This document shows, piece by piece, positions 1 to 64,000 of a stretch of 64,000 nt of DNA; within the stretch, counting starts at the first letter, position 1, and each line of letters begins with the position of its first letter. The notes beneath the pieces were generated by a model that saw only the letters and a list, made by a program, of their open reading frames with translations, was not told the DNA's origin and searched no databases. A program made the translations under genes and the position numbers. Origin of the DNA: Longispora fulva (GTDB lineage Bacteria > Actinomycetota > Actinomycetes > Mycobacteriales > Micromonosporaceae); NCBI RefSeq assembly GCF_015751905.1, contig NZ_JADOUF010000001.1, positions 7,874,001 to 7,938,000 of the forward strand, given 5' to 3'.

Positions 1-342
1 GACGCGAACCACGCGCAGGAGCTGCGGACGGCGTTGGAGGCCGTGACCACGGTGGACAGCGGCACCGGGCGCTCGGCGGCGATCTCCGGCTTCCGGGTCG
101 CAGGCAAGACGGGCACCGGCGCGTTCAACGGCAACTACCGGCAGTACGAGGTGCAGTCGTTCATCGGCATGGCCCCGGCGGAGAACCCGCGGTTCGTCGC
201 GGCGGTGTTCACCTACACGCCCGGCAAGGAGGGCAGTTCGATCTGCGGGTCGGTGTTCAAGGATGTGATGAGCTTTACGCTCCGTAAGTACGGAGTGCCC
301 CCGAGTGGAGTAAATCCACCAGAGTTCGTGTTACACGGATAA
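1..342 (+). CDS. ftsI: FtsI-type peptidoglycan transpeptidase (PBP), C-terminal fragment
   Basis: This is the 3' end of a class B penicillin-binding protein; the reading frame is open from base 1, so the start lies outside the window. The KTGT box of the transpeptidase active site is at 106-117, followed by the usual strand with FIGMAPAENPRF. About 113 residues remain. FtsI crosslinks septal peptidoglycan on the outer face of the membrane together with FtsW. It sits directly upstream of murE, the normal dcw order. The tail after the catalytic domain is short. Identity as FtsI rather than another PBP rests on the KTGT box plus the neighbours. Confidence 0.9.
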   Translation, partial: DANHAQELRTALEAVTTVDSGTGRSAAISGFRVAGKTGTGAFNGNYRQYEVQSFIGMAPAENPRFVAAVFTYTPGKEGSSICGSVFKDVMSFTLRKYGVPPSGVNPPEFVLHG

Positions 343-404
343 AACGCCGTGCGGAGGAGATCACGCCGGGCGTGGTGGTGCGTCGGGCCACGGACCGGTG
401 CGGG

Positions 405-418
405 TAGGGTACGGGGCC
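405..418 (+). promoter_or_regulatory. candidate leaderless promoter of murE
   Basis: A TAGGGT hexamer (405-410) ends 8 bases before the GTG at 419, and no Shine-Dalgarno sequence lies in between. This spacing is what leaderless actinobacterial genes show. No clear -35 box is seen. The 76-base gap after ftsI is the only break in the run ftsI to murC large enough for a promoter. Confidence 0.45.
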
Positions 419-1912
419 GTGCCAGGCTACCCACGACCTGAGAACGTCCGACCTCTTCCGCTGGCGGATCTCGCCGCGCTGGTCGGCGCGAAGGTCCCCG
501 AAAACCCCCAGGTCACGGGCGTGACCCTCGCCAGCTCGGAGGTGCGCCCCGGTGATCTGTACGCGGCGCTGCCGGGTGCCAGACGCCACGGCGCGGAGTT
601 CCTCGCCGAGGCGCGCGCTGCCGGTGCCGTGGCGGTGCTGACCGACGCCGCCGGCGCGGACCGGGCCGCCGAGCAGGGCCTGCCGGCCCTCGTGGTGCCC
701 GACCCGCGCGCGGTGCTCGGCACGGTGTCGGCCCGGGTGTACGGCGACCCGAGCTCCCGGCTCCTGATGCTCGGCGTGACGGGTACGGCCGGCAAGACGT
801 CGACCTCCTACCTCCTCGAGTCGGGCCTGCGCGCCGCCGGCCACGTGACCGGCATGATCGGCACCGTGGAGACCCGGCTCGGCGACGAGGTGATCGCCAG
901 CGCCCGCACCACCCCGGAGGCCCCGGACCTCCAGGCCCTGCTGGCCCGCGCCGTGCAGCGCGGCGTGACGGCGGTGGCGATGGAGGTGTCCAGCCACGCG
1001 CTGAAGCTCGGCAGGGTCGAGGGCGTGCGGTACGCGGTCGGCGGCTACATCAACTTCGGCATGGACCACCTGGACCTGCACCTGACCGTCGAGGACTACT
1101 TCGCGTCGAAGGCGAAGCTGTTCGACGGCCGCTCGGCCCGCGCGGTGCTCAACCACGACGACCCGGCCCTGAAGTCGCTGGTCGACGAGGACACGGTCAC
1201 GTTCTCCGCGACCGGGAACACGGACGCGACGTGGTACGCCACCGACGTCGCCGGCGAGGGCTACGAGCAGACCTTCACGGCCGTGGGCCCGGCCGGACCG
1301 GTGCCGGCCGGGGTGCGCCTGCCGGGGCGTCACAACGTGGCCAACGCGCTGCTGGCGATCGCGATGCTGGTGGAGGCCGGGGTGGACCCCACGGTGGCCG
1401 CGGACGGCGTCGCCGCGTGTACCGGGGTGGCCGGCCGCCTGGAGCTGGTCGTGGCCGCGCCGGTCCTCGGCGTCGTGGACTACGCGCACAAGCCGGACGC
1501 GATCACCGCGGCCCTGGCGGCGCTGCGCGAGGTGACCGCCGGCCGGGTGATCTGCGTGATCGGGGCCGGCGGCGACCGGGACCGGGCCAAGCGGCCGGTG
1601 ATGGGCCACGCCGCAGCCGTCGGGGCCGACGTGGTGATCGTGACTGACGACAACCCGCGTACCGAGGACCCGGCGGTGATCCGGGCCGAGGTGATCGCCG
1701 GAATATCCGGTTCGTGCGTGGAGGTCGCCGGCCGGCGGGCCGCGATCGAGGAGGCGGTCCGGATCGCCGAGCCCGGCGACACGATCGCGCTGCTCGGCAA
1801 GGGACACGAGAAGGGCCAGGAGGTCGCTGGCGAGATCCTGCCGTTCGACGACCGGGTCGAGTTGGCGGCGGCGCTGGCCGAACGGTTCGGACACCCTGGG
1901 GGTACCCGATGA
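419..1912 (+). CDS. murE: UDP-MurNAc-tripeptide synthetase (meso-DAP adding)
   Basis: Mur ligase that adds the third stem-peptide residue to UDP-MurNAc-dipeptide in the cytoplasm using ATP. The ATP loop GTAGKTS is near residue 122, the central Mur ligase domain follows, and the DNPR motif near residue 410 is the signature of enzymes that select meso-diaminopimelate rather than lysine. A GTG at 398 is also in frame, but GTG 419 fits better: the protein then begins MPGYPRPENVRPL and is preceded by a TAGGGT hexamer, giving 497 residues, normal for MurE. Its TGA overlaps the ATG of murF (ATGA). Confidence 0.95.
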   Translation: MPGYPRPENVRPLPLADLAALVGAKVPENPQVTGVTLASSEVRPGDLYAALPGARRHGAEFLAEARAAGAVAVLTDAAGADRAAEQGLPALVVPDPRAVLGTVSARVYGDPSSRLLMLGVTGTAGKTSTSYLLESGLRAAGHVTGMIGTVETRLGDEVIASARTTPEAPDLQALLARAVQRGVTAVAMEVSSHALKLGRVEGVRYAVGGYINFGMDHLDLHLTVEDYFASKAKLFDGRSARAVLNHDDPALKSLVDEDTVTFSATGNTDATWYATDVAGEGYEQTFTAVGPAGPVPAGVRLPGRHNVANALLAIAMLVEAGVDPTVAADGVAACTGVAGRLELVVAAPVLGVVDYAHKPDAITAALAALREVTAGRVICVIGAGGDRDRAKRPVMGHAAAVGADVVIVTDDNPRTEDPAVIRAEVIAGISGSCVEVAGRRAAIEEAVRIAEPGDTIALLGKGHEKGQEVAGEILPFDDRVELAAALAERFGHPGGTR

Positions 1913-3294
1913 TCGCACTGACCCTGGCCGAGATCGCCCGGGCGGTGGAGGGCACGCTCGTCGGCGGCGACCCTGACGCCCTGGTCACCGGCCCGGTGGA
2001 GCACGACTCGCGGAAGATCGTGCCGGGCGGGCTGTTCTTCGCCTTCCCTGGCGAGAAGGTCGACGGGCACGACTTCGCGCCGGTGGCGGTGGAACGCGGG
2101 GCGGTGGCGGTGGTCGGCCAGCGGCCGGTGGACGCGCCGACGATCGTGGTCGACGACCCGCTGCGCGCGATCGGCCTGCTCGCCACCCACGTGGCGCCGC
2201 GGCTGGGGGCCACCATCGTCGGCGTGACCGGCTCCTCCGGCAAGACGACGACCAAGGACCTGATCGCGCAGCTGGTCGCGGAGCTGGGGCCGACGATCGC
2301 CCCGGCAGGCTCGCTCAACAACGAGCTGGGCCACCCGTCGACGGTGCTGCGGGCGGACGCGGACACCCGGTTCCTGGTGCTGGAGTACAGCGCGCGGCAC
2401 ATCGGGGACATCGACTACCTGTGCCGGATCGCGGGGCCCCGGATCGCGGCGGTGCTCAACGTGGGCACCTCGCACATCGGCGAGTTCGGCTCGCAGGACA
2501 ACATCGCCACCGCGAAGGGCGAGCTGGTCGAGGCGCTCCCGGACACCGGCCTGGCCATCCTGAACGCCGACGACCCCCGGGTCCGGGCGATGGCCCCGAG
2601 GACCCGCGCGCGGGTCGTGCTGGTCGGCGAGGCGGCCGACGCGGACGTGCGGGCGGCCGACGTGACGGTCGACGAGCGGGGCCGGGCCGCGTTCACCCTG
2701 GTCACGCCCGAGGGCGATGTCCGGGTTGCGCTGGGGGTGGCGGGCCGGCACCAGGTGGGCAACGTGCTGGTCGCCGCGGCCGTGGGCCGGGAGCTGGGGA
2801 TGACGCCCGCACAGCTGGGTGACATCCTGCCCCGGCTGCGACTAGTCTCCGCCAGACGGATGGACGTGTTCGACCGGCGCGACGGGGTCACGGTGATCGA
2901 CGACTCGTACAACGCGAATCCGGCATCGATGGCGGCGGCGGTGCGCGCGCTCGCCGACATGGGCGGAAGCGGGAAGCGCCGGTGCTGGGCGGTGCTGGGT
3001 TACATGGCCGAGCTGGGCGCCGAGGAGGTCCCCGGCCACCGGTCGGTGGGCCGGCTGGCCGCCGAGCTGGGCGTGGACCGGCTGGTCGCCGTGGGCGACG
3101 GTGCCGGTCCGCTCGCGGACGGCGCCGAAGAGGTGGCCGACTGGGCAGGAGAGGCTGTGCGGGTGACGGACCAGGAGGCGGCGATCGCGCTGTTGGGCGG
3201 GGCACTGCGCCCCGGTGACGTTGTGCTGGTGAAGGGCTCGCGGTACCGGACCTGGCAGGTCGCGGACGCGCTCAGGGAAGGGTTGTCGGCGTGA
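1909..3294 (+). CDS. murF: UDP-MurNAc-tripeptide:D-Ala-D-Ala ligase
   Basis: Mur ligase completing the UDP-MurNAc-pentapeptide by adding D-Ala-D-Ala. The ATP loop [10 protein letters not shown] is near residue 108, followed by the family's N-N-E-x-G region (SLNNELG) and the C-terminal domain with [11 protein letters not shown]. Start is the ATG that overlaps the murE stop (ATGA); the 461-residue product has normal MurF length. The open frame extends upstream into murE but the overlap start is the natural one. Its own stop overlaps the GTG of mraY (GTGA), so murE-murF-mraY look translationally coupled. Confidence 0.95.
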
Positions 3295-4412
3295 GGGCCG
3301 TCATCGCAGCGGCATTCGTCGCGTTCGTACTGTCCCTGTTGACCACGCCGCTCGCGGTGCGGATATTCCGGGCGCTCAAGGCCGGCCAGCCGATCCGGGA
3401 GATCGGTCCGCAGACCCACCTGGGCAAGCGGGGCACCCCGACGATGGGTGGCGTGGTCTTCATCCTGGCCACAGTGATCGCGTACGTGACCGGTCACCTG
3501 GTGCTGCTGAACATGCCGGGCAAGGAGGGCCGCTCCGACGGGTTCACGATCACGGGCCTGGTCCTGGTCGGACTGTTCGTGTGCTGCGGCCTCGTCGGCT
3601 TCCTCGACGACTGGATCAAGGTCCGGAAGAAGAACTCGGCGGGCCTGAGTAAGAAGGGCAAGCTGATCGGCCAGATCGCGGTCGGCGGCACGTTCGGCGT
3701 GATCGCGCTGAACTTCCCGCGTACCGTGCACGGCTACAAGGACTTCACGTTGACGGTGGGCAGCGAGTACCTGTCGCTGTCGCGGGACATCGACTGGCTG
3801 TACACAGGCAAGATCGCCGCGATCGTGATCTTCATCTTCGTGATCATGTCGATGTCCAACGCGGTGAACCTCACCGACGGGCTGGACGGCCTGGCCACCG
3901 GCGCGTCGATCCTGGTGCTGATGGCGTACACGATGATGGCGTTCTGGCAGTACCGGCACTGGTGCCCGGACTACCCGGCCGCCCGCTCCGGCGCGTACTG
4001 CTACGTCAGCCGCGACCCGCTGGAGATCGCGCTGGTCGGCGCGGCGGCGGCGGGCGCGCTCCTCGGCTTCCTGTGGTGGAACACCTCGCCGGCCCGGATC
4101 TTCATGGGCGACACCGGCGCGCTGGGCCTGGGCGGCCTGATCGGCGGGATGGCGATGGCCACCCGCACCGTGCTGCTGACGCCGATCCTGGGCGCGCTGT
4201 TCGTCATCATCACGATGTCGGTGGTGCTCCAGGTGATCTCGTTCCGCACCACCGGCAAGCGCATCTTCAGGATGTCGCCACTGCAGCACCACTTCGAGCT
4301 CAAGGGCTGGAGTGAGGTCAACATCGTGGTGCGGTTCTGGATCATCGCGGGGCTCGGCGTGCTCATCGCGCTGGGCGTCTTCTACTCCGACTTCCTGAGG
4401 GCGTACGGCTGA
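3291..4412 (+). CDS. mraY: phospho-MurNAc-pentapeptide translocase (lipid I synthase)
   Basis: Integral membrane enzyme transferring phospho-MurNAc-pentapeptide to undecaprenyl phosphate. About ten hydrophobic helices are visible. The Mg-binding FLDDWIKV segment, the [10 protein letters not shown] loop and the FMGDTGAL motif are all present. A loop between helices around residues 220-240 carries two cysteines (WCPDY and AYCYV) that may pair outside the cell; this is inference. Starts with GTG overlapping murF and ends in TGATG with murD. Confidence 0.95.
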
Positions 4413-5770
4413 TGGGTTTCGAAGGACGCAGGTACCTGGTCGCCGGGGCACGGGTCGCGGGCATCGCGTCCGCCGAGGCCCTGCTCCGGCGGGGCGCGGT
4501 CGTCACGGTGGTGGACCGGTCCGCTGGCGAGTGGGTCGACCGGCTGACCACCGCGGGGGCCGAGGCGCTGGTCAGCGATGAGCCGCCGACGGACCTCCTG
4601 GACCGGGTCGACGAGATCGTGGTCTCGCCGGGCTTCCCGCCGCACCACCCGTTGGCGGTCGCGGCCCGATCCCGGGGCATCGAGGTGTACTCCGAACCCG
4701 AGCTCGCCTGGCGCCTCCGCCCGGCGGACGCCGCCCCGTGGCTCGCGGTCACCGGCACCAACGGCAAGACGACGACCACGACGATGCTGGTGTCGATCCT
4801 GCGCGCCGCCGGGCTGCGCACCGAGGCGCTCGGCAACATCGGCGTGCCCCTGGTCGACGCGGTCGCCAGCGACCTGGACGTCCTGGCCGTGGAGCTGTCC
4901 AGCTTCCAGCTGCACTGGTCGAGCACCCTGGCCCCGCACGCCGGCGCGTGGCTGAACCTGGCGGACGACCACCTGGAGTGGCACGGCGACTTCGAGCACT
5001 ACGCGACGGCGAAGAAGGCCGTGTGGCGCGGCCCGGTCGCGGTCGGCAACCTCGACGACCCGTACGTCGCCCGGGAGCTGCGCGCGCACGAGGGCCGGAC
5101 GATCGGGTTCACCCTCGACGCGCCCCGGCAGGGCAACCTCGGCGTCGTCGAGCACATGCTGATCGACCGGATCGGGGACGGAGACGCGCACGAGATCGCC
5201 GTGCTCGACGACGTGAAGCCGTCCGGCCCGCACAACGTGGCCAACGCGCTGGCCGCCGCGGCCCTGGCCCTCGCGCACGGCGTGGACCGGGAGGCCATCC
5301 GGGCCGGGCTGTCCGGCTACGTCCCCGAGCCGCACCGCAACGCCCCGGTGGCCACCGTCGACGGCGTGCTCTACGTGGACGACAGCAAGGCCACCAACCC
5401 GCACGCGGCGTACGCGTCGCTGCGGTCGTACCCGAAGGTGGTCTGGGTCGCCGGCGGTCAGCTCAAGGGCGTGGACGTCGACGACCTGGTCGCGGCGGTC
5501 GCCGGCCGGCTGTCGGGCGCGGTGCTGATCGGGGTCGATCGGGCGGAGCTGGCCGACGCGCTGGCGCGACACGCCCCGGACGTCCCGGTCGTCGATGTGC
5601 CGAGGACCGATGATGGGGCCATGGCGGAGGCGGTGACGGCGGCGGCGCGGCTGGCCCGGCCGGGGGACACCGTGCTGCTCGCGCCCGCGGCGGCCTCCCT
5701 GGACATGTACACCAGCTACGCGGCCCGTGGCGCGGCGTTCGAGACCGCGGTAAGGGGACTGCGGCAGTGA
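4412..5770 (+). CDS. murD: UDP-MurNAc-L-alanine:D-glutamate ligase
   Basis: Mur ligase adding D-glutamate to UDP-MurNAc-L-Ala. It has an N-terminal Rossmann-like UDP-binding domain, the ATP loop GTNGKTTTTTM near residue 115, and the C-terminal domain with YVDDSKATNPHA. The 452-residue length is typical. ATG overlaps the mraY stop by one base (TGATG), and the stop overlaps the ftsW GTG (GTGA). No anomaly seen. Confidence 0.95.
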   Translation: MGFEGRRYLVAGARVAGIASAEALLRRGAVVTVVDRSAGEWVDRLTTAGAEALVSDEPPTDLLDRVDEIVVSPGFPPHHPLAVAARSRGIEVYSEPELAWRLRPADAAPWLAVTGTNGKTTTTTMLVSILRAAGLRTEALGNIGVPLVDAVASDLDVLAVELSSFQLHWSSTLAPHAGAWLNLADDHLEWHGDFEHYATAKKAVWRGPVAVGNLDDPYVARELRAHEGRTIGFTLDAPRQGNLGVVEHMLIDRIGDGDAHEIAVLDDVKPSGPHNVANALAAAALALAHGVDREAIRAGLSGYVPEPHRNAPVATVDGVLYVDDSKATNPHAAYASLRSYPKVVWVAGGQLKGVDVDDLVAAVAGRLSGAVLIGVDRAELADALARHAPDVPVVDVPRTDDGAMAEAVTAAARLARPGDTVLLAPAAASLDMYTSYAARGAAFETAVRGLRQ

Positions 5771-7101
5771 CGGCCCCGCGGCCGGCCACCAGCCCCCTGG
5801 CGGCGCTGCGCGGGCTGCTGTCGCGGCCCCTGGCCTCCTACTATCTCCTCCTGTCCAGCGTCGGCCTGCTGGTCGCGATCGGCCTCGTCATGGTGTTCTC
5901 CGCGACCGGGGTCGACTCGTTCAAGGACACGGGCAACTCGTTCGCCGTGGTGGCCAAGCAGAGCATGTGGGCGCTGCTGGGGCTCGTCGGCTTCTGGCTG
6001 TTCCAGCGGCTGCCGGTGAACACGTACCGGTCGGTGGGCACGGTCCTGATCGCCATCGCCATCCCGGTGCAGCTGTTCATGCTCATCGGCGGCGAGATGG
6101 CGGGCAAGCTGGCGTTCGGCGGGATCTCGGTCGACGAGAAGGCCAACTGGCTGCACGTCGGGGCCTTCCAGGTGCAGCCGGCGGAGTTCGCGAAGCTGGC
6201 CCTGTTGCTGTGGGGCGCGGAGATCCTGGTCCGCAAACGCGAGCTGCTCGGCGACCTCAAGGAGCTGATGGTCCCGCTGTTCCCGGTGGCCGGCGTGCTG
6301 CTGGCCCTGATCGGCTACCACGACCTGGGCACCATGCTCTCGCTGCTCACCATCTTCGGCGCGCTGCTGTGGATCGGCGGGGTCCGGACCAGGATCCTGG
6401 GCCTGCTGCTCGGGGTCGCGGTCGTCGGGGTGCTGGTGCTCATCTTCGTGGGCAACGAGTACCGGGGCGCGCGGCTGAGCTCGTTCCTGCACCCGGAGCT
6501 GGTGAAGAACACCGACGGTTTCCAGGCCATGCAGTCCTACTACGCGATCAGCAACGGCGGCTGGTTCGGCGTCGGCCTGGGTGCCGGCAGCCTGAAGTGG
6601 GGCTACCTGCCCGAGTCCGCCAACGACTTCATCTACGCCGTGATCGCCGAGGAGCTGGGCGTCGTCGGCTGCATGGTGGTGCTGGCCCTGTTCGCGGTCC
6701 TCACGTACGCGGGTCTGCGGATCGCCCGCCGGGTGACGGACCCGTTCCGCCGGCTGGGGGCCGGGGCGGCCACGATCTGGCTGGCCGGCCAGGCGATCCT
6801 GAACATCGGGGTCGTGATCGGCCTGGTGCCCATCACGGGCGTGACGCTGCCGTTCATCTCGGCCGGCGGCAGTTCGCTGGTGGTGTCGCTGGCGACGGTG
6901 GGCATGCTCGCCTCGTTCGCCAGGGCCGAGCCGGACGCCGCCGCGGCGCTGCACGCCAGGCCGCCGGGCAAGTGGGGCCGGATACTCTGGGCACCGCTGC
7001 CGCCTCTGACCTCCGCCGGGCAGCCCGAGCGGCGGGGGGACGGCGGGGTCACCCGCCCCCGGCAGCGCAGCGGTTCGACATCGCAGGGCCGATCGAAGTG
7101 A
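5767..7101 (+). CDS. ftsW: SEDS peptidoglycan glycosyltransferase FtsW
   Basis: Septal lipid II polymerase of the SEDS family working with FtsI. Roughly ten membrane helices are visible, with conserved SEDS stretches such as QPAEFAKL, the YHDLGTML segment, and PESANDFIYAVIAEELG toward the C-terminus, then PFISAGGSSL. A hydrophilic tail of about 65 residues rich in Arg, Gly and Pro follows the last helix; such tails contact FtsZ or FtsI in actinobacteria (known for the family, not shown here). GTG start overlaps the murD stop. Confidence 0.95.
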   Translation: MTAPRPATSPLAALRGLLSRPLASYYLLLSSVGLLVAIGLVMVFSATGVDSFKDTGNSFAVVAKQSMWALLGLVGFWLFQRLPVNTYRSVGTVLIAIAIPVQLFMLIGGEMAGKLAFGGISVDEKANWLHVGAFQVQPAEFAKLALLLWGAEILVRKRELLGDLKELMVPLFPVAGVLLALIGYHDLGTMLSLLTIFGALLWIGGVRTRILGLLLGVAVVGVLVLIFVGNEYRGARLSSFLHPELVKNTDGFQAMQSYYAISNGGWFGVGLGAGSLKWGYLPESANDFIYAVIAEELGVVGCMVVLALFAVLTYAGLRIARRVTDPFRRLGAGAATIWLAGQAILNIGVVIGLVPITGVTLPFISAGGSSLVVSLATVGMLASFARAEPDAAAALHARPPGKWGRILWAPLPPLTSAGQPERRGDGGVTRPRQRSGSTSQGRSK

Positions 7102-7111
7102 AGGACAGCGC

Positions 7112-8230
7112 ATGAGGTCAGTGGTTCTCGCCGGTGGCGGCACCGGGGGACACATCTATCCGTTGCTCGCGTTCGCCGACTGCCTGCGGCGGTATGATCC
7201 GAACATCAAGATCACCTGCTTGGGCACGCCGCGCGGGCTGGAGAACGAGATCATCCCCGCCGCCGGGTACGACCTGCGGAACGTGCCCGCCTACCAGCTG
7301 CCGCGTTCGGTGAACGTCGACCTGCTCAAGACCGCGCCCCGGATGTACCGGGCGATGCGGGCCACCCGCGCGATCCTCGACGAGGTACACGCCGAGATCG
7401 TGGTTGGTTTCGGTGGCTATGTCTCCGTCCCGGCCTATCTGGCCGCGTGGCGCCGGCACACCCCGACCGTGATCCACGAGGTCAACGTGCCGCCGGGCGT
7501 CGCGAACAAGATGGGCATGAAGATCGGCGGGCACATCGCGCTCGGCTTCCCGGCCCAGCTCAAGGTCCCGTCCCTGGCCGGTGGCCGGGTCGTCGGGGTG
7601 CCGCTGCGGACGTCGATCACCCGGCTGGACCGGGCCGCCCGGCGCGCCGAGGCCCGCGCGCACTTCGGCCTCGACCCCGACCGGCCCACCCTGTTCGTGT
7701 TCGGCGCCTCGCAGGGCGCCCGGCAGATCAACCTGGCCATGGCCGGGGCGGCGAAGGCCGTCACGTCCGCCGGGTTCCAGGTCCTGCACATCACCGGGGC
7801 CCGCCAGGACGAGCCGGTGGAGATCCCGACCGGCCTGGACGCGCCGTACGTGACGGTGGAGTTCCTCAAGGAGATGGAGCTGGGGTACGCCGCCGCGGAC
7901 CTGGTCCTGTCCCGGGGCGGCGCGATGACCTGCGCCGAGGTCGCGGCCCTCGGGCTGCCCACCATCTACGTGCCCCTGCCGTTCGGCAACGGCGAGCAGC
8001 GCCGCAACGCGCTGCCGGTCGTCGAGGCCGGCGGCGGCATCCTCGTGGACAACGCCGACTGCGTGCCCGCCTGGATCGAGGCGAACGTCATCCCGCTGCT
8101 CGGCGACCGGGCCCGGCTCGACGCGATGAGCGCCGCCGCCGCCGGCTACGGCCGCCGCGACGGCGACGAGGCCCTGCTGTCCTACGTCCAGGAGATCCTC
8201 GCCACCGCGTCGAGCGGGAGCGCAGCATGA
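7112..8230 (+). CDS. murG: lipid II synthase, UDP-GlcNAc transferase
   Basis: GT28 glycosyltransferase at the inner membrane face that adds GlcNAc to lipid I. The glycine-rich GGGTGGH loop is at residues 8-14. The second Rossmann domain has FGASQGARQIN and the nucleotide-sugar site LSRGGAMTCAE with PFGNGEQRRNA. Length 372 is normal. Ten bases separate it from ftsW. Its stop overlaps a 14-codon ORF (8227-8271) that leads into murC. Confidence 0.95.
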   Translation: MRSVVLAGGGTGGHIYPLLAFADCLRRYDPNIKITCLGTPRGLENEIIPAAGYDLRNVPAYQLPRSVNVDLLKTAPRMYRAMRATRAILDEVHAEIVVGFGGYVSVPAYLAAWRRHTPTVIHEVNVPPGVANKMGMKIGGHIALGFPAQLKVPSLAGGRVVGVPLRTSITRLDRAARRAEARAHFGLDPDRPTLFVFGASQGARQINLAMAGAAKAVTSAGFQVLHITGARQDEPVEIPTGLDAPYVTVEFLKEMELGYAAADLVLSRGGAMTCAEVAALGLPTIYVPLPFGNGEQRRNALPVVEAGGGILVDNADCVPAWIEANVIPLLGDRARLDAMSAAAAGYGRRDGDEALLSYVQEILATASSGSAA

Positions 8231-8271
8231 GGGTCGTCGAGCTGTCGAGCGCACAGGATGGTGCAGCGTGA
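8227..8271 (+). CDS. 14-codon ORF bridging murG and murC
   Basis: ATG overlaps the murG stop (ATGA) and the TGA overlaps the murC GTG (GTGA), so ribosomes could pass through without a gap. The product would be MRVVELSSAQDGAA. A GGGAG six bases before its ATG could serve as ribosome binding site. It may be only a coupling device with no function for the peptide. No family is recognised, and chance is possible. Confidence 0.35.
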   Translation: MRVVELSSAQDGAA

Positions 8272-9731
8272 AGTCCCTGATCGACGACGGAGTCACCGCC
8301 GAGGACCTCGGCCGGGTCCACCTGATCGGCATCGGCGGGGTCGGCATGAGCGGCCTGGCCCGCCTGCTGCTCACCCGGGGCGTGCCGACGTCTGGCAGCG
8401 AGCTGCGCGAGTGGCCGTCGCTGGTCGGCCTGCGCGCCCTCGGCGGCGTGATCCACATGGCGCACGTCGCGGAGAACCTGCGTGACGTCGACACCGTGGT
8501 CTACTCCACGGCCATCCCCGACGACCACCTCGAACTCGTCGAGGCCCGCCGGCTGGGCCTGCGGATCCTGCACCGTTCCGAGGCCCTGGCGGCCACGATG
8601 ACGGGCCGCAAGACGATCGCGGTGGCGGGCACCCACGGCAAGACCACCACGACGTCCATGACGACGCTGATCCTGCAGCACTGCGGGCAGGACCCGTCGT
8701 TCTGCATCGGCGGGGAGAGCTCCGAGGCCGGCTCCAACGGCCACCACGGCACCGGCGACTACTTCGTCGCCGAGGCCGACGAGAGCGACAGATCCTTTCT
8801 GCGGTACCGGCCGCACGTCTCCCTCGTCACCAACATCGACGCCGACCACCTCAACACGTACGGTGACCTGGACGGGCTGACCGAGGGATTCGCCGAGTTC
8901 TGCCGGCAGACCACCCCGGACGGCTTCGTGGTGACCTGCGCGGACGACGTCCGGTGCCGGGGCCTGGCCGAGCGGCTGCGCGCCGAGGGCCGCAGGGTCT
9001 ACACCTACGGCGAGGCCGACGACGCGGACCTGCGGATCTCCGACGTCACCTCCGACTCCTCGGGCGCGCGCTACCTGGCCTGGCTGGACGGCGAGCCGCT
9101 CGGCGAGATCACGGTGCCCACCCCGGGCCACCACATGGCGCTGAACTCCGCGGCGGCCGTGCTCACCGCGCTCCGCCTCGGCCTGCACGCCACCTGCGTG
9201 GTGGAGGGCCTGGCGGCCTTCCCCGGGGTGCGCCGCCGGTTCGAGCTCAAGGGCACCGCCGACGGCGTCCGGGTCTACGACGAGTACGCCTACCACCCGA
9301 CCTCGATGGACGCGGCGCTGCGTACCCTGCGCGGGGTCGCCGGGGCCGGCCGGCTGATCGTGGTCTTCCAGCCCTACCGGGTGTACCGCACCCGCGACTT
9401 CCAGACCGAGATCGCCGCGGCGCTGTCCCTGGCCGACGAGGCCGTTGTGATGGAGGTGTTCGGCCCCGGCGAGGTCCGCGAACCGGGTGAGGGCGGCGCG
9501 GCGCTGACCCGCGCGGTCGCGCTCGACGAGGACCGCAAGGTGTTCGTGCCGTCCTGGTCGGACGTGCCGGCCGAGGTGGCCCGCCGGGCCCGGCAGGGCG
9601 ACGTGGTCGTGACCATGGGCGCGCCGCCGATCTCGCTGCTCGGCGACGAACTGCTCGCGGCGCTGTCCACCCGGGGCGCCGACCCGGACAGCGACGCCGG
9701 CCCGGGCGCGGGTCCCGGATCCGGGGCCTGA
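8268..9731 (+). CDS. murC: UDP-MurNAc:amino acid ligase MurC
   Basis: First Mur ligase, charging UDP-MurNAc with L-Ala (or Gly in some Micromonosporaceae; the sequence does not tell). It has the UDP-binding GIGGVGMSGLA near the N-terminus, the ATP loop GTHGKTTTTSM near residue 121, an EADESDRS motif, and DEYAYHPTSM in the C-terminal domain. The last 15 residues are a Gly/Pro/Asp/Ala-rich tail. The 487-residue length fits. GTG start overlaps the stop of the preceding 14-codon ORF. Confidence 0.95.
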   Translation: MKSLIDDGVTAEDLGRVHLIGIGGVGMSGLARLLLTRGVPTSGSELREWPSLVGLRALGGVIHMAHVAENLRDVDTVVYSTAIPDDHLELVEARRLGLRILHRSEALAATMTGRKTIAVAGTHGKTTTTSMTTLILQHCGQDPSFCIGGESSEAGSNGHHGTGDYFVAEADESDRSFLRYRPHVSLVTNIDADHLNTYGDLDGLTEGFAEFCRQTTPDGFVVTCADDVRCRGLAERLRAEGRRVYTYGEADDADLRISDVTSDSSGARYLAWLDGEPLGEITVPTPGHHMALNSAAAVLTALRLGLHATCVVEGLAAFPGVRRRFELKGTADGVRVYDEYAYHPTSMDAALRTLRGVAGAGRLIVVFQPYRVYRTRDFQTEIAAALSLADEAVVMEVFGPGEVREPGEGGAALTRAVALDEDRKVFVPSWSDVPAEVARRARQGDVVVTMGAPPISLLGDELLAALSTRGADPDSDAGPGAGPGSGA

Positions 9732-9732
9732 C

Positions 9733-10488
9733 GTGCCCCGGCGCTGGCAGCTGGTCCGGGCCCGCCGCGAGGCGGTGCCGGTCTCCGTGCGCCGGTTCGC
9801 CGCCCGGGCCCGCCAGCGCCGCCTGAACACCGCGCGCCCGTGGCTGTTCGTCGTCGGCGGGACGGCCGTGGCCGCCCTGCTCGCCTGGGGCGTCTACGGC
9901 AGCCCGCTGCTGTCCGTGTCCGAGGTGCGGGTGGAGGGCGCGGCGATCCTCACCCCGGAGCAGGTGCGCGAGGCCGCGCACGTCGTGCCGGGGACGCCAC
10001 TGGCCAGAATCGACACCGACGGGGTGGTGCGCAGGGTCGCGGCGCTCGCCCCGGTGGACCGGGTCGACGTGTCCCGGTCCTGGCCGAGTGCCGTGGTGGT
10101 CACGGTGACGGAGCGTAGACCTCTGGCTGTCGTACCCCAGGACACGTCCTTCGGTCTTCTCGACCACCAGGGGGTGCTGTTCCAGGTCGTGGCCGCGCGG
10201 CCGGCCGGCCTGCCGTTGTTGAGGCTGCCCAGTCCGGGGCCGTCGGATCCGACCACTCAGGCCGCTTTGCGGGTCCTGTCGGCTTTGAGTCCTGAACTAC
10301 GCTCCCAACTGGGTACTCTGGAGGCCGAGTCGGTCACCAGGATCCGACTGGAGCTGGCCAAGGGACGTTCCGTGGTGTGGGGCGACGCCGAGGACAGCGA
10401 CAAGAAGTCGAAGACCGCGACGCTGCTCCTCGGCCGTCCTGGTGCGGTCATCGACGTCAGCGCGCCGGACTTCCCCGTGATGCGGTGA
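9733..10488 (+). CDS. ftsQ: divisome protein FtsQ
   Basis: Bitopic membrane protein of the FtsQBL complex. A basic cytoplasmic N-terminus of about 35 residues precedes one hydrophobic helix (about residues 36-55), then the POTRA domain (LLSVSEVRVEGAAILTPEQV), then the FtsQ domain with VTVTERRPLAVV. The 251-residue length is typical. Begins with GTG one base after the murC stop. A 226-base gap follows, holding the ftsZ promoter. Confidence 0.93.
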   Translation: MPRRWQLVRARREAVPVSVRRFAARARQRRLNTARPWLFVVGGTAVAALLAWGVYGSPLLSVSEVRVEGAAILTPEQVREAAHVVPGTPLARIDTDGVVRRVAALAPVDRVDVSRSWPSAVVVTVTERRPLAVVPQDTSFGLLDHQGVLFQVVAARPAGLPLLRLPSPGPSDPTTQAALRVLSALSPELRSQLGTLEAESVTRIRLELAKGRSVVWGDAEDSDKKSKTATLLLGRPGAVIDVSAPDFPVMR

Positions 10489-10584
10489 TCTGTTCCCACA
10501 GTCCGGAACAAGATCCGCGACACGCCGGGGGATGTCTTTGGTTTGGGGCCGGATGCGGAATACGTTCCGGGCCAGTACAGGAAG

Positions 10585-10613
10585 TTGACATAACTGTAAG
10601 TCTCTAGTAGAGG
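10585..10613 (+). promoter_or_regulatory. ftsZ promoter (TTGACA-17-TAGAGG)
   Basis: A perfect -35 hexamer TTGACA (10585-10590) is followed 17 bases later by TAGAGG (10608-10613). It leaves a leader of about 95 bases before the ftsZ ATG. This is the best sigma-70-type promoter in the window, in the place where actinobacterial ftsZ promoters are known. The rest of the 10489-10714 gap holds no gene. Confidence 0.7.
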
Positions 10614-10714
10614 TTTAGGGTTTTGTCCTTCGCCACAGACGGCACGGGGGTAAGCGTGCACCACGCGGGCACCCTGAACGGGCGAGCAGATCACCTCGAA
10701 GGGATGGCAGACCG

Positions 10715-11836
10715 ATGACAACTCCGCACAACTACCTCGCGGTCATCAAGGTTGTCGGGATCGGCGGGGGCGGCGTCAACGCCGTCAACCGGATGATCGA
10801 GGTCGGCTTGAAGGGCGTCGAGTTCATCGCGATCAACACCGACGCGCAGGCGCTGTTGATGAGCGACGCCGACGTCAAACTCGACGTGGGTCGCGAGCTC
10901 ACCCGGGGCCTCGGCGCCGGGGCGAACCCCGACGTCGGCAAGAAGGCCGCCGAGGACCACCGCGACGAGATCGAGGAGGTCCTCAAAGGGGCCGACATGG
11001 TCTTCGTGACCTGCGGCGAGGGCGGCGGCACGGGCACCGGCGGCGCGCCGGTCGTCGCGAGCATCGCCCGCAAGCTCGGCGCGCTCACCATCGGCGTGGT
11101 CACCCGGCCGTTCTCCTTCGAGGGCAAGCGCCGCCAGGTGCAGGCCGAGTCGGGGATAGACGACCTGCGCAACGAGTGCGACACCCTCATCGTCATCCCG
11201 AACGACCGCCTCCTGGCGCTCGGCGACCGGTCGATGTCGATGATGGACGCGTTCCGCCAGGCCGACCAGGTGCTGCTGTCCGGTGTCCAGGGCATCACGG
11301 ACCTGATCACCACGCCTGGCCTGATCAACCTCGACTTCGCCGACGTCAAGAGCGTCATGTCCGGCGCCGGCAGCGCCCTGATGGGCATCGGCTCCTCGCG
11401 GGGCGACTCCCGCGCGGTCGAGGCTGCCACGGCGGCGATCTCCAGCCCGCTGCTCGAGCAGAGCATGGACGGGGCGCGCGGCGTCCTGCTGTCCATCGCT
11501 GGCGGCTCGGACCTCGGCCTGTTCGAGATCAACGACGCGGCGCAGCTCGTCACCGACGCCGCGCACCCCGACGCGAACATCATCTTCGGCGCGGTCATCG
11601 ACGACGCGCTCGGCGACGAGGTCCGGATCACCGTGATCGCGGCCGGCTTCGACGGGGGCAGCCCGGCGTACAAGCCGGCGGAGCCCGCGCGCAAGGCCCC
11701 GCAGCCGGTCGAGCAGGCCGCCCCGGCGAATGTGACCCCGGTTCGCCCTGTCACCCCGGCGCCGACCCAGCCGCAGCCGCGCAGGGTGCTGTTCGACGAC
11801 GTGGACGTGCCGGACTTCCTGAAGAACGGTGCCTGA
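10715..11836 (+). CDS. ftsZ: cell division GTPase FtsZ
   Basis: Tubulin-like GTPase forming the Z ring. The GTP-binding [12 protein letters not shown] signature is near residue 104, the T7 loop [11 protein letters not shown] follows, and a Pro/Ala-rich linker leads to the conserved C-terminal tail [13 protein letters not shown], which binds SepF and FtsW in actinobacteria. The 373-residue length is normal. ATG lies downstream of a strong promoter and 226 bases from ftsQ, so it can be expressed apart from the mur genes. The stop lies just inside the start region of the next ORF. Confidence 0.97.
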
Positions 11837-11858
11837 GCTGTTACCTGAGGAGACACCG

Positions 11859-12761
11859 GTGGGTGGCCAGGGGCCGAACGCCGGAGAGGACAATGCGACA
11901 CAGGTCGAGCCGTCGGGGCATCCCGGCGGCTCGTCCGCTGCCGCCCGTCGTCCGGAGGGTGCCGCCGGGCGGGACACCTCCACTGGAGATGACGCCGGAG
12001 CTGTGCGGCGGGCGGAGTTGGCCGACGGGCTGGCGCGGGTGCGGGCGCGGATCGCCGCCGCTTGCGCCGCAGCCGGGCGGGACCCCGGGGAGATCACCCT
12101 GGTCGCCGTCACCAAGACGTATCCGGCCAGCGACGTCGTGCACCTGCGGCACCTGGGGGTGCGCGACGTCGGGGAGAACCGCGACGCCGAGGCCGCCCCG
12201 AAGGCGGCGCTGGTCGCCGGGGCGCTGGCGGGTTGGGCCCCCGGGGCGGCCGGCACCGGTGCCGCCGCATTCGGTGGTGGGCCGTTGACCTGGCATTACA
12301 TCGGGCAGCTCCAACGGAACAAGGCGCGCTCCGTGGTCCGCTATGCCGACATGGTGCACTCCGTGGACCGGGAGTCCCTGGTCGACGCGCTGGCCGCCGC
12401 CGTGGCCCGCGAGCGCCCGGACCGGCCGCTGGACGTCCTGCTCCAGCTGAGCCTCGACGGGGCGGTCGGCCGGGGCGGGGTGCCGGAGCCGGAGCTCATG
12501 GCGCTGGCCGAGGCCGTGGTCAGGCGTCCTGAGCTGCGGCTGCGGGGGCTGATGGCTGTCGCGCCGCTGGACTGGGAGGCGGCGCGGGCGTTCGGTGTTC
12601 TCGCGGAGTACACGGCGAAGTTTCTTGTCGGATATCCGACAGCCACCGTGCTGTCGGCCGGAATGAGTGGCGATCTTGCCGAGGCCATTGCGTTCGGTGC
12701 CACTCATGTGCGTGTCGGCAGCGCAATCCTCGGAAGCCGACCGCCCGCTGGGTTAGCCTGA
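11859..12761 (+). CDS. yggS: YggS/PROSC-type PLP-binding protein with an N-terminal extension
   Basis: PLP-binding protein of the YggS (PLPBP) family, thought to buffer pyridoxal phosphate. The PLP lysine is in [12 protein letters not shown], followed by [21 protein letters not shown] and the C-terminal [13 protein letters not shown] chose GTG 11859 because GAGGAG lies six bases upstream; GTG 11829 (overlapping ftsZ) and GTG 12003 are alternatives. This gives 300 residues, longer than the usual 230-250: about 48 disordered residues precede the barrel and a Gly/Ala-rich insert sits before LTWHYIGQL. The pgeF gene normally found between ftsZ and yggS is missing here. Confidence 0.88.
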
Positions 12762-12789
12762 ACGAGCATCGAATCACATCGGTGTGATT
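12754..12789 (+). promoter_or_regulatory. candidate sepF promoter with palindrome
   Basis: A TAGCCT -10-like hexamer (12754-12759) is followed by a perfect inverted repeat AATCACA-N4-TGTGATT (12772-12789), which would fall at or just after the transcription start. It is placed to act as an operator. No regulator is identified. Confidence 0.4.
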
Positions 12790-12822
12790 ACCAAGACCAA
12801 CGTTTGCGAGGGGGGAGACGCT

Positions 12823-13500
12823 ATGGGTGCTCTGCGGAAGGCCGGCGTCTGGCTCGGCCTCATCGAGGATGACGAGGACCGCTACGCGGACGAGAACGAC
12901 AACGGCCGCTACACGGAGCGTGACCGTCGGCCCAGCTCGCGGGACCGGGATCGGGATCGGGACCGCGACCACCGGTACGACGAGTACGAGGACGAGGAGC
13001 CCGAGGCCCACCACGAGGACTCCCGGGGCCGTCAGCACGAGGAGGACGCCCCGCGCCTGCGGGCCGCCGCCGCCGCGATGGAGACCCGTGCGGAGCGGGC
13101 GAGTGTCCGGCCCCTGCGCGAAGGCCGGGCCGGTGTGACGACCCTCACCCAGGACAATCTCGCGCTCGCCCCGCAGGTGCAGCTCCGCGAGCGGGCGGTC
13201 GTGGTCGAAGAGGACGACACGAACTACCGGATCATGACCCTGCACCCCACGACGTACAACGAGGCACGGACGATCGGGGAGCGGTTCCGGGACGGTACAC
13301 CCGTGATCATGAACCTCACGGAGATGGACGAGGCCGATGCCAAGCGTCTGGTCGACTTCGCGGCAGGCCTGGCCTTCGGACTCCGGGGTACGATCGAGCG
13401 CGTCACCAACAGGGTGTTCCTGCTCTCACCGGCCAATGTCACAGTGACCGCTGAGGACAAGGCGAAGATCGCCGAGGGCGGGTTCTTCCACCAGAGCTGA
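12823..13500 (+). CDS. sepF: Z-ring anchor SepF
   Basis: Membrane anchor and bundler of FtsZ filaments. The N-terminus [13 protein letters not shown] is the membrane-binding amphipathic helix. A charged linker of about 100 residues with an Asp-Arg repeat (encoded by GGGATC-like units near 12945) precedes the SepF core (about residues 130-215: [15 protein letters not shown] to [15 protein letters not shown]). The frame is open further upstream but ATG 12823 has GGGGGAG in front and gives the correct amphipathic helix. It is 225 residues long. Confidence 0.95.
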
Positions 13501-13518
13501 AGCGAGGGCGCGGGGCCG

Positions 13519-13821
13519 GTGCTGTCGAACGTCGTTCAGGTCGTCTACCTGCTCCTATACGTATTTTTCCTGTTCCTCCTCGCCCGGATTGTGTTGGATT
13601 GGGTTCGCTCCCTGTCCCGTCGTTGGCGGCCCGGACGTGGGGCCGCCGCAGCGATGGAGTGCGTGTGGAGCGTCACTGAACCACCCCTTCGGGCGTTGAG
13701 GCGAGTGATCCCATCGCTCAGGATTGGTACGGTGAGCGTGGACCTGGCCTTCCTAGCTCTGCTCGCTATCGTGTTAGTGCTGATGTACTTCGTAGTAGGG
13801 CCTCTGGTCCGGGCGGCCTAG
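13519..13821 (+). CDS. YggT family membrane protein
   Basis: Small two-helix membrane protein of the YggT family, always near sepF and divIVA in actinobacteria. It has an N-terminal helix VVYLLLYVFFLFLLARI, a central RSLSRRW loop, the conserved TEPPLRALRRVIPSLR, and a C-terminal helix. The 100-residue length is normal. It may take part in division or in osmotic adaptation; its function is not settled in the family. GTG start 18 bases after sepF. Confidence 0.9.
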   Translation: MLSNVVQVVYLLLYVFFLFLLARIVLDWVRSLSRRWRPGRGAAAAMECVWSVTEPPLRALRRVIPSLRIGTVSVDLAFLALLAIVLVLMYFVVGPLVRAA

Positions 13822-13871
13822 CCGCTAGGACCGTGTGACCGCGCGGCCTCTAACTGACCCGAGGAGTTCCG

Positions 13872-14678
13872 ATGCCGCTGACCCCGGCCGACGTGCACAA
13901 CGTCGCCTTCAAGAAACCCCCGATTGGCAAGCGGGGCTATGACGAGGACGAGGTGGACGCCTTCCTCGACGAGGTCGAGCGCGAGCTCGCCCGACTGATC
14001 GAGGAGAACACCGACCTCCGCACCGCCGGTGCTGGTGGTGGCCGTCAGGCTCCCGCTGGTGGGGGTAACGACCCGCGCCTCGTCGCCGAGCTGACCGACC
14101 TGAAGTCGCAGTTCGAGCGCGTGCAGCGGGAGAAGGCGGCGGCCGAGCAGGCAGCCCGTCAGATGCAGCAGGAGCTCGAGCAGATCAGCGCCGGTGGCGG
14201 TGCCGCGGGCGGCGACGCCGGTGAGCAGCAGGCGCTGCGGGTGCTGATGATGGCCCAGCGCACCGCCGACGACCACGTCGCCGACGCCCGCCGCGAGGCG
14301 GACAAGGTGCTCGCCGAGGCCCGGGCCAAGGCCGACGAGGTCACGCGGGACGCGCGCGGCAAGGCCGAGGCGCTCGAGCGGGACGCGCGGCAGCGGCACC
14401 AGGAGGCCATGGGCGGCCTGGAGACGAAGCGCAACGCTCTGCAGAAGCACCTTGAGGAGCTGAAGGCCTTCGAGCGGGAGTACCGGACGCGCCTGAAGGC
14501 GTACCTGGAGAGCCAGCTGCGGGACCTGTCCGGCAAAGGACAGGGGCTCGAGGACGAGCTGACCCGCGCCGAGAGCGGCCGGAGCAACGGCACCCCCGCC
14601 GGCGGGCTGGCCACGGCCGGCCTCAGCGGTGGGTACGGTCCGACGGGGCGTAACACCCTCGACGGTCCGGGCCGCTGA
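13872..14678 (+). CDS. divIVA: DivIVA/Wag31 polar growth scaffold
   Basis: Coiled-coil protein that marks poles and curved membrane and directs tip growth in actinobacteria. The N-terminal domain has MPLTPADVHNVAFKKPPIGKRGYDEDEVDAFLDEV, split here as two stretches that form the lipid-binding crossed loop and first coiled coil. A Gly-rich linker (about residues 55-65) precedes a long second coiled coil ending near residue 235 with a Gly/Ser/Thr tail. ATG 13872 follows GAGGAG. It is 268 residues long. Confidence 0.95.
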   Translation: MPLTPADVHNVAFKKPPIGKRGYDEDEVDAFLDEVERELARLIEENTDLRTAGAGGGRQAPAGGGNDPRLVAELTDLKSQFERVQREKAAAEQAARQMQQELEQISAGGGAAGGDAGEQQALRVLMMAQRTADDHVADARREADKVLAEARAKADEVTRDARGKAEALERDARQRHQEAMGGLETKRNALQKHLEELKAFEREYRTRLKAYLESQLRDLSGKGQGLEDELTRAESGRSNGTPAGGLATAGLSGGYGPTGRNTLDGPGR

Positions 14679-14710
14679 CCTTTCATCTGTGACGCGGCGG
14701 GGGTGAGCCC

Positions 14711-15970
14711 GTGTTGGTCGGAAGTCTTCTGCTCATCCTCGTCGCGGTGGCACTCGTCATCGCGGGGTTGGCGTACGCGTCGAACCTGCTACTCATCGCG
14801 GCGGTCGTGATCTGCGGCGTGGCGGCGGTCCTGATCTACCGGGGCTCCCGCCAGCCGGTCGCGGCCGCGCCGACGAGTTCCCGCGCGACCGTGATCGCAC
14901 AGAGTCGGATCTCCGACACTTCTCCGAGCGAGTCGTCCGGGGGCGAGGACCCGTCAGGCAGGTATGCCGACCGGGTCCGACTGGCCGGGCGGATAACGAC
15001 GGCTGAGACCGTGGCTCCCGACTGGTTCAGGGACCGGCACGCGACGCCCGCTGCGGACACCCCCGGCGCGTCGGGGTCGTCCGGCGGCAGAGGCGAGCCG
15101 TTGTCCGACCTGGGCGGTTCGGGTTCCGACGCTGGTGAGCCGTCTTCCGATCCGGAGCGGTCGACCTTCTCTTCGAGTCAGGCGTTCTCCGACCCGGGGC
15201 CGGCAGGCTCAGGTCAGGACTTTTCCGGCTCCGCGCCGACGGCCCACGGCTCGGGGCGGGTGTTCTCCGACTCACCGGCGGCCTTCGACTCGGGCCGGGA
15301 CGGCTCCGACCCGAGTACGCCCACCCTCGAGCCAGGGCAGGCGGGTTCCGACCCGGAGCCGGAAGCCGGGCGGTCGGCGTCCGGCGCGAGCGGCGCGGTT
15401 TCCAGCCCGGGGCTGACGACGTCCGGCCCGGGACAGGCGCCATCTGGCCTCGGCCTGACTTCCTCCGGCCTGGGGAGTGCGCTGTCTGACCTCGGCCAGG
15501 CTTCCTCTGGCCTGGGGGGCGCGCTGTCCGAGCTGGGGCTGGCTGCGGATTCCCAGCTTCCGGAGGCGGGTCGCCGGCATCTGACTGGTTCCAGCTATCT
15601 GGGGCTCACCGATCCGCCGGAGCGGGCGGCCGAACCTGCCGCCCCGCCGCCGGGCCATCTCGGGGGCTCGGCGTTCGCGGGACCGGCCAACCGCACCACC
15701 CCGGACCTCGACGACGAGGAACTGGAGTACGAGGACGACCCCGAGGACGAGCCGGCGGCCCAGGAGGTCGCGCCGGCGGTCACCTCCCGGATCGGGCGAC
15801 TGACCACGCGGGTCTGGGTCGTCGACGGCCGGCCCCGCTACCACCTGTCCGGCTGCCACCACCTGGTCGGCCGCGATCCCGAGCCGCTGCCGGTGGGCGA
15901 GGCCCAGGCGCTCGGCTTCTCGCCGTGCGGCCTCTGCGAGCCGGCCACCGCCCTCGGCGGCAGGAGCTGA
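14711..15970 (+). CDS. membrane protein with long Ser/Gly/Asp repeat region and Ada-like Cys/His C-terminal domain
   Basis: Not assigned to a named family. Two adjacent hydrophobic helices lie within residues 1-45. Then comes a low-complexity region (about 90-290) rich in Ser, Gly, Asp and Pro with degenerate repeats such as SSGLGSALSDLGQA and SSGLGGALSELGLA, and an acidic stretch DDEELEYEDDPEDE. The last 55 residues are ordered: RPRYHLSGCHHL ending in FSPCGLCEP, with His378, Cys382, Cys406 and Cys409. This spacing resembles the zinc-binding Ada-type domain (YHxxxC...GfxPCxxC). Its place after divIVA suggests an envelope or growth role (inference). GTG start. Confidence 0.75.
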   Translation: MLVGSLLLILVAVALVIAGLAYASNLLLIAAVVICGVAAVLIYRGSRQPVAAAPTSSRATVIAQSRISDTSPSESSGGEDPSGRYADRVRLAGRITTAETVAPDWFRDRHATPAADTPGASGSSGGRGEPLSDLGGSGSDAGEPSSDPERSTFSSSQAFSDPGPAGSGQDFSGSAPTAHGSGRVFSDSPAAFDSGRDGSDPSTPTLEPGQAGSDPEPEAGRSASGASGAVSSPGLTTSGPGQAPSGLGLTSSGLGSALSDLGQASSGLGGALSELGLAADSQLPEAGRRHLTGSSYLGLTDPPERAAEPAAPPPGHLGGSAFAGPANRTTPDLDDEELEYEDDPEDEPAAQEVAPAVTSRIGRLTTRVWVVDGRPRYHLSGCHHLVGRDPEPLPVGEAQALGFSPCGLCEPATALGGRS

Positions 15971-16085
15971 CCTCCCGAGGCCCGGGCCTGGGCCAAGCCC
16001 AGGGCCAAGGCCTGAGCCAGGGCCAGGGCCATGGCCTGAGGCGGGGCTGGGGCGAGGGCCTGAGGCTCGGTCGGTCGGTGGGCCG
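15971..16085. repeat. GGCC/GGGCCAGG-rich low-complexity spacer
   Basis: The 115 bases between the membrane protein and the DUF167 gene are built from short reiterations of GGGCCAGGGCC and GGCCTGAGSC-like units. No gene is seen. It looks like slippage-derived sequence that could fold into several GC hairpins. Confidence 0.5.
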
Positions 16086-16364
16086 ATGATCGTGGCCGTC
16101 CGGGTCCGCCCCGGCGCCTCCCGGACGAAGGTCGGCGGCAGCTATGCCGGGCCGTACGGGCCGGCGCTCGTCGTGGCCGTGTCGGCCCCCGCCGTGGACG
16201 GCCGGGCCACCGAGGCCGTGATCAAGGCCGTGGCCAGCGCGTTGGGCCTGCGGCCGCGGGCCGTGGCTCTGCGTACCGGGCACACCAGTCGGGACAAGTT
16301 GCTCACCGTGGAACCGGACACGCCACAGGTCGCGGAACGGTTGCGGGATCTTCTCGAGTTGTGA
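16086..16364 (+). CDS. DUF167 (YggU) family protein
   Basis: A 92-residue DUF167/YggU protein of unknown molecular function. The characteristic core is present: VRVRPGASRTKVGG at the N-terminus, VSAPAVDGRATEAVIKAVA, and LRTGHTSRDKLLTVE. ATG start, no strong ribosome binding site. It is commonly found near the yggT/divIVA region, which supports the call. It is followed by a 151-base AT-richer gap. Confidence 0.88.
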   Translation: MIVAVRVRPGASRTKVGGSYAGPYGPALVVAVSAPAVDGRATEAVIKAVASALGLRPRAVALRTGHTSRDKLLTVEPDTPQVAERLRDLLEL

Positions 16365-16515
16365 CCGGTTTGGTGGGGCTGGGCGTAAAATTGTAAAAAC
16401 GCGCTCTCAGGTGTGGCGTGTTTGTGGCTCGGCGATTCGTTACGTATTCTTGCCACCCTCTGGAGTGCGCGGCGCCCCGCCGCGTACCCGTTTTTTTCCA
16501 TTTTTGGGGGCAGTC
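16365..16515. other. AT-richer intergenic region before the DksA/TraR gene
   Basis: This 151-base stretch holds runs of A and T (TTGTAAAAA near 16392, TTTTTTTCCATTTTTGGGGG at 16490-16510) that stand out from the surrounding high GC. A GGGGG run five bases before ATG 16516 is the probable ribosome binding site. A promoter is likely here but I cannot fix its hexamers. Confidence 0.5.
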
Positions 16516-17406
16516 ATGGCCGAGCGTGCGGGGGTTACCCGAAAGGTCGCGCCGGCCGAGGCTGCCGAGGTCACCGCTCCGGCGACGGCCGCCAAGGCTC
16601 CGGCCAAGGCGACCAAGTCCCTGCGGACCACGGCTGCGGCGACGAAGTCCGCAGCGACGAAGACGCCGGCCAAGGCCGCGAAAGCTCCGGCGAAGGCGAC
16701 CGGTGCCGCCGTCGCGAAAGCCGCGTCGGAGGGCACGAAACCGGCCACCAGGGCGGCAAGTGCCACGAGAAAGGCCGCGCCGGCGGCCGCGAACACGACT
16801 CGAACGTCCAAGGTCGATAAAAGGACTGCGGCGGGTGCCGAGATCACCGAGGATGCCAAGCCTCAGCGCGTAACAGGAACGAATACCAGCAAGGCCGCCG
16901 CGGCCCAGGCCGTGGCGACACCCCCCGTGAAGGCACCGCCGACCGCCGCGCGAACCGCGGCCAAGGGAGCGACGATGGCCAAGCCAGCCGATACCAGTAC
17001 GGCCACCAAGAGCGTGGCCGGCAAGACCGCCCGCGGCTCCGCCCGGAGTGCCTCGGACACCGAGAAGATCCGCACCGCGCTCTCCGAGCGGCTCGAGGAG
17101 CTGCGCGGCGAGTACGACCAGATGATCACCGATTCCAACGAGATGCAGCGCGAGCGGCTCACCGACTCGGCCGGCGACGACCAGGCCGACACGGGGACGA
17201 AGACCTTCGAGCGCGAGCAGGAGATCTCGCTGGCCAACAACCTCCTCGAGCGGGTGACCCAGCTGGAACGCGCGCTGGAGCGCGTGGACGAGGGCGGATA
17301 CGGCCACTGTGAGAAGTGTGGCAACGCCATCCCGGTCGAACGCCTGGCCGCTTTCCCGTCAGCTACCTTGTGTGTGACGTGTAAGCAGCTGGAGGAGCGG
17401 CGCTGA
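16516..17406 (+). CDS. DksA/TraR zinc-finger protein with Lys/Ala/Thr-rich histone-like N-terminus
   Basis: The C-terminal 120 residues form a DksA/TraR domain: a coiled-coil SDTEKIRTALSERLEELRGEYD, a helix EISLANNLLERVTQLERALERV, and a zinc finger CEKCGNAIP...[11 protein letters not shown]. The first 170 residues are Ala, Lys, Thr and Pro rich with reiterated AKAPAKA and KAPAKAT motifs, like histone H1 or the tail of actinobacterial HU, and probably bind DNA. DksA proteins act on RNA polymerase; the tail may tether this one to DNA (inference). ATG 16516 follows a GGGGG run; 296 residues. It precedes lspA, a common actinobacterial arrangement. Confidence 0.88.
   Translation: MAERAGVTRKVAPAEAAEVTAPATAAKAPAKATKSLRTTAAATKSAATKTPAKAAKAPAKATGAAVAKAASEGTKPATRAASATRKAAPAAANTTRTSKVDKRTAAGAEITEDAKPQRVTGTNTSKAAAAQAVATPPVKAPPTAARTAAKGATMAKPADTSTATKSVAGKTARGSARSASDTEKIRTALSERLEELRGEYDQMITDSNEMQRERLTDSAGDDQADTGTKTFEREQEISLANNLLERVTQLERALERVDEGGYGHCEKCGNAIPVERLAAFPSATLCVTCKQLEERR
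17391..17405 (+). promoter_or_regulatory. ribosome binding site placing the lspA start at CTG 17403
   Basis: GGAGGAG (17391-17397) lies five bases before CTG 17403, which itself overlaps the stop of the DksA/TraR gene. No Shine-Dalgarno sequence precedes the only other start, GTG 17448. Using CTG adds a 15-residue N-terminus with HKKR just before the first membrane helix, as expected by the positive-inside rule. Confidence 0.6.
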
Positions 17407-17948
17407 GTACCCCCGAATCATCTGAAACAGGACATAAGAAACGGCCAGTGCTGTGGTTGGCGCTTCTCGCGCTGACCACGCTGGCCGTTGACCTCGGCAC
17501 GAAGACCTGGGCGCTGGCCGAGCTGGACGGCCACGAGCCGATCCGGCTGCTCGGTGGCGCGCTGTATCTGAGCTTCGCCCGCAACACCGGGGCGGCGTTC
17601 AGCCTCGCCAGCGGGTACACGATCGGGTTGACCCTGGTCTCCCTGACCGTGGTCGCGGTCATCGTCCGGTTCGCCGGCCGGTTGCGTTCCCTGCCCTGGG
17701 CGATCGCCCTGGGGCTGATCCTGGGCGGCGCGACGGGCAACCTGGTGGACCGGTTGTTCCGCCCGCCGGGCCCCCTGCGGGGCGCGGTGATCGACTTCCT
17801 CAGCCTGTTCGACAAGCACGGCGACGCCTGGCCGATCTTCAACATCGCGGACTCCGCGCTGGTGTGCGGGGTCGGGCTGGCCGTCGTTCTCGAACTGACC
17901 GGGCGCCGGCTCAACGGCACCCGCGTCGTGAAGGCGGAGAGAGCATGA
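17403..17948 (+). CDS. lspA: prolipoprotein signal peptidase II
   Basis: Membrane aspartyl protease that cleaves lipoprotein signal peptides after Lgt action. Four hydrophobic helices and the family blocks are present: [32 protein letters not shown] (first catalytic Asp) and [10 protein letters not shown] (second catalytic Asp). Start assigned to CTG 17403 from the GGAGGAG in front of it, 181 residues; GTG 17448 would give 166 and remove the basic N-terminus. Ends in ATGA with the pseudouridine synthase. The lgt gene of the same pathway is at 48746. Confidence 0.93.
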
Positions 17949-18874
17949 CGAGTCGTACCCTGCCCGTCCCCGACGGCCTGGACGGCCTGCGCCTGGACCA
18001 GGCGGTGTCCCGGCTGACGGGCGTGTCCCGGACCGTCGCGGCCGACCTCGCCGAGGACGGCAACATCCTCCTCGACGGCGTCGTGGCCGGAAAGTCCGAC
18101 AAGGTGCGGGCCGGCTCCTGGCTGGAGGTGACCCTGCCCCCGCCGCCGGAGCCGCCGAGCATCCGGCCGGAGCGGATCGACGGCCTCGCCGTGGTCTACG
18201 ACGACGACGACATCGTCGTGGTCAACAAGCCGGTCGGCGTCGCGGCGCACCCGAGCCCCGGCTGGACCGGACCGACGGTGATCGGCGGGCTCGCCGGGAT
18301 GGGCTACCGGATCTCGACGAGCGGCGCGGCCGAGCGCCAGGGCGTCGTGCACCGGCTCGACGTCGGCACCACCGGGCTGATGGTGGTGGCGAAGAGCGAG
18401 CGCGCGTACACGGTGATGAAGCGCGCCTTCAAGGAGCGCACGGTCGAGAAGCGCTACCACGCGGTGGTCCAGGGCCACCCGGACCCGTCGCGTGGCACGA
18501 TCGACGCCCCGATCGACCGGCACCCGACGGCCGACTACCGGTGGGCCGTGATGTCCAGCGGCAAGCCGAGCGTGACGCACTACGACACGCTGGAGGCCTT
18601 CCCCGCCGCGAGCCTGCTCGACGTGCACCTGGAGACCGGTCGTACCCATCAGATCCGGGTGCACTTCTCCGCCCTGCGGCATCCGTGTGTCGGTGATCTG
18701 ACATACGGCGCGGACCCGTCGCTGTCCGCCCGGCTCAAGTTGGACCGGCAGTGGCTGCACGCGCGGACTCTGGGCTTCGCCCACCCCGGGACCGGGGACT
18801 ACGTTGAGTTCACCAGCGATTACCCTGAGGATCTGGAGCGGGCGCTGCGCATCCTGCGGGGCGACGCTCCCTAG
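17945..18874 (+). CDS. rluD: RluD-type 23S rRNA pseudouridine synthase
   Basis: Cytoplasmic RNA-modifying enzyme. The N-terminal S4 domain (about residues 14-75) is followed by the RluA/RluD catalytic domain with [12 protein letters not shown], the catalytic Asp motif [16 protein letters not shown], and [13 protein letters not shown]. Start is the ATG overlapping the lspA stop, giving 309 residues, normal for RluD. It follows lspA in many bacteria. Exact target positions in 23S rRNA cannot be read from the sequence. Confidence 0.9.
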
Positions 18875-18883
18875 GGAGTCGTC

Positions 18884-19819
18884 GTGCCTGACCTGCTCCG
18901 CCGGTTGGACCAGCGGGTCGTGCCCATGCTCGCCTCCGCGCTGCGCAGGGCCGCCGGGGGCAGGCACCGGCGGGGGGTCCTCGCCGCGGTCGGGATGACC
19001 CTCGCCGTCGCCGTCGTGCTCGCCGCGGTGCTGTCAGCCCGGGAGGCGTTGCCGGGCAGAGGCCATGCCGCGGGTACGCCGCTGCGGGTCGGGGTGTCCG
19101 ACGGCGACTCGATCCCGGCGTACGTGGCCGGGGCCCGCGAGCGGCTGGCCGGCGTGGACCGGCCGACCCTGGCCCTGGTGTCCCTCGCCGCGTACCTCGG
19201 CCCCGACCGGCTCGGCCCCCTGCTGGAGAACGCGCGCCCCTCCCGGGTCTACCTGCGGGTCCCGCTGCCCGGCATCTCCACCGAGGTCATCGCCGTCGAC
19301 GTGCGCCAGCTGCCCGGCGACGTGGTCGCGGGGATGGACGCCGCGGCGGTGCGCAAGGAGGAGGAGGTGGCGATCGCCACCCGCCTCGCCGGCCGGCTGA
19401 CCGGGGACAGCCCGAGGGAGCGGGAGCTGCGGGAGGAGTACCAGGCCAGGGCCGCCGAGGCGGGGCTGGAGGCCACGGCGTACCGGGAGCATTGTTCCTG
19501 CGTCTACGCCGCGGTGGTCCGGGCAGGCCCGCCCGCCCTCGCAGAGTTGTCCCGGCGGCCCGGGGTGCGCGCGGTGGACCCGACCCCGGGGCTCGACCGG
19601 CTGGAGCAGGCGGTGTTCCGGCCGCCGATCCCCGAGCAGCACGCGATCGCCTCCGACCCGGCCGACGTGCCGGTGTCCCCGTCGCCGACCCCGGCCCCGC
19701 GTCCCTCGGTCACCCGGACCCCGCCGCCGTCCGCCCCGCCGACCGGGCCGATGCCGGAGTGGCCCGCCTCACCCACCCCGAGTCAGGTTCGCGCACCCAG
19801 CCCCTCGCCGGAGCGTTAG
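18884..19819 (+). CDS. membrane-anchored hypothetical protein with Pro-rich C-terminal tail
   Basis: No named family recognised. A basic N-terminus is followed by one hydrophobic helix (about residues 32-50), an extracytoplasmic domain of about 170 residues that includes EHCSCVYAAVV, and a disordered tail rich in Pro, Ser and Thr. Single helix plus outside domain suggests an anchored surface or periplasm-side protein (inference). GTG with GGGAG in front; 311 residues. It follows the pseudouridine synthase by nine bases. Confidence 0.7.
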   Translation: MPDLLRRLDQRVVPMLASALRRAAGGRHRRGVLAAVGMTLAVAVVLAAVLSAREALPGRGHAAGTPLRVGVSDGDSIPAYVAGARERLAGVDRPTLALVSLAAYLGPDRLGPLLENARPSRVYLRVPLPGISTEVIAVDVRQLPGDVVAGMDAAAVRKEEEVAIATRLAGRLTGDSPRERELREEYQARAAEAGLEATAYREHCSCVYAAVVRAGPPALAELSRRPGVRAVDPTPGLDRLEQAVFRPPIPEQHAIASDPADVPVSPSPTPAPRPSVTRTPPPSAPPTGPMPEWPASPTPSQVRAPSPSPER

Positions 19820-19828
19820 GTAAGCGAA

Positions 19829-19834
19829 TACGCT
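19829..19834 (+). promoter_or_regulatory. candidate -10 of the ParA-like gene
   Basis: TACGCT hexamer 40 bases before GTG 19875, in the only gap (55 bases) between the anchored hypothetical and the ParA-like gene. No clear -35. Confidence 0.3.
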
Positions 19835-19874
19835 GACGTGTCGAGGGGCGGCGGCCGGCGAGAGGACGAACACA

Positions 19875-20819
19875 GTGGCGGAGCGAACCGAGGCCGGCTG
19901 GAGCCGGTCAGGTGAGGCGGCGCCGCGCTGGCGGAGTCTCCTGGGCCGGGGCAGGGGCGATCGTGCCGCGGACCCCGCCGAGGCCGCGAACGGCGCCCAG
20001 CGGGGCGCTCAGGCGTCCCCCGTGGACGAGTACGTGGCCCGCCTGCGCCGCGACATGGGCCCGGCCAAGGTGGTGGCGTTCGCCAACCCGAAGGGCGGGG
20101 TGCACAAGACCACCGCGACGGTGCTGTGCGCGGCCACGATCGGCAGCGCCCGGGGCCGGGGCGTCCTGGCCTGGGACGACAACGAGCTGCGCGGCACCCT
20201 GGGCCTGCGCGCCGGCAGCGCCCGGCACGCCCGCACGATCCGGCACCTGATCGAGAACCTGGTCGAGGTGGAGAACTCCAGCGGCGAGGAGTTACGCGAC
20301 CGGCTGGACGAGTTCCTCCGGCACGCCGCCGACGGGTCCTACGACGTGCTCGCCGGGGACGAGGACCACCGGGTGGCCCGGCTGCTCGATCCGCCGATGG
20401 TGTGGCGGGTGCTGGAGCTGCTGCGGCGTACCCATGACGTGATCTGCGTCGACACCGGCAACAACGTGGAGAGCGCCAACTGGCAGACGGTGATCAAGGC
20501 CGCCGACCAGCTCGTGGTGACGTCCGTCCCCCGCGAGGACGCGGCGTTCACGGCGGACTGGATGTTGGACCTGCTGGAGGAGATGGGCATGGGCGACATC
20601 GTCGCCAACGCCGTGACCCTGCTGTCGTGCCCGACACCGACCCCGTCTCCGATGCTCGCTGACCTGGTCAAACACTTCCAGAGCCGGACCAGGACGGTGG
20701 CGGTGGTGCCGTATGACCCGGCGTTGGAGTCGGGCTCGTCCATCGACTACGCGAGCCTGAAGCCGGAGACCCGGATGGCGTGGTTACAGGCGGCGACGGC
20801 GGTGAGCGACGGGTTCTGA
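19875..20819 (+). CDS. ParA/MinD-like ATPase with altered P-loop
   Basis: SIMIBI-class ATPase. After a 50-residue disordered N-terminus comes VVAFANPKGGVHKTTATVL, a deviant Walker A in which the Gly before the Lys-Thr is replaced by His (KGGVHKTT against KGGxGKT). The second motif region reads DVICVDTGNNVES, and the adenine-proximal part VVTSVPREDAAFTADWML is also present. It could act in localisation or in a secretion-type system rather than chromosome segregation, since no parB lies nearby. GTG preceded by GAGAGGA; 314 residues. Function not assigned. Confidence 0.75.
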   Translation: MAERTEAGWSRSGEAAPRWRSLLGRGRGDRAADPAEAANGAQRGAQASPVDEYVARLRRDMGPAKVVAFANPKGGVHKTTATVLCAATIGSARGRGVLAWDDNELRGTLGLRAGSARHARTIRHLIENLVEVENSSGEELRDRLDEFLRHAADGSYDVLAGDEDHRVARLLDPPMVWRVLELLRRTHDVICVDTGNNVESANWQTVIKAADQLVVTSVPREDAAFTADWMLDLLEEMGMGDIVANAVTLLSCPTPTPSPMLADLVKHFQSRTRTVAVVPYDPALESGSSIDYASLKPETRMAWLQAATAVSDGF

Positions 20820-20898
20820 CCCCGCGTCGGTTTGGGGTCTTGTCGGGGGGTGCGGTTAGGCTCGGGGGCGTTCCCAACTCCAGAGGAGGCTGCCGCCG

Positions 20899-23800
20899 AT
20901 GAGTGACTCTTTTGTGCATCTGCACGTGCACACCGAGTACTCGATGCTGGACGGCGCCGCCCGGATGAAGCAGTTGTTCGCCGAGGTCAACCGGCAGGAG
21001 ATGCCGGCTGTCGCGATCACCGACCACGGCAACATGCACGGGGCGTACGACTTCTACAAGCAGGCCACCGCCGCCGGGGTGACCCCGGTGATCGGCGTCG
21101 AAGCCTACCTGGCGCCGGCGTCGCGGTTCGACAAGAAGCGCATCAACTGGGGCACGCCCGACCAGAAGGGCGACGACGTCTCCGGCAACGGCGGCTACAC
21201 CCACATGACGATGTGGGCCCGCAACGCCGAGGGGCTGCACAACCTCTTCCGGCTCAACTCGCGCGGCTCGATGGAGGGCTACTACTACAAGCCCCGGATG
21301 GACACCGAGCTGATCGCCGAGTATTCGGCCGGGATCATGGCCACCACCGGCTGCCCCTCCGGCGAGATCCAGACCCGGCTGCGCCTCGGGCACGACGAGG
21401 AGGCGCTGAAGGCCGCCGCGAAGTACCAGGACATCTTCGGCAAGGAGAACTTCTTCCTGGAGATCATGGACCACGGGCTGTCCATCGAGCGCCGGGTCCG
21501 CGACGGGCTGATCGACATCTCCCGCCGGTTGAACATCCCGCCGGTGGTGACGAACGACTCGCACTACACCCGGCCGGAGGAGGCCGACGCGCACAACGCG
21601 CTGCTGTGCGTGCAGTCCGGCTCGCTGCTGTCCGACCCGAACCGGTTCAAGTTCGACGGCGACGGCTACTACATCAAGTCCGCCGACGAGATGCGCGCGA
21701 TCGACACCTCCGACATCTGGGCCGAGGGCTGCAGGAACACCCTGCTGGTCGCCTCCAAGGTCGAGACGGAGGGGATGTTCAAGTACAAGAACCTGATGCC
21801 GATCTTCCCGGTGCCCGACGGCGAGACCGAGGAGACCTGGTTCCGCAAGGAGGTCTGGGCCGGCATGGAGCGGCGCTGGCCGGCCGGCTACGACGAGGAG
21901 CACCGCGCCCAGGCGGAGTACGAGATCGGCGTCATCCTCCAGATGGGCTTCCCGTCGTACTTCCTGGTGGTCGCCGACTTCATCATGTGGGCCAAGCGCA
22001 ACGGGCACTCCGTGGGGCCGGGGCGTGGTTCCGGGGCCGGCAGCATCGTGGCGTACGCGCTGGGCATCACCGACCTCGACCCGCTCGCGTTCGGCCTGAT
22101 CTTCGAGCGGTTCCTCAACCCCGAGCGCGTCTCGATGCCCGACTTCGACGTCGACTTCGACGAGCATGGCCGCAACGAGACGATCCGGTATGTCACGGAG
22201 CGCTACGGCGCGGACCGGGTGGCCATGATCGCCACGTTCGGCACGATCAAGGCCAAGGCCGCGATCAAGGACTCGGGCCGGGTGCTCGGGTTCCCGTACG
22301 CGCTGGGCGACAAGATCACCAAGGCGATGCCCCCGGCCGTGATGGGCAAGGACATCCCGCTGTCGGGCATCTTCGACCCGAAGCACCCGCGCTACGCCGA
22401 GGCCGGCGCGGTCCGCGAGCTGGTCGACACCGAGCCCGACGTGGCCAAGGTGATGGAGGTCGCCCGGGGGCTGGAGGGCCTGGTCCGGCAGACCGGCGTG
22501 CACGCGGCCGGCGTCATCATGTCCGCCGAGCCGCTGATCGACCACGTGCCGCTGATGCGTCGGGACGCCGACGGCACGATCATCACCCAGTTCGACTACC
22601 CGACGTGCGAGACGCTCGGCCTGCTGAAGATGGACTTCCTCGGCCTGCGCAACCTCACGATCATGGCCGACGCCGTGAAGAACGTGGAGCACACGACCGG
22701 CCGGAAGATCGACCTGCTGTCGCTGCCGCTGGACGACGCCCCCACGTACGAGCTGCTCTGCCGGGGCGACACCCTGGGCGTGTTCCAGCTCGACGGCGGC
22801 GCGATGCGCCAGCTCCTGAAGCTGATGCGCCCCGACCACTTCGAGGACATCTCGGCCGTCCTCGCGTTGTACCGGCCCGGTCCGATGGGCGCGAACTCGC
22901 ACATCAACTACGCGCTGCGCAAGAACAAGCAGCAGGAGATCGTCCCGATCCACCCGGAGCTCGAGGCGGACCTGGAGGACATCCTCGGCGTCACCTACGG
23001 CCTGATCGTCTACCAGGAGCAGGTCCAGCGCGCGGCGGTGAAGCTCGCCGGCTACACCCTCGGCCAGGCCGACAACCTGCGCCGGGCCATGGGCAAGAAG
23101 AAGAAGGAGGTCCTCGACAAGGAGTTCATCCCGTTCCGCGACGGCATGCGGCGCAGCGGATACTCCGACGAGGCCACCCAGGCGCTGTGGGACATCCTGG
23201 TCCCGTTCGCCGACTACGCGTTCAACAAGGCGCACACCGCCGCCTACGGGATGATCTCGTACTGGACGGCGTACCTGAAGGCGAACTACCCCGCCGAGTA
23301 CATGGCGGCGCTGCTCACGTCCGTCGGCGACGACAAGGACAAAATGGCGATGTACCTGGGGGAGTGCCGCAAGATGGGCATCAAGGTCCTCCCCCCGGAC
23401 GTGAACGAGTCCGCCGGCGCGTTCACCCCGATCGGGCGGGACATCCGCTTCGGGCTGGGCGCGGTCCGTAACGTCGGCACGAACGTGGTGGCCTCGGTCG
23501 TCGCCACCCGTGCGGCCAAGGGCAACTACACCTCCTTCCCCGACTTCCTGTCGAAGTCCGAGCTGGTGGTCTGCAACAAGCGGACCGTCGAGTCGCTGGT
23601 CAAGGCCGGTGCGTTCGACTCCCTCGGGCACACCCGCAAGTGCCTGGTCGAGCTGCACGAGACCGCGATCGACGCGGTCGTGGGGCTCAAACGCCAGGAG
23701 GCCGTCGGGCAGTTCGACCTGTTCGGCGGGCTGGAGGAGAACTCCGACGACAGCCTGGTGGGGCTGGACCTGCAGTTCACCCCGACCGAGTGGCCGCGCA

Positions 23801-24432
23801 AGGAGCTGCTGGCCTTCGAGCGGGACATGCTGGGGCTCTACGTCTCCGACCACCCCCTCGCCGGGGCCGAGCGGATCCTGAAGGCCAACTCCGAGCAGAG
23901 CATCGTCGAGGTGATCGACGAGGACGTCAACGACCGGATGCCCGTCACGATCGCCGGCATGATCTCCGGGGTGCAGCGTCGGATCACCAAGCAGGGCGCG
24001 AGCTGGGCGATCGTGATGCTCGAGGACCTGGACGCCTCGGTCGAGGTGCTGTTCTTCCCGAAGACGTACGAGCTGCTGTCGCACCACCTCGCCGAGGACA
24101 TCGTCGTCACGGTCAAGGGGCACGTGAACAAGCGCGACCAGGCGATCAGCGTCGTCGGCTCGGACATGCTGATCCTGGAGGTCTCCGAGGCCGACCTGGC
24201 CGCGAACCCGCCGGTGGTGCTGAACTCGACCTGGGACAAGATCGTGGAACCGACCGTGCTGGAGCTCAAGCGGATCCTGCTCGGGCACCGTGGCGACTGC
24301 TCGGTGCACCTGCGGCTGCGCAGCCGGGGCGGGGAGACGCTGCTCGCGCTGGGGCCGGATCTGAAGGTCCGCAACGATGTGGCGTTCCGTTCGGAGATCA
24401 AGACGCTGTTCGGCGCGGGGGGCGTGGACTAG
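20899..24432 (+). CDS. dnaE: DNA polymerase III alpha subunit (DnaE1)
   Basis: Replicative polymerase. The N-terminal PHP domain starts FVHLHVHTEYSMLDGAARM, the palm carries the catalytic Asp residues in MPDFDVDFDEHGR (near residue 414), followed by fingers, the GPGRGSGAGS segment, FNKAHTAAYG, and a C-terminal OB fold (MPVTIAGMISGVQRR). The 1177-residue length is typical of DnaE1. ATG preceded by GAGGAGG; a TAGGCT hexamer at 20857-20862 is a candidate -10. No intein is visible. Monocistronic by appearance. Confidence 0.97.
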   Translation: MSDSFVHLHVHTEYSMLDGAARMKQLFAEVNRQEMPAVAITDHGNMHGAYDFYKQATAAGVTPVIGVEAYLAPASRFDKKRINWGTPDQKGDDVSGNGGYTHMTMWARNAEGLHNLFRLNSRGSMEGYYYKPRMDTELIAEYSAGIMATTGCPSGEIQTRLRLGHDEEALKAAAKYQDIFGKENFFLEIMDHGLSIERRVRDGLIDISRRLNIPPVVTNDSHYTRPEEADAHNALLCVQSGSLLSDPNRFKFDGDGYYIKSADEMRAIDTSDIWAEGCRNTLLVASKVETEGMFKYKNLMPIFPVPDGETEETWFRKEVWAGMERRWPAGYDEEHRAQAEYEIGVILQMGFPSYFLVVADFIMWAKRNGHSVGPGRGSGAGSIVAYALGITDLDPLAFGLIFERFLNPERVSMPDFDVDFDEHGRNETIRYVTERYGADRVAMIATFGTIKAKAAIKDSGRVLGFPYALGDKITKAMPPAVMGKDIPLSGIFDPKHPRYAEAGAVRELVDTEPDVAKVMEVARGLEGLVRQTGVHAAGVIMSAEPLIDHVPLMRRDADGTIITQFDYPTCETLGLLKMDFLGLRNLTIMADAVKNVEHTTGRKIDLLSLPLDDAPTYELLCRGDTLGVFQLDGGAMRQLLKLMRPDHFEDISAVLALYRPGPMGANSHINYALRKNKQQEIVPIHPELEADLEDILGVTYGLIVYQEQVQRAAVKLAGYTLGQADNLRRAMGKKKKEVLDKEFIPFRDGMRRSGYSDEATQALWDILVPFADYAFNKAHTAAYGMISYWTAYLKANYPAEYMAALLTSVGDDKDKMAMYLGECRKMGIKVLPPDVNESAGAFTPIGRDIRFGLGAVRNVGTNVVASVVATRAAKGNYTSFPDFLSKSELVVCNKRTVESLVKAGAFDSLGHTRKCLVELHETAIDAVVGLKRQEAVGQFDLFGGLEENSDDSLVGLDLQFTPTEWPRKELLAFERDMLGLYVSDHPLAGAERILKANSEQSIVEVIDEDVNDRMPVTIAGMISGVQRRITKQGASWAIVMLEDLDASVEVLFFPKTYELLSHHLAEDIVVTVKGHVNKRDQAISVVGSDMLILEVSEADLAANPPVVLNSTWDKIVEPTVLELKRILLGHRGDCSVHLRLRSRGGETLLALGPDLKVRNDVAFRSEIKTLFGAGGVD

Positions 24433-24768
24433 TCGGGGCCGTTCGGGTCACGGCCGCTCGGCAGGTGTGTCGGAGGTCGGTCGCCCGGTCCTGCTCAGAT
24501 GTGCCGGGGGTGCTCGGTCGCCGGTTCGGCTCAGCTGTGCCGGAGGTGCTCGGTGCGGCTCGGCGAGCGGGTCGGCCCGGCCACCACCACCCGGGCACGC
24601 CGGACCGCGGTATGCCGCTGTCCCGCTTCGGCACGGGTGCCGAAGGGCCTGGGCGCCGCGGCGCGGGGCACGCCGGATCGCGGTCCGCCGCCGTCCCGCG
24701 CCGGCCCGGATGCCGATGGGCCCGTCCCCCGCGCCGGAGCGCGGGGGACGGGGTCTGGCGCGCGCACC
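24433..24768. repeat. non-coding spacer with two sets of tandem repeats
   Basis: No gene is supported in these 336 bases after dnaE. Between about 24461 and 24566 lie three imperfect copies of a ~35-bp unit beginning CAGNTGTGYCGGRGGT. A 57-bp unit beginning GGGCACGCCGGAYCGCGG then occurs twice (24593-24649 and 24666-24722, about 80 percent identical). A hairpin follows at 24721-24752. Open frames here are shadows of the GC bias. Confidence 0.6.
24721..24752 (+). terminator. 14-bp perfect hairpin
   Basis: CCCGTCCCCCGCGC (24721-24734) pairs perfectly with 24739-24752 around a CGGA loop. There is no T run, as is common for actinobacterial intrinsic terminators. It ends 17 bases before the next gene's TAGTAT hexamer, so it may insulate that promoter from dnaE transcription. 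Confidence 0.65.
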
Positions 24769-24781
24769 TAGTATGGGCCGG
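24769..24781 (+). promoter_or_regulatory. leaderless promoter of the membrane protein gene at 24782
   Basis: TAGTAT (24769-24774) ends seven bases before GTG 24782 with no Shine-Dalgarno sequence between, the layout of a leaderless gene. Confidence 0.55.
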
Positions 24782-25417
24782 GTGAGCACCGCGGAGCAGT
24801 ATCCGACCCCGCCGTCCCCGATCTGGCCCGAAACGGGCCTCTATGGGACCCCGGTCCCGCCCCGGCCGCGCCGGGACTGGCCGCGGGAGATCCTGGCGGG
24901 GCTGCTCGTCGTCCTGACGATCGCGACCCTCGGGGCGCCGCTCGGGGTGCTGTGGTCGGCGTTGGCCCCCCGGGTGCTGTTTCAGATGACCGCCGACGGG
25001 TTGTTCTACACGGACGCGGAGCCGGAGGAGTACGTCGGCGCCGATGTCGTGTTCACCCTGATCGGCCTCGGTGCCGGGATTCTGCTCGGGCTGGCCTGCT
25101 GGCTGCTGCTGCGCCGGTGGCGGGGCGCGTTCGTGCTGGTCGGGCTGATGGTCGGTTCGCTGCTCGGCGCGTGCCTGGCCTGGCAGATCGGCCGCAGGAT
25201 CGGGCTGGACGACTACCTGTCGCTGAAGACGACGGCGCACGTGGGCTGGCAGTTCTACCGGCCGGCGTCGATGAACTCCGGGGAGTTCCTCCGGATTCTC
25301 GACGTGCCGGTGTTCCCGAGGGGCGCGCTGGCGGCCCAGGCGTTGGCGGCGGTCTTCACCTACACCATGATCGCCGGCTGGTCCCGCTTCCCGGGCCTCC
25401 GCCCGGGCTCCGACTGA
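24782..25417 (+). CDS. four-helix membrane protein (DUF2567-like)
   Basis: A 211-residue membrane protein. After a Pro-rich cytoplasmic N-terminus there are four hydrophobic helices: ILAGLLVVLTIATLGAPLGVL, VVFTLIGLGAGILLGLA, FVLVGLMVGSLLGACLAW, and one near the C-terminus. An extracytoplasmic loop separates the first two. Proteins of this plan upstream of hisD in actinobacteria are grouped as DUF2567; I assign it from memory of layout and sequence style, so the family call is tentative. The frame is open far upstream, but GTG 24782 sits at a leaderless promoter. Confidence 0.7.
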   Translation: MSTAEQYPTPPSPIWPETGLYGTPVPPRPRRDWPREILAGLLVVLTIATLGAPLGVLWSALAPRVLFQMTADGLFYTDAEPEEYVGADVVFTLIGLGAGILLGLACWLLLRRWRGAFVLVGLMVGSLLGACLAWQIGRRIGLDDYLSLKTTAHVGWQFYRPASMNSGEFLRILDVPVFPRGALAAQALAAVFTYTMIAGWSRFPGLRPGSD

Positions 25418-25418
25418 A

Positions 25419-25476
25419 GATCAACCCCATTATCTGACTACGGAGGGGCCTCCCCCGGCCGCGCCGGCCCTCGGCG
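25419..25476 (+). repeat. dispersed intergenic repeat, copy A
   Basis: Begins GATCAACCCCATTAT and ends GCGCCGGCCCTCGGC (25461-25475). It forms the left arm of a 162-bp inverted repeat with copy D. The GC-rich half is identical over 15 bases to copy C at 51636-51650. Confidence 0.7.
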
Positions 25477-25520
25477 GGGCGGCGCCCGGTGGGGTGATCC
25501 TCATGTGGGCGGTTGGTGGC

Positions 25521-25580
25521 GGGCGTCCGGCCGCTGGAAGCCGGGTCGGGCCCCACTCGTACACGATGATGGGTTTGATC
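25521..25580 (-). repeat. dispersed intergenic repeat, copy D
   Basis: Read on the minus strand it begins GATCAAACCCATCAT (25566-25580), identical over 15 bases to copy B, and continues CGTGTACGAGTGGGGCCC. Right arm of the inverted pair with copy A, between the DUF2567-like gene and hisD. Confidence 0.7.
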
Positions 25581-25647
25581 GGGGTGACCCTGGTCACGGG
25601 GAGATCGGATGCTGGGACCGAGCCGTCCGGTGGCTGGGAGCGCCGAC

Positions 25648-25659
25648 TAGGCTGAACAG
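25648..25659 (+). promoter_or_regulatory. leaderless promoter of hisD
   Basis: TAGGCT (25648-25653) followed by GAACAG and then GTG 25660, with no ribosome binding site. This is the only entry point into the his operon, so the operon has no room for a histidine attenuator at its head. Confidence 0.6.
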
Positions 25660-26949
25660 GTGCTGAACCGCATCGACCTCCGGGGTGACACCAGGGATCC
25701 GCGCGGGCTGCTGCCCCGCGCCCGGTTCGACGTGACCGCCGCGATCGAACAGATCCGGCCGGTCGTGGAGGCGGTCCGCGAGCATGGGGCCGCCGCCGTC
25801 AAGGAGGCCACGCATCGGTTCGACCACGTGGTGATCCCGAGCCTGCGGGTGCCGGTCGAGGAGATCGCGAAGGCGGCCGACGCCCTGGAGGGGCCGGTCC
25901 GCGCGGCCCTCGAGGAGGCGATCGCCCGGGTCCGGGTCGTGCACGCCGCCCAGCTGCGGCCCTCGCACACCACCACCCTCGCCCCCGGCGGCACGGTCAC
26001 CGAGAAGTGGCTGCCCGTCGGGCGGGTCGGGCTCTACGTGCCCGGCGGCCTGGCGATGTACCCGTCGAGTGTCGTCATGAACGTCGTCCCGGCCCAGGTG
26101 GCCGGCGTCGGCCAGATCGTGGTCGCCAGCCCGCCGCAGGCCGACAACGACGGCCTGCCGGACCGCAGGGTCCTCGCGGCGTGCGCGCTGCTCGGCGTGA
26201 CGGAGGTGTATGCGATGGGCGGCGCCCAGGCCATCGCCGCCCTTGGCTACGGCACCGAGGAGAACCGGCCCGTCGACATGATCACCGGGCCGGGCAACAT
26301 CTGGGTGACCGCCGCCAAGCGGCTGCTCCGTGGCACGGTCGGCATCGACTCCGAGGCCGGCCCGACGGAGATCGCGATCCTCGCCGACGACACGGCGGAC
26401 CCGGCGCACGTCGCCGCCGACCTGATCAGCCAGGCCGAGCACGACCCGCTGGCTGCGAGCGTGCTGGTCACGACGAGCGTGGCGCTGGCCGACGCCGTCG
26501 ACCGGGAGCTGGAGCGCCGGGTCGCGGTGACCAAGCACGCGCCCCGGGTGCGCGAGGCGCTGACCGGACCGCAGTCGGGGACCGTGCTCGTCAGCGACAT
26601 CGAGCAGGGGCTCGCGGTGGTGGACGACTACGCCGCCGAGCACCTGGAGATCCAGACCGCCGACGCGCCGGCCGTCGCCGACCGGGTCCGCAATGCCGGG
26701 GCCATCTTCGTCGGGGCCTGGTCCCCGGTGTCGCTCGGGGACTACTGCGCCGGGTCCAACCACGTCCTGCCCACCGGCGGCTGCGCGCGGCACTCCTCGG
26801 GGCTGAGCACGCACACGTTCCTCAAGGCCGTGCACGTCATCCAGTACGACGAGGCGGCGCTGCGGGAGGTCGCCGGGCACGTGGTGACGCTGGCCGAGGC
26901 CGAGGATCTGCCGGCGCACGGCGAGGCCGTCACGGCGAGGTTCCGGTGA
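25660..26949 (+). CDS. hisD: histidinol dehydrogenase
   Basis: Zinc- and NAD-dependent enzyme performing the last two oxidations of histidine synthesis. Family blocks seen: [39 protein letters not shown], the zinc ligands in LISQAEHDP and [17 protein letters not shown], and EHLEIQT carrying the general base residues. The 429-residue length is normal. GTG start lies six bases after a TAGGCT hexamer. Ends in GTGA with hisC. Confidence 0.96.
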
Positions 26950-28040
26950 GCGCGCCGGGATCCGAAGGCGCGGCGGAACAGTCGGTCGGCGGCGCGTTGC
27001 CGGTCCGGCCGGAGTTCCAGGGCATGTCGCCCTACGGCGCCCCGCAGCTCGACGTCGCCGTCCGGCTGAACACCAACGAGAACTCCTACCCGGTGCCGCC
27101 GGAGGTCGTCGACGCGATCTCGGCGGCCCTCGGCGCGGAGCTCTCCCAGCTCAACCGCTACCCGGACCGCGACGCCGTGGCCCTGCGCGCGGCCCTGGCC
27201 GACTACCTGGGCGTGACCACGGCCCAGATCTGGGCGGCCAACGGCTCCAACGAGGTGCAGCAGGAGATCCTGCAGGTGTTCGCCGGCCCCGGGCGTTCGG
27301 CGCTCGGGTTCACGCCCACCTACTCGATGCACCCGCTGCTCGCGCTGGGCACGGGCACGACGTGGATCGCCGGGGAGCGCACGGCGGACTTCGCGCTGGC
27401 CGACCCGGTGGCCCAGGTGCGCGCGGCGGACCCGGACGTGGTCTTCCTGTGCTCGCCGAACAACCCGACCGGCACGGCGCTGGACCTGGACACGATCCGT
27501 TCCGTGGCGCGGGTGGCCCGGGGCATGGTCGTCGTGGACGAGGCGTACGCGGAGTTCCGCCGGGCCGGCACGCCCAGCGCGTTGGACCTGCTGCCGGAGT
27601 TCCCCCGGTTGATCGTGACCCGGACGATGAGCAAGGCGTTCGGGTTCGCCGGCGGCCGGCTCGGGTACCTGGCGGCGAGCCCGGCCGTGGTGGACGCGGT
27701 GCAGCTGGTCCGGTTGCCGTACCACCTGTCGGCGCTGACCCAGGCGGCGGCGCGCGCGGCCCTGGCGCACCGCGCTGTCCTGCTCGGCACCGTGGCGGCC
27801 ATCAAGGCCCAGCGGGATCGGATCGTCGCGGAGCTGCGTGGCCTCGGCCTGACCGTCGCCGACTCCGACGCGAACTTCGTGCTGTTCGAGGTGGGCGGCG
27901 ACCAGGCGGTCTTCTGGGAGAAGCTGCTGGCGGCGGGCGTGCTGGTCCGCGATGTGGGCCTGTCGGGCTGGCTGCGCGTCACGGCCGGCACGGCGGAGGA
28001 GACGGACGCATTCCTGCAGGCTGTGAAGGAGTCACTGTGA
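26946..28040 (+). CDS. hisC: histidinol-phosphate aminotransferase
   Basis: PLP enzyme (fold type I, aspartate aminotransferase superfamily) converting imidazole acetol phosphate to histidinol phosphate. Seen: [11 protein letters not shown] at the substrate side, [23 protein letters not shown], and the PLP lysine in [15 protein letters not shown]. Start is the GTG overlapping the hisD stop; 364 residues, normal. The N-terminal 25 residues are disordered. Confidence 0.95.
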
Positions 28041-28636
28041 GGACCGGACGGGTCGAGCGGGTCACCAAGGAGACCAAGGTCCTCGTCGAGCTGGACCTCG
28101 ACGGCGGCCCGGTCACGGTGTCCACCGGGGTCGGCTTCTACGACCACATGCTGCACCAGCTCGGCCGGCACGGCGGCATCGGCATGAACATCGCCGTCGA
28201 GGGTGACCTGCACATCGACGCGCACCACACGCTGGAGGACACGGCGATCGGGCTGGGCGACGCGTTCGCCGAGGCGGCCGGGGACAAGCTCGGGGTGCGC
28301 CGGTTCGGGCACGCGATCGTGCCGCTCGACGAGGTGCTGGTCCAGGCGGTGGTCGACCTGTCCGGCCGGCCGTACTGCGTGCACGAGGAACCGGCGGGGC
28401 TCGCGCCGTTGATCGGGCCGGCGTACCCGACGAGCATGACCCGGCACATCTGGGAGTCGTTCGCCCACCATGCGAGGATCACCCTGCACGTGACCGTGCA
28501 GCGGGCCGCGCGGCCCGGAGCCCAGCCTGACGCGCACCACGTGGTGGAGGCCCAGTTCAAGGCCGTCGCCCGGGCGTTGCGGGACGCGATCCGGATCGAG
28601 GGCACGGACGTTCCGAGTACCAAGGGAATTCTTTGA
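28037..28636 (+). CDS. hisB: imidazoleglycerol-phosphate dehydratase
   Basis: Manganese-dependent dehydratase. The two His-rich metal motifs are present: [13 protein letters not shown] and [15 protein letters not shown], with the second half copy HHARITLHV and [20 protein letters not shown]. Single-domain form of 199 residues, without a phosphatase domain. GTG overlaps the hisC stop. Its own stop overlaps a TTG-started small ORF. Confidence 0.95.
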
Positions 28637-28785
28637 GCATCGTTCTTCTCGCCTTGGCGGGCATCCTGTTCGGTGGCGCGTGGTCGTTGCAGCAGCAGGA
28701 CCGGCCGAAGCCGGTGATCGCGATCGTCGGGCTCCTCGGCGTGCTGTCGCTCCTCGGCGGCATCCTGTGGATGTTGCCGAAGTGA
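28633..28785 (+). CDS. 50-residue two-helix membrane protein between hisB and hisH
   Basis: A small ORF with a TTG start overlapping the hisB stop (TTGA) and a TGA overlapping the hisH GTG (GTGA). The product has two hydrophobic helices, [17 protein letters not shown] and [19 protein letters not shown], joined by QQQDRPKP, and ends MLPK. AAGGGA lies before the start. Small membrane proteins at this place are found in other actinomycete his operons, which supports its being a real gene. Function unknown. Confidence 0.75.
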
Positions 28786-29384
28786 GCCGGGTCGTCGTCC
28801 TGGACTACGGTTCGGGCAATCTGCGCTCCGCCGAGCGGGCCATGGTCCGGGCCGGCGCGGACGTCACGGTGACCGACGACCTGGCGCTCGCGCTGGAGGC
28901 CGACGGACTGGTCGTGCCCGGCGTGGGCGCCTACGCCGCGTGCGTCGCGGGCCTGCTGGCCCTCGGCGGGGACGCCACGATCCGGGAGCGGTTGCGGCGG
29001 GAGCGGCCGGTCCTGGGCATCTGCGTGGGCGCGCAGATCATGTTCGGGTACGGCGACGAGCACGGCACGCACACCGAAGGCCTGGGTCTGCTGCCGGGCG
29101 GGGTGACCCGGCTCAAGGCGCCGGTGGTGCCGCACATGGGCTGGTCCCCGGTCGCCGTCGCGCCCGGGTCGGTGCTGTTCGACGGCGTCGAGGGCGAGCG
29201 GTTCTACTTCGTGCACTCCTACGCGGCCCGGCCGTGGGACGCCCCGGGGGTCACCACCGCCACCCACGGCGAGGAGTTCGTGGCCGCAGTGGAGGCCGGG
29301 GCGTTGTCGGTGACCCAGTTCCACCCGGAGAAGTCCGGCGACGCCGGGGCCCGGCTGCTGCGCAACTGGGTGGCGACGCTGTGA
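28782..29384 (+). CDS. hisH: imidazole glycerol phosphate synthase, glutamine amidotransferase subunit
   Basis: Class I glutaminase that feeds ammonia to HisF. Start of the fold [13 protein letters not shown], nucleophile Cys in [14 protein letters not shown] (near residue 81), and His/Glu of the triad in [11 protein letters not shown]. The family usually reads GICLGMQ; here it is GICVGAQ, with the Cys kept. 200 residues. Its partner hisF is not adjacent but 6 kb away on the other strand. Confidence 0.95.
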
Positions 29385-29396
29385 CCGGGGTGTGCC

Positions 29397-29711
29397 GTGG
29401 CTAAGGTGCGGGCGCAGAAGCGGGCCGCCCGGCTGGCCGAGGGCCAGGCGCGCCGGCTGAGGGCGGAGCGTCGGGAGAACCGCCGCCGCCGGGTCCGTGC
29501 GTTGTTCCGCCCGCGCCGGAGGGGTACCGGTCGGATCAGCCCCCGCCGCAGCCGCGCCGAGCGGGCCGGCATCGTGCTGGTGGCCGTCGCGCTGCTCTTC
29601 CTCACCTGGTTCTACCTGGACTCGTTCCCGGCGCAGCTCGCGATCACGGTGCTGCTGTTGGTGGCGAGTCCCGCCCTGATCGTGATGACCCTGGACCGGA
29701 GAACCCGATGA
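29397..29711 (+). CDS. Arg-rich small membrane protein of the his operon
   Basis: Not a named family. The first 55 residues are extremely basic, with [19 protein letters not shown] and PRRSRAER, followed by two hydrophobic helices ([18 protein letters not shown] and [17 protein letters not shown]). It could bind nucleic acid or anionic lipid at the membrane (inference). GTG start 12 bases after hisH; the stop overlaps the ATG of priA (ATGA), so it belongs to the operon. 104 residues. Confidence 0.75.
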
Positions 29712-30427
29712 CGCTGGAACTGCTGCCCGCCGTGGACGTCGCCGACGGGCAGGCGGTGCGCCTGACCCAGGGCGCCGCCGGTACCGAGACCTCCTACGGC
29801 GACCCGTTGTCCGCCGCGCTGGACTGGCAGAACCAGGGCGCGGAGTGGATCCACCTGGTGGACCTGGACGCGGCGTTCGGCCGGGGCTCCAACGCCGCGC
29901 TGCTCGCGGACGTGGTCGCCCGGCTGGACACGAAGGTCGAGTTGTCGGGCGGGATCCGGGACACCGCGTCCCTGGAGGCGGCGCTGGCCACGGGCGCGAC
30001 CCGGGTGAACATCGGCACCGCGGCGTTGGAGGACCCGGAGTGGTGCGACCGGATCGTCGGCGAGTACGGCGACCGGGTCGCGATCGGGCTCGACGTGCGG
30101 GGCCGGACCCTGGCGGCCCGGGGCTGGACGAAGGAGGGCGGCGACCTGTACGAGGTCCTCGACCGTCTGGAGCTGGCCGGCTGCGCGCGGTACGTGGTCA
30201 CCGACGTCACCAAGGACGGCATGCTGTCCGGCCCGAACCTGGAGCTGTACCGGGACCTGTGCGCGTACACGTCGAAGCCGGTGGTGGCCAGCGGCGGGGT
30301 GTCCACGCTGGACGACCTGCGCGCACTGTCCACGGTGCCGGGCCTGGAGGGCGTGATCGCCGGCAAGGCCCTGTACGCCGGCGCGTTCACGGTGACCGAG
30401 GCCCTGGCGGTGCTGCGGTCAGCCTGA
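29708..30427 (+). CDS. priA: PriA: bifunctional HisA/TrpF isomerase
   Basis: TIM-barrel isomerase. In actinobacteria without a trpF gene this protein does both the HisA and the TrpF steps. Catalytic Asp residues are in [15 protein letters not shown] and [12 protein letters not shown]; phosphate loops are LSGGIRD and [11 protein letters not shown]. No trpF is visible in this window near trpC or trpE, which fits the dual role, but the rest of the genome is not seen. 239 residues. Its last nine bases overlap the end of the convergent LuxR gene. Confidence 0.9.
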
Positions 30428-33154
30428 CCGGAGCAGGGTGCTGAGCTGGGTGCGGGAGCGGACGCCCAGTTTGCGGTATACCCGGGTCAACGTCGCCTCC
30501 ACCGTCTTCACGCTGAGGAACAGGGTCGCGGCCACCTCCCGGTTGCTCGCCCCCTGTCCGACCAGCTCGGCGATCCGGGCCTCGGTCCCGGTCAGCGGCT
30601 GGGTGACCGCCGCCCGGGGCTCGGCGGGTCCGCTCTCCAGCCGGTCCAGCGCCGTGGCGGCCAGGGTCACCCACGGCCGGGCCCCGGTCTGCTCGAACGC
30701 CTCCAGCGCCGCGGTCAGCACGTCCCGGGCGGCCCCGCGCCGCCGGCGGCGCTTCTCGACCTGGCCGAGGGCGAGCAGGGTCCTGCCGTGTTCGACCGGC
30801 AGTCCGAGCAGCGCGAAGTCCAGCGCCGCCCGGTCGAGGAGGTCGACGGCTCCGGCGGCGTCGCCGAGCGCCGCGCGGTAGATGCCCTCGGCGCGGCTGA
30901 GCGCGGCGAGCACCCCGGGCCGGTCGAGGGCCAGGGCGGTGAGCCGGGTGGCGGCGATCAGCGCGTACCCCTCGTCGGGGTCGCCGGCCGCGACGTACGC
31001 CGTGGCCAGGTCGGCGTGCCAGCGCAGCAGGGCCGGGTCGAGGACGTAGCCGGCGGTCTCCAGCTCGCGGACCCGGCGCAGAGCGGTGACCGCGCCGGTG
31101 GCGTCGCCGGTGACGAGCTTGACCAGGCCGGACACGTGCAGGTTGCGGGACAGGAAGACGACGTCGTGCTCCTCCTCGGAGGCGTGCGCGCCGCGTTCGG
31201 CGTAGCCCGCCGCGCGGGCGAAACTGCCCCCGGTCGCCTCGACCTGGGCCATCGTGAACCACGACGGGCCGGGGGACAGGCCGGCCTCCTCGCTGACGGC
31301 GACGGCCCGGTGCGCGTGGTCGAGGGCGGCGGCGCACCGGCCGGACTTGGCCTCGACCTCCGCGAGGCTGCGCAGCACCTCGATCAGGTCCTCCGCCCCG
31401 GTGCGCTCGGCGACGGGGAGCAGGCCGAGCAGGGCGGCGCGCGCCTCGGGGAGCTGGTCGTCGTAGACGGCGTGCCGGGCGGCCAGGTAGCTGGGGGTGT
31501 TGCGCAGGCCCATCGGGGCCTCGGGGGCGTCGCAGGCGAGCGCGCGCTGGAGGGTGCGGGCGGAGTCCGGTACCCCGAGAATGCGTTCGACGCGGGCCTG
31601 CATCGTCAGGGCCATCGCCTCGATGACCCGGTCGCCACCCTGGGCGGCGAGGGTCGCCGCGCGCGCGGCCTCGGCCCTGGCCCGCTGCGGGGAACCCTCG
31701 GACAGGTTGGCCCGCCAGGCGAGCCGCAGGTGCACGGCGGCGAGCAGCGCGGGCTCGTCGGCGGCGTCGGCGATGGCCCTGGCGAACGTCTCGTCCAGGT
31801 CGTCGAGGGCCTGGCCGGCGGCGTCGACGATCGCCAGGTGCGCGCGGACCCGGACCGCCGGGGCCGTGGCCCGGGCGAGCAGCGCGTCGGCGGCCCACCG
31901 GGCCAGGTCGGTGCGGCCGGCGTGCCCGGCCTCCTCGGCGGCGGTGAGCAGCCGGCGTTCGGCGCCCTCCGGGTGGCACAGCGGGGTGCGTTCGGCCGCG
32001 AGGATGTGCAGCTCCGCCGAGCGGGCCCGGTCGCGGGCCGACCGGCCGGCGGCGCACAGCTCCTCGGCGAGTTCCTCGTCGGGCACGTCGGTGGCCAGGG
32101 CGCGGTGCCGGATCCGGTCGAGCGGGTCGGCGGCCAGGTCGGCGAGCGCCGCGTGCCACGAGGTGCGCTCGTCCCAGGACGCCTCGGCGGCCAGTGCGGT
32201 GGCCAGCACGCCGGCCGTGAACGCGACGGCCCCGCCGTCGGACACCGTGACCAGCCCGGCGGCCTCCGCGACGGCCAGTTCCTCCGCCGCGTCGGCCCGG
32301 CCGGCCCGGCGGAGCAGCGCCACGGTGGGGGCGGCGGTCAGTGCGGCCGGCAGCAGGGTGGCGAGCACGGCCGGGGGCACGGCGGCGAGGCGGGCGCCGA
32401 TCAGGTCGCGGAGCCGTTCGGGCAGCGCGACGTCGTCGAGGGGCCGGGTGCTGCCGGCGCCGGCGGCCACGGCCCGACCGATCTCCAGCATCAGGTACGG
32501 GTTCCCCCCGCTCGCCGCGTGCACCGGCCCGACGAGCCGGCAGGGCAGCCCGTGGGCCTCGAGGAACGCCGCCACATCGTCGGAGTTCAATGGTGGGACG
32601 CCCAGCTCGGTCACCGGCGAGGGGCACAGCGCCCGGCCGGGACCCCCGCAGCCGTTACGCTCCGCGACGAGGAGTGGGATGTGGGGGTCGGTGCGCCGGT
32701 GCGCGTGCCCGAGGACCGCGACGCTGTCCGGGTCGGCCCACTGCGCGTCGTCGACGACGATCAGGGCCGGGGCCGTGCGGTGCAGCAGGGTCGCCACCGC
32801 GATCCGCAGGGCGAGCCGGTCCGGCTGGCCGGGGGCCGGGTCGGCGAGCCGCAGGACGGCGTGCACGGCGGCGCGCTGCGGCCCGGGCAGGGCCGCGACG
32901 AACTCGGCCGGCACGGCGCCCAGCACCTCGGCGACCAGGCTGTACGGCGTCGTGACGTCGGCCGGCACGGCCCCGGCCCGTAGGCACGGCCCGTCGGTGC
33001 CGGCGACCACCGCGTCGAGCAGTGCCGTCTTGCCTGCGCCGTCGGGGCCGGTGAGCAGGACCTGGCCGTCCCGGTCCAGCCGGGCGCGCAGCTCGGCGAG
33101 CAGCTCGTCGCGCCCGACGAGGGTGAGGGTGACGGCGGGGCCGATGAGTCGCAT
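30419..33154 (-). CDS. large ATP-binding LuxR-type (LAL) transcriptional regulator
   Basis: A 911-residue regulator. N-terminal AAA-type ATPase with Walker [13 protein letters not shown] near residue 35 and Walker B-like [11 protein letters not shown], a long helical middle part of TPR-like repeats, and a C-terminal LuxR helix-turn-helix ([20 protein letters not shown] and [16 protein letters not shown]). I use ATG 33154 because AGGGGGTGG precedes it; GTG 33172 is in frame upstream. It runs opposite to the his operon and divergently from a secreted protease, its most likely target (inference). It interrupts the usual priA-ridA-hisF order. Confidence 0.88.
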
Positions 33155-33355
33155 CGTCCACCCCCTGTCCACGCGAATGTCTCGATGACGTTACTGCACA
33201 ATTCCTTAACACAGGGTGAAAGGGGGTTCCGATCTTGTCACGGTGAAATAACTGTCCGTATTTCCCTGGGGGGACAAGGGAATTCCCCGTATCGCGCACG
33301 CCTGTCGATGCCTAGCGTTTCGTCGCACACCATCGATCACAGAGGATGTGCGCAG
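33155..33355. promoter_or_regulatory. divergent promoter region, LuxR regulator / S1 protease
   Basis: The 201-base gap holds a perfect palindrome GGGAATTCCC (33278-33287) beside a GGGGGGACAAGGG run, and a TAGCGT -10-like hexamer (33313-33318) 38 bases before the protease ATG. It is AT-richer than its flanks near 33190-33260. Operator function is inferred from position only. Confidence 0.35.
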
Positions 33356-34993
33356 ATGAAACGCAGTATCTGGCTGGCCGTGACCACGGCCGCGCTGGTG
33401 ACGACGGGAGTGGCGGCCGGATATCCGGCCCTGGCCGGCTACGGTGCCGGCGGCGGCACGGCCGCGTCCCCCGAGATGCTCGCCGGCATGCAGCGCGACC
33501 TGGGCCTCACCGCCTCACAGGCGCGGACCCGCCTCGACCAGCAGGAGTCGGCGAACCGGGCGGCCGGGGCCCTCGGCGGGGACCTGGTGGCCAGCTCGTG
33601 GTTCGACCCGGCGACCGGCAAGCTGACGGTCGCGGTGTCCGACGCGGACGCCGCCGCCCGGGTCAGGGCCGCCGGGGCCGTACCGAGGAACGTCACGCAC
33701 TCCGCCGCCGAGCTGTCCGGCATCGCGCGCAACATCGGCCGGCTCGCCGAGGGCGGCTCCGCCGGGGTGGCGAGCTGGGGCGTGGACGCGAGGAGCAACA
33801 GCGTCGTCGTGTCGGTGTACGACACCGTCGCCGCCGCCGACTTCACGGCCCGCGCGAAGGCCCTCGGCGACGCGGTCCGGGTGGAGACGGTGGCCCGGCC
33901 GTTCGTGCAGCAGACCGGCGTGGTGCAGGCCGGCGACCCGTGGTGGCCGGGGACGGAGTCCAACTGTTCCGTCGCCTTCGCCGCCACGGACTCCTCGGGA
34001 GGCAGGCACTTCGTGACAGCCGGGCACTGCACGAACGACGCGAACCAGGCCGCGTACGGCAAGAACTCCTCCGGCACCAAGGGCGAGCAGCTCGGCACGT
34101 CCAATGTGGGCGGCAGCCGCAGCGTCAACGCCCGCGAGGGCGACATGGGCGTCGTGGCCGTCAACCACGCCAACGCCTGGACGCTCAGCAACTCCGTCAA
34201 CACCTGGGGCGGCGCGGCGGTCAGCGTGAACGGCGTGGCCGAGGCCGTCGTCGGCACCGCGATCTGCAAGTCCGGCAACACCAGCCACTGGACCTGCGGC
34301 ACGGTCACGAAGGTCAACGAGTCGGTGGACTACGGCAACGGCCTGATCATCGACGGCCTGTCGGAGACGAACGCGTGCTCGGCCGGCGGCGACTCCGGCG
34401 GCGCGTACGTGATGGGCACCGGGGCAACGGCCAAGGCGGTCGGCATCCACTCCGGCGGCGGGAACGGCTGCGGGCAGAGCGACCCGAACACCATCTTCCA
34501 GCCGGTCAGCGAGGCCCTGACCAAGTGGGGCCTGACCCTCTACACCGGCGGGTCGACCCCGACCACGGCCCCGCCGACGACCGGGACGCCCACGACGGCC
34601 CCGCCCACCACCCGGCCGCCGACCAGCCAGCCGCCGACCACGGCCCCGCCGGCCGGCCGGACGTTCACCAGCACCCAGTTCGGGTTCATCCCCGACCCGG
34701 GCACCCTGGACAGCCCGGTCACGTCGACCGCCCCGGGCAGCGCGGCCGGCACGGTGACGGTGAAGGTGACCGCCTCGCACTGGTGCGGCTCGGACCTGGA
34801 GATCACGCTGGTGGGGCCGAACGGGGCGCAGTACCCGGTGAAGCAGGCCGGCGGGAGCTGCACCTCCTACAACGGCGGCACCTACCCGGTGTCCGGGGTC
34901 TCCTCGCCGGCGGCCGGGACCTGGACGCTGCGGGTGACCGACGTGAAGGCCTGGAACTTCGGCAACCTGTCGGGTTGGTCTATCACGGTATGA
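33356..34993 (+). CDS. secreted S1 serine protease with pro-region and C-terminal P domain
   Basis: A 545-residue exported protease of the alpha-lytic/streptogrisin group. Signal peptide at residues 1-28 (MKRSIWLAVTTAALVTTGVAAG). A pro-region to about residue 195 precedes the chymotrypsin-fold domain with triad His in VTAGHCT, Asp in REGDMGVVAV and Ser in GGDSGGAYV. After a Thr/Pro linker (about 395-430) comes a P domain (TFTSTQFGFIPDPG to NLSGWSITV) like those of kexin-type proteases and unlike the chitin-binding domains of streptogrisin C. ATG preceded by AGAGGA. A strong hairpin follows. Confidence 0.93.
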   Translation: MKRSIWLAVTTAALVTTGVAAGYPALAGYGAGGGTAASPEMLAGMQRDLGLTASQARTRLDQQESANRAAGALGGDLVASSWFDPATGKLTVAVSDADAAARVRAAGAVPRNVTHSAAELSGIARNIGRLAEGGSAGVASWGVDARSNSVVVSVYDTVAAADFTARAKALGDAVRVETVARPFVQQTGVVQAGDPWWPGTESNCSVAFAATDSSGGRHFVTAGHCTNDANQAAYGKNSSGTKGEQLGTSNVGGSRSVNAREGDMGVVAVNHANAWTLSNSVNTWGGAAVSVNGVAEAVVGTAICKSGNTSHWTCGTVTKVNESVDYGNGLIIDGLSETNACSAGGDSGGAYVMGTGATAKAVGIHSGGGNGCGQSDPNTIFQPVSEALTKWGLTLYTGGSTPTTAPPTTGTPTTAPPTTRPPTSQPPTTAPPAGRTFTSTQFGFIPDPGTLDSPVTSTAPGSAAGTVTVKVTASHWCGSDLEITLVGPNGAQYPVKQAGGSCTSYNGGTYPVSGVSSPAAGTWTLRVTDVKAWNFGNLSGWSITV

Positions 34994-34996
34994 CCG

Positions 34997-35033
34997 GTTT
35001 CGGGGCCACCGACCACCCCGGTGGCCCCGAAAC
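34997..35033 (+). terminator. 15-bp perfect hairpin after the protease gene
   Basis: GTTTCGGGGCCACCG (34997-35011) pairs perfectly with CGGTGGCCCCGAAAC (35019-35033) across a 7-base loop, four bases after the protease stop. Typical intrinsic terminator of this GC class. Confidence 0.8.
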
Positions 35034-35082
35034 TGTCCGATAAGGCCAGTGTCGAATAGATGTGTCCTGGCGTTATCAGGGC

Positions 35083-35580
35083 ATGTCTGTGGAGCGATTG
35101 ACGACCGGCGGCCCGTGGGAGAGCCTGTACGGCTACGCCCGGGCCGTGAAGGCCGGCCCCTGGATCGTCACCGCCGGGTGCACGGCCACGGTGCAGGGCG
35201 ACGTCCGGTGCGTGGGCGACCCGGCCGGCCAGACCAAGGAGGCGTTCCGGATCGCGCTCGACGCGATCGTGGACGCCGGCGCCTCGGTGGGCGACGTGGT
35301 GCGGACCCGGATGTACATCACCGACCCGATGCACGCCGACGCCGTGGGGCGGGCGCACGGGGAGCTGTTCGGGGTGGTGAAGCCGGCGGCCACCGTGGTG
35401 GTGACCCGGCTGCTGCACCCCGAGCAGTTGGTCCAGGTGGAGGTCGAGGCCTACCACCCGGAGGAGCCGACCGCGCCGGAGCGGGCCGGTTGGCGGGACT
35501 CCGCCGGCCTCAGCGCCGACGACCCGGGCAACGACGGGCTCAGCGCACCGGGAGATCTGCTGCTCGAAGGGCTTCTTTGA
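35083..35580 (+). CDS. ridA: RidA/YjgF family enamine deaminase-like protein
   Basis: Small cytoplasmic protein of the RidA family, which hydrolyses reactive imines. Seen: [49 protein letters not shown], and the C-terminal Glu/Tyr region [10 protein letters not shown]. The usual Arg of active RidA ([16 protein letters not shown]) appears present. The family core ends near residue 125; a further 40 residues ([11 protein letters not shown] onward) are extra. The last 41 bases overlap hisF on the other strand. ATG 35083 chosen; GTG 35062 is also in frame. 165 residues. Confidence 0.88.
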
Positions 35581-36322
35581 CCTGTGCGACGCTCAACTGG
35601 CCGAAGTGGAACACACTCGCCGCCAGCACCGCGTCCGCCCCGGCCGCCACCGCGGCCGGAAAGTCCCCGACCGCCCCCGCGCCCCCGCTCGCGATCAGTG
35701 GGATGTCGACCTCGGCCCGGACGGTGCGGATCAGCTCCAGGTCGAACCCCGCCTTCGTGCCGTCCGCGTCGATCGAGTTCAGCAGCAGCTCACCGGCACC
35801 GAGTTCGGCGGCGCGGGCGGCCCAGGCCACGGCGTCCATGCCGGTGCCGCGCCGGCCGCCGTGCGTGGTCACCTCGTAACGGGGGCTTCCGGACGGGGTG
35901 TCGCCGGAATCCGCCCCGGTCCGCCGCACGTCCAGTGACAGCGTGAGCACCTGGCTGCCGAACCGTTCGGCGATCTCCCGGATCAGCTCGGGCCGGCTGA
36001 TCGCCGCGGTGTTCACCCCGACCTTGTCGGCCCCGGCGCGCAGCAGCGCGTTGACGTCGTCCACGCTGCGCACCCCGCCGCCGACGGTCAGCGGAATGAA
36101 CACCGTCTCCGCGGTGCGCCGCACGACATCGAGCATCGTGCCGCGTCCGGCCACGGAGGCGGACACGTCGAGGAAGGTCAGCTCGTCGGCGCCCGCGGCG
36201 TCGTAGGTCGCGCCCAGTTCCACCGGGTCGCCGGCGTCGCGCAGGTCCGCGAACCGCACGCCCTTCACGACCCGCCCGTTGTCCACGTCTAGGCAGGGGA
36301 TGACCCGGATCGCCACGCTCAT
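35540..36322 (-). CDS. hisF: imidazole glycerol phosphate synthase, cyclase subunit
   Basis: TIM-barrel cyclase that joins with HisH. Catalytic Asp residues are in [16 protein letters not shown] and in LTLSLDVRR; phosphate loops LTVGGGVRS and [12 protein letters not shown] are present. ATG preceded by GGGGG. 260 residues, normal. It sits apart from the hisDCBHA operon and on the opposite strand, so must have its own promoter upstream of 36322; the gap there (36323-36448) also holds a dispersed repeat. Confidence 0.96.
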
Positions 36323-36372
36323 GCCCCCACCCTAAGCGCGTCCAGCCCCTGGGACGGACCGGGGCTTCGCCC

Positions 36373-36410
36373 AAAACCATCATTCGATTACGAATCGGGG
36401 CGTCCCCGGC
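36373..36410 (+). repeat. dispersed intergenic repeat, copy E
   Basis: Reads AAAACCATCATTCGATTACG then AATCGGGGCGTCCCCGG. Matches the first 35 or so bases of copies B and A with the outer GATC missing. It lies exactly where the backbone gene hisF gives way to accessory genes. Confidence 0.55.
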
Positions 36411-36448
36411 GCGCGGCGGCGGCCCGACGCCCTCGTCGACGCACGGCG

Positions 36449-37330
36449 TCAGCCCCGGGCCGCCCACGCCGTCCGCAGCGCCTCCAGGGTCGCCCGGATC
36501 GCCGGCCGGTCGCCGGCGGCTGTGCGCCACACCACGATCATCCGGCGGGTCGGCGGCGGCGTGACCTCCAGGATGTCCACCCCGGCCGGCACCCCGGTCC
36601 GGGCCAGCCGGGGCACCAGCGCCACTCCGAAACCGCGTTCGATCAGGGTGAACTGGGTCGCGAACTCATCGACCAGGAAGTCCGGCCGCACCCCGGGCAG
36701 CACCCGCAGCAGCCAGGTGTGGCAGATAGCGCCCGGGGTCGCCGAGATCCACCGCTCGCCGAACAGGTCGGCCAGCGCGACCGGCCCGGTGAACCGGCCG
36801 GCCGGGGCGAGCAGGTCCGCGACGTCGAACCCGAGTTCGAGGTGCGACATGCCGGGCGGAAGGTCCAGGGCCGCCTCGGGCCAGTCGTCGGCCACCGCGA
36901 GGTCGGCCAGCCCGCGCTGCACGAGGTCCAGGCCGATGTTGGGGTTGCCCTCACGGACGGCGACGGTGAGGTCCGGGTACCCGTCGGCCAGGGTCTGCAA
37001 CGCGTGCGGCAGCAGCCCCCGGCACGCCGTGGCGATGGAGGCGACCGTGACCCGGCCCTCGACCGTGGTCCGGTGCGCGGCGACGGCGGCCTCGGCCTCC
37101 TCGACGGCTGCGAGGACCCGGCCGGCGTGGTCGGCGAGCACCCGGCCCAGCTCGGTGAGCCGGAGCCGGCGGCCGTCCTTCTCGACGAGGGGCGCGCGGA
37201 TCTCCCGTTCGAGTTTGCCGAGGTGCTGGGACACCGCCGACGGGGTGCAGTGCAGGGCGTCGGCGGCGGCGAACACCGTCCCGTACAGCGAGACGGCGTG
37301 CAGCGCGCGCAGCCGGGCGAGCTCGATCAT
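36449..37330 (-). CDS. LysR family transcriptional regulator
   Basis: 293-residue LysR regulator. N-terminal winged helix LARLRALHAVSLYGTVFAAADALHCTPSAVSQHLGKLE (given in part: FAAADALHCTPSAVSQ is the recognition core) and a C-terminal effector domain. The effector is not evident. It diverges from an EamA exporter gene with 71 bases between, the classic arrangement in which LysR controls its neighbour. A palindrome lies between them. Confidence 0.92.
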   Translation of the reverse strand: MIELARLRALHAVSLYGTVFAAADALHCTPSAVSQHLGKLEREIRAPLVEKDGRRLRLTELGRVLADHAGRVLAAVEEAEAAVAAHRTTVEGRVTVASIATACRGLLPHALQTLADGYPDLTVAVREGNPNIGLDLVQRGLADLAVADDWPEAALDLPPGMSHLELGFDVADLLAPAGRFTGPVALADLFGERWISATPGAICHTWLLRVLPGVRPDFLVDEFATQFTLIERGFGVALVPRLARTGVPAGVDILEVTPPPTRRMIVVWRTAAGDRPAIRATLEALRTAWAARG

Positions 37331-37349
37331 GCAGTAACACTAAATCAAT

Positions 37350-37378
37350 CGTGAAGAAATATGAACTGGTGCTTCACG
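37350..37378. promoter_or_regulatory. probable LysR operator (CGTGAAG-N15-CTTCACG)
   Basis: Perfect 7-bp arms CGTGAAG (37350-37356) and CTTCACG (37372-37378) with 15 bases between, inside the short gap between the divergent lysR-type and eamA-type genes. Size and position fit a LysR recognition site. Confidence 0.6.
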
Positions 37379-37401
37379 GTTCGAGGGGGCACTCTCGGGG
37401 C

Positions 37402-38370
37402 ATGAGACCCCGTGATCTTGTTCTGGCACTGCTGGTGGCCGCCGTGTGGGGTGCCAACTTCGTCTTCCTACACATAGGGCTGGAGACGATCCCGCCGCTG
37501 CTGTTCAACGCGCTGCGGTTCGGCCTCGCGGCGTTCCCGGCGATCCTGTTCCTGGGCCGGCCCCGGGTCGCCTGGCGCTGGGTGATCGCGGTCGGGCTGG
37601 TCCTCGGGGTGGTCAAGTACAGCCTGCTGCTGTGGAGCATCCACGCCGGGATGCCGGCCGGGCTGTCCTCGGTCCTGCTGCAGAGCGCCGCCGGGTTCAC
37701 CCTGGTCTTCGGGTTCGTGGCCCTCGGCGAGAGGCCGCGCCGCCGCCAGCTCGTCGGCCTGGCCGTGGCCGCGTGCGGGATCGTCGTCGTGGGGCTGCGG
37801 ATCGGCGGCGACCTGCCGCTCGGGGCGTTCACGCTGCTGATCGGCGCCGCTGCGGCGTGGGGGGTGTCCAACGTGCTCACCCGGCGGGCCGCGGCCCCCG
37901 ACGCGCTGCGGTTCATGGTCTGGGTGAGCGCCGTGGCCACCGGGCCGCTGCTCGTGCTGTCCCTGGTGTTCGAGGGACCTTCGCGGGACCTGGCCGCGCT
38001 GCGCGGGATCGGCTGGCCGGAGGCCGGCGCGGTGTTCTGGGGGGCCGTGGTGTCCACGTTGTTCGGGTTCGGGGTGTGGGGCGCGCTGATGCGCCGGTAC
38101 AACGCGGCGACCGTGTCGTCCTTCGCCCTCCTCGTACCGTTCTTCGGCCTGGGCTTCGCCGCGCTGGCCCTGCACGAGCGCCCGCACCCCACGGATCTGG
38201 TCGGCGCGGTCCTCGTGGTGGGCGGCGTCCTGTGGGGCGCCCGTGCCGTGCGGACCTCCCCGGCGACGACGACCACGGCCTCCCCGGCAGGGGCGACCAC
38301 GGGCTCCCCGACAGCGCCCGCAGTCACCCCGCTGACCGTCGGAGCCGTTCAGTCGTCCAGCGGCCGGTAG
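37402..38370 (+). CDS. EamA (DMT superfamily) exporter
   Basis: Membrane transporter of the EamA/RhaT group with about ten helices in two EamA repeats; the first begins LVLALLVAAVWGANFVFLHIGLE, the second GVSNVLTRRAAAP. Likely exports an amino acid or metabolite controlled by the adjacent LysR protein (inference). ATG 37402 is chosen; an in-frame ATG at 37351 lies inside the operator palindrome. The 322-residue product ends in a Thr/Ala/Pro tail, and its 3' end overlaps the hexosaminidase gene by 22 bases. Confidence 0.9.
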   Translation: MRPRDLVLALLVAAVWGANFVFLHIGLETIPPLLFNALRFGLAAFPAILFLGRPRVAWRWVIAVGLVLGVVKYSLLLWSIHAGMPAGLSSVLLQSAAGFTLVFGFVALGERPRRRQLVGLAVAACGIVVVGLRIGGDLPLGAFTLLIGAAAAWGVSNVLTRRAAAPDALRFMVWVSAVATGPLLVLSLVFEGPSRDLAALRGIGWPEAGAVFWGAVVSTLFGFGVWGALMRRYNAATVSSFALLVPFFGLGFAALALHERPHPTDLVGAVLVVGGVLWGARAVRTSPATTTTASPAGATTGSPTAPAVTPLTVGAVQSSSGR

Positions 38371-39866
38371 GCCACGCCCTCCGCCTCGTACCGCAGCACC
38401 TGGGTAGCCAGCCGGGACCGGAACCCGGTCAGGTCCCCGGCCGTGCCCCACGCCACCTCCGCCACCGCCGCGAGCCGGGGCAGCAGGTTGTACTCGGCCC
38501 GCGCCGCGTTCGGCAGGTACTCCGTCCACAGGTTGCCCTGCACGCCGAGCACCCCGTCGCCGGGCTGGTAGCCGTACACCTTCTCCAGCGGCAGGGGCCC
38601 GGTGATCGACAACGGCTCGCCCGGCGCCAGGGACTCCGCGTGGTCGAGGTAGAGGTGGCTCTGCGGGGTGGCGATCACCGGATGCCCGGCCGCGAGGGCC
38701 TCGTCGACCCGTTCCGGCCCGCGCCAGGCCATCACGACGGCGTCGGCCGGGGCGCCGGCGCCGACCAGCTCGTCCCACACGATGACCTTGCGGCCGCGGG
38801 TGGCCAGGTGGTCGGCGAGCTGGCGGATCCACCAGCCCAGGAGGCCCTCGGGCGAGGACAGGCCCAGGTCGGCCATCAGCGCCCGCGCGCCGGGGTTCTC
38901 CGACCACTCCCTGGGCGGGACCTCGTCGCCGCCGAGGTGGATGTACTCGCTGGGGAAGACGTCGACGAGTTCGTCGAGCACCCCCCGCATGAAGTCGACC
39001 GTGGACTTCTCCACGTTGAGGACGTGTTCGCTGACCCCGAACCTGGTCATCACCGCGTGCTGGACGTCGGGCCGGTTGCCCAGCTCCGGGTACGCCGCGA
39101 CCGCCGCCTGGGTGTGCCCCGGCAGGTCGATCTCCGGCACGACCGTGACGCCGAGCCGGGCGGCGTACTCGACGAGGCCGCGCAGCTCGTCCTGGGTGTA
39201 GTAGCCGCCGTGCGGGGTGTCGTCGGACAGGTCGTCGAGGGTGTGCCCGATCGGGGAGGAACTCCGGAACGCCCCGACCGAGGTCAGTCGCGGGTACCGC
39301 CGCACGTCGAACCGCCAGCCCTGGTCCTCGGTGAGGTGCAGGTGGAACCGGTTGAGCTTGTGCGCGGCGAGCAGGTCGGCGAACTTGTACAGGAACGAGA
39401 CCGGGTGGTGCCAGCGGCCCACGTCGAGCATGCCGCCGCGCCACGCGTGCCGGGGGCTGTCCACGATCCGGCCGCACGGCATCGACCAGTCCGCCTCGAC
39501 TGGGGTGGGGGAGTAAACCGACGGGGGCAGCAGTTGGCGCAGGGTCTGCACGGCCCACCGGAGCCCGGCCACGGTGTCGGCGGTGGCCAGCACCCCGTCG
39601 GGGGAGACCGTGAGGGTGTAGCCCTCCGGGCCGGGCCCGCCGCCGGACGACCCGCTGTCCGACGACCCGCCGTCGGACGACAGGAGCAGCGCGATCATGC
39701 CGGGGCCGGCGGGGGCGTCCGGCAGGGCGAGGCCGGTGGCCGGGCCGAGCAGTCCGCGGAGCAGATCCGCGACCTCGGGCGCGTCGGGCGCGTGCACGCC
39801 GGTGTCGGCCGTGAGCGTGAACCGCCCCGGGCGGGGCTCGTGCGACGTCGGTCGGGGGATCAGCAT
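38349..39866 (-). CDS. GH20 beta-N-acetylhexosaminidase
   Basis: Glycoside hydrolase family 20 enzyme removing terminal GlcNAc/GalNAc. N-terminal GH20b-like domain, then the barrel with RGGMLDVGRWHHP, FHLHLTEDQGWR, VPEIDLPGHTQAA, the catalytic Asp-Glu pair in YIHLGGDEVPP, and WRGPER. No signal peptide, so the enzyme should act in the cytoplasm on imported sugars. A Ser/Gly tract (SSDGGSSDSGSSGGG) interrupts the N-terminal domain. ATG preceded by AAGGAG; 505 residues. No sugar transporter lies alongside. Confidence 0.93.
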   Translation of the reverse strand: MLIPRPTSHEPRPGRFTLTADTGVHAPDAPEVADLLRGLLGPATGLALPDAPAGPGMIALLLSSDGGSSDSGSSGGGPGPEGYTLTVSPDGVLATADTVAGLRWAVQTLRQLLPPSVYSPTPVEADWSMPCGRIVDSPRHAWRGGMLDVGRWHHPVSFLYKFADLLAAHKLNRFHLHLTEDQGWRFDVRRYPRLTSVGAFRSSSPIGHTLDDLSDDTPHGGYYTQDELRGLVEYAARLGVTVVPEIDLPGHTQAAVAAYPELGNRPDVQHAVMTRFGVSEHVLNVEKSTVDFMRGVLDELVDVFPSEYIHLGGDEVPPREWSENPGARALMADLGLSSPEGLLGWWIRQLADHLATRGRKVIVWDELVGAGAPADAVVMAWRGPERVDEALAAGHPVIATPQSHLYLDHAESLAPGEPLSITGPLPLEKVYGYQPGDGVLGVQGNLWTEYLPNAARAEYNLLPRLAAVAEVAWGTAGDLTGFRSRLATQVLRYEAEGVAYRPLDD

Positions 39867-39878
39867 GCCGGCTCCTTA

Positions 39879-39895
39879 TTGCAAGGTTCCTTCAA
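39879..39895 (-). promoter_or_regulatory. candidate operator upstream of the hexosaminidase
   Basis: TTGCAAGGTTCCTTCAA, an imperfect palindrome ending one base from the AAGGAG of the hexosaminidase gene. It resembles a LacI- or ROK-type site in size; the regulator is unknown. Confidence 0.35.
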
Positions 39896-39922
39896 TATTG
39901 CGTGAGGGTACCCCGCCGACGG

Positions 39923-40531
39923 CTACAGGCCCAGCTTCGCCGACCGGATGGCCTGCACGGACTCCTCCGGGCCGTCATACGTCACCTGCGCGACCTGCTG
40001 CCGGCCGAAGCAGAACAGCGCCAGCTCGCTCGGCGGCCCGGTGACCGTCACCGTGGGCGAGGTCCCGGCGGTCCGCTCGCCGACCCCCGGCGCCACGAGC
40101 CGCACCGACTCGTTACCCAGGAGGAGGCCGAGGGCGCGCAGCCGGCCCCAGACCGCGTGCTCGAAGCCCTCGGTGAGGTCGCGGGCTTCGAAGCCCTTCG
40201 CGGCACGCCGGACGTCCTCGTGGTGCACGAAGAACTCGACGAGGTTGATGGTCTCGTCCACCGGGGCGATCCACCACGGCCGCTGGCGGACCAGGTCCAC
40301 GATCTCGGCGTAGCTCCTCCGCTCGCGCAGGGACGCCGCGACCTTGTCCGTCCAGCCGGCGAACGCCGGCACCCACACCCCGAGCCCGGCGTCCGGCCGG
40401 CGCTCCCGGATCACCAGGTGCACCGCGAGGTCCAGCGTCCGCCAGCCGCCACACAGCGTGGCGGCGTCGGGGCCGACCTCCAGCAGCAGGTCAGCGAGGA
40501 GTTGCCGTTCGCGGAGCGCGTACGAGGTCAT
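39923..40531 (-). CDS. TIGR03085-type metal-binding protein (DinB/MDMPI-like)
   Basis: 202-residue protein of the DinB-like/mycothiol-dependent maleylpyruvate isomerase superfamily, matching the actinobacterial TIGR03085 group found near hisF and hisI. Seen: RERQLLADLLLEVGPDAATLCGGW, DLAVHLVIRERRPDAG and EFFVHHEDVRRA, in which the His residues probably bind a metal. A mycothiol-linked role is inferred from the superfamily. It is a backbone gene here flanked by accessory genes on both sides. Confidence 0.8.
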   Translation of the reverse strand: MTSYALRERQLLADLLLEVGPDAATLCGGWRTLDLAVHLVIRERRPDAGLGVWVPAFAGWTDKVAASLRERRSYAEIVDLVRQRPWWIAPVDETINLVEFFVHHEDVRRAAKGFEARDLTEGFEHAVWGRLRALGLLLGNESVRLVAPGVGERTAGTSPTVTVTGPPSELALFCFGRQQVAQVTYDGPEESVQAIRSAKLGL

Positions 40532-40560
40532 TCGGGAATCCTAACGGCGTAACGGACAGT

Positions 40561-40583
40561 GATCTAGATCGCATTCGAGATGC
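40561..40583. promoter_or_regulatory. palindromes in the divergent gap before the ABC exporter genes
   Basis: A perfect GATCTAGATC palindrome (40561-40570) adjoins GCAT-N5-ATGC (40571-40583) in the 109-base gap between divergent genes. A possible operator; no regulator known. Confidence 0.35.
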
Positions 40584-40640
40584 GTTCGTCACGTTCAACG
40601 GCTAGAACTTGTAAGGACCAAGAACGGAAGTTGAGCTGAC

Positions 40641-42410
40641 ATGGACAATGGTGTTCTGGGCCGCGGAATGTGGGTGCTCGGCCAGGCCATCCGTGACGAA
40701 CCAGGTCGGTTCGCGATCGCGGTGGCCGGTAGTTGTGTGTTCGGACTGACGACGGTGGCCAGCGCGTACGTGGTGGGCCGGGTGGTCGGCGACATCGTCG
40801 TCCCCGCGTTCGACTCGGGGCACACGACCACTGGTTCCCTCGCCCTGGGAGCCGGGGCGATCCTCGCCGTCTCCCTGGTCAAGGTGCTCGGCATCCTGGG
40901 CCGGCGGCTGGGGGCCGGGGCGATGCAGTTTCACCTCCAGGCCCGGTACCGGCGCAAGGTCACCAGCCGCTATCTGCAGCTGCCGCTGGCCTGGCACTCC
41001 AAGCACCCCACCGGCACCCTGCTGTCCAACGCGAACGCAGACGTGGACGCCGCCTGGTCGCCGATCGCGCCGTTCCCGATGGCCGTGGGCACCCTGGTGA
41101 TGCTGGTCGGCGCCGTCGCGTCGCTGTTCGCCGTGGACTGGGTCCTCGCGCTGGTCAGCCTCGTGGTCTTCCCGGCGGTGTTCAGCCTCAACGTCATCTA
41201 CTCCCGGAGGATGTCCCCGAACATCACCCGTGCCCAGCAGCTGCGGTCCGAGGTCAGCGAGATCGCGCACGAGAGCTTCGACGGGGCCCTGGTCGTCAAG
41301 ACGATGGGCCGCGAGGAGGCCGAGACCCTGCGGTTCGAGCAGCGGGCCAACGAGCTGCGCGACGCCATGGTGAGGGTCGGCCGGATCCGGGGCGCGTTCG
41401 ACCCGGCGATGGACGCCCTGCCCCAGCTCGGCACTCTCGCGGTGCTGGTCGTGGGCGCGTGGCGGCTGTCGGCCGGCGCGGTCACGGTCGCCGACGTGGT
41501 GGCCGTGGCGTTCCTGTTCACGATCCTGGCGTTCCCGGTCCGGGCGATCGGCTGGGTGCTCGGCGAGCTGCCCCGCAGCGTCGCCGGCTGGGACAGGTTG
41601 CAGAACGTGATCACGGCGTCCGGGGACATGGAGTACGGCACGACCCCGCTGCGGGACGCCGGTCCCGCCGTCCTGGAGTTCGCCGGCGTGGACTTCTCCT
41701 ACGACGACACCCAGGTTCTCGCCGACGTGTCCTTCACGGTCCCGGCCGGCCGGACCGTGGCCCTGGTCGGCCCGACCGGGGCCGGCAAGTCGACCATCGC
41801 CTCCCTGGCCGCCCGGCTGGTCGACCCGAACGCCGGCCGGATCAGCATCGACGGCGTGGACGCCCGCCAGCTCAGCGGCGCGGCCCTCGCCGCGACCGTC
41901 GGCCTGGTCCCGCAGCTGCCGTTCGTGTTCGACGACTCGGTCCGGGGCAACATCACGCTCGGCCGCGAGGGGCTCGACGACGACGCCGTCTGGGCGGCGC
42001 TCGACCTGGCCCAGGCGTCCGGCTTCGTCCGCAAGCTCGACGAGGGCCTCGACACCCGGGTCGGGGAGCGCGGCACGAGCCTGTCCGGCGGCCAGCGCCA
42101 GCGGCTCACCCTGTCCCGGGCCCTGGCCGGCGGCCCCCGGCTGCTGGTCCTGGACGACGCGACCAGCGCCGTCGACCCCCGGGTCGAGGCCGCCGTGCTC
42201 GCCGGGGTGCGCGGTTCGTCGGCGAGCGTGCTGGTCGTGGCGTACCGCAGGGCCACCATCGCCCTCGCCGACCAGGTGGTCTACGTCGAGCAGGGCCGGG
42301 TGGTGGCGACCGGTACGCATGAGGAACTGCTCGCGGAGGTGCCCGGCTACATCGACCTGGTGACGGCCTACGAGCAGCAAGAAGCAGAGAAAGAGCTGGA
42401 GGACGCGTGA
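40641..42410 (+). CDS. ABC exporter half-transporter 1 (degenerate ATP site elements)
   Basis: Fused six-helix membrane domain and nucleotide-binding domain, 589 residues. Walker A GPTGAGKST near residue 377 and a normal signature LSGGQRQRL. The residue after Walker B is Asp rather than the catalytic Glu (LLVLDDATSAVDP, near 500), and the switch His is replaced by Tyr (VVAYRRATIALAD, near 534). These changes are those of the inactive-site partner in heterodimeric exporters. ATG preceded by GGAAG. Overlaps the second half-transporter (GTGA). Substrate unknown. Confidence 0.93.
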   Translation: MDNGVLGRGMWVLGQAIRDEPGRFAIAVAGSCVFGLTTVASAYVVGRVVGDIVVPAFDSGHTTTGSLALGAGAILAVSLVKVLGILGRRLGAGAMQFHLQARYRRKVTSRYLQLPLAWHSKHPTGTLLSNANADVDAAWSPIAPFPMAVGTLVMLVGAVASLFAVDWVLALVSLVVFPAVFSLNVIYSRRMSPNITRAQQLRSEVSEIAHESFDGALVVKTMGREEAETLRFEQRANELRDAMVRVGRIRGAFDPAMDALPQLGTLAVLVVGAWRLSAGAVTVADVVAVAFLFTILAFPVRAIGWVLGELPRSVAGWDRLQNVITASGDMEYGTTPLRDAGPAVLEFAGVDFSYDDTQVLADVSFTVPAGRTVALVGPTGAGKSTIASLAARLVDPNAGRISIDGVDARQLSGAALAATVGLVPQLPFVFDDSVRGNITLGREGLDDDAVWAALDLAQASGFVRKLDEGLDTRVGERGTSLSGGQRQRLTLSRALAGGPRLLVLDDATSAVDPRVEAAVLAGVRGSSASVLVVAYRRATIALADQVVYVEQGRVVATGTHEELLAEVPGYIDLVTAYEQQEAEKELEDA

Positions 42411-44179
42411 CGGCCGCCGTTATCGAGGAGTCGACCTACGGCACCATGCGCCGGGGCCTGTCCCTGTCGCCAGAGCTGCGCACCGGCCTGGTCGGCACCC
42501 TGTGCCTCGCCGTCGTCGCGACCGCCGGCAAGATCGCGGTCCCGGTGGCCGTGCAGCAGGGCATCGACAAGGGGCTGCGCACCGCGTCCGGCGTGCCGGA
42601 CATGCACGCCATCGCCACCATCGTCACCCTGACGATCGCGATGCTGACCGTGACCGTGACGTGCGGTTACTTCATGAACGTCCGGCTGTTCACGGTCAGC
42701 GAGCGGGCCCTGGCGGGGCTGCGGGTGCGCACCTTCCGGCACATCCACGACCTGTCGACCCTGCACCAGCAGACCGAGCGGCGCGGCTCGCTCGTGTCCC
42801 GGGTGACCAGCGACATCGACACGATCAGCCAGTTCCTCCAGTTCGGCGGGATGCTGCTGATCATCAGCTTCGGCCAGCTGCTCGTCGCCACCGTGATCAT
42901 GTCGGTGTACTCCTGGCAGCTCACCCTCGTCGTCTGGGCGGCGTTCGGCCCGCTGGCCTTCGTGATCCGGCACTTCCAGAAGCGGCTGGCGACGGCGTAC
43001 GGCGTGGCCCGGGTCAAGGTCGGCACCCTGCTCGGCGTGGTGGCCGAGAGCGTGGTCGGCGCGAGCGTCATCCGCGCGTACGGGGTGCACGAGCGCACCG
43101 CCGGCCGGCTCGACACGGCGGTGGAGGAGTACCGGGTCGCCCAGTACCGGGGACTGCGCACGTCGGTCGGGATCTTCTCCCTGGGAGAGCTGGCCGCCGG
43201 CCTGGTCAACGCCGGCGTGGTCCTGCTCGGCGTGTGGCTCGGCCTCGGCGGCGACCTCAGCGTCGGCGAGCTGACAGCGTTCATGTTCCTCGTGGCGCTG
43301 TTCGTGCAGCCGGTGCAGATGGCCACCGAGATCCTCAACGATGCCCAGAACGCGATCGCCGGCTGGCGCCGGGTCCTCGACGTCCTCGACGTCGCGCCCG
43401 ACGTGGCCGACCCGGTGCCGGGCCGGGCGCTGCCGGCGGGCCCGCTGGGCGTCCAGTTCGACGGGGTCCGGTTCAACTACCCGGGCGGTCCCGACGTGCT
43501 GTCCGATGTGGACGTCGTGATCCCGGCCCAGATGAAGATCGCCGTGGTCGGCGAGACCGGCTCCGGCAAGACCACCTTCGCGAAGCTGCTCACCCGGCTG
43601 ATGGACCCGACGGCCGGCACCGTCCAGCTCGGCGGCGAGCCGCTCGACGAGGTCAGCTTCGTGTCCCTGCGCAGCCGGGTGGTCATGGTGCCGCAGGACG
43701 GCTTCCTGTTCGACGCCACGGTGGCCGAGAACGTCCGGTTCGCCCGCCCCGACCTGACCGACGCCGAGCTCCTGGCGGCGTTCGAGGGCCTGGGGCTCGC
43801 CGACTGGGTCGCCGGCCTGCCCCAGGGCCTGGCCACCCCGGTCGGGGAGCGCGGCGAGGCGCTCAGCGTCGGCGAACGCCAGCTCGTGGCCCTGGCCCGC
43901 GCCTACGTCGCCGACCCCGACCTGCTGGTCCTCGACGAGGCGACCAGCGCCGTGGACCCGGCCACCGAGGTCCGCCTCGCCCGCACCCTCGACGCGGTCA
44001 CCCGGGGCCGGACCACGGTCGCGATCGCGCACCGGCTGTCCACGGCCCAGGCCGCCGACGAGGTGATCGTCTTCGACGCCGGCCGGATCGTCCAACGCGG
44101 CCCGCACGCCACGTTGGTCGCGGAAACGGATTCCGTCTACGCCAAGCTCTATGCCTCCTGGCTGGAACAGACCCGCTAG
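42407..44179 (+). CDS. ABC exporter half-transporter 2
   Basis: Partner of the preceding gene, 590 residues, same domain plan. Walker A GETGSGKTT, Walker B with catalytic Glu (LLVLDEATSAVDP) and switch His (VAIAHRLSTAQ) are normal, but the signature is LSVGERQL in place of LSGGQ. Its own ATP-binding half should therefore pair with the good signature of partner 1 to make the active site, and its weak signature should complete the degenerate one. GTG overlaps the stop of gene 1. A structured non-coding stretch follows. Confidence 0.93.
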   Translation: MTAAVIEESTYGTMRRGLSLSPELRTGLVGTLCLAVVATAGKIAVPVAVQQGIDKGLRTASGVPDMHAIATIVTLTIAMLTVTVTCGYFMNVRLFTVSERALAGLRVRTFRHIHDLSTLHQQTERRGSLVSRVTSDIDTISQFLQFGGMLLIISFGQLLVATVIMSVYSWQLTLVVWAAFGPLAFVIRHFQKRLATAYGVARVKVGTLLGVVAESVVGASVIRAYGVHERTAGRLDTAVEEYRVAQYRGLRTSVGIFSLGELAAGLVNAGVVLLGVWLGLGGDLSVGELTAFMFLVALFVQPVQMATEILNDAQNAIAGWRRVLDVLDVAPDVADPVPGRALPAGPLGVQFDGVRFNYPGGPDVLSDVDVVIPAQMKIAVVGETGSGKTTFAKLLTRLMDPTAGTVQLGGEPLDEVSFVSLRSRVVMVPQDGFLFDATVAENVRFARPDLTDAELLAAFEGLGLADWVAGLPQGLATPVGERGEALSVGERQLVALARAYVADPDLLVLDEATSAVDPATEVRLARTLDAVTRGRTTVAIAHRLSTAQAADEVIVFDAGRIVQRGPHATLVAETDSVYAKLYASWLEQTR

Positions 44180-44187
44180 GTGGTGCC

Positions 44188-44313
44188 GGCCCGCTGAGGG
44201 CGACGATGCGTGCGTTGTCAGGAACCCGGCATACAACACCGGTATGCCGGAACCTTCGCGGTCGTGCCGGAGGCGCGCCAGACAGCAGAGCGCCTCCCCG
44301 CCCTCAGCGGGCC
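44188..44313. repeat. 126-bp element with perfect 15-bp inverted ends and an inner hairpin
   Basis: GGCCCGCTGAGGGCG (44188-44202) is the exact reverse complement of 44299-44313. Inside, CCGGCATAC (44226-44234) pairs with GTATGCCGG (44242-44250). It may be a terminator of the ABC genes with complex folding, or a small mobile element. The gap from 44180 to 44495 holds no gene. Confidence 0.6.
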
Positions 44314-44336
44314 ACCGGCCTTAGCACAAAAGCAAA

Positions 44337-44378
44337 GATCAACCACCACTTTCGGTTACGCCGCGTCCCCGACCCGGC
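44337..44378 (+). repeat. dispersed intergenic repeat, copy F
   Basis: GATCAACCACCACTTTCGG followed by TTACGCCGCGTCCCCGACCC, a diverged copy of the family, in the same orientation as copy E. It marks the return from accessory genes to the hisI-trpE backbone. Confidence 0.5.
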
Positions 44379-44429
44379 AGCCGACGCTCGTCCGCCTCCC
44401 TCGGCACCGGTGTCAGCCGGGCGCACTCG

Positions 44430-44482
44430 GGAGGGGGCGCGACGAGCACCCCTCCGCCGTCGCGGATATGTTGGCGACGGCG
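44430..44482 (+). promoter_or_regulatory. two successive hairpins in the leader of the hisI-trpE operon
   Basis: Stem 1: GGAGGGG (44430-44436) with CCCCTCC (44449-44455). Stem 2: CGCCGTCGC (44455-44463) with GCGACGGCG (44474-44482), which ends four bases before the GGGGAG ribosome binding site of the first gene. They share one base, so they can coexist or compete. A regulatory leader is possible; no Trp- or His-rich leader peptide is seen. Confidence 0.4.
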
Positions 44483-44495
44483 ATAGGGGAGTGAC

Positions 44496-45257
44496 ATGGC
44501 CTGGTGGAGCAAGGCGCCTGTCCGGGTGGCCGGCATGCTCGGCCTGGTCGGGGCCGGCGTCGCCGCCGGTGCCGCCCTGGTCGGCCCGTGGTGGGGCTGG
44601 GCCGGGGCCGTGGCGGGCTACGCCCTCGCGCACACCGTCGGCTGGGCCCTCGACCGGGCCCGGGGCCGGCCGCGCCGCCCGGGGCCGCCGCCGGCCCAGG
44701 CCCAGCGGTACCAGCTGCGGACCACCACCCTGTCCGGTTCGATCGTCGCCGGGCTCGGGTTCGGGCTGCTCGGCATGTTGGTGCTGACCGCCACCCTCGG
44801 CCTGATCGGCAACGCCGTCGCCCGCCGGTTCGCGGTCGGCGCGCCGTTCCTGTACCTGACCGTCCTGCTCGTCGGCGTCGTCGGCGGCGTGTTCTGGCTG
44901 CGCCGGACCGTGCTGTCCGACGTCGAGGTCACCGTCGGCGGGGCCACCCTGCTCGTGCGCGCCCGGTCCCGCCGCCAGGACTGGCAGGAGCTCCGGCTGC
45001 CCGTGGACGCGGTCGTGCGGATCGACGCGTTCTCCGACCCGTTCGGGGCCGCCCGCTGGCTGCGGGTCGACGCGGGGGCGTACGGCCGGTTCGAGCTGCG
45101 GTCCTCCGGCGTGCTGGCCGGCAAACGGGCCCAGTCGGCGATCGGCCGGCTCACGGTCGATCTGCTCGACCGGCTGGGCGCGGAGCGGCGCACCCGGCCG
45201 TTCCTGGCCCGCTGGGGCACGTACCGCTACGACATCAGGAAGAATCACTCCTCGTGA
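44496..45257 (+). CDS. membrane protein of unknown function heading the hisI-trpE operon
   Basis: 253 residues with four hydrophobic helices: two in the first 50 residues, then [23 protein letters not shown] and [18 protein letters not shown], followed by a soluble C-terminal domain of about 110 residues ([18 protein letters not shown] onward) that looks PH-like in its strand pattern, though this is a guess. ATG preceded by GGGGAG. The stop overlaps the hisI GTG (GTGA), so it is coupled to histidine and tryptophan genes. No named family recognised. Confidence 0.75.
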
Positions 45258-45598
45258 CCGAGACTCTGGCACCCGAGATCGCCGCCCGACTGAAACGCGA
45301 CGCCGACGGTCTGGTGGCCGTCATCGCCCAGCAGCACGACACCGGCGAGGTGCTGATGCTCGCCTGGATGGACGACGAGGCGCTGCGCCGCACGCTGGCC
45401 ACCGGCCGGGCGACGTACTGGTCGCGCAGCCGGGGGGAATACTGGGTCAAGGGCGACACGTCCGGTCATGTCCAGCGGGTGCTGTCCGTGCACCTCGACT
45501 GCGACGGCGACGCGCTGCTCCTGCGGGTGGACCAGACCGGTCCCGCCTGCCACACGGGCGCACCGAGCTGCTTCTTCACTCCCCTGGAGCTGGCATGA
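45254..45598 (+). CDS. hisI: phosphoribosyl-AMP cyclohydrolase
   Basis: Zinc enzyme opening the purine ring in the third step of histidine synthesis. Seen: [31 protein letters not shown], split here at WMDDEAL and TYWSRSR, then the metal ligands in [10 protein letters not shown] and [13 protein letters not shown]. Single-domain HisI of 114 residues without HisE. GTG overlaps the upstream stop, and its stop overlaps the trpE ATG (ATGA). Confidence 0.95.
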
Positions 45599-47169
45599 CC
45601 ACCGGCGAGATCCTCCCGGACGAGGCGACGTTCCACGCACTGGCCGCCGGCCGCCGGGTGGTGCCGGTGACCCGCCGGCTGCTGGCCGACGCGGAGACCC
45701 CTGTCGGGATGTACCGCAAGCTGGCCGGCGGGCCGGGGACTTTCCTCCTCGAGTCGGCGGAGGCCGGCGGCGTGTGGTCCCGGTACAGCTTCATCGGGGT
45801 CCGGTCGTGTGCCACCCTCACCGAGCGCGACGGGCGCGGCGTGTGGCTGGGCGACCCGCCCGCCGGGGTGCCGACCGGGGGCGACCCGCTGGAGATGCTG
45901 CGGGCCACGGCCGAGCTGCTGGCCTCGCCCCGGGTGGAGGGCCTGCCGAGCCTCACGGGCGGCCTGGTCGGCTACCTGGCGTACGACATCGTGCGCCGGA
46001 TCGAGAAGCTGCCGGTGATCGCCGAGGACGACCTGCACCTGCCGGAGTTGGGCATGCTGCTGGCCACCGACCTGGCGGTCCTCGACCACCTGGACGGCTC
46101 GGTCCTGTTGATCTCCAATGCCATCCTCCCGGAGACGGGGGCCTCCGGGGGTCACTTCTACGCCGACGCCGTCCGCCGGCTCGACGAGATGGCGACCGCG
46201 CTCGCCCAGCCCACTCCGCCGATGGTCGCCACCATGACGAGGATGCCGGCCGAGCACGTCGTCGGACGTACCCCCGAGGGTGGTTACGGCAAGGCCGTCG
46301 AGGTGGCCAAGGAGGCGATCCGGGCCGGCGAGTGCTTCCAGATCGTGCCCTCGCAGCGGTTCGAGACCGACACCGACGCCGACCCGCTGGACATCTACCG
46401 GGTACTGCGGGCCACGAACCCGAGCCCGTACATGTACCTGCTGCGGTTCGACGACGTCGACATCGTCGGCTCCTCCCCGGAGGCGCACGTCAAGGTCACC
46501 GGCCGCCGGGCCCTGCTGCACCCGATCGCGGGCACCCGGCCGCGCGGCGCGACGCCGGAGGAGGACGCGGCGCTCGCCCACGAGCTGCTGGCCGACCCGA
46601 AGGAGCGCGCCGAGCACGTGATGCTCGTCGACCTGGGCCGCAACGACCTCGGCAGGGTCTGCGTGCCCGGCAGCGTGCACGTGCCGGAGTTCTTCCAGGT
46701 CGAGCGGTACAGCCACGTCATGCACATCGTCTCCACGGTCGTCGGCGAGTTGGAGCCGGACCGCACGGCCCTGGACGCGCTGACCGCGACCTTCCCGGCC
46801 GGCACGCTGTCGGGCGCGCCGAAGGTCCGCGCCATGGAGATCATCGAGGAGCTGGAGCCGACCCGCCGCGGCCTGTACGGCGGCACGGTCGGCTACGTCG
46901 ACTTCGCCGGGGACCTGGACATGGCGATCGCGATCCGCACGGCGCTGATCCGCGACGGCCGGGCGTACGTGCAGGCCGGGGCCGGCGTGGTCGCCGACTC
47001 CGACCCGGCGACCGAGGACCTGGAGACCCGGAACAAGGCGGCGGCGGTGCTCTCGGCGATCGCCTCGGCGGGCACCCTGCGCCCGGCGCGCGCGACGCTC
47101 CCGGCCCACGCGAGGGCCGCCCCGCCGGCCGGCGCGCGGGTCGCCGACGGGTGGCAGGGGACAGGCTGA
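45595..47169 (+). CDS. trpE: anthranilate synthase component I
   Basis: Chorismate-utilising enzyme, first step of tryptophan synthesis. N-terminal domain with [19 protein letters not shown], then the catalytic domain: [22 protein letters not shown], the [12 protein letters not shown] block, [16 protein letters not shown] and [17 protein letters not shown]. The feedback motif LLES is present, so tryptophan inhibition is likely. ATG overlaps the hisI stop, leaving no room for a trp attenuator directly in front. No trpG lies alongside. 524 residues. Confidence 0.96.
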
Positions 47170-47741
47170 TGGCGAAGCGGACCTCCGACCCGGCCGACTC
47201 CCGGCCCGGCCCCGAGGGCAGTCGGTTCTCCGGCGGGCGGGGTCTGGGCTCCGCCGTCGTGGCCGTTCTCGCCGCCGCCGGCCTGGCCCTCTGGCTCGGC
47301 ACCCGCCCCTGGCTGATCGAGCTGGTCCACCGCCCGGACCCGCTGCCCGTCGAGCGGGTCGCGCACTCCGGGGCGCAGAACACGCCGTGGCTGACCGCCG
47401 CCGCCGTCGTGGCGATGGCCGGCGCGGGCGCCCTGCTGGCCACCAGGGGCCTCGGACGCCGCCTGGTGGGCGTGCTCCTGGTCCTGGCCGGTCTGGGCGT
47501 CCTGGCGGCCTCTGGGTACGGCCTGGCGGCCGAGGGCGCCGCCCGGCTCCTCCTGCCCGCCGGCAACGCCCTGTCCGGCCTGGTGCTGTGCGCCGCCGGC
47601 GTGGTGGCCGTCCGGTTCGGCGCGGGCTGGCCGACCATGGGCGCGCGCTACGAGCGCGGATCCGAGCAGAAAGACGACATGTGGTCGGCGCTGGATCGGG
47701 GGGAGGACCCCACCCGACCGGATGGGCACCACATATCCTGA
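47169..47741 (+). CDS. Trp-operon-associated membrane protein (TIGR02234-like)
   Basis: 190-residue protein with four hydrophobic helices and a conserved-looking C-terminus [14 protein letters not shown]. Position between trpE and trpC and this C-terminal motif match the actinobacterial trp-region membrane protein family TIGR02234. Function unknown. ATG overlaps the trpE stop (TGATG). The small HGxxPAAW protein that usually comes next is not present in the following 157 bases. Confidence 0.82.
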
Positions 47742-47859
47742 CATGGCGGTGAAAAGAATCCGGGTTAACGCCCGAGTCGTCGAGAGGTCGCGCATTATGC
47801 ACGATTCCGTGGCGAGAGGTGGGACATACCCCGGGTCCGGGCGGCTGAGTTCCTGGCCC

Positions 47860-47872
47860 TACGATCGGCCGC
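47860..47872 (+). promoter_or_regulatory. candidate leaderless promoter for the 9-codon ORF before trpC
   Basis: TACGAT (47860-47865) ends seven bases before ATG 47873, as in the other leaderless starts of this window. No clear -35. Confidence 0.4.
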
Positions 47873-47902
47873 ATGGCGCCCGGAGAGGGGAGTCCGCGGT
47901 GA
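47873..47902 (+). CDS. 9-codon ORF coupled to trpC
   Basis: ATG 47873 opens MAPGEGSPR, whose TGA (47900-47902) overlaps the trpC GTG (47899-47901). It lacks tryptophan codons, so it is not a classical attenuator peptide. It could bring ribosomes to trpC on a leaderless message, or be chance. Confidence 0.3.
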
Positions 47903-48708
47903 GTGTGCTGGACGAAATTTTGGCTGGAGTTCGCGAAGATGTCGCGGCCCGTCAACAGCAGGTTCCGTTGGAGCTGGTCAAGGAGCGGGCGGCGGCAGCG
48001 CGGCCGGCTCTGGACGCGTACGCGGCACTCCGTGCCCCGGGCGTGGGAGTGATCGCGGAGGTGAAGCGCTCCTCGCCGTCGAAGGGTGCCCTCGCGGACA
48101 TCCCCGACCCGGCGGAGCTGGCGGCGGAGTACGCGGCGGGCGGGGCGCGGGTGATCAGCGTCCTCACCGAGGGCCGCTGGTTCGGCGGCAGCCTCGACGA
48201 CCTCGCGGCGGTCCGTGCGGCGGTGAACGTGCCGGTGCTGCGCAAGGACTTCGTGGTGTCGAGCTACCAGGTGCACGAGGCCCGCGCGTACGGCGCGGAC
48301 ATGGTGCTCCTGATCGTCGCGGCCCTGGAGAAGAACGTGCTGGTCGGGTTGCTCGAGCGCATCGAGTCCCTGGGCATGGCGGCTCTGGTCGAGGTGCACG
48401 ACGAGGACGAGGCCGACATCGCCCTGGAGGCCGGCGCCCGGCTGATCGGCGTGAACGCGCGCAACCTGAAGACCCTCGAGGTCGACCGGTCGACGTTCGA
48501 GCGGATCGCGCCCGGGTTGCCGAACAACGTCGTCAAGATCGCCGAGTCGGGGGTGCGGGGGCCGCACGACCTGATCCGGTACGCCTCGGCCGGCGCCGAC
48601 GCCGTGCTCGTCGGCGAGGGCCTGGTGACCCAGAAGAGCCCGAAGGACGCGGTGAAGGAACTGGTGAACGCCGGCAACCATCCGGCGACGCCACGGCCGG
48701 CACGCTGA
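47899..48708 (+). CDS. trpC: indole-3-glycerol phosphate synthase
   Basis: TIM-barrel enzyme of tryptophan synthesis. Starts [19 protein letters not shown]; substrate residues are in [53 protein letters not shown] and [14 protein letters not shown] 47899 has GGGGAG nine bases upstream and matches the usual N-terminus; the frame is open to 47722 but those residues look random. 269 residues. The downstream trpB and trpA genes expected here are absent; lgt follows instead. Confidence 0.95.
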
Positions 48709-48733
48709 TCTCGCCAGACGCGCGGGTGCGGGG

Positions 48734-48745
48734 TAAGGTGCGCGG
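48734..48745 (+). promoter_or_regulatory. leaderless promoter of lgt
   Basis: TAAGGT (48734-48739), six bases, then GTG 48746 with no ribosome binding site. It separates lgt transcription from trpC. Confidence 0.55.
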
Positions 48746-49801
48746 GTGAATCTGGCATCGATCCCCAGCCCTTCGGTAGGCGTCTGGCACGTGCTCGGCA
48801 TCCCGATCCGGGGCTACGCGCTCTGCATCGTGCTCGGCATCGTCGTGGCCTGCTGGATCACCGAGACCCGGATGCGGCGCCGCGGCGCGCCGAAGTACGC
48901 GGTGCTCGACGTCGCGGTGTGGGCGGTGCCGTTCGGCATCGTCGGCGCCCGGCTCTACCACGTGATCACCTCGCCGCAGGCGTACTTCGGCGAGGGCGGC
49001 CACGCGATCAAGGCCTTCTACATCTGGGAGGGCGGCCTCGGGATCTGGGGCGGCGTCGCCGGTGGGGCCCTGGGCGCGTGGATCGCGTGCCGGCAGCTGA
49101 AACTGCCGCTGCGGATGGTCGCCGACGCCCTCGCGCCCGGGCTGCCCGTCGCGCAGGCGGTCGGCCGGTTCGGCAACTGGTTCAACAACGAGCTGTACGG
49201 CGGCCCGACGACGCTGCCGTGGGGCCTCCAGGTGCACGACTGGGATTCCACGAACGGCCGCGCGCAGACCGGCCCGGACGGCCAGCCGCTGCTCAAGGAC
49301 GGCCTGTACCACCCCACGTTCCTCTACGAGGCCGTGTGGAACATCGGCGTCGCCGGCCTGGTGCTCTGGGCCGAGCGGCGGTTCAAGCTCGGCTGGGGCC
49401 GCGCCTTCGCCCTGTACGTGATGGGCTACACCGCCGGCCGGGTCTGGATCGAGGCGATGCGCACCGACCCCGCCAACGAGTTCCTCGGCGTGCGGATCAA
49501 CGTGTGGACGTCGATCGTGGTGTTCCTCGGCGCGCTGGCCTACTTCGTAGCGAAGCGGGGCAAGCCGCAGGAGAAGCTGGTGGCGATCGAGGGCGTGCTC
49601 ACGCCGGTACCCCTCGACTGGGAGCCGGAACCGGAGACGGCGTCGGAGGTCGAGGCGGACGTCGAGGTCATCGCGGAGCCGGCCGACGAAGCTGGACCGG
49701 ACGCGGAAGCCGGGCCGGCCGAAGAGCCGGACACGGAGGCCGAGGCGGACGAGAGCACCGAAAAGCCAGCACCAAACGGGGACAAAACTCACCAGAAGTA
49801 G
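48746..49801 (+). CDS. lgt: prolipoprotein diacylglyceryl transferase
   Basis: Membrane enzyme attaching diacylglycerol to the lipobox Cys, before LspA cleavage. Seven hydrophobic helices and the signature GLPVAQAVGRFGNWFNNELYG (read here in parts: AVGRFGNWFNNELYG), HPTFLYEAVWN, and MGYTAGRVWIEAMRTD. The last 75 residues form an acidic Glu/Asp/Ala tail, much longer than in E. coli Lgt but common in actinomycetes. 351 residues. Stands alone behind a leaderless promoter. Confidence 0.95.
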   Translation: MNLASIPSPSVGVWHVLGIPIRGYALCIVLGIVVACWITETRMRRRGAPKYAVLDVAVWAVPFGIVGARLYHVITSPQAYFGEGGHAIKAFYIWEGGLGIWGGVAGGALGAWIACRQLKLPLRMVADALAPGLPVAQAVGRFGNWFNNELYGGPTTLPWGLQVHDWDSTNGRAQTGPDGQPLLKDGLYHPTFLYEAVWNIGVAGLVLWAERRFKLGWGRAFALYVMGYTAGRVWIEAMRTDPANEFLGVRINVWTSIVVFLGALAYFVAKRGKPQEKLVAIEGVLTPVPLDWEPEPETASEVEADVEVIAEPADEAGPDAEAGPAEEPDTEAEADESTEKPAPNGDKTHQK

Positions 49802-49807
49802 CGCGAG

Positions 49808-49813
49808 TATCCT
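49808..49813 (+). promoter_or_regulatory. candidate -10 of the epimerase-glycosyltransferase pair
   Basis: TATCCT 35 bases before ATG 49848, in the 46-base gap after lgt. A GGGAGA lies nine bases before the ATG as ribosome binding site. Confidence 0.35.
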
Positions 49814-49847
49814 GGGTCGAGCGGACAAGAATGGGAGACCCTCAAGC

Positions 49848-50843
49848 ATGGCGAAGATCGACGCGGTAGTCACCGGGGCCGGCGGGTTCATCGGCGGACA
49901 CCTCACCAAGGCACTCCTGGCGGAGGGCAAGACCGTCCGGGCCGTGGACATCAAACCGCTCAACGAGTGGTACCAGCGGCTCGACACCGCCGAGGAGGTC
50001 GTCGCCGACGTCTCCCTGCTGGGCGAGGCCCGCTCGGTGCTCGACGGCGGGGCCGGCGAGGTCTTCAACCTGGCCGCCGACATGGGCGGCATGGGCTTCA
50101 TCGAGAACAACAAGGCCGCCTGCATGCTGTCGGTGCTGACCAGCACCCACGTGCTGATGGCCGCCAAGGAGGCCGGCGTCGACCGGTTCTTCTACTCCTC
50201 CTCGGCCTGCGTCTACGCCGCCGACAAGCAGACCGACGCCGACATCGTCGCGCTGAAGGAGGAGGACGCCTACCCGGCGATGCCCGAGGACGGGTACGGC
50301 TGGGAGAAGCTGTTCTCCGAGCGCCTCGCCCGGCACTTCCGCGAGGACTACGGCATCGCCACCCGGATCGCCCGCTTCCACAACATCTACGGCCCCAACG
50401 GCACCTGGGACGGCGGCCGCGAGAAGGCCCCCGCCGCCGCGTGCCGCAAGGTCGCGCACGCCGTGCTGACCGGCAACCACGAGATCGAGATCTGGGGCGA
50501 CGGCCTGCAGACCCGCTCCTTCACGTACGTGGACGACTGCGTCGACGGCATCCTCCGGGTCACCCGGGGCGACTTCGACGAGCCGATCAACGTGGGCTCC
50601 TCCGAGGTCGTCACGATCAACCAGCTGTACGCGCTGGTGGCCGACATCGCCGGCGTCGAGATCAGCTACAAGCACGTCCCCGGCGCGCTCGGCGTCCGTG
50701 GCCGCAACAGCGACAACACGCTGATCCTCAAGGAGTTCGGCTGGGAGCCCTCGACGCGGCTGCGCGACGGCATCGCCCGGACGTACGCGTGGATCCTCGA
50801 GCAGGCCAAGGCCAAGGCCGCCGGTCTGGCGTACACCAACTGA
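49848..50843 (+). CDS. GDP-mannose 3,5-epimerase
   Basis: Extended short-chain dehydrogenase/reductase with NAD loop TGAGGFIGGH at the N-terminus. The motifs are those of GDP-mannose 3,5-epimerase: NLAADMGGMGFI, the catalytic Cys in SSSACVYAADK, the Tyr-Lys pair in DGYGWEKLFSERL, RFHNIYGPNGTWDGGREKAP with the second active-site Lys, GDGLQTRSFTYVDDCVDG and GVRGRNSDN with the active-site Arg. The product would be GDP-L-galactose or GDP-L-gulose. 331 residues. Stop and the next ATG overlap (TGATG), tying it to the glycosyltransferase. Confidence 0.88.
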   Translation: MAKIDAVVTGAGGFIGGHLTKALLAEGKTVRAVDIKPLNEWYQRLDTAEEVVADVSLLGEARSVLDGGAGEVFNLAADMGGMGFIENNKAACMLSVLTSTHVLMAAKEAGVDRFFYSSSACVYAADKQTDADIVALKEEDAYPAMPEDGYGWEKLFSERLARHFREDYGIATRIARFHNIYGPNGTWDGGREKAPAAACRKVAHAVLTGNHEIEIWGDGLQTRSFTYVDDCVDGILRVTRGDFDEPINVGSSEVVTINQLYALVADIAGVEISYKHVPGALGVRGRNSDNTLILKEFGWEPSTRLRDGIARTYAWILEQAKAKAAGLAYTN

Positions 50844-51598
50844 TGGGCGACATCCAGCGGGTCGACGTCCTCGGCGTGGGCGTGTCCGCCGTCAACATGG
50901 ACATGGCCGTCGAGGAGGTCACCCGCTGGGTGGACCACCGCGAGCGGCACTACGTGTGCGTCACCGGCGTGCACGGCGTGATGGAGTCCCAGCGCGACCC
51001 CGACCTGCTGCGGATCCACAACGAGTCGGGCCTGACCACCCCGGACGGCATGCCCATGGTGTGGGCCGGCCACCAGGCGGGCGCCGACTGGATGACCCGG
51101 GTCTATGGCCCCGACCTCATGCTCCGGGTCCTGGAGTTGGCCGCCGAGCGCGGCTGGGGCTCCTACCTCTACGGCGGCAACGACGGCGTGCCCGAGCTGC
51201 TCGCCGCCAAGCTCCAGGAGCGGTTTCCCGGGCTGAAGATCGTCGGGATGCACTCCCCGCCGTTCCGGCCGCTGACGACCGAGGAGGACGAGGCGATCGT
51301 CCGCGAGATCAACTCGTCCGGGGCCGAGCTGGTGTGGGTCGGGCTGTCCACGCCCAAGCAGGAGCGCTGGATGTCCGCGCACGTCGGGCGGCTCGACGCG
51401 CCGGCGCTGTTCGGGGTGGGGGCGGCGTTCGACTTCCACGCCGGGCTCGTGCCGCAGGCGCCGGCCTGGATCCAGAAGCGCGGCCTGGAGTGGGCGTTCC
51501 GGCTCACCAAGGAGCCCAAGCGCCTCTGGCGGCGGTACTTCCGCAACAACCCGGCCTACCTGTGGCAGACCCGCCGCCGGAAGCCGTTCCTGCGCTAA
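50843..51598 (+). CDS. WecG/TagA/CpsF family glycosyltransferase
   Basis: GT26 family protein, 251 residues. Seen: VCVTGVHGVMESQRD, the catalytic Asp region TTPDGMPMVWAG, YLYGGNDGVPE, VWVGLSTPKQERWM and FGVGAAFDFHAGLVPQAPAW. Family members move an N-acetylhexosamine or other sugar to a polyprenyl diphosphate sugar carrier at the membrane; the basic C-terminus KRLWRRYFRNNPAYLWQTRRRK suits membrane binding. Coupled to the epimerase, it may add the L-sugar that enzyme makes (inference). Its TAA overlaps the end of the convergent Uma2 gene. Confidence 0.9.
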   Translation: MGDIQRVDVLGVGVSAVNMDMAVEEVTRWVDHRERHYVCVTGVHGVMESQRDPDLLRIHNESGLTTPDGMPMVWAGHQAGADWMTRVYGPDLMLRVLELAAERGWGSYLYGGNDGVPELLAAKLQERFPGLKIVGMHSPPFRPLTTEEDEAIVREINSSGAELVWVGLSTPKQERWMSAHVGRLDAPALFGVGAAFDFHAGLVPQAPAWIQKRGLEWAFRLTKEPKRLWRRYFRNNPAYLWQTRRRKPFLR

Positions 51599-52278
51599 GA
51601 CCTTTTGACGGTTACGAGTGGCCCCGCCCCGGCCAGCGCCGGCCCTCGGCAAGGAGTCGCCAGCGTGATCTTCATGCGGCCGGGGAGCCCGAACTGCCCG
51701 GGCGCATGAAGATCAGCCGGATCGGGTCGGTCGGACAGCTCGGCCGGGTCGAGGGCGAACGGGAACGGGTAGCGGGTCGACCAGCGCTCGCCGGGCGGGA
51801 CCGTCGCCGTGATCGTGTAGCGGCCCTCGTTGATGAGCTCGTAGACGTGCAGGTTGCCCTCGCGGTCGATCCGCCAGTACGCCGGGATGCCGGCCTCGGC
51901 GTAGAACGCCGGCTTGCTGGTCCGGTCGTTCATCTGGGTCGACCGGGACGCGATCTCCACGACCAGCGCGGCACCGGCGACCGGGGTCCACTCCTCACCC
52001 CGGACAGCGTCCGGTTTGAGAACCACGATGTCGGGGGTCAGGTTGGCGCTCGGCAGCCGGAGCCCCAGGTCGGTCCGGATCCGCCAGCCTTCCGGGGCCG
52101 CGTTCCAGAGCCGGGCATACAGGTTGCCCTGGATGCCCGGGTGCGATTCGTCGCCCGGCGCTGAGATGACCAGGCTTCCGTCGAAGATCTCGTAGCGATG
52201 ACCGTCGTCGGGGAGCGCCGCGATCGTTTCCTCCGTCCATGCGTCCGGCATCTTCCAGTCGTAGCCGGGCTGAGTCAC
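51595..52278 (-). CDS. Uma2 family (DUF820) protein with a C-terminal tail encoded by repeat DNA
   Basis: 227-residue protein with the restriction-endonuclease-like Uma2 fold: GHRYEIFDGSLVISAP, LTPDIVVLKPD, ALVVEIAS and KPAFYAEAGIPAYWRID carry the PD-(D/E)xK residues. GTG 52278 has AAGGAGGTG in front; the frame is open upstream but codes for nothing recognisable. Family members normally end about at ALDPAELSDR; the last 40 or so residues here come from a hairpin (51666-51715) and dispersed repeat C, so the original stop seems lost. Function of the family is uncertain. Confidence 0.82.
   Translation of the reverse strand: MTQPGYDWKMPDAWTEETIAALPDDGHRYEIFDGSLVISAPGDESHPGIQGNLYARLWNAAPEGWRIRTDLGLRLPSANLTPDIVVLKPDAVRGEEWTPVAGAALVVEIASRSTQMNDRTSKPAFYAEAGIPAYWRIDREGNLHVYELINEGRYTITATVPPGERWSTRYPFPFALDPAELSDRPDPADLHAPGQFGLPGRMKITLATPCRGPALAGAGPLVTVKRS
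51607..51650 (+). repeat. dispersed intergenic repeat, copy C
   Basis: GACGGTTACGAGTGGCCCC followed by GCCCCGGCCAGCGCCGGCCC, ending GCGCCGGCCCTCGGC (51636-51650), identical over 15 bases to copy A. The outer GATCAAAC end is not recognisable. Opposite orientation to copy B at 53.9 kb. Confidence 0.65.
51666..51715. terminator. long hairpin inside the Uma2 3' end
   Basis: TGATCTTCATGCG (51666-51678) pairs perfectly with CGCATGAAGATCA (51703-51715), and after one mismatch CCGGG pairs with CCCGG. Placed between convergent genes, it looks like a bidirectional terminator now read as the Uma2 C-terminus. Confidence 0.6.
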
Positions 52279-52336
52279 GGAGCACCTCCTTTTCGGCGGA
52301 TCCCCAGTTGCCAAGTGGGTCTTCGGGTGGCGCTGG

Positions 52337-52660
52337 TCAGGCGTCCTCGTCGGGGTCGTCGTCGGCCGGGTCCTCGTCGTCCTCGGTCGGTTCGGGTGCC
52401 GGGTCGATCCACACCAGGCGGAACTGGCCGATCCGCGACCACATCCGGCGGGCGCTCTCCGCCGACTGCATGATGTCGGCCAGCGCGCCTTCCTCGAACC
52501 TCCGGACCACGGCATGGTCGTCGAACTGCATCCCGTACGCGTAGACCCGGCCGTCCTCGCGGTCGCCCCGCACCTGGCAGAGGGCGAACCGGCGCGGCGC
52601 GCCCTCGTGCGCCATCGTCTCCAGCAGCGAGTCGAACTCCTCATCGGTCCACAACTCCAC
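52337..52660 (-). CDS. small acidic hypothetical protein
   Basis: 107 residues, no family recognised. It has an ordered first 85 residues (ELWTDEEFDSLLETM, RRFALCQVRGDRE, QFDDHAVVRRFEEG) and a very acidic tail EPTEDDEDPADDDPDEDA. GTG start preceded by GGGAGG. It lies 58 bases upstream of the Uma2 gene on the same strand and is probably cotranscribed with it. Confidence 0.65.
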   Translation of the reverse strand: MELWTDEEFDSLLETMAHEGAPRRFALCQVRGDREDGRVYAYGMQFDDHAVVRRFEEGALADIMQSAESARRMWSRIGQFRLVWIDPAPEPTEDDEDPADDDPDEDA

Positions 52661-52820
52661 AGCAACCTCCCGAATACGTGGTGTGACTGGGCTGTCTCCA
52701 ATAGAGCACAGAGCATGGTGAGATCACTAGATTTCTAGCGGCGTGGGAATGTGTCAGGTTTCGGACATGATGTGCGGGGTTGCTAGGCGGCGCGTCGCGA
52801 CGGTGGCACTATCCGCAGAT

Positions 52821-53669
52821 ATGAGCATGCGTCCAGACCCCGCAGCGATGCGCTGGCTGATCGGCGTCGAACTGGCCCGGCACCGGAGGGACGCTGGGTT
52901 GTCCCTGGCGCAGGTGTCGGCGGCTACCGGCATCGGCCGACCGAAACTGGGCCACATGGAAACCGGCTTGTACCGCCAGCATGCCGACGACATCTCCACT
53001 GTGCTTGGGGCCTACGGGGTGCCGTCGGAGGACATCGCGCGGGTTGCGGCGCTGGCCGGCCATGCCAACGCCCGAACGTGGTGGGCACCCTGGGAGAGCG
53101 CGATCCCCGAGTGGATGCGAACCATGGTCGGGCTGGAAGGGATGGCGGAGCGGGAGTTCCTATTCGAGCCGTTGGTGATTCCGGGGCTACTGCAAACGGA
53201 GGACTATGCGTTGGCGTTGACCCAGGCGGCTGTCATCGTTCGGCCGGACCGCCGGGAGCGGGTCGTGTCCTTCCGCCGGGAGCGGGCGGCCAGGCTAACC
53301 GCGCATGAGCCGCTCGATCTGCATGTTGTGATCGGAGAGGCGGCACTCGGGCTCAGCGTGGGCGATGAGCCAGCTCGGCGTCACCAACTTGAGCATCTGA
53401 TCCGGATGGCTCAGCAGCCCAACGTGGCGATCCAGGTGATCCGCCCGGAAGGCGGCTCGCACGGCGCTTTGGCGGTGGGCCAGTTCATGGCGCTCAAGTT
53501 GCCGGAGACTCGGCCGGTTGTCTACGTGGAGTTGCTCGATGGCGCGTGTTACATCCACGAGCCTGACTTGGTGACCACGTATACGATGGTGGCTGACACG
53601 CTACGCCAAGTGGCCCTGTCGCCTGCCGAATCACTCGCGTTGATCAAGGGGCTGGTCAGCGCGGCCTAG
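52821..53669 (+). CDS. XRE family regulator with DUF5753-type C-terminal domain
   Basis: 282 residues. N-terminal helix-turn-helix: LARHRRDAGLSLAQVSAATG and IGRPKLGHMETG, followed by the ligand-like domain typical of Streptomyces XRE-DUF5753 regulators: EREFLFEPLVIPGLLQTEDYA, VSFRRERAARL and FMALKLPETRPVVYVE. ATG 52821 chosen; the upstream in-frame ATG 52743 adds residues unlike the family. Paired with a DUF397 gene 13 bases downstream, the usual WhiJ/BldB-like arrangement in actinomycete development and antibiotic control (family knowledge). Confidence 0.9.
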   Translation: MSMRPDPAAMRWLIGVELARHRRDAGLSLAQVSAATGIGRPKLGHMETGLYRQHADDISTVLGAYGVPSEDIARVAALAGHANARTWWAPWESAIPEWMRTMVGLEGMAEREFLFEPLVIPGLLQTEDYALALTQAAVIVRPDRRERVVSFRRERAARLTAHEPLDLHVVIGEAALGLSVGDEPARRHQLEHLIRMAQQPNVAIQVIRPEGGSHGALAVGQFMALKLPETRPVVYVELLDGACYIHEPDLVTTYTMVADTLRQVALSPAESLALIKGLVSAA

Positions 53670-53682
53670 CCCGGAGCTATCG

Positions 53683-53886
53683 ATGTCAACGATTGACCTG
53701 TCCCACGCACGTTGGTTCAAGAGCAGCCGGAGCGCCAACAACGGGAGTTGTGTCGAGGCGACTGTTCTCGCGGAGCATGTCGCTGTGCGGGACAGTAAGG
53801 ACGTGGGCGGGCCGGTGCTCGTCTTCGGGGCCGGGGACTGGGGGGCGTTCCTCGCCGGGGCCAAGGGTGGTCGGCTCCGCGGGTGA
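53683..53886 (+). CDS. DUF397 protein
   Basis: 67 residues. Family motifs are clear: ARWFKSSRSANNGSCVEATVL, VAVRDSKD and GAGDWGAFLAG. DUF397 proteins include BldB-like partners of the XRE-DUF5753 regulators. ATG preceded by GGAG at seven bases. Immediately downstream of its XRE partner. Confidence 0.9.
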   Translation: MSTIDLSHARWFKSSRSANNGSCVEATVLAEHVAVRDSKDVGGPVLVFGAGDWGAFLAGAKGGRLRG

Positions 53887-53906
53887 CCCCGGAGAGCCCC
53901 AGGTCA

Positions 53907-53960
53907 GAGGGCCGGCGCTGGCGGGGCACAGCCCACCGTAATCATATGATGGGTTTGATC
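53907..53960 (-). repeat. dispersed intergenic repeat, copy B
   Basis: On the minus strand begins GATCAAACCCATCAT (53946-53960), continues ATGATTACGGTGGG and ends GCGCCGGCCCTC (53907-53918). Most complete single copy. It begins just after the DUF397 gene. Confidence 0.7.
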
Positions 53961-54017
53961 TGGGTCCCTTGAGGATGGTCGGGCAGCTGACTGCGGGCTG
54001 CTGTCGCGGGCCCGACG

Positions 54018-54917
54018 ATGGACGGCATGACGCGGAACCAGCGGATTCTGCTCGTGCTCCTCATCGTGGCCATGCTCGGGCTGGCCGTCACGTTCTACCT
54101 GGTCGGGCTCGAACGGTCCGAGAAACTGTCCGGCGTCCTCGGCTCGATCTACGGCGTCGTCGGCGTGATCGGCGGGATCTACGCGCTGGTGGAGCGCAAG
54201 CCGACGCCGATCGGTGAGCAGGACACGATCGAGTTCCCGGTGCCGGCCCGGCCGGGGCGCGCCGAACGCCGGACGCTGTACAGCCTGGTCGTGCTGCTGA
54301 CTCTCGCGCTCGTCGGGGCGGTGCTGGTGCCGTTGCTGATCCGGCACGACGGCGGCGCGCCGGACGCCCGGCAGCCGGGCCCCCAGGTCAGCAGCCCTGT
54401 CCCGCAGCCGGGACCGGCCACGTCCCCGAGCACCGGCGGAGGCGGAGGCGGAGGCGGTGGTGGCACCCAGGGGGACCCGGCCAAGCGCACCACCGCGCCC
54501 ACGGTCGCGCCCACCACGCCGCCGGCACCCCCGCGGCCGACCCCGACGCCGTTCGTGACCACGGCGGCGACGGAGTTCACCCTCTTCGACCGCGACGGGG
54601 TGTCCTTCGCCGGCGGCTGGGCCAACCAGCTCGCCAACGGCGGGGGCGGCGACATCTCCTACGACGACGGCAACCACCAGTTGAACTACTACGAGGCGGC
54701 CGACACCGACGACACGAGCCATTCCGGGTGCCGGGCGGCGACCGTGCACCAGCTCGCCTTCAAGCTCGAACAGGTGCCGACGGGGACGACGTTCTGCCGG
54801 GCCGAGGGCGTGAACGGTAACGACCGGCGGGTGTCCTACGTCGTGATCGTGGCGAAGGGCTTCGACATTCCGCAGCCGTACGTCAAGGTCCGGGTCTATT
54901 TCGTGACGGCGAGCTGA
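54018..54917 (+). CDS. membrane protein with poly-Gly/Pro linker and extracellular Cys domain
   Basis: 299 residues, no named family. Two hydrophobic helices near the N-terminus (ILLVLLIVAMLGLAVTFYL and SGVLGSIYGVVGVIGGIYAL), a third around residue 90 (LYSLVVLLTLALVGAVLVPLLI), a low-complexity linker with a ten-Gly run and TTPPAPPRPTPTP, then a C-terminal domain of about 110 residues with HSGCRAATVHQ and GTTFCRAEGV, whose two Cys may form a disulfide outside the cell. ATG 54018 or 54027 could start it. It lies in the accessory segment. Confidence 0.7.
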   Translation: MDGMTRNQRILLVLLIVAMLGLAVTFYLVGLERSEKLSGVLGSIYGVVGVIGGIYALVERKPTPIGEQDTIEFPVPARPGRAERRTLYSLVVLLTLALVGAVLVPLLIRHDGGAPDARQPGPQVSSPVPQPGPATSPSTGGGGGGGGGGTQGDPAKRTTAPTVAPTTPPAPPRPTPTPFVTTAATEFTLFDRDGVSFAGGWANQLANGGGGDISYDDGNHQLNYYEAADTDDTSHSGCRAATVHQLAFKLEQVPTGTTFCRAEGVNGNDRRVSYVVIVAKGFDIPQPYVKVRVYFVTAS

Positions 54918-55022
54918 CCGGTGACCCGGCGGCACCGCCGTTCACCGTCTGCTCGGCAGGACCCCGTCTTAAACCTCGTGCCCCGACAGATTTCCGACAT
55001 CACCCAGAGTGACCTGCGAGGG

Positions 55023-55034
55023 TACGCTTCAGCC
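55023..55034 (+). promoter_or_regulatory. leaderless promoter of the membrane gene at 55035
   Basis: TACGCT (55023-55028), six bases, then ATG 55035; no ribosome binding site between. Confidence 0.5.
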
Positions 55035-55361
55035 ATGATGCCCGCCGGTGCGAACCTCGGCGGCCGTACCGCAGGCTGTGGCGCCGCCTTCGTGTTCTAC
55101 GTGCCGGCCCTCGTCCTCGCCTGGATGCTCGCCCGACTGCTCCCGGACGACCTGCCGTGGTGGGGCCGGTTCGCGGTCGGGGTGCTCGTCCTCGTCGTCT
55201 TCTCCGCGGCGCTCCTGCTCGTCGTCTCCCAGGTCGACCACTGGATCCGCACGCCCGGCGAGCAGGTGCCCGGGCGGGCCTGGGCCTTCTTCGGGGCCGG
55301 CCTGGTCGCGGGCGTCCCGCTGGCGTATCTGGGCAGCGAGCTGTTGTCTCGACTATTCTGA
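55035..55361 (+). CDS. small three-helix membrane protein
   Basis: 108 residues with three hydrophobic helices: [39 protein letters not shown] and [21 protein letters not shown]. No family recognised. The frame is open back to 54921 but ATG 55035 sits at a leaderless promoter. It is 133 bases upstream of gltB on the same strand and independent in appearance. Confidence 0.65.
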
Positions 55362-55387
55362 ATGCACTCATTCATCCGGTCGTTACT

Positions 55388-55435
55388 TTGATCACAAGAC
55401 GGGTGTACTGCTAGGCGCGTTCCGTCGCGTACACT
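55388..55435 (+). promoter_or_regulatory. candidate gltB promoter region
   Basis: Two options lie in the gap: TTGATC (55388-55393) with TAGGCG (55412-55417) at an 18-base spacing, and a TACACT hexamer (55430-55435) 59 bases before the ATG. Neither is proven. Confidence 0.35.
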
Positions 55436-55494
55436 CAGTTCCACCTATCGGGCCGACGCTGTCCCGCCACCATGCGACCGCGTCAGGAGGCTCG

Positions 55495-58400
55495 ATGCCT
55501 GGTTCCCGCATCCCCGCACTCCAGGGCCTTTACGATCCCGCCAACGAACACGATGCCTGTGGCGTCGCCTTCGTGGCGGATCTGCGTGGCGCATCCCACG
55601 ATGTGGTCAGCAAGGGGTTGTCCGCCCTGGTCCGCATGGAGCACCGGGGCGCGCAGGGCGCGGATCCCGGTACGGGCGACGGTGCGGGCATCATGATCCA
55701 GATCCCGGACGCGTACTACCGGGCCACGGTCGACTTCGACCTGCCCCCGGCCGGCCACTACGCCACCGGCCTCGTGTTCATGGAGTCGGACGACACCCGG
55801 GTGCTGGAGAAGTACGCGATCGCCGAGCACGCCCACATCCTCGGCTGGCGCGACGTCCCGATCGACGAGACCGGCCTCGGCGAGGACGCCGTCGACGCGA
55901 TGCCCGTCATCCGGCAGGTCTTCCTCGCCTCCGACGAGGGCAAGAGCGGCATGGACCTCGAGCGGGTCGTGTACTGCGTCCGCAAGCAGGCCGAACGCGA
56001 GTCCCGCGAACGCGGCGCGCCCCTGTACTTCCCGTCGCTGTCCACCCGGACGATCGTGTACAAGGGCATGCTCACCCCGGCGCAGCTCGGCACCTTCTTC
56101 CCGGAGCTGTCCGACCCCCGGATCGTCAGCGCCCTCGCCCTGGTGCACAGCAGGTTCTCCACCAACACGTTCCCGTCGTGGCCGCTGGCGCACCCGTACC
56201 GGCTGGTGGCGCACAACGGGGAGATCAACACGATCAAGGGCAACCGGAACTGGATGGCCGCCCGCGAGGCCCTGCTGGACAGCGACGTGCTGCCCGGCCG
56301 GATCAAGCGGCTGTTCCCGATCACCACGCCCGGGGCCAGCGACTCCGCGACCTTCGACGAGGTCCTCGAACTGCTGCACCTGTCCGGGCGGAGCCTGCCG
56401 CACGCGGTGCTGATGATGGTGCCCGAGGCATGGGAGAACGACCCGGACATGGACCCCGCCAAGCGGGCGTTCTACCAGTTCCACGGTTCGCTGATGGAGC
56501 CATGGGACGGGCCGGCCTGCGTCGCGTTCACCGACGGCACCCGGATCGGGGCCGTCCTCGACCGCAACGGGCTGCGGCCGGCGCGCTGGTGGCGCACGTC
56601 CGACGACCTGGTCATCCTCGCCAGCGAGGCCGGCGTCGTGGACCTGGACCCGGCGACAGTGATCGCCAAGGGCCGGCTCCAGCCGGGCCGGATGTTCCTG
56701 GTCGACACCGCCGCGCACGCCATCGTGTCCGACGACGAGGTCAAGGCGGAGCTGGCCGCCGAGCAGCCCTACGCCGACTGGCTGCACGCCGGGCTGATGC
56801 ACCTGGAGACCTTGCCGGAGCGCGAGCACATCGTCTACACCCACGCCTCGGTGCTCCGCCGGCAGCAGACGTTCGGCTACACGGCCGAGGAGCTGCGCCT
56901 GCTGCTCGCCCCGATGGCCGTGTCCGGCGCGGAGCCCCTCGGTTCGATGGGTACCGACACGCCGATCGCCGCGCTGTCCAAGCGCCCCCGGCTGCTGTAC
57001 GACTACTTCAGCCAGCTGTTCGCGCAGGTCACCAACCCGCCGCTGGACGCGATCCGCGAGGAGCTGGTCACCAGCGTCGCGACCACGATCGGGCCGGAGC
57101 ACAACCTGCTCGACCCGGGCCCGGCGAGCTGCCGGCAGATCACCCTGCCCTACCCGGTGATCGACAACGACGAGCTGGCCAAGATCCTGTCGATCGACGA
57201 GGACGGCAACCTGCCCGGCTTCCAGGCCGTGCGGGTCTCCGGGCTGTACCGGGTCGCCGACGGCGCGGCCGGCATGAAGGCCCGGATCACCGAGATCTGC
57301 CGGCACGTGTCCGAGGCGATCGCCGACGGCGTGCGGATCCTCGTGCTGTCCGACCGCGACTCCACCGCCGACCTGGCACCGATCCCGTCGCTGCTGCTCA
57401 CGGCCGCCGTGCACCAGCACCTGGTCCGCGAGCAGACCCGCACGATGACCTCCCTGGTCGTCGAGTCGGGCGACTGCCGGGCCGTGCACCACGTCGCGCT
57501 GCTCATCGGGTACGGGGCGGCGGCGGTCAACCCGTACCTCGCCCTGGAGTCCGTCGAGGACCTGATCAGCACCGGTGGGCTCGACCTCGCCCCGGCCAAG
57601 GCGGTGCGCAACTACGTCAAGGCGCTCGGCAAGGGCGTCCTCAAGGTGATGTCGAAGATGGGCATCTCCACGGTCAGCTCGTACTGCGGCGCCCAGGTCT
57701 TCGAGGCCATCGGCCTGTCCACCGAGCTGGTCGGGCGCTACTTCGCCGGCACCACCGCCCGGCTCGGCGGCATCGGGCTCGACGGCGTGGCCGACGCGGT
57801 CGCCCAGCGGCACGCGGCGGCGTACGGCGGGGCGAGCGAGCTGGGCACGGGCGGGGAGTACCAGTACCGGCGCGACGGGGAGGTGCACCTCTTCAACCCG
57901 GAGACCGTGTTCCTGCTCCAGCACGCGACGCGGTCGAAGCAGTTCGACGTGTTCCGCAAGTACACGGAAAAGGTCGATGGTCTGACGGCCGACAGCGGTT
58001 CCCTGCGCGGACTGCTGGGCTTCGCCGACACGTCGCCGGTGCCCCTCGACGAGGTCGAGCCCGCGTCGGAGATCGTCAAGCGGTTCAACACCGGCGCGAT
58101 GTCCTACGGCTCGATCAGCGCCGAGGCGCACACCGACCTGGCGATCGCGATGAACCGCCTCGGCGCGAAGTCCAACACCGGCGAGGGCGGCGAGGACCCT
58201 GAGCGGCTCTACGACCCCGCGCGGCGCAGCGCCGTCAAGCAGGTCGCGTCGGGCCGGTTCGGGGTGACCAGCGAGTACCTGGTCAACGCCGACGACATCC
58301 AGATCAAGATGGCCCAGGGCGCCAAGCCCGGCGAGGGCGGCCAGCTGCCCGGCAACAAGGTGTGGCCCTGGGTCGCCAAGACCCGGCACTCCACGCCCGG

Positions 58401-59889
58401 CGTCGGGCTGATCTCGCCGCCGCCGCACCACGACATCTACTCGATCGAGGACCTCGCCCAGCTCATCCACGACCTGAAGAACGCCAACGACGCGGCCCGC
58501 ATCCACGTCAAGCTGGTGTCCGAGGTCGGCGTGGGCACCGTCGCGGCCGGCGTGGCCAAGACCAAGGCCGACGTCATCCTGATCTCGGGCCACGACGGCG
58601 GTACCGGCGCCTCGCCGATGAACTCCCTCAAGCACGCCGGCGCCCCCTGGGAGCTCGGGCTCGCCGAGGCCCAGCAGACCCTGCTGCTCAACGGCCTGCG
58701 CGAGCGGGTCACGGTGCAGGTCGACGGCCAGCTCAAGACCGGCCGGGACGTGATCGTGGCCGCGCTGCTCGGGGCCGAGGAGTTCGGCTTCGCCACCGCG
58801 CCGCTGATCGTGCAGGGCTGCGTGATGATGCGGGTCTGCCACCTCGACACCTGCCCGGTGGGCATCGCCACCCAGGACCCGGTGCTGCGCGAGCGGTACA
58901 CCGGAAAGCCCGAGTTCGTGGAGAACTTCTTCCTGTTCCTGGCCGAGGAGGTGCGGGGCTACCTCGCGGCCCTCGGGCTCCGGACGATCGACGAGGCCGT
59001 CGGTCGCGTCGAGCTGCTCCGGCAGACCTCCGGCGACCTCGACCTGGCTCCGGTGCTGCACATGCCGGACGTGGACTCCGCCCGGCGGCGCACCACCACC
59101 CAGAGCCACGACCTGTCGAAGATCGACCTGGACCTCGTGTCCCGGTGGACCCCCGGCCGGCCGCTGCGCGCCACCCTCGACGTGCACAACACCGACCGGT
59201 CGGTCGGCACCCTGCTCGGTTCCGCCGTCACCCGGCACGCCGGCGGCGCGGGCCTGCCCGACGGCACGATCGACATCACCCTGCGGGGCACCGCCGGGCA
59301 GTCGCTCGGCGCGTTCCTGCCGCGCGGCGTCACCCTGCGGCTCTACGGCGACGCCAACGACTACGTCGCCAAGGGCCTGTCGGGTGGCCGGATCGTGCTC
59401 CGGCCGTTCGTGTCCGCCCGGTTCGCGGCGTCCCAGCAGGTCATCGCCGGCAACACCATCCTGTACGGCGCCACCTCCGGCTCCTTCCACGCCTCCGGCC
59501 AGGTCGGCGAGCGGTTCGCCGTCCGCAACTCCGGGGCGCTCGGCGTCGTGGAGGGCGTGGGGGACCACGGCTGCGAGTACATGACCGGCGGCACCGTCGT
59601 CGTCCTCGGCCGGACCGGGCGCAACTTCGCGGCCGGCATGTCCGGCGGCGTCGCGTACGTGCTCGACCTCGACCCGGTCATGGTCAACCGCGAGCTGGTC
59701 GACCTGGAGCCGGTCGCGGATCCAGCGGCTCTGAAGGGCATCGTCGCCCAGCACCTCGAACTGACCGGCTCCACCACGGCGGCGCTCCTGCTGTCCGAGT
59801 GGGACCCGGCGCGGTTCACCCAGGTGATGTCCCGGGAGTACAAGGCGGCGCTGGCCGTGGTTGCAGAGAGGCAGGTCGTCCATGCCTGA
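55495..59889 (+). CDS. gltB: glutamate synthase, large subunit
   Basis: Nitrogen assimilation enzyme making glutamate from glutamine and 2-oxoglutarate. The N-terminal Ntn glutaminase has its nucleophile Cys at residue 22 ([13 protein letters not shown]), implying removal of a 21-residue propeptide. Central domain, FMN synthase barrel ([32 protein letters not shown], seen as [10 protein letters not shown] and SNTGEGGED), the 3Fe-4S Cys cluster [17 protein letters not shown] near residue 1110, and the C-terminal beta-helix with [11 protein letters not shown] follows AGGAGG. 1464 residues. Overlaps gltD by eight bases. Confidence 0.97.
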
Positions 59890-61291
59890 TCCGAAGGGCT
59901 TCCTCACCCACGGCCGCCAGACGGCTCCCCGCCGGCCGGTGCCGGTCCGGATCTCCGACTGGCGCGAGGTCTATCTGCCCGCGTCCGACGAGCTGCTGAA
60001 GAACCAGGCGTCGCGGTGCATGGACTGCGGCATCCCGTTCTGCCACGACGGCTGCCCGCTCGGCAACCGGATCCCGGACTGGAACGACCTGGTCCGCACC
60101 GGCCGGTACGACGCCGCGGCCGAGCAGCTGTACGCCACGAACAACTTCCCGGAGTTCACCGGCCGGCTGTGCCCCGCCCCGTGCGAGGCGGCCTGCGTGC
60201 TCGGCATCGCGTCCGACGCGGTCACGATCAAGCAGGTCGAGCAGGCGATCGGGGACCGGGCGTCCCTGGCCCCCGGTGTCGTCGCCCCGGCCACCGGCCG
60301 GCGGATCGCGGTCGTCGGCTCCGGCCCCGCCGGGCTCGCCGCGGCGCAGCAGCTGGTCCGGGCCGGGCACGCCGTGACCGTCTTCGAACGCGACGACGCC
60401 CCCGGCGGCCTGCTCCGCTACGGCATCCCGGACTTCAAGCTGGAGAAGACCGTCCTCGACGCCCGGCTCGACCAGCTCCGTCTTGAGGGCGTGGTCTTCG
60501 AGTGCGGTGTCAACGTCACCGACCTGGCCGCGCTCCGGGAGTCCTTCGACGCCGTCCTGCTCGCCGTCGGGGCCCTCGCCGGCCGCGAGGTCGACACCCC
60601 CGGCCGGCACCTGGCCGGCGTGCACCAGGCCATGGAACACCTCGTCGAGGCCAACCGGTGGATCGCGTTCGGCGAACAGCCGGTCATCGACGCGGCCGGC
60701 AAGCACGTCGTCATCATCGGCGGCGGCGACACGGCCGCTGACTGCCTGGGCGTCGCCCACCGGCAGGGCGCGGCCTCCGTGACCCAGCTCGACCGGTACC
60801 CGGTGCCGCCCACCAGCCGCGACGGCGACCGCGACCCGTGGCCCACGTGGCCCTGGCTGCTGCGCGACTACGCGGCGCACGAGGAGGGCGGCGAGCGCGC
60901 CTTCGGGGTTGCGGTCTCGGAGTTCGAGGGCGCCGACGGTCAGGTCACCGGCGTGCGGATCGACGAGGTGACCGTCGTCAACCGGGTGGCCACCCCGGTG
61001 CCCGGCACCTCGCGGGTACTGCCCGCCGACCTGGTCCTCCTCGCGATCGGCTTCGCCGGCACCGACTCCCCGCTGGGGCTCGCCGAGGGCGGGCGCTTCC
61101 CGGCAGGCGACGACTGGCAGACGGGCACCGACGGCGTGTTCGTGGCCGGGGACGCGCACCGGGGCGCATCGCTCATCGTGTGGGCGATCGCCGAGGGGCG
61201 CGCGGCGGCCTCGGCGATCCACTCCTACCTGGGCGGGACCGGCGCGTTGCCGGCTCCGGTGCGCCCGACGTCGGCGGCACTGACGGTGTAG
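59882..61291 (+). CDS. gltD: glutamate synthase, small subunit
   Basis: NADPH-oxidising partner of GltB, 469 residues. N-terminal Fe-S region with [17 protein letters not shown] and [15 protein letters not shown] loop [20 protein letters not shown] loop [14 protein letters not shown], and the second FAD motif [19 protein letters not shown] 59882 inside the end of gltB, so translation is likely coupled to keep subunits equal. Confidence 0.97.
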
Positions 61292-61389
61292 GTTCCGGCT
61301 CCGGGCGGGCTCCAGGCTCCGGCCGGCCCCGGGCGGGCTTCGGCCCGGCTCGGCCGGCTTCGGCCCGGCTGTCCGGACGGGTTTCCGGC
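61292..61389. repeat. CGG-rich direct repeats downstream of gltD
   Basis: Low-complexity DNA made of GGCTCCGG-like units, with the 14-mer GCTTCGGCCCGGCT present twice about 21 bases apart near 61337 and 61358. No gene. Confidence 0.45.
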
Positions 61390-61426
61390 CTGGTAGCGAC
61401 ACCTTTCTGCAAGGTGCCGCCACCAG
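61390..61426. terminator. bidirectional hairpin between gltD and the CBS gene
   Basis: 16-bp stem (61390-61405 with 61411-61426), with two G-U-compatible mismatches, around a TCTGC loop; it lies between convergent genes and can serve both. Confidence 0.75.
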
Positions 61427-61442
61427 GGGCCGGGCCCCGTGC

Positions 61443-61871
61443 TCACATGCTCGGCGGCGCCGAGTACACCGCGTTGCAGTACCGGGCGAGCTTCTCCTCC
61501 GAGATGTGCGTCGCCAGGTCCGCCTCGCTGATCATGCCGACCAGCCGCTTGTCGTCCATCACGGGCAACCGGCGGATCTTGTGGTCCTGCATCATCTTGA
61601 TGACCTCGTCCTCGTCGGCGTCGGCCTCCACCCAGAAGATCCGGCCCTGGGCCATCTCCGCCGCCGTGACCTTCGACGGGTCCAGCCCGTGCGCCACGCA
61701 CTTCACCACGATGTCGCGGTCGGTGATGATGCCCTTCAACCTGTTGTCGGACCCGCAGATGGGCAGCGAGCCGACGTTGCGGTCCCGCATCATCTGGGCC
61801 GCCCGGTCCAGGGTCTCCATCTCCGGTACGCATTCCACCCCGGCGTGCATGATGTCCCGCGCGCTGCTCAT
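61443..61871 (-). CDS. CBS-pair protein
   Basis: 142 residues made of two CBS motifs: ARDIMHAGVECVPEMETLDRAA with GSLPICGSDNRLKGIITDRDIV, and VEADADEDEVIKMMQDHKIRRLPV with LVGMISEADLATHI. Such stand-alone pairs bind adenine nucleotides or act as stress-linked sensors; the ligand is not evident. ATG 61871 has GAGGAGGG in front; an upstream in-frame start at 61955 would add 28 residues of Arg-rich sequence and is less likely. Confidence 0.9.
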   Translation of the reverse strand: MSSARDIMHAGVECVPEMETLDRAAQMMRDRNVGSLPICGSDNRLKGIITDRDIVVKCVAHGLDPSKVTAAEMAQGRIFWVEADADEDEVIKMMQDHKIRRLPVMDDKRLVGMISEADLATHISEEKLARYCNAVYSAPPSM

Positions 61872-62074
61872 GGTCCCTCCTCGGCTGTTCCTCCCCGTCC
61901 CCTGAGCATGCCGTCTGGGCGTCCCCCGCGAGGGCCGGATCCGAAAACCGCTCATGGTCGGGCCGCGTGATCCGCCAGCCTGAATTGATGGTTTCCGCGA
62001 GGAATGTTGACAGAAGTCATGGTTCTTATGGTGGGACGAGGGAGACCGGCGTCACGCTGGGCATACGCCGCGAC

Positions 62075-62087
62075 TAGGCTCGAACAC
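62075..62087 (+). promoter_or_regulatory. leaderless promoter of pyk
   Basis: TAGGCT (62075-62080), seven bases, then GTG 62088. A TTGACA at 62007-62012 with TATGGT (62027-62032) lies further upstream, but its 14-base spacing is short. The remainder of the 61872-62087 gap shows nothing else. Confidence 0.5.
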
Positions 62088-63515
62088 GTGACTCGTCGCG
62101 CGAAAATCGTCTGCACACTCGGCCCTGCTACCGCCACCCCGGAGCGTATCCGCGACCTCGTCGAGGCCGGAATGGATGTCGCCCGACTCAACTTCAGCCA
62201 CGGTACCCACGCCGACCACGAACGGGTGTACCACCTGGTCCGCGAGGCCGCCGACGCCACCGGGCGCGCGGTCGGGGTGCTCGCCGACCTGCAGGGCCCG
62301 AAGATCCGGCTCGGCAAGTTCGCCAACGGCCCCGTCGAGTGGCGCAACGGCGACCGGATCGTGATCACCAGCGACGACGTGCTCGGCACGGCGGACAGGG
62401 TGAGCTGCACGTACAAGAAGCTGCCCGCCGAGGTGAAGGCCGGCGACCGGCTGCTGATCGACGACGGCCGGCTCGCGCTCGAGGTGCTCGGCGTCGAGGG
62501 CGGCACGGACATCGAGGCCCTGGTCGTCGAGGGCGGCACGGTCTCCGACAACAAGGGCATCTCGCTGCCCAACGTCGCGGTGTCGGTGCCCGCGCTGAGC
62601 GAGAAGGACGCGGCCGACCTGCGGTTCGCCCTCGGCCTCAAGGTCGACATGGTCGCGCTGTCGTTCGTCCGCTCGCCCGACGACATCAAGCTCGTGCACG
62701 AGATCATGGACGAGGCCGGCGGCCGGGTGCCCGTGCTGGCCAAGATCGAGAAGCCGGAGGCCGTGGAGCGCCTCGACGCGATCGTGGACGCGTTCGACGG
62801 CATCATGGTGGCCCGGGGCGACCTCGGCGTCGAGCTGCCGCTGGAGCAGGTGCCGCTGGTCCAGAAGCGCGCCGTGCAGATGTGCCGCGAGGACGCCAAG
62901 CCGGTCATCGTGGCGACCCAGATGCTCGACTCCATGATCGAGAACTCCCGGCCGACCCGCGCGGAGGCCTCCGACGTGGCCAACGCCGTGCTCGACGGGG
63001 CGGACGCCGTGATGTTGTCGGGGGAGACCTCGGTCGGCAAGTACCCGATCCTGACGGTCTCCACGATGGCCCGGATCATTGAGACCACCGAGTCCGGCGA
63101 GCTCAAGGCCCCGAAGCTGCGGCACGCCCCGAAGACCCCGGGAGGCGCGATCACGGCGGCGGCGTTCCAGATCGCCGAGGCCGTCGACGCCCAGGCGCTC
63201 GTCGCGTTCAGCCAGACGGGCGACACGGTGCGCCGGCTCGCCCGGCTGCACTGCGAGCTACCGCTGCTCGCGTTCACCCCCGAGCCCTCGGTGCGCTGCC
63301 AGCTGGCGCTGTCCTGGGGCGTGGAGACGTTCCTGGTGCCGTTCGTGCAGCACACCGACGAGATGTTCCGCCAGGTCGACTCGGCGCTGCTTGGCCTCGG
63401 GGTGGCCACGCTCGGCGACTCGGTGATCATCGTGGCCGGCTCGCCCCCCGGCACCCCGGGATCGACCAACACCATCCGCCTGCACCGGCTGGGCGACCTG
63501 ACGGAGAATCGTTAG
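62088..63515 (+). CDS. pyk: pyruvate kinase
   Basis: Glycolytic enzyme making pyruvate and ATP from phosphoenolpyruvate. Seen: AKIVCTLGPATATPERI, MDVARLNFSHGTH, DLQGPKIRLGKF, VLAKIEKPEAVERLD with the catalytic Lys, GIMVARGDLGVELPLEQVP and TQMLDSMIENSRPTRAEASDVANA, given as VATQMLDSMI and SRPTRAEASD. GTG 62088 gives MTRRAKIVCTLGP, the usual start; the frame is open to 62004. 475 residues, normal. A thioesterase follows at 44 bases. Confidence 0.97.
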   Translation: MTRRAKIVCTLGPATATPERIRDLVEAGMDVARLNFSHGTHADHERVYHLVREAADATGRAVGVLADLQGPKIRLGKFANGPVEWRNGDRIVITSDDVLGTADRVSCTYKKLPAEVKAGDRLLIDDGRLALEVLGVEGGTDIEALVVEGGTVSDNKGISLPNVAVSVPALSEKDAADLRFALGLKVDMVALSFVRSPDDIKLVHEIMDEAGGRVPVLAKIEKPEAVERLDAIVDAFDGIMVARGDLGVELPLEQVPLVQKRAVQMCREDAKPVIVATQMLDSMIENSRPTRAEASDVANAVLDGADAVMLSGETSVGKYPILTVSTMARIIETTESGELKAPKLRHAPKTPGGAITAAAFQIAEAVDAQALVAFSQTGDTVRRLARLHCELPLLAFTPEPSVRCQLALSWGVETFLVPFVQHTDEMFRQVDSALLGLGVATLGDSVIIVAGSPPGTPGSTNTIRLHRLGDLTENR

Positions 63516-63559
63516 GGAATCCGCCGCCGTAGCGGCATCGAACGAAGTGGGATGACGCT

Positions 63560-64000
63560 GTGGCGATGGTCGGTCAAGAGGCGCTCGACGCCCTGCTGGA
63601 GGTCCTCGACCTGGAGAAGGTCGAGGTCAACATCTTCCGGGGCATCAGCCCCCCGGTGGGGCCCCAGCGGGTGTACGGCGGCCAGGTCGCCGGCCAGGCC
63701 CTGGTCGCCGCCGGCCGCACGATGGAGCCGGACCGCAGGGTGCACTCCCTGCACGGCTACTTCGTCCGGCCGGGCGACACGACCATCCCGATCGTGTACT
63801 CGGTGGAGAACATCCGCGACGGCCGCTCCTTCTCCGTACGCCGGGTGACGGCCATCCAGCACGGCAAGCCCATCTTCTTCATGTCGGCGTCGTTCCAGCA
63901 GGACGACGGCGGCGCGAACCCGATGGACCACCAGAGCGACTCCCCGATCGACCAGGTCCCCGGGCCGGACGAGCTGCCGACGATGCTGGAGCAGCTGGAG
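63560..64000 (+). CDS. tesB: acyl-CoA thioesterase II (TesB family), 5' part
   Basis: Hot-dog fold thioesterase hydrolysing acyl-CoA; the gene runs off the window end after 147 codons, so no stop is seen. Seen: EVNIFRGISPPVGPQRVYGGQVAGQALVAA (as VGPQRVYGGQVAGQA), VHSLHGYFVRPGD, VENIRDGRSFSVRRVTAIQ and FFMSASFQQD. Start may be GTG 63560 or ATG 63566, two codons in. TesB next to pyk is the usual actinobacterial layout. Confidence 0.93.
   Translation, partial: MAMVGQEALDALLEVLDLEKVEVNIFRGISPPVGPQRVYGGQVAGQALVAAGRTMEPDRRVHSLHGYFVRPGDTTIPIVYSVENIRDGRSFSVRRVTAIQHGKPIFFMSASFQQDDGGANPMDHQSDSPIDQVPGPDELPTMLEQLE

Follow-up and report, generated by a model that had tools for sequence, protein, structure and literature searches.

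The window, a stretch of 64,000 nucleotides from the genome of the soil actinobacterium Longispora fulva (NZ_JADOUF010000001.1, positions 7,874,001 to 7,938,000), contains six copies of a short repeat and one long hairpin element (Table 1). In the window, a model built from 27 copies, these six included, returned these six and no others at a score of at least 20 bits. The first-pass annotation had placed the sites correctly to within a few bases and, aligned on a seven-base core, they form a single family. The ordered sequence blocks it described are indeed common to the sites, but are parts of a single uninterrupted unit, about 51 bp long, composed of an A/T-rich leader, a GGTTACG core and a G+C-rich tail of fixed length with a CGG end. 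Five of the six sites are intergenic as claimed, whereas copy 5 lies inside the 3' end of a minus-strand Uma2-type ORF (51595-52716), which it overlaps in antisense. The long hairpin, located just 5' of copy 4, belongs to a separate and widespread repeat family, members of which often lie ahead of a copy.

Table 1 Copies of the 51-bp repeat and companion hairpin element in the window
Feature	Position	Strand	Description	Score (bits)
Copy 1	25419..25468	+	Leader GATCAACCCCATTATCT, core GACTACG, tail to CGGC; directly after stop codon ending at 25417	43
Copy 2	25531..25580	-	Core GTGTACG; tail-to-tail with copy 1 in common tandem gap 25418-25659	38.9
Copy 3	36369..36418	+	Core GATTACG; flanked by minus-strand genes 35540-36322 and 36449-37330	35.7
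Copy 4	44337..44386	+	CCGCG-type tail; 3' of ABC-transporter gene 42407-44179 and of the hairpin element	37.7
Copy 5	51599..51642	+	Directly after stop codon of WecG-type ORF ending at 51598	28.5
Copy 6	53911..53960	-	The only one of the six matching the 24-letter pattern without mismatch	46
Companion hairpin element	44188..44313	+	Outer stem GGCCCGCTGAGGGCG / CGCCCTCAGCGGGCC; inner core GCATACAACACCGGTATGC at 44229-44247	

The repeat unit and its copies in the genome

Column counts over 87 copies display GGTTACG at the core, the sharpness of which is partly due to construction, as the core of each copy was positioned at the best GGTTACG match near the expected place. Among the first 27 copies, whose cores were not placed in this manner, the letters T, A, C and G of TACG were present in 22, 25, 26 and 26 copies, respectively. 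The consensus starts with GATCA... and closes with ...CGG, without complementarity between the two; no terminal inverted repeats were seen by eye and neither a GTAG nor a CGTC end tag appeared in the column counts over the 87 copies. Compared over 51 positions, these copies are diverged, with 88% identity for the best pair and a median of 75% to the nearest neighbour, and no near-identical copies were found among them, which lends no support to recent movement. Some third positions vary among the tail columns, an observation behind the idea of a coding fragment; this was rejected because TGA occurs in that frame in at least three copies and the distances to the upstream stop codons are not all multiples of three.

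The dispersed family proposed from the window was borne out and proved larger, with at least 148 copies in the genome at E<0.01 among 150 candidates scored. A 24-letter pattern with up to three mismatches matched 24 times in the genome and its reversed counterpart not once. In 600 kb, a matrix trained on 54 copies from outside the test regions (themselves found with the 27-copy model that includes the window copies) gave a clear excess over the reversed sequence and a Markov resample: 39 matches versus 1 and 1 at 14 bits or more, 43 versus 3 and 1 at 12 bits or more, and 46 versus 6 and 4 at 10 bits or more. With all three controls opposing it and nothing but the G+C-rich tail in its favour, a chance similarity of G+C-rich sequence is extremely unlikely. 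Copies scoring 10 to 20 bits were excluded from the set of 87, and some of them look genuine.

The 147 listed copies (the 150 scored candidates minus the last three) are divided almost evenly between the strands (75 plus, 72 minus). One of them lies in 1.757-3.75 Mb and two in 0-1 Mb, while the rest occupy 1.0-1.76 and 3.75-8.68 Mb; the earlier statement that copies stay outside the core of conserved genes thus fails at the scale of the genome. No copy reached 12 bits in the stretch 2.2-2.4 Mb (200 kb, 31 convergent pairs). Proteins in this single stretch, sampled from the copy-poor part, look accessory. The GC skew was too flat for placing the origin.

In the relatives searched, the family is nearly absent. 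Under the same filters, which were stricter than those of the genome-wide count, 6 matches were found in 5 of 60 genomes of relatives versus 86 in the own genome; two of the six look coding by eye. In 786 kb of L. albida, the only same-genus relative compared, 2 matches reached 14 bits. Four copy-bearing convergent gaps have both neighbours conserved side by side in this species. At the convergent pair hi1 99, a gap of 51 bp consisting nearly entirely of the element faces a gap of 0 bp in L. albida, and no target duplication is visible at this junction. The gap of pair hi1 170 measures 69 bp here versus -40 in L. albida. In the reverse case, pair hi1 25, a gap of 8 bp here corresponds to one of 43 bp in L. 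albida with its own AGATCAAGATC...TTGTACTGG sequence. Length shifts as large occur without a copy, for instance at pair hi1 114 (62 versus -22), so that with only four comparable gaps the evidence for turnover is thin; pair hi1 112 was counted as copy-free in this comparison, yet holds a copy of 15.6 bits. A loose scan of the 786 kb of L. albida yielded 26 entries of the form AGATCAA...TTGTACTGG, about six of them convincing by eye. These sequences resemble the 51-bp unit in their AGATCAA leader, similar spacing and, in the examples read, location at gene 3' ends, and differ from it in the core.

Placement at gene ends and hairpins in convergent gaps

Gene calls and gap lengths were derived from a purpose-made codon-usage gene caller instead of the annotation. 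The context statistics comprise 87 copies, of which 54 originate from 20 windows picked for holding copies; tests of density and context were consequently limited to the 33 copies of the 600 kb, chosen regardless of copies. In agreement with the first-pass expectation that matches would not be spread equally inside genes, 80 of the 87 copies lie outside called genes, and of the seven inside, six are located at the gene's 3' end and one near its 5' end. The 32 classifiable copies of the 600-kb set comprise 21 in convergent gaps (about 5 expected), 6 in tandem sense, 5 in tandem antisense and none in divergent gaps (about 10 expected); in the wider set, divergent gaps hold 2 of 78. The core is found within 25 bp of the stop codon of the leader-side gene in 36 of 47 convergent copies. 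Occupancy of convergent junctions amounts to about a fifth (21 copies per 106 convergent pairs in 600 kb). Tandem gaps of the wider set contain 14 sense and 15 antisense copies, an even orientation as expected of a dispersed repeat, by which a strictly sense-oriented terminator was rejected. All five close pairs (<400 bp; counted over the 147 listed copies and two found later) are inverted, although such pairs are few and convergent gaps favour inversion.

Strong stems were scarce in the convergent gaps that hold a copy. Of the convergent gaps measuring 50-200 bp, those with a copy (at least 20 bits) contained a stem of at least 9 in 7 of 39 cases and those without any model match in 28 of 45 (p 5e-5); the contrast was 11/39 versus 30/45 for stems of at least 8 and 6/39 versus 25/45 for stems of at least 10. 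Seven gaps with only a weak match, three of them with a stem, are omitted from this contrast. Stems outside the element occurred in 4 of 27 gaps with a copy and 17 of 27 without in convergent gaps of 80-200 bp (p 6e-4). This scarcity, the avoidance of divergent gaps, the conserved core and the fixed tail length would suit a selected 3'-end signal, namely a double-stranded site where bound protein would halt RNA polymerase, or else a Rho-type stop site, acting as a hairpin-free terminator for both convergent genes. The even orientation in tandem gaps demands a two-way stop, however, and for a general terminator both the empty stretch at 2.2-2.4 Mb with its convergent pairs and the near lack of copies in relatives are odd. 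The hairpin contrast is moreover confounded, since insertion into tight, hairpin-free junctions predicts the same and copy-bearing gaps leave less room for stems. We regard such a signal as a tentative explanation, with perhaps one chance in several.

The companion hairpin suggests another origin, in which the 51-bp unit would be one end or a decayed part of a larger MITE-like hairpin and moved together with it. A TACG copy follows six of nine hairpin cores in 800 kb of bulk regions, the letters AGATCAA at the joint are common to both elements, and hairpin copies, too, were gained or lost between the two Longispora. By eye, most listed copies nonetheless have no adjoining hairpin and many begin at a stop codon; the hairpin core is present in 110 of 300 genomes of the bacterial family, whereas the 51-bp unit occurs in few relatives, and weakly. 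A common origin is hence rather unlikely.

A structured RNA or an intrinsic terminator is more doubtful still. Intrinsic terminators consist of a G+C-rich hairpin followed by a T-run. The repeat shares with them its location directly after stop codons and between convergent genes, and a minority of the copies, about a fifth, does form hairpins: tail stems of at least 8 were found in 19 of 87 copies versus 6 of 87 shuffles (p 0.008) and 7 of 90 coding pieces, and folding z values below -1.5 in 23% of tails versus 4% of coding pieces. It differs from them in that its sequence is conserved and not its structure. No consensus base pairs were detected across 27 copies; the folding z averaged -0.3 in the tail and -0.15 in the element, while copy-free convergent gaps had a mean of -1.57 and coding sequence one of 0.01. 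Column counts over 87 copies reveal neither a T-run nor a T excess after the tail, and Rfam 15 gave no match in the window at gathering score and none at the element when 12 of its loci were searched with E values of up to 1. A family-wide RNA hairpin was rejected, as individual copies fold well and the whole set does not.

A REP-like dispersed repeat in an actinobacterial lineage

MITEs are defined by terminal inverted repeats, target duplication and a parent transposon. The Longispora repeat resembles them in being small, non-coding and dispersed and, at one junction, in its apparent gain as a whole, and differs in showing by eye no terminal inverted repeats, no visible target duplication and, in a search restricted to Y1_Tnp, no parent transposon. 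Some intervals between copies do contain genes, and an autonomous parent element flanked by two copies might lie among them. REPs, as presented by Di Nocera et al. (2013, PMC3733652), are palindromes, many of them tied to Y1 transposases, with superfamilies tagged GTAG and CGTC; the main text of that paper contains none of six actinobacterial terms. According to this account, they share with the Longispora repeat the short length, more than 100 copies, an extragenic location mainly 3' of genes with convergent or unidirectional neighbours, the restriction of some families to a single species and, possibly, the inversion of close pairs. REPs measure 20-40 bp there, compared with about 51 bp here, and most Longispora copies are non-palindromic, carry an internal GGTTACG instead of a GTAG or CGTC end tag and have no Y1 transposase to go with them. 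The genome contains no Y1 (RAYT-type) transposase according to PF01797, a search positive in 5 of 14 control genomes. The first-pass comparison to REPs or MITEs therefore holds for the habit, meaning the number of copies, their position at gene 3' ends, their confinement to a single one of the genomes searched and possibly the inversion of close pairs, and is not supported in the strict sense. Within the part of the literature covered by our search, no published report of the 51-bp repeat was found.

On balance, the repeat is probably a short, non-autonomous dispersed element, roughly 51 bp long and REP-like in habit, which multiplied in the lineage of this Longispora. Whole units would be gained or lost at gene 3' ends, above all at convergent junctions, where copies would be least harmful; divergent gaps are avoided. 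Such units may be copied and inserted by a putative enzyme acting in trans. Its activity would postdate the split from L. albida, and the family may be quiet by now, since all 87 compared copies have diverged. Against this reading stand the absence of a linked mobilising gene in the Y1_Tnp search, of a visible target duplication and of near-identical copies, as well as the thin evidence for turnover; the rigid length and the low number of hairpins in copy-bearing gaps also fit a selected site. Copies may secondarily serve as 3' boundaries between convergent genes; what is observed is the association with hairpin-poor gaps. Both ideas could be joined in a transcription boundary that is mobile and mostly free of hairpins: a double-stranded site of 51 bp would spread between convergent genes, and a putative lineage-specific protein bound to it would stop RNA polymerase in both directions. 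We consider this conjecture improbable.

The repeat looks like an apparently new relative of the small scattered repeats of bacteria, one with the habit of REPs, mostly without a palindrome and without a Y1 transposase, in an actinobacterial lineage. This combination makes a case for asking what else spreads such repeats. A boundary role, in turn, becomes directly testable through the lack of copies in divergent gaps, which are avoided, and the low number of neighbouring hairpins. If the mobile boundary were true, hairpin terminators would have given way, at roughly one in five convergent junctions of a single genome, to a dispersed terminator bound by protein.

Anatomy and abundance of the 51-bp family

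The dispersed repeats described in the first-pass annotation constitute a real family: a profile scan of 600 kb of the genome gave a large excess of matches over reversed and Markov controls. The 51-bp family consists of gene-end repeats, is mostly non-palindromic and is abundant in the Longispora fulva genome. Its six copies in the window (sites 1 to 6), read directly, all line up on one seven-base core. When three mismatches at most were allowed, GATCAAACCCATCATNNNNTTACG matched 24 times in the whole 8.68-Mb chromosome and the reversed pattern 0 times. These 24 matches and three more window copies formed the alignment behind R1, a sequence-only model of the family, which recognized at least 148 copies at E < 0.01 among 150 candidates scored. 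A matrix trained on 54 copies from outside the test regions was applied to 600 kb. At 14 bits or more it found 39 matches (5 inside called genes), compared with one each in reversed sequence and a Markov resample; at 10 bits the corresponding numbers were 46 (9 in genes), 6 and 4. The same two thresholds returned 0 and 3 matches in 200 kb at 2.2–2.4 Mb, and 2 and 9 in 786 kb of the same-genus relative L. albida.

The anatomy was derived from 87 copies (33 + 54) scoring at least 20 bits. The unit spans about −17 to +33 relative to the core, with no clear signal past +35 in the column counts. In its A/T-rich leader, A is preferred at positions −12 and −11, and T at −5. GGTTACG is the core in 47 copies; A, C and G occupy its last three places in 86, 87 and 86 copies, respectively, a sharpness partly due to construction because each core was positioned at its best match. 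The G+C-rich tail has a fixed length, CGACCCGG-like letters and CGG at its end; recurrent types include GAGGGGCCCGACCCGG, GCGACACCTGCCCCGG and CCGCGTTCCTGACCCGG. The copies are diverged, the best pair being 88% identical and the median nearest neighbour 75%.

RNAalifold returned no consensus pair for the first 27 copies. Mean folding z was −0.3 for the tail, −0.15 for the whole element and 0.01 for coding controls; in copy-free convergent gaps the first 42 bases averaged −1.57. Values below −1.5 were reached by 23% of tails versus 4% of coding pieces, and stems of 8 or more occurred in 19 of 87 tails versus 6 of 87 shuffles. With a minority of tails folding, the family is therefore united by sequence more than by structure.

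The nearest known kind are REPs, described as palindromes of 20–40 bp with GTAG or CGTC tags, mostly located downstream of genes (PMC3733652). The comparison with REP or MITE repeats proposed at first was half right. Copy number and place are shared with REPs, whereas the column counts of the 87 copies lack the GTAG and CGTC tags, a test of the genome for RAYT (Y1 transposase) was negative, and only a minority of copies is palindromic. Literature searching, at the level of search results, found no account of the 51-bp family.

Placement at gene ends and hairpins in convergent gaps

Seven of the 87 copies lay inside genes called by codon usage, six of them at the gene 3' end. Two further copies lacked a called gene on one flank. 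Of the other 78, 47 lay between convergent genes, 14 and 15 in tandem gaps in sense and antisense orientation, respectively, and 2 between divergent genes. For 600 kb chosen regardless of copies, 32 of 33 were classifiable (21 convergent, 6 + 5 tandem, 0 divergent). Against the intergenic bases there in gaps of at least 40 bp (convergent 9.8 kb, tandem 34.3 kb, divergent 20.6 kb), the convergent excess of these 32 had a p of 1e-10 and the divergent zero a p of 5e-6. The core lay at most 25 bp from the leader-side stop in 36 of the 47 convergent copies, and in 11 the other gene ended 26–36 bp beyond the core, about 10 bp or less from the tail end. All five pairs less than 400 bp apart were inverted, including sites 1 and 2.

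Among convergent gaps of 50–200 bp, stems of at least 9 were present in 7 of 39 with a copy versus 28 of 45 without an R1 match (p 5e-5); seven gaps with weak R1 matches only, three of them with a stem, were kept apart. Counting stems outside the element in gaps of 80–200 bp, the proportions were 4/27 and 17/27 (p 6e-4). Either the element replaces a terminator, or it had entered terminator-less junctions; a boundary function is possible.

Companion hairpin and other repeats

A separate repeat family, the companion hairpin element, lies beside site 4.

Further repeat features of the window
Feature	Position	Length	Location	Sequence
Companion hairpin element	44188-44313	~126 bp	upstream of site 4	core GCATACAACACCGGTATGC
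Further hairpin	51666-51719			TGATCTTCATGC...GCATGAAGATCA

The companion hairpin element is widespread in Micromonosporaceae and also present in Glycomyces and Stackebrandtia. With up to three mismatches, its core occurs 32 times in the L. fulva genome versus once in the control. At up to two mismatches it was found in 110 of 300 genomes of the taxonomic family (L. fulva included), with no control match among those listed. Within the species collection, 90 stretches contain the exact core; the matches listed belong chiefly to Phytohabitans, Actinocatenispora, Glycomyces, Stackebrandtia, Longispora and Symbioplanes, with single ones in a Pseudomonas and an unrelated MAG. Paired stem changes are frequent (GCATAC/GTATGC, GAATAC/GTATTC, GGATAC/GTATCC), and variants breaking the outer pair are common (ACATAC/GTATGC, GAATAC/GTATGC). 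Rfam gave no credible match at 12 loci with the element. By eye and from sequence without gene calls, the hairpin appears to fill the interval separating two convergent stop codons in several other genera. A TACG copy follows six of nine hairpin cores in 800 kb of bulk regions.

Hairpins similar to the second one in the table were seen near several copies and perhaps represent a third repeat family. Among other Micromonosporaceae, genome G004 has an intergenic repeat GGTGATCAAGAG..., and G010 has CAACTCTTCAAGAGTTG and CACGCTTTGCTGCAAAACGTGA.

Distribution, relatives and turnover

Among the 147 copies listed, two are located at 0–1 Mb and one at 1.757–3.75 Mb, the remainder falling in 1.0–1.76 and 3.75–8.68 Mb. 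At 2.2–2.4 Mb, where 31 gene pairs converge, the matrix found no copy scoring at least 12 bits. RHS, HINT, FtsK/SpoIIIE and lectin domains occur among the five longest proteins called there, which suggests that this copy-poor stretch is accessory DNA.

The family is hardly seen in the relatives searched: R1 (E ≤ 0.001) gave six matches in five of 60 genomes, two of them in L. albida, versus 86 in L. fulva under the same filters. One match in G010 directly follows a stop codon and may be a true relative; two other matches look coding by eye. Since enriched intergenic words differ between genomes, each of the four relatives sampled seems to have short repeats of its own. L. albida has a small set of AGATCAA...TTGTACTGG sequences that looks like its counterpart of the 51-bp family.

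Sampled parts of both Longispora genomes yielded 253 reciprocal best pairs and 186 conserved adjacent gene pairs, 21 of them convergent. Four of these 21 contain a copy, with gaps (L. fulva/L. albida) of 51/0, 69/−40, 173/82 and 263/52, as does one conserved tandem pair (244/69). The 51/0 junction comes close to an empty site: the right-hand gene end is identical, and in L. fulva the two stops are separated by 51 bases of element. Among the 17 convergent pairs counted as without copy, one of which contains a weak copy, one measures 8 bp versus 43 bp in L. albida, these 43 bp containing an AGATCAA...TTGTACTGG-type sequence of its own; two further pairs have 47–49 bp in L. albida versus an overlap of 4. 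Gap changes of like size also occur without either kind of copy (e.g. 62 vs −22), and no target duplication was visible at the compared junctions. The comparison leans towards 51-bp units being gained or lost whole, and the family is most likely a non-autonomous dispersed element.
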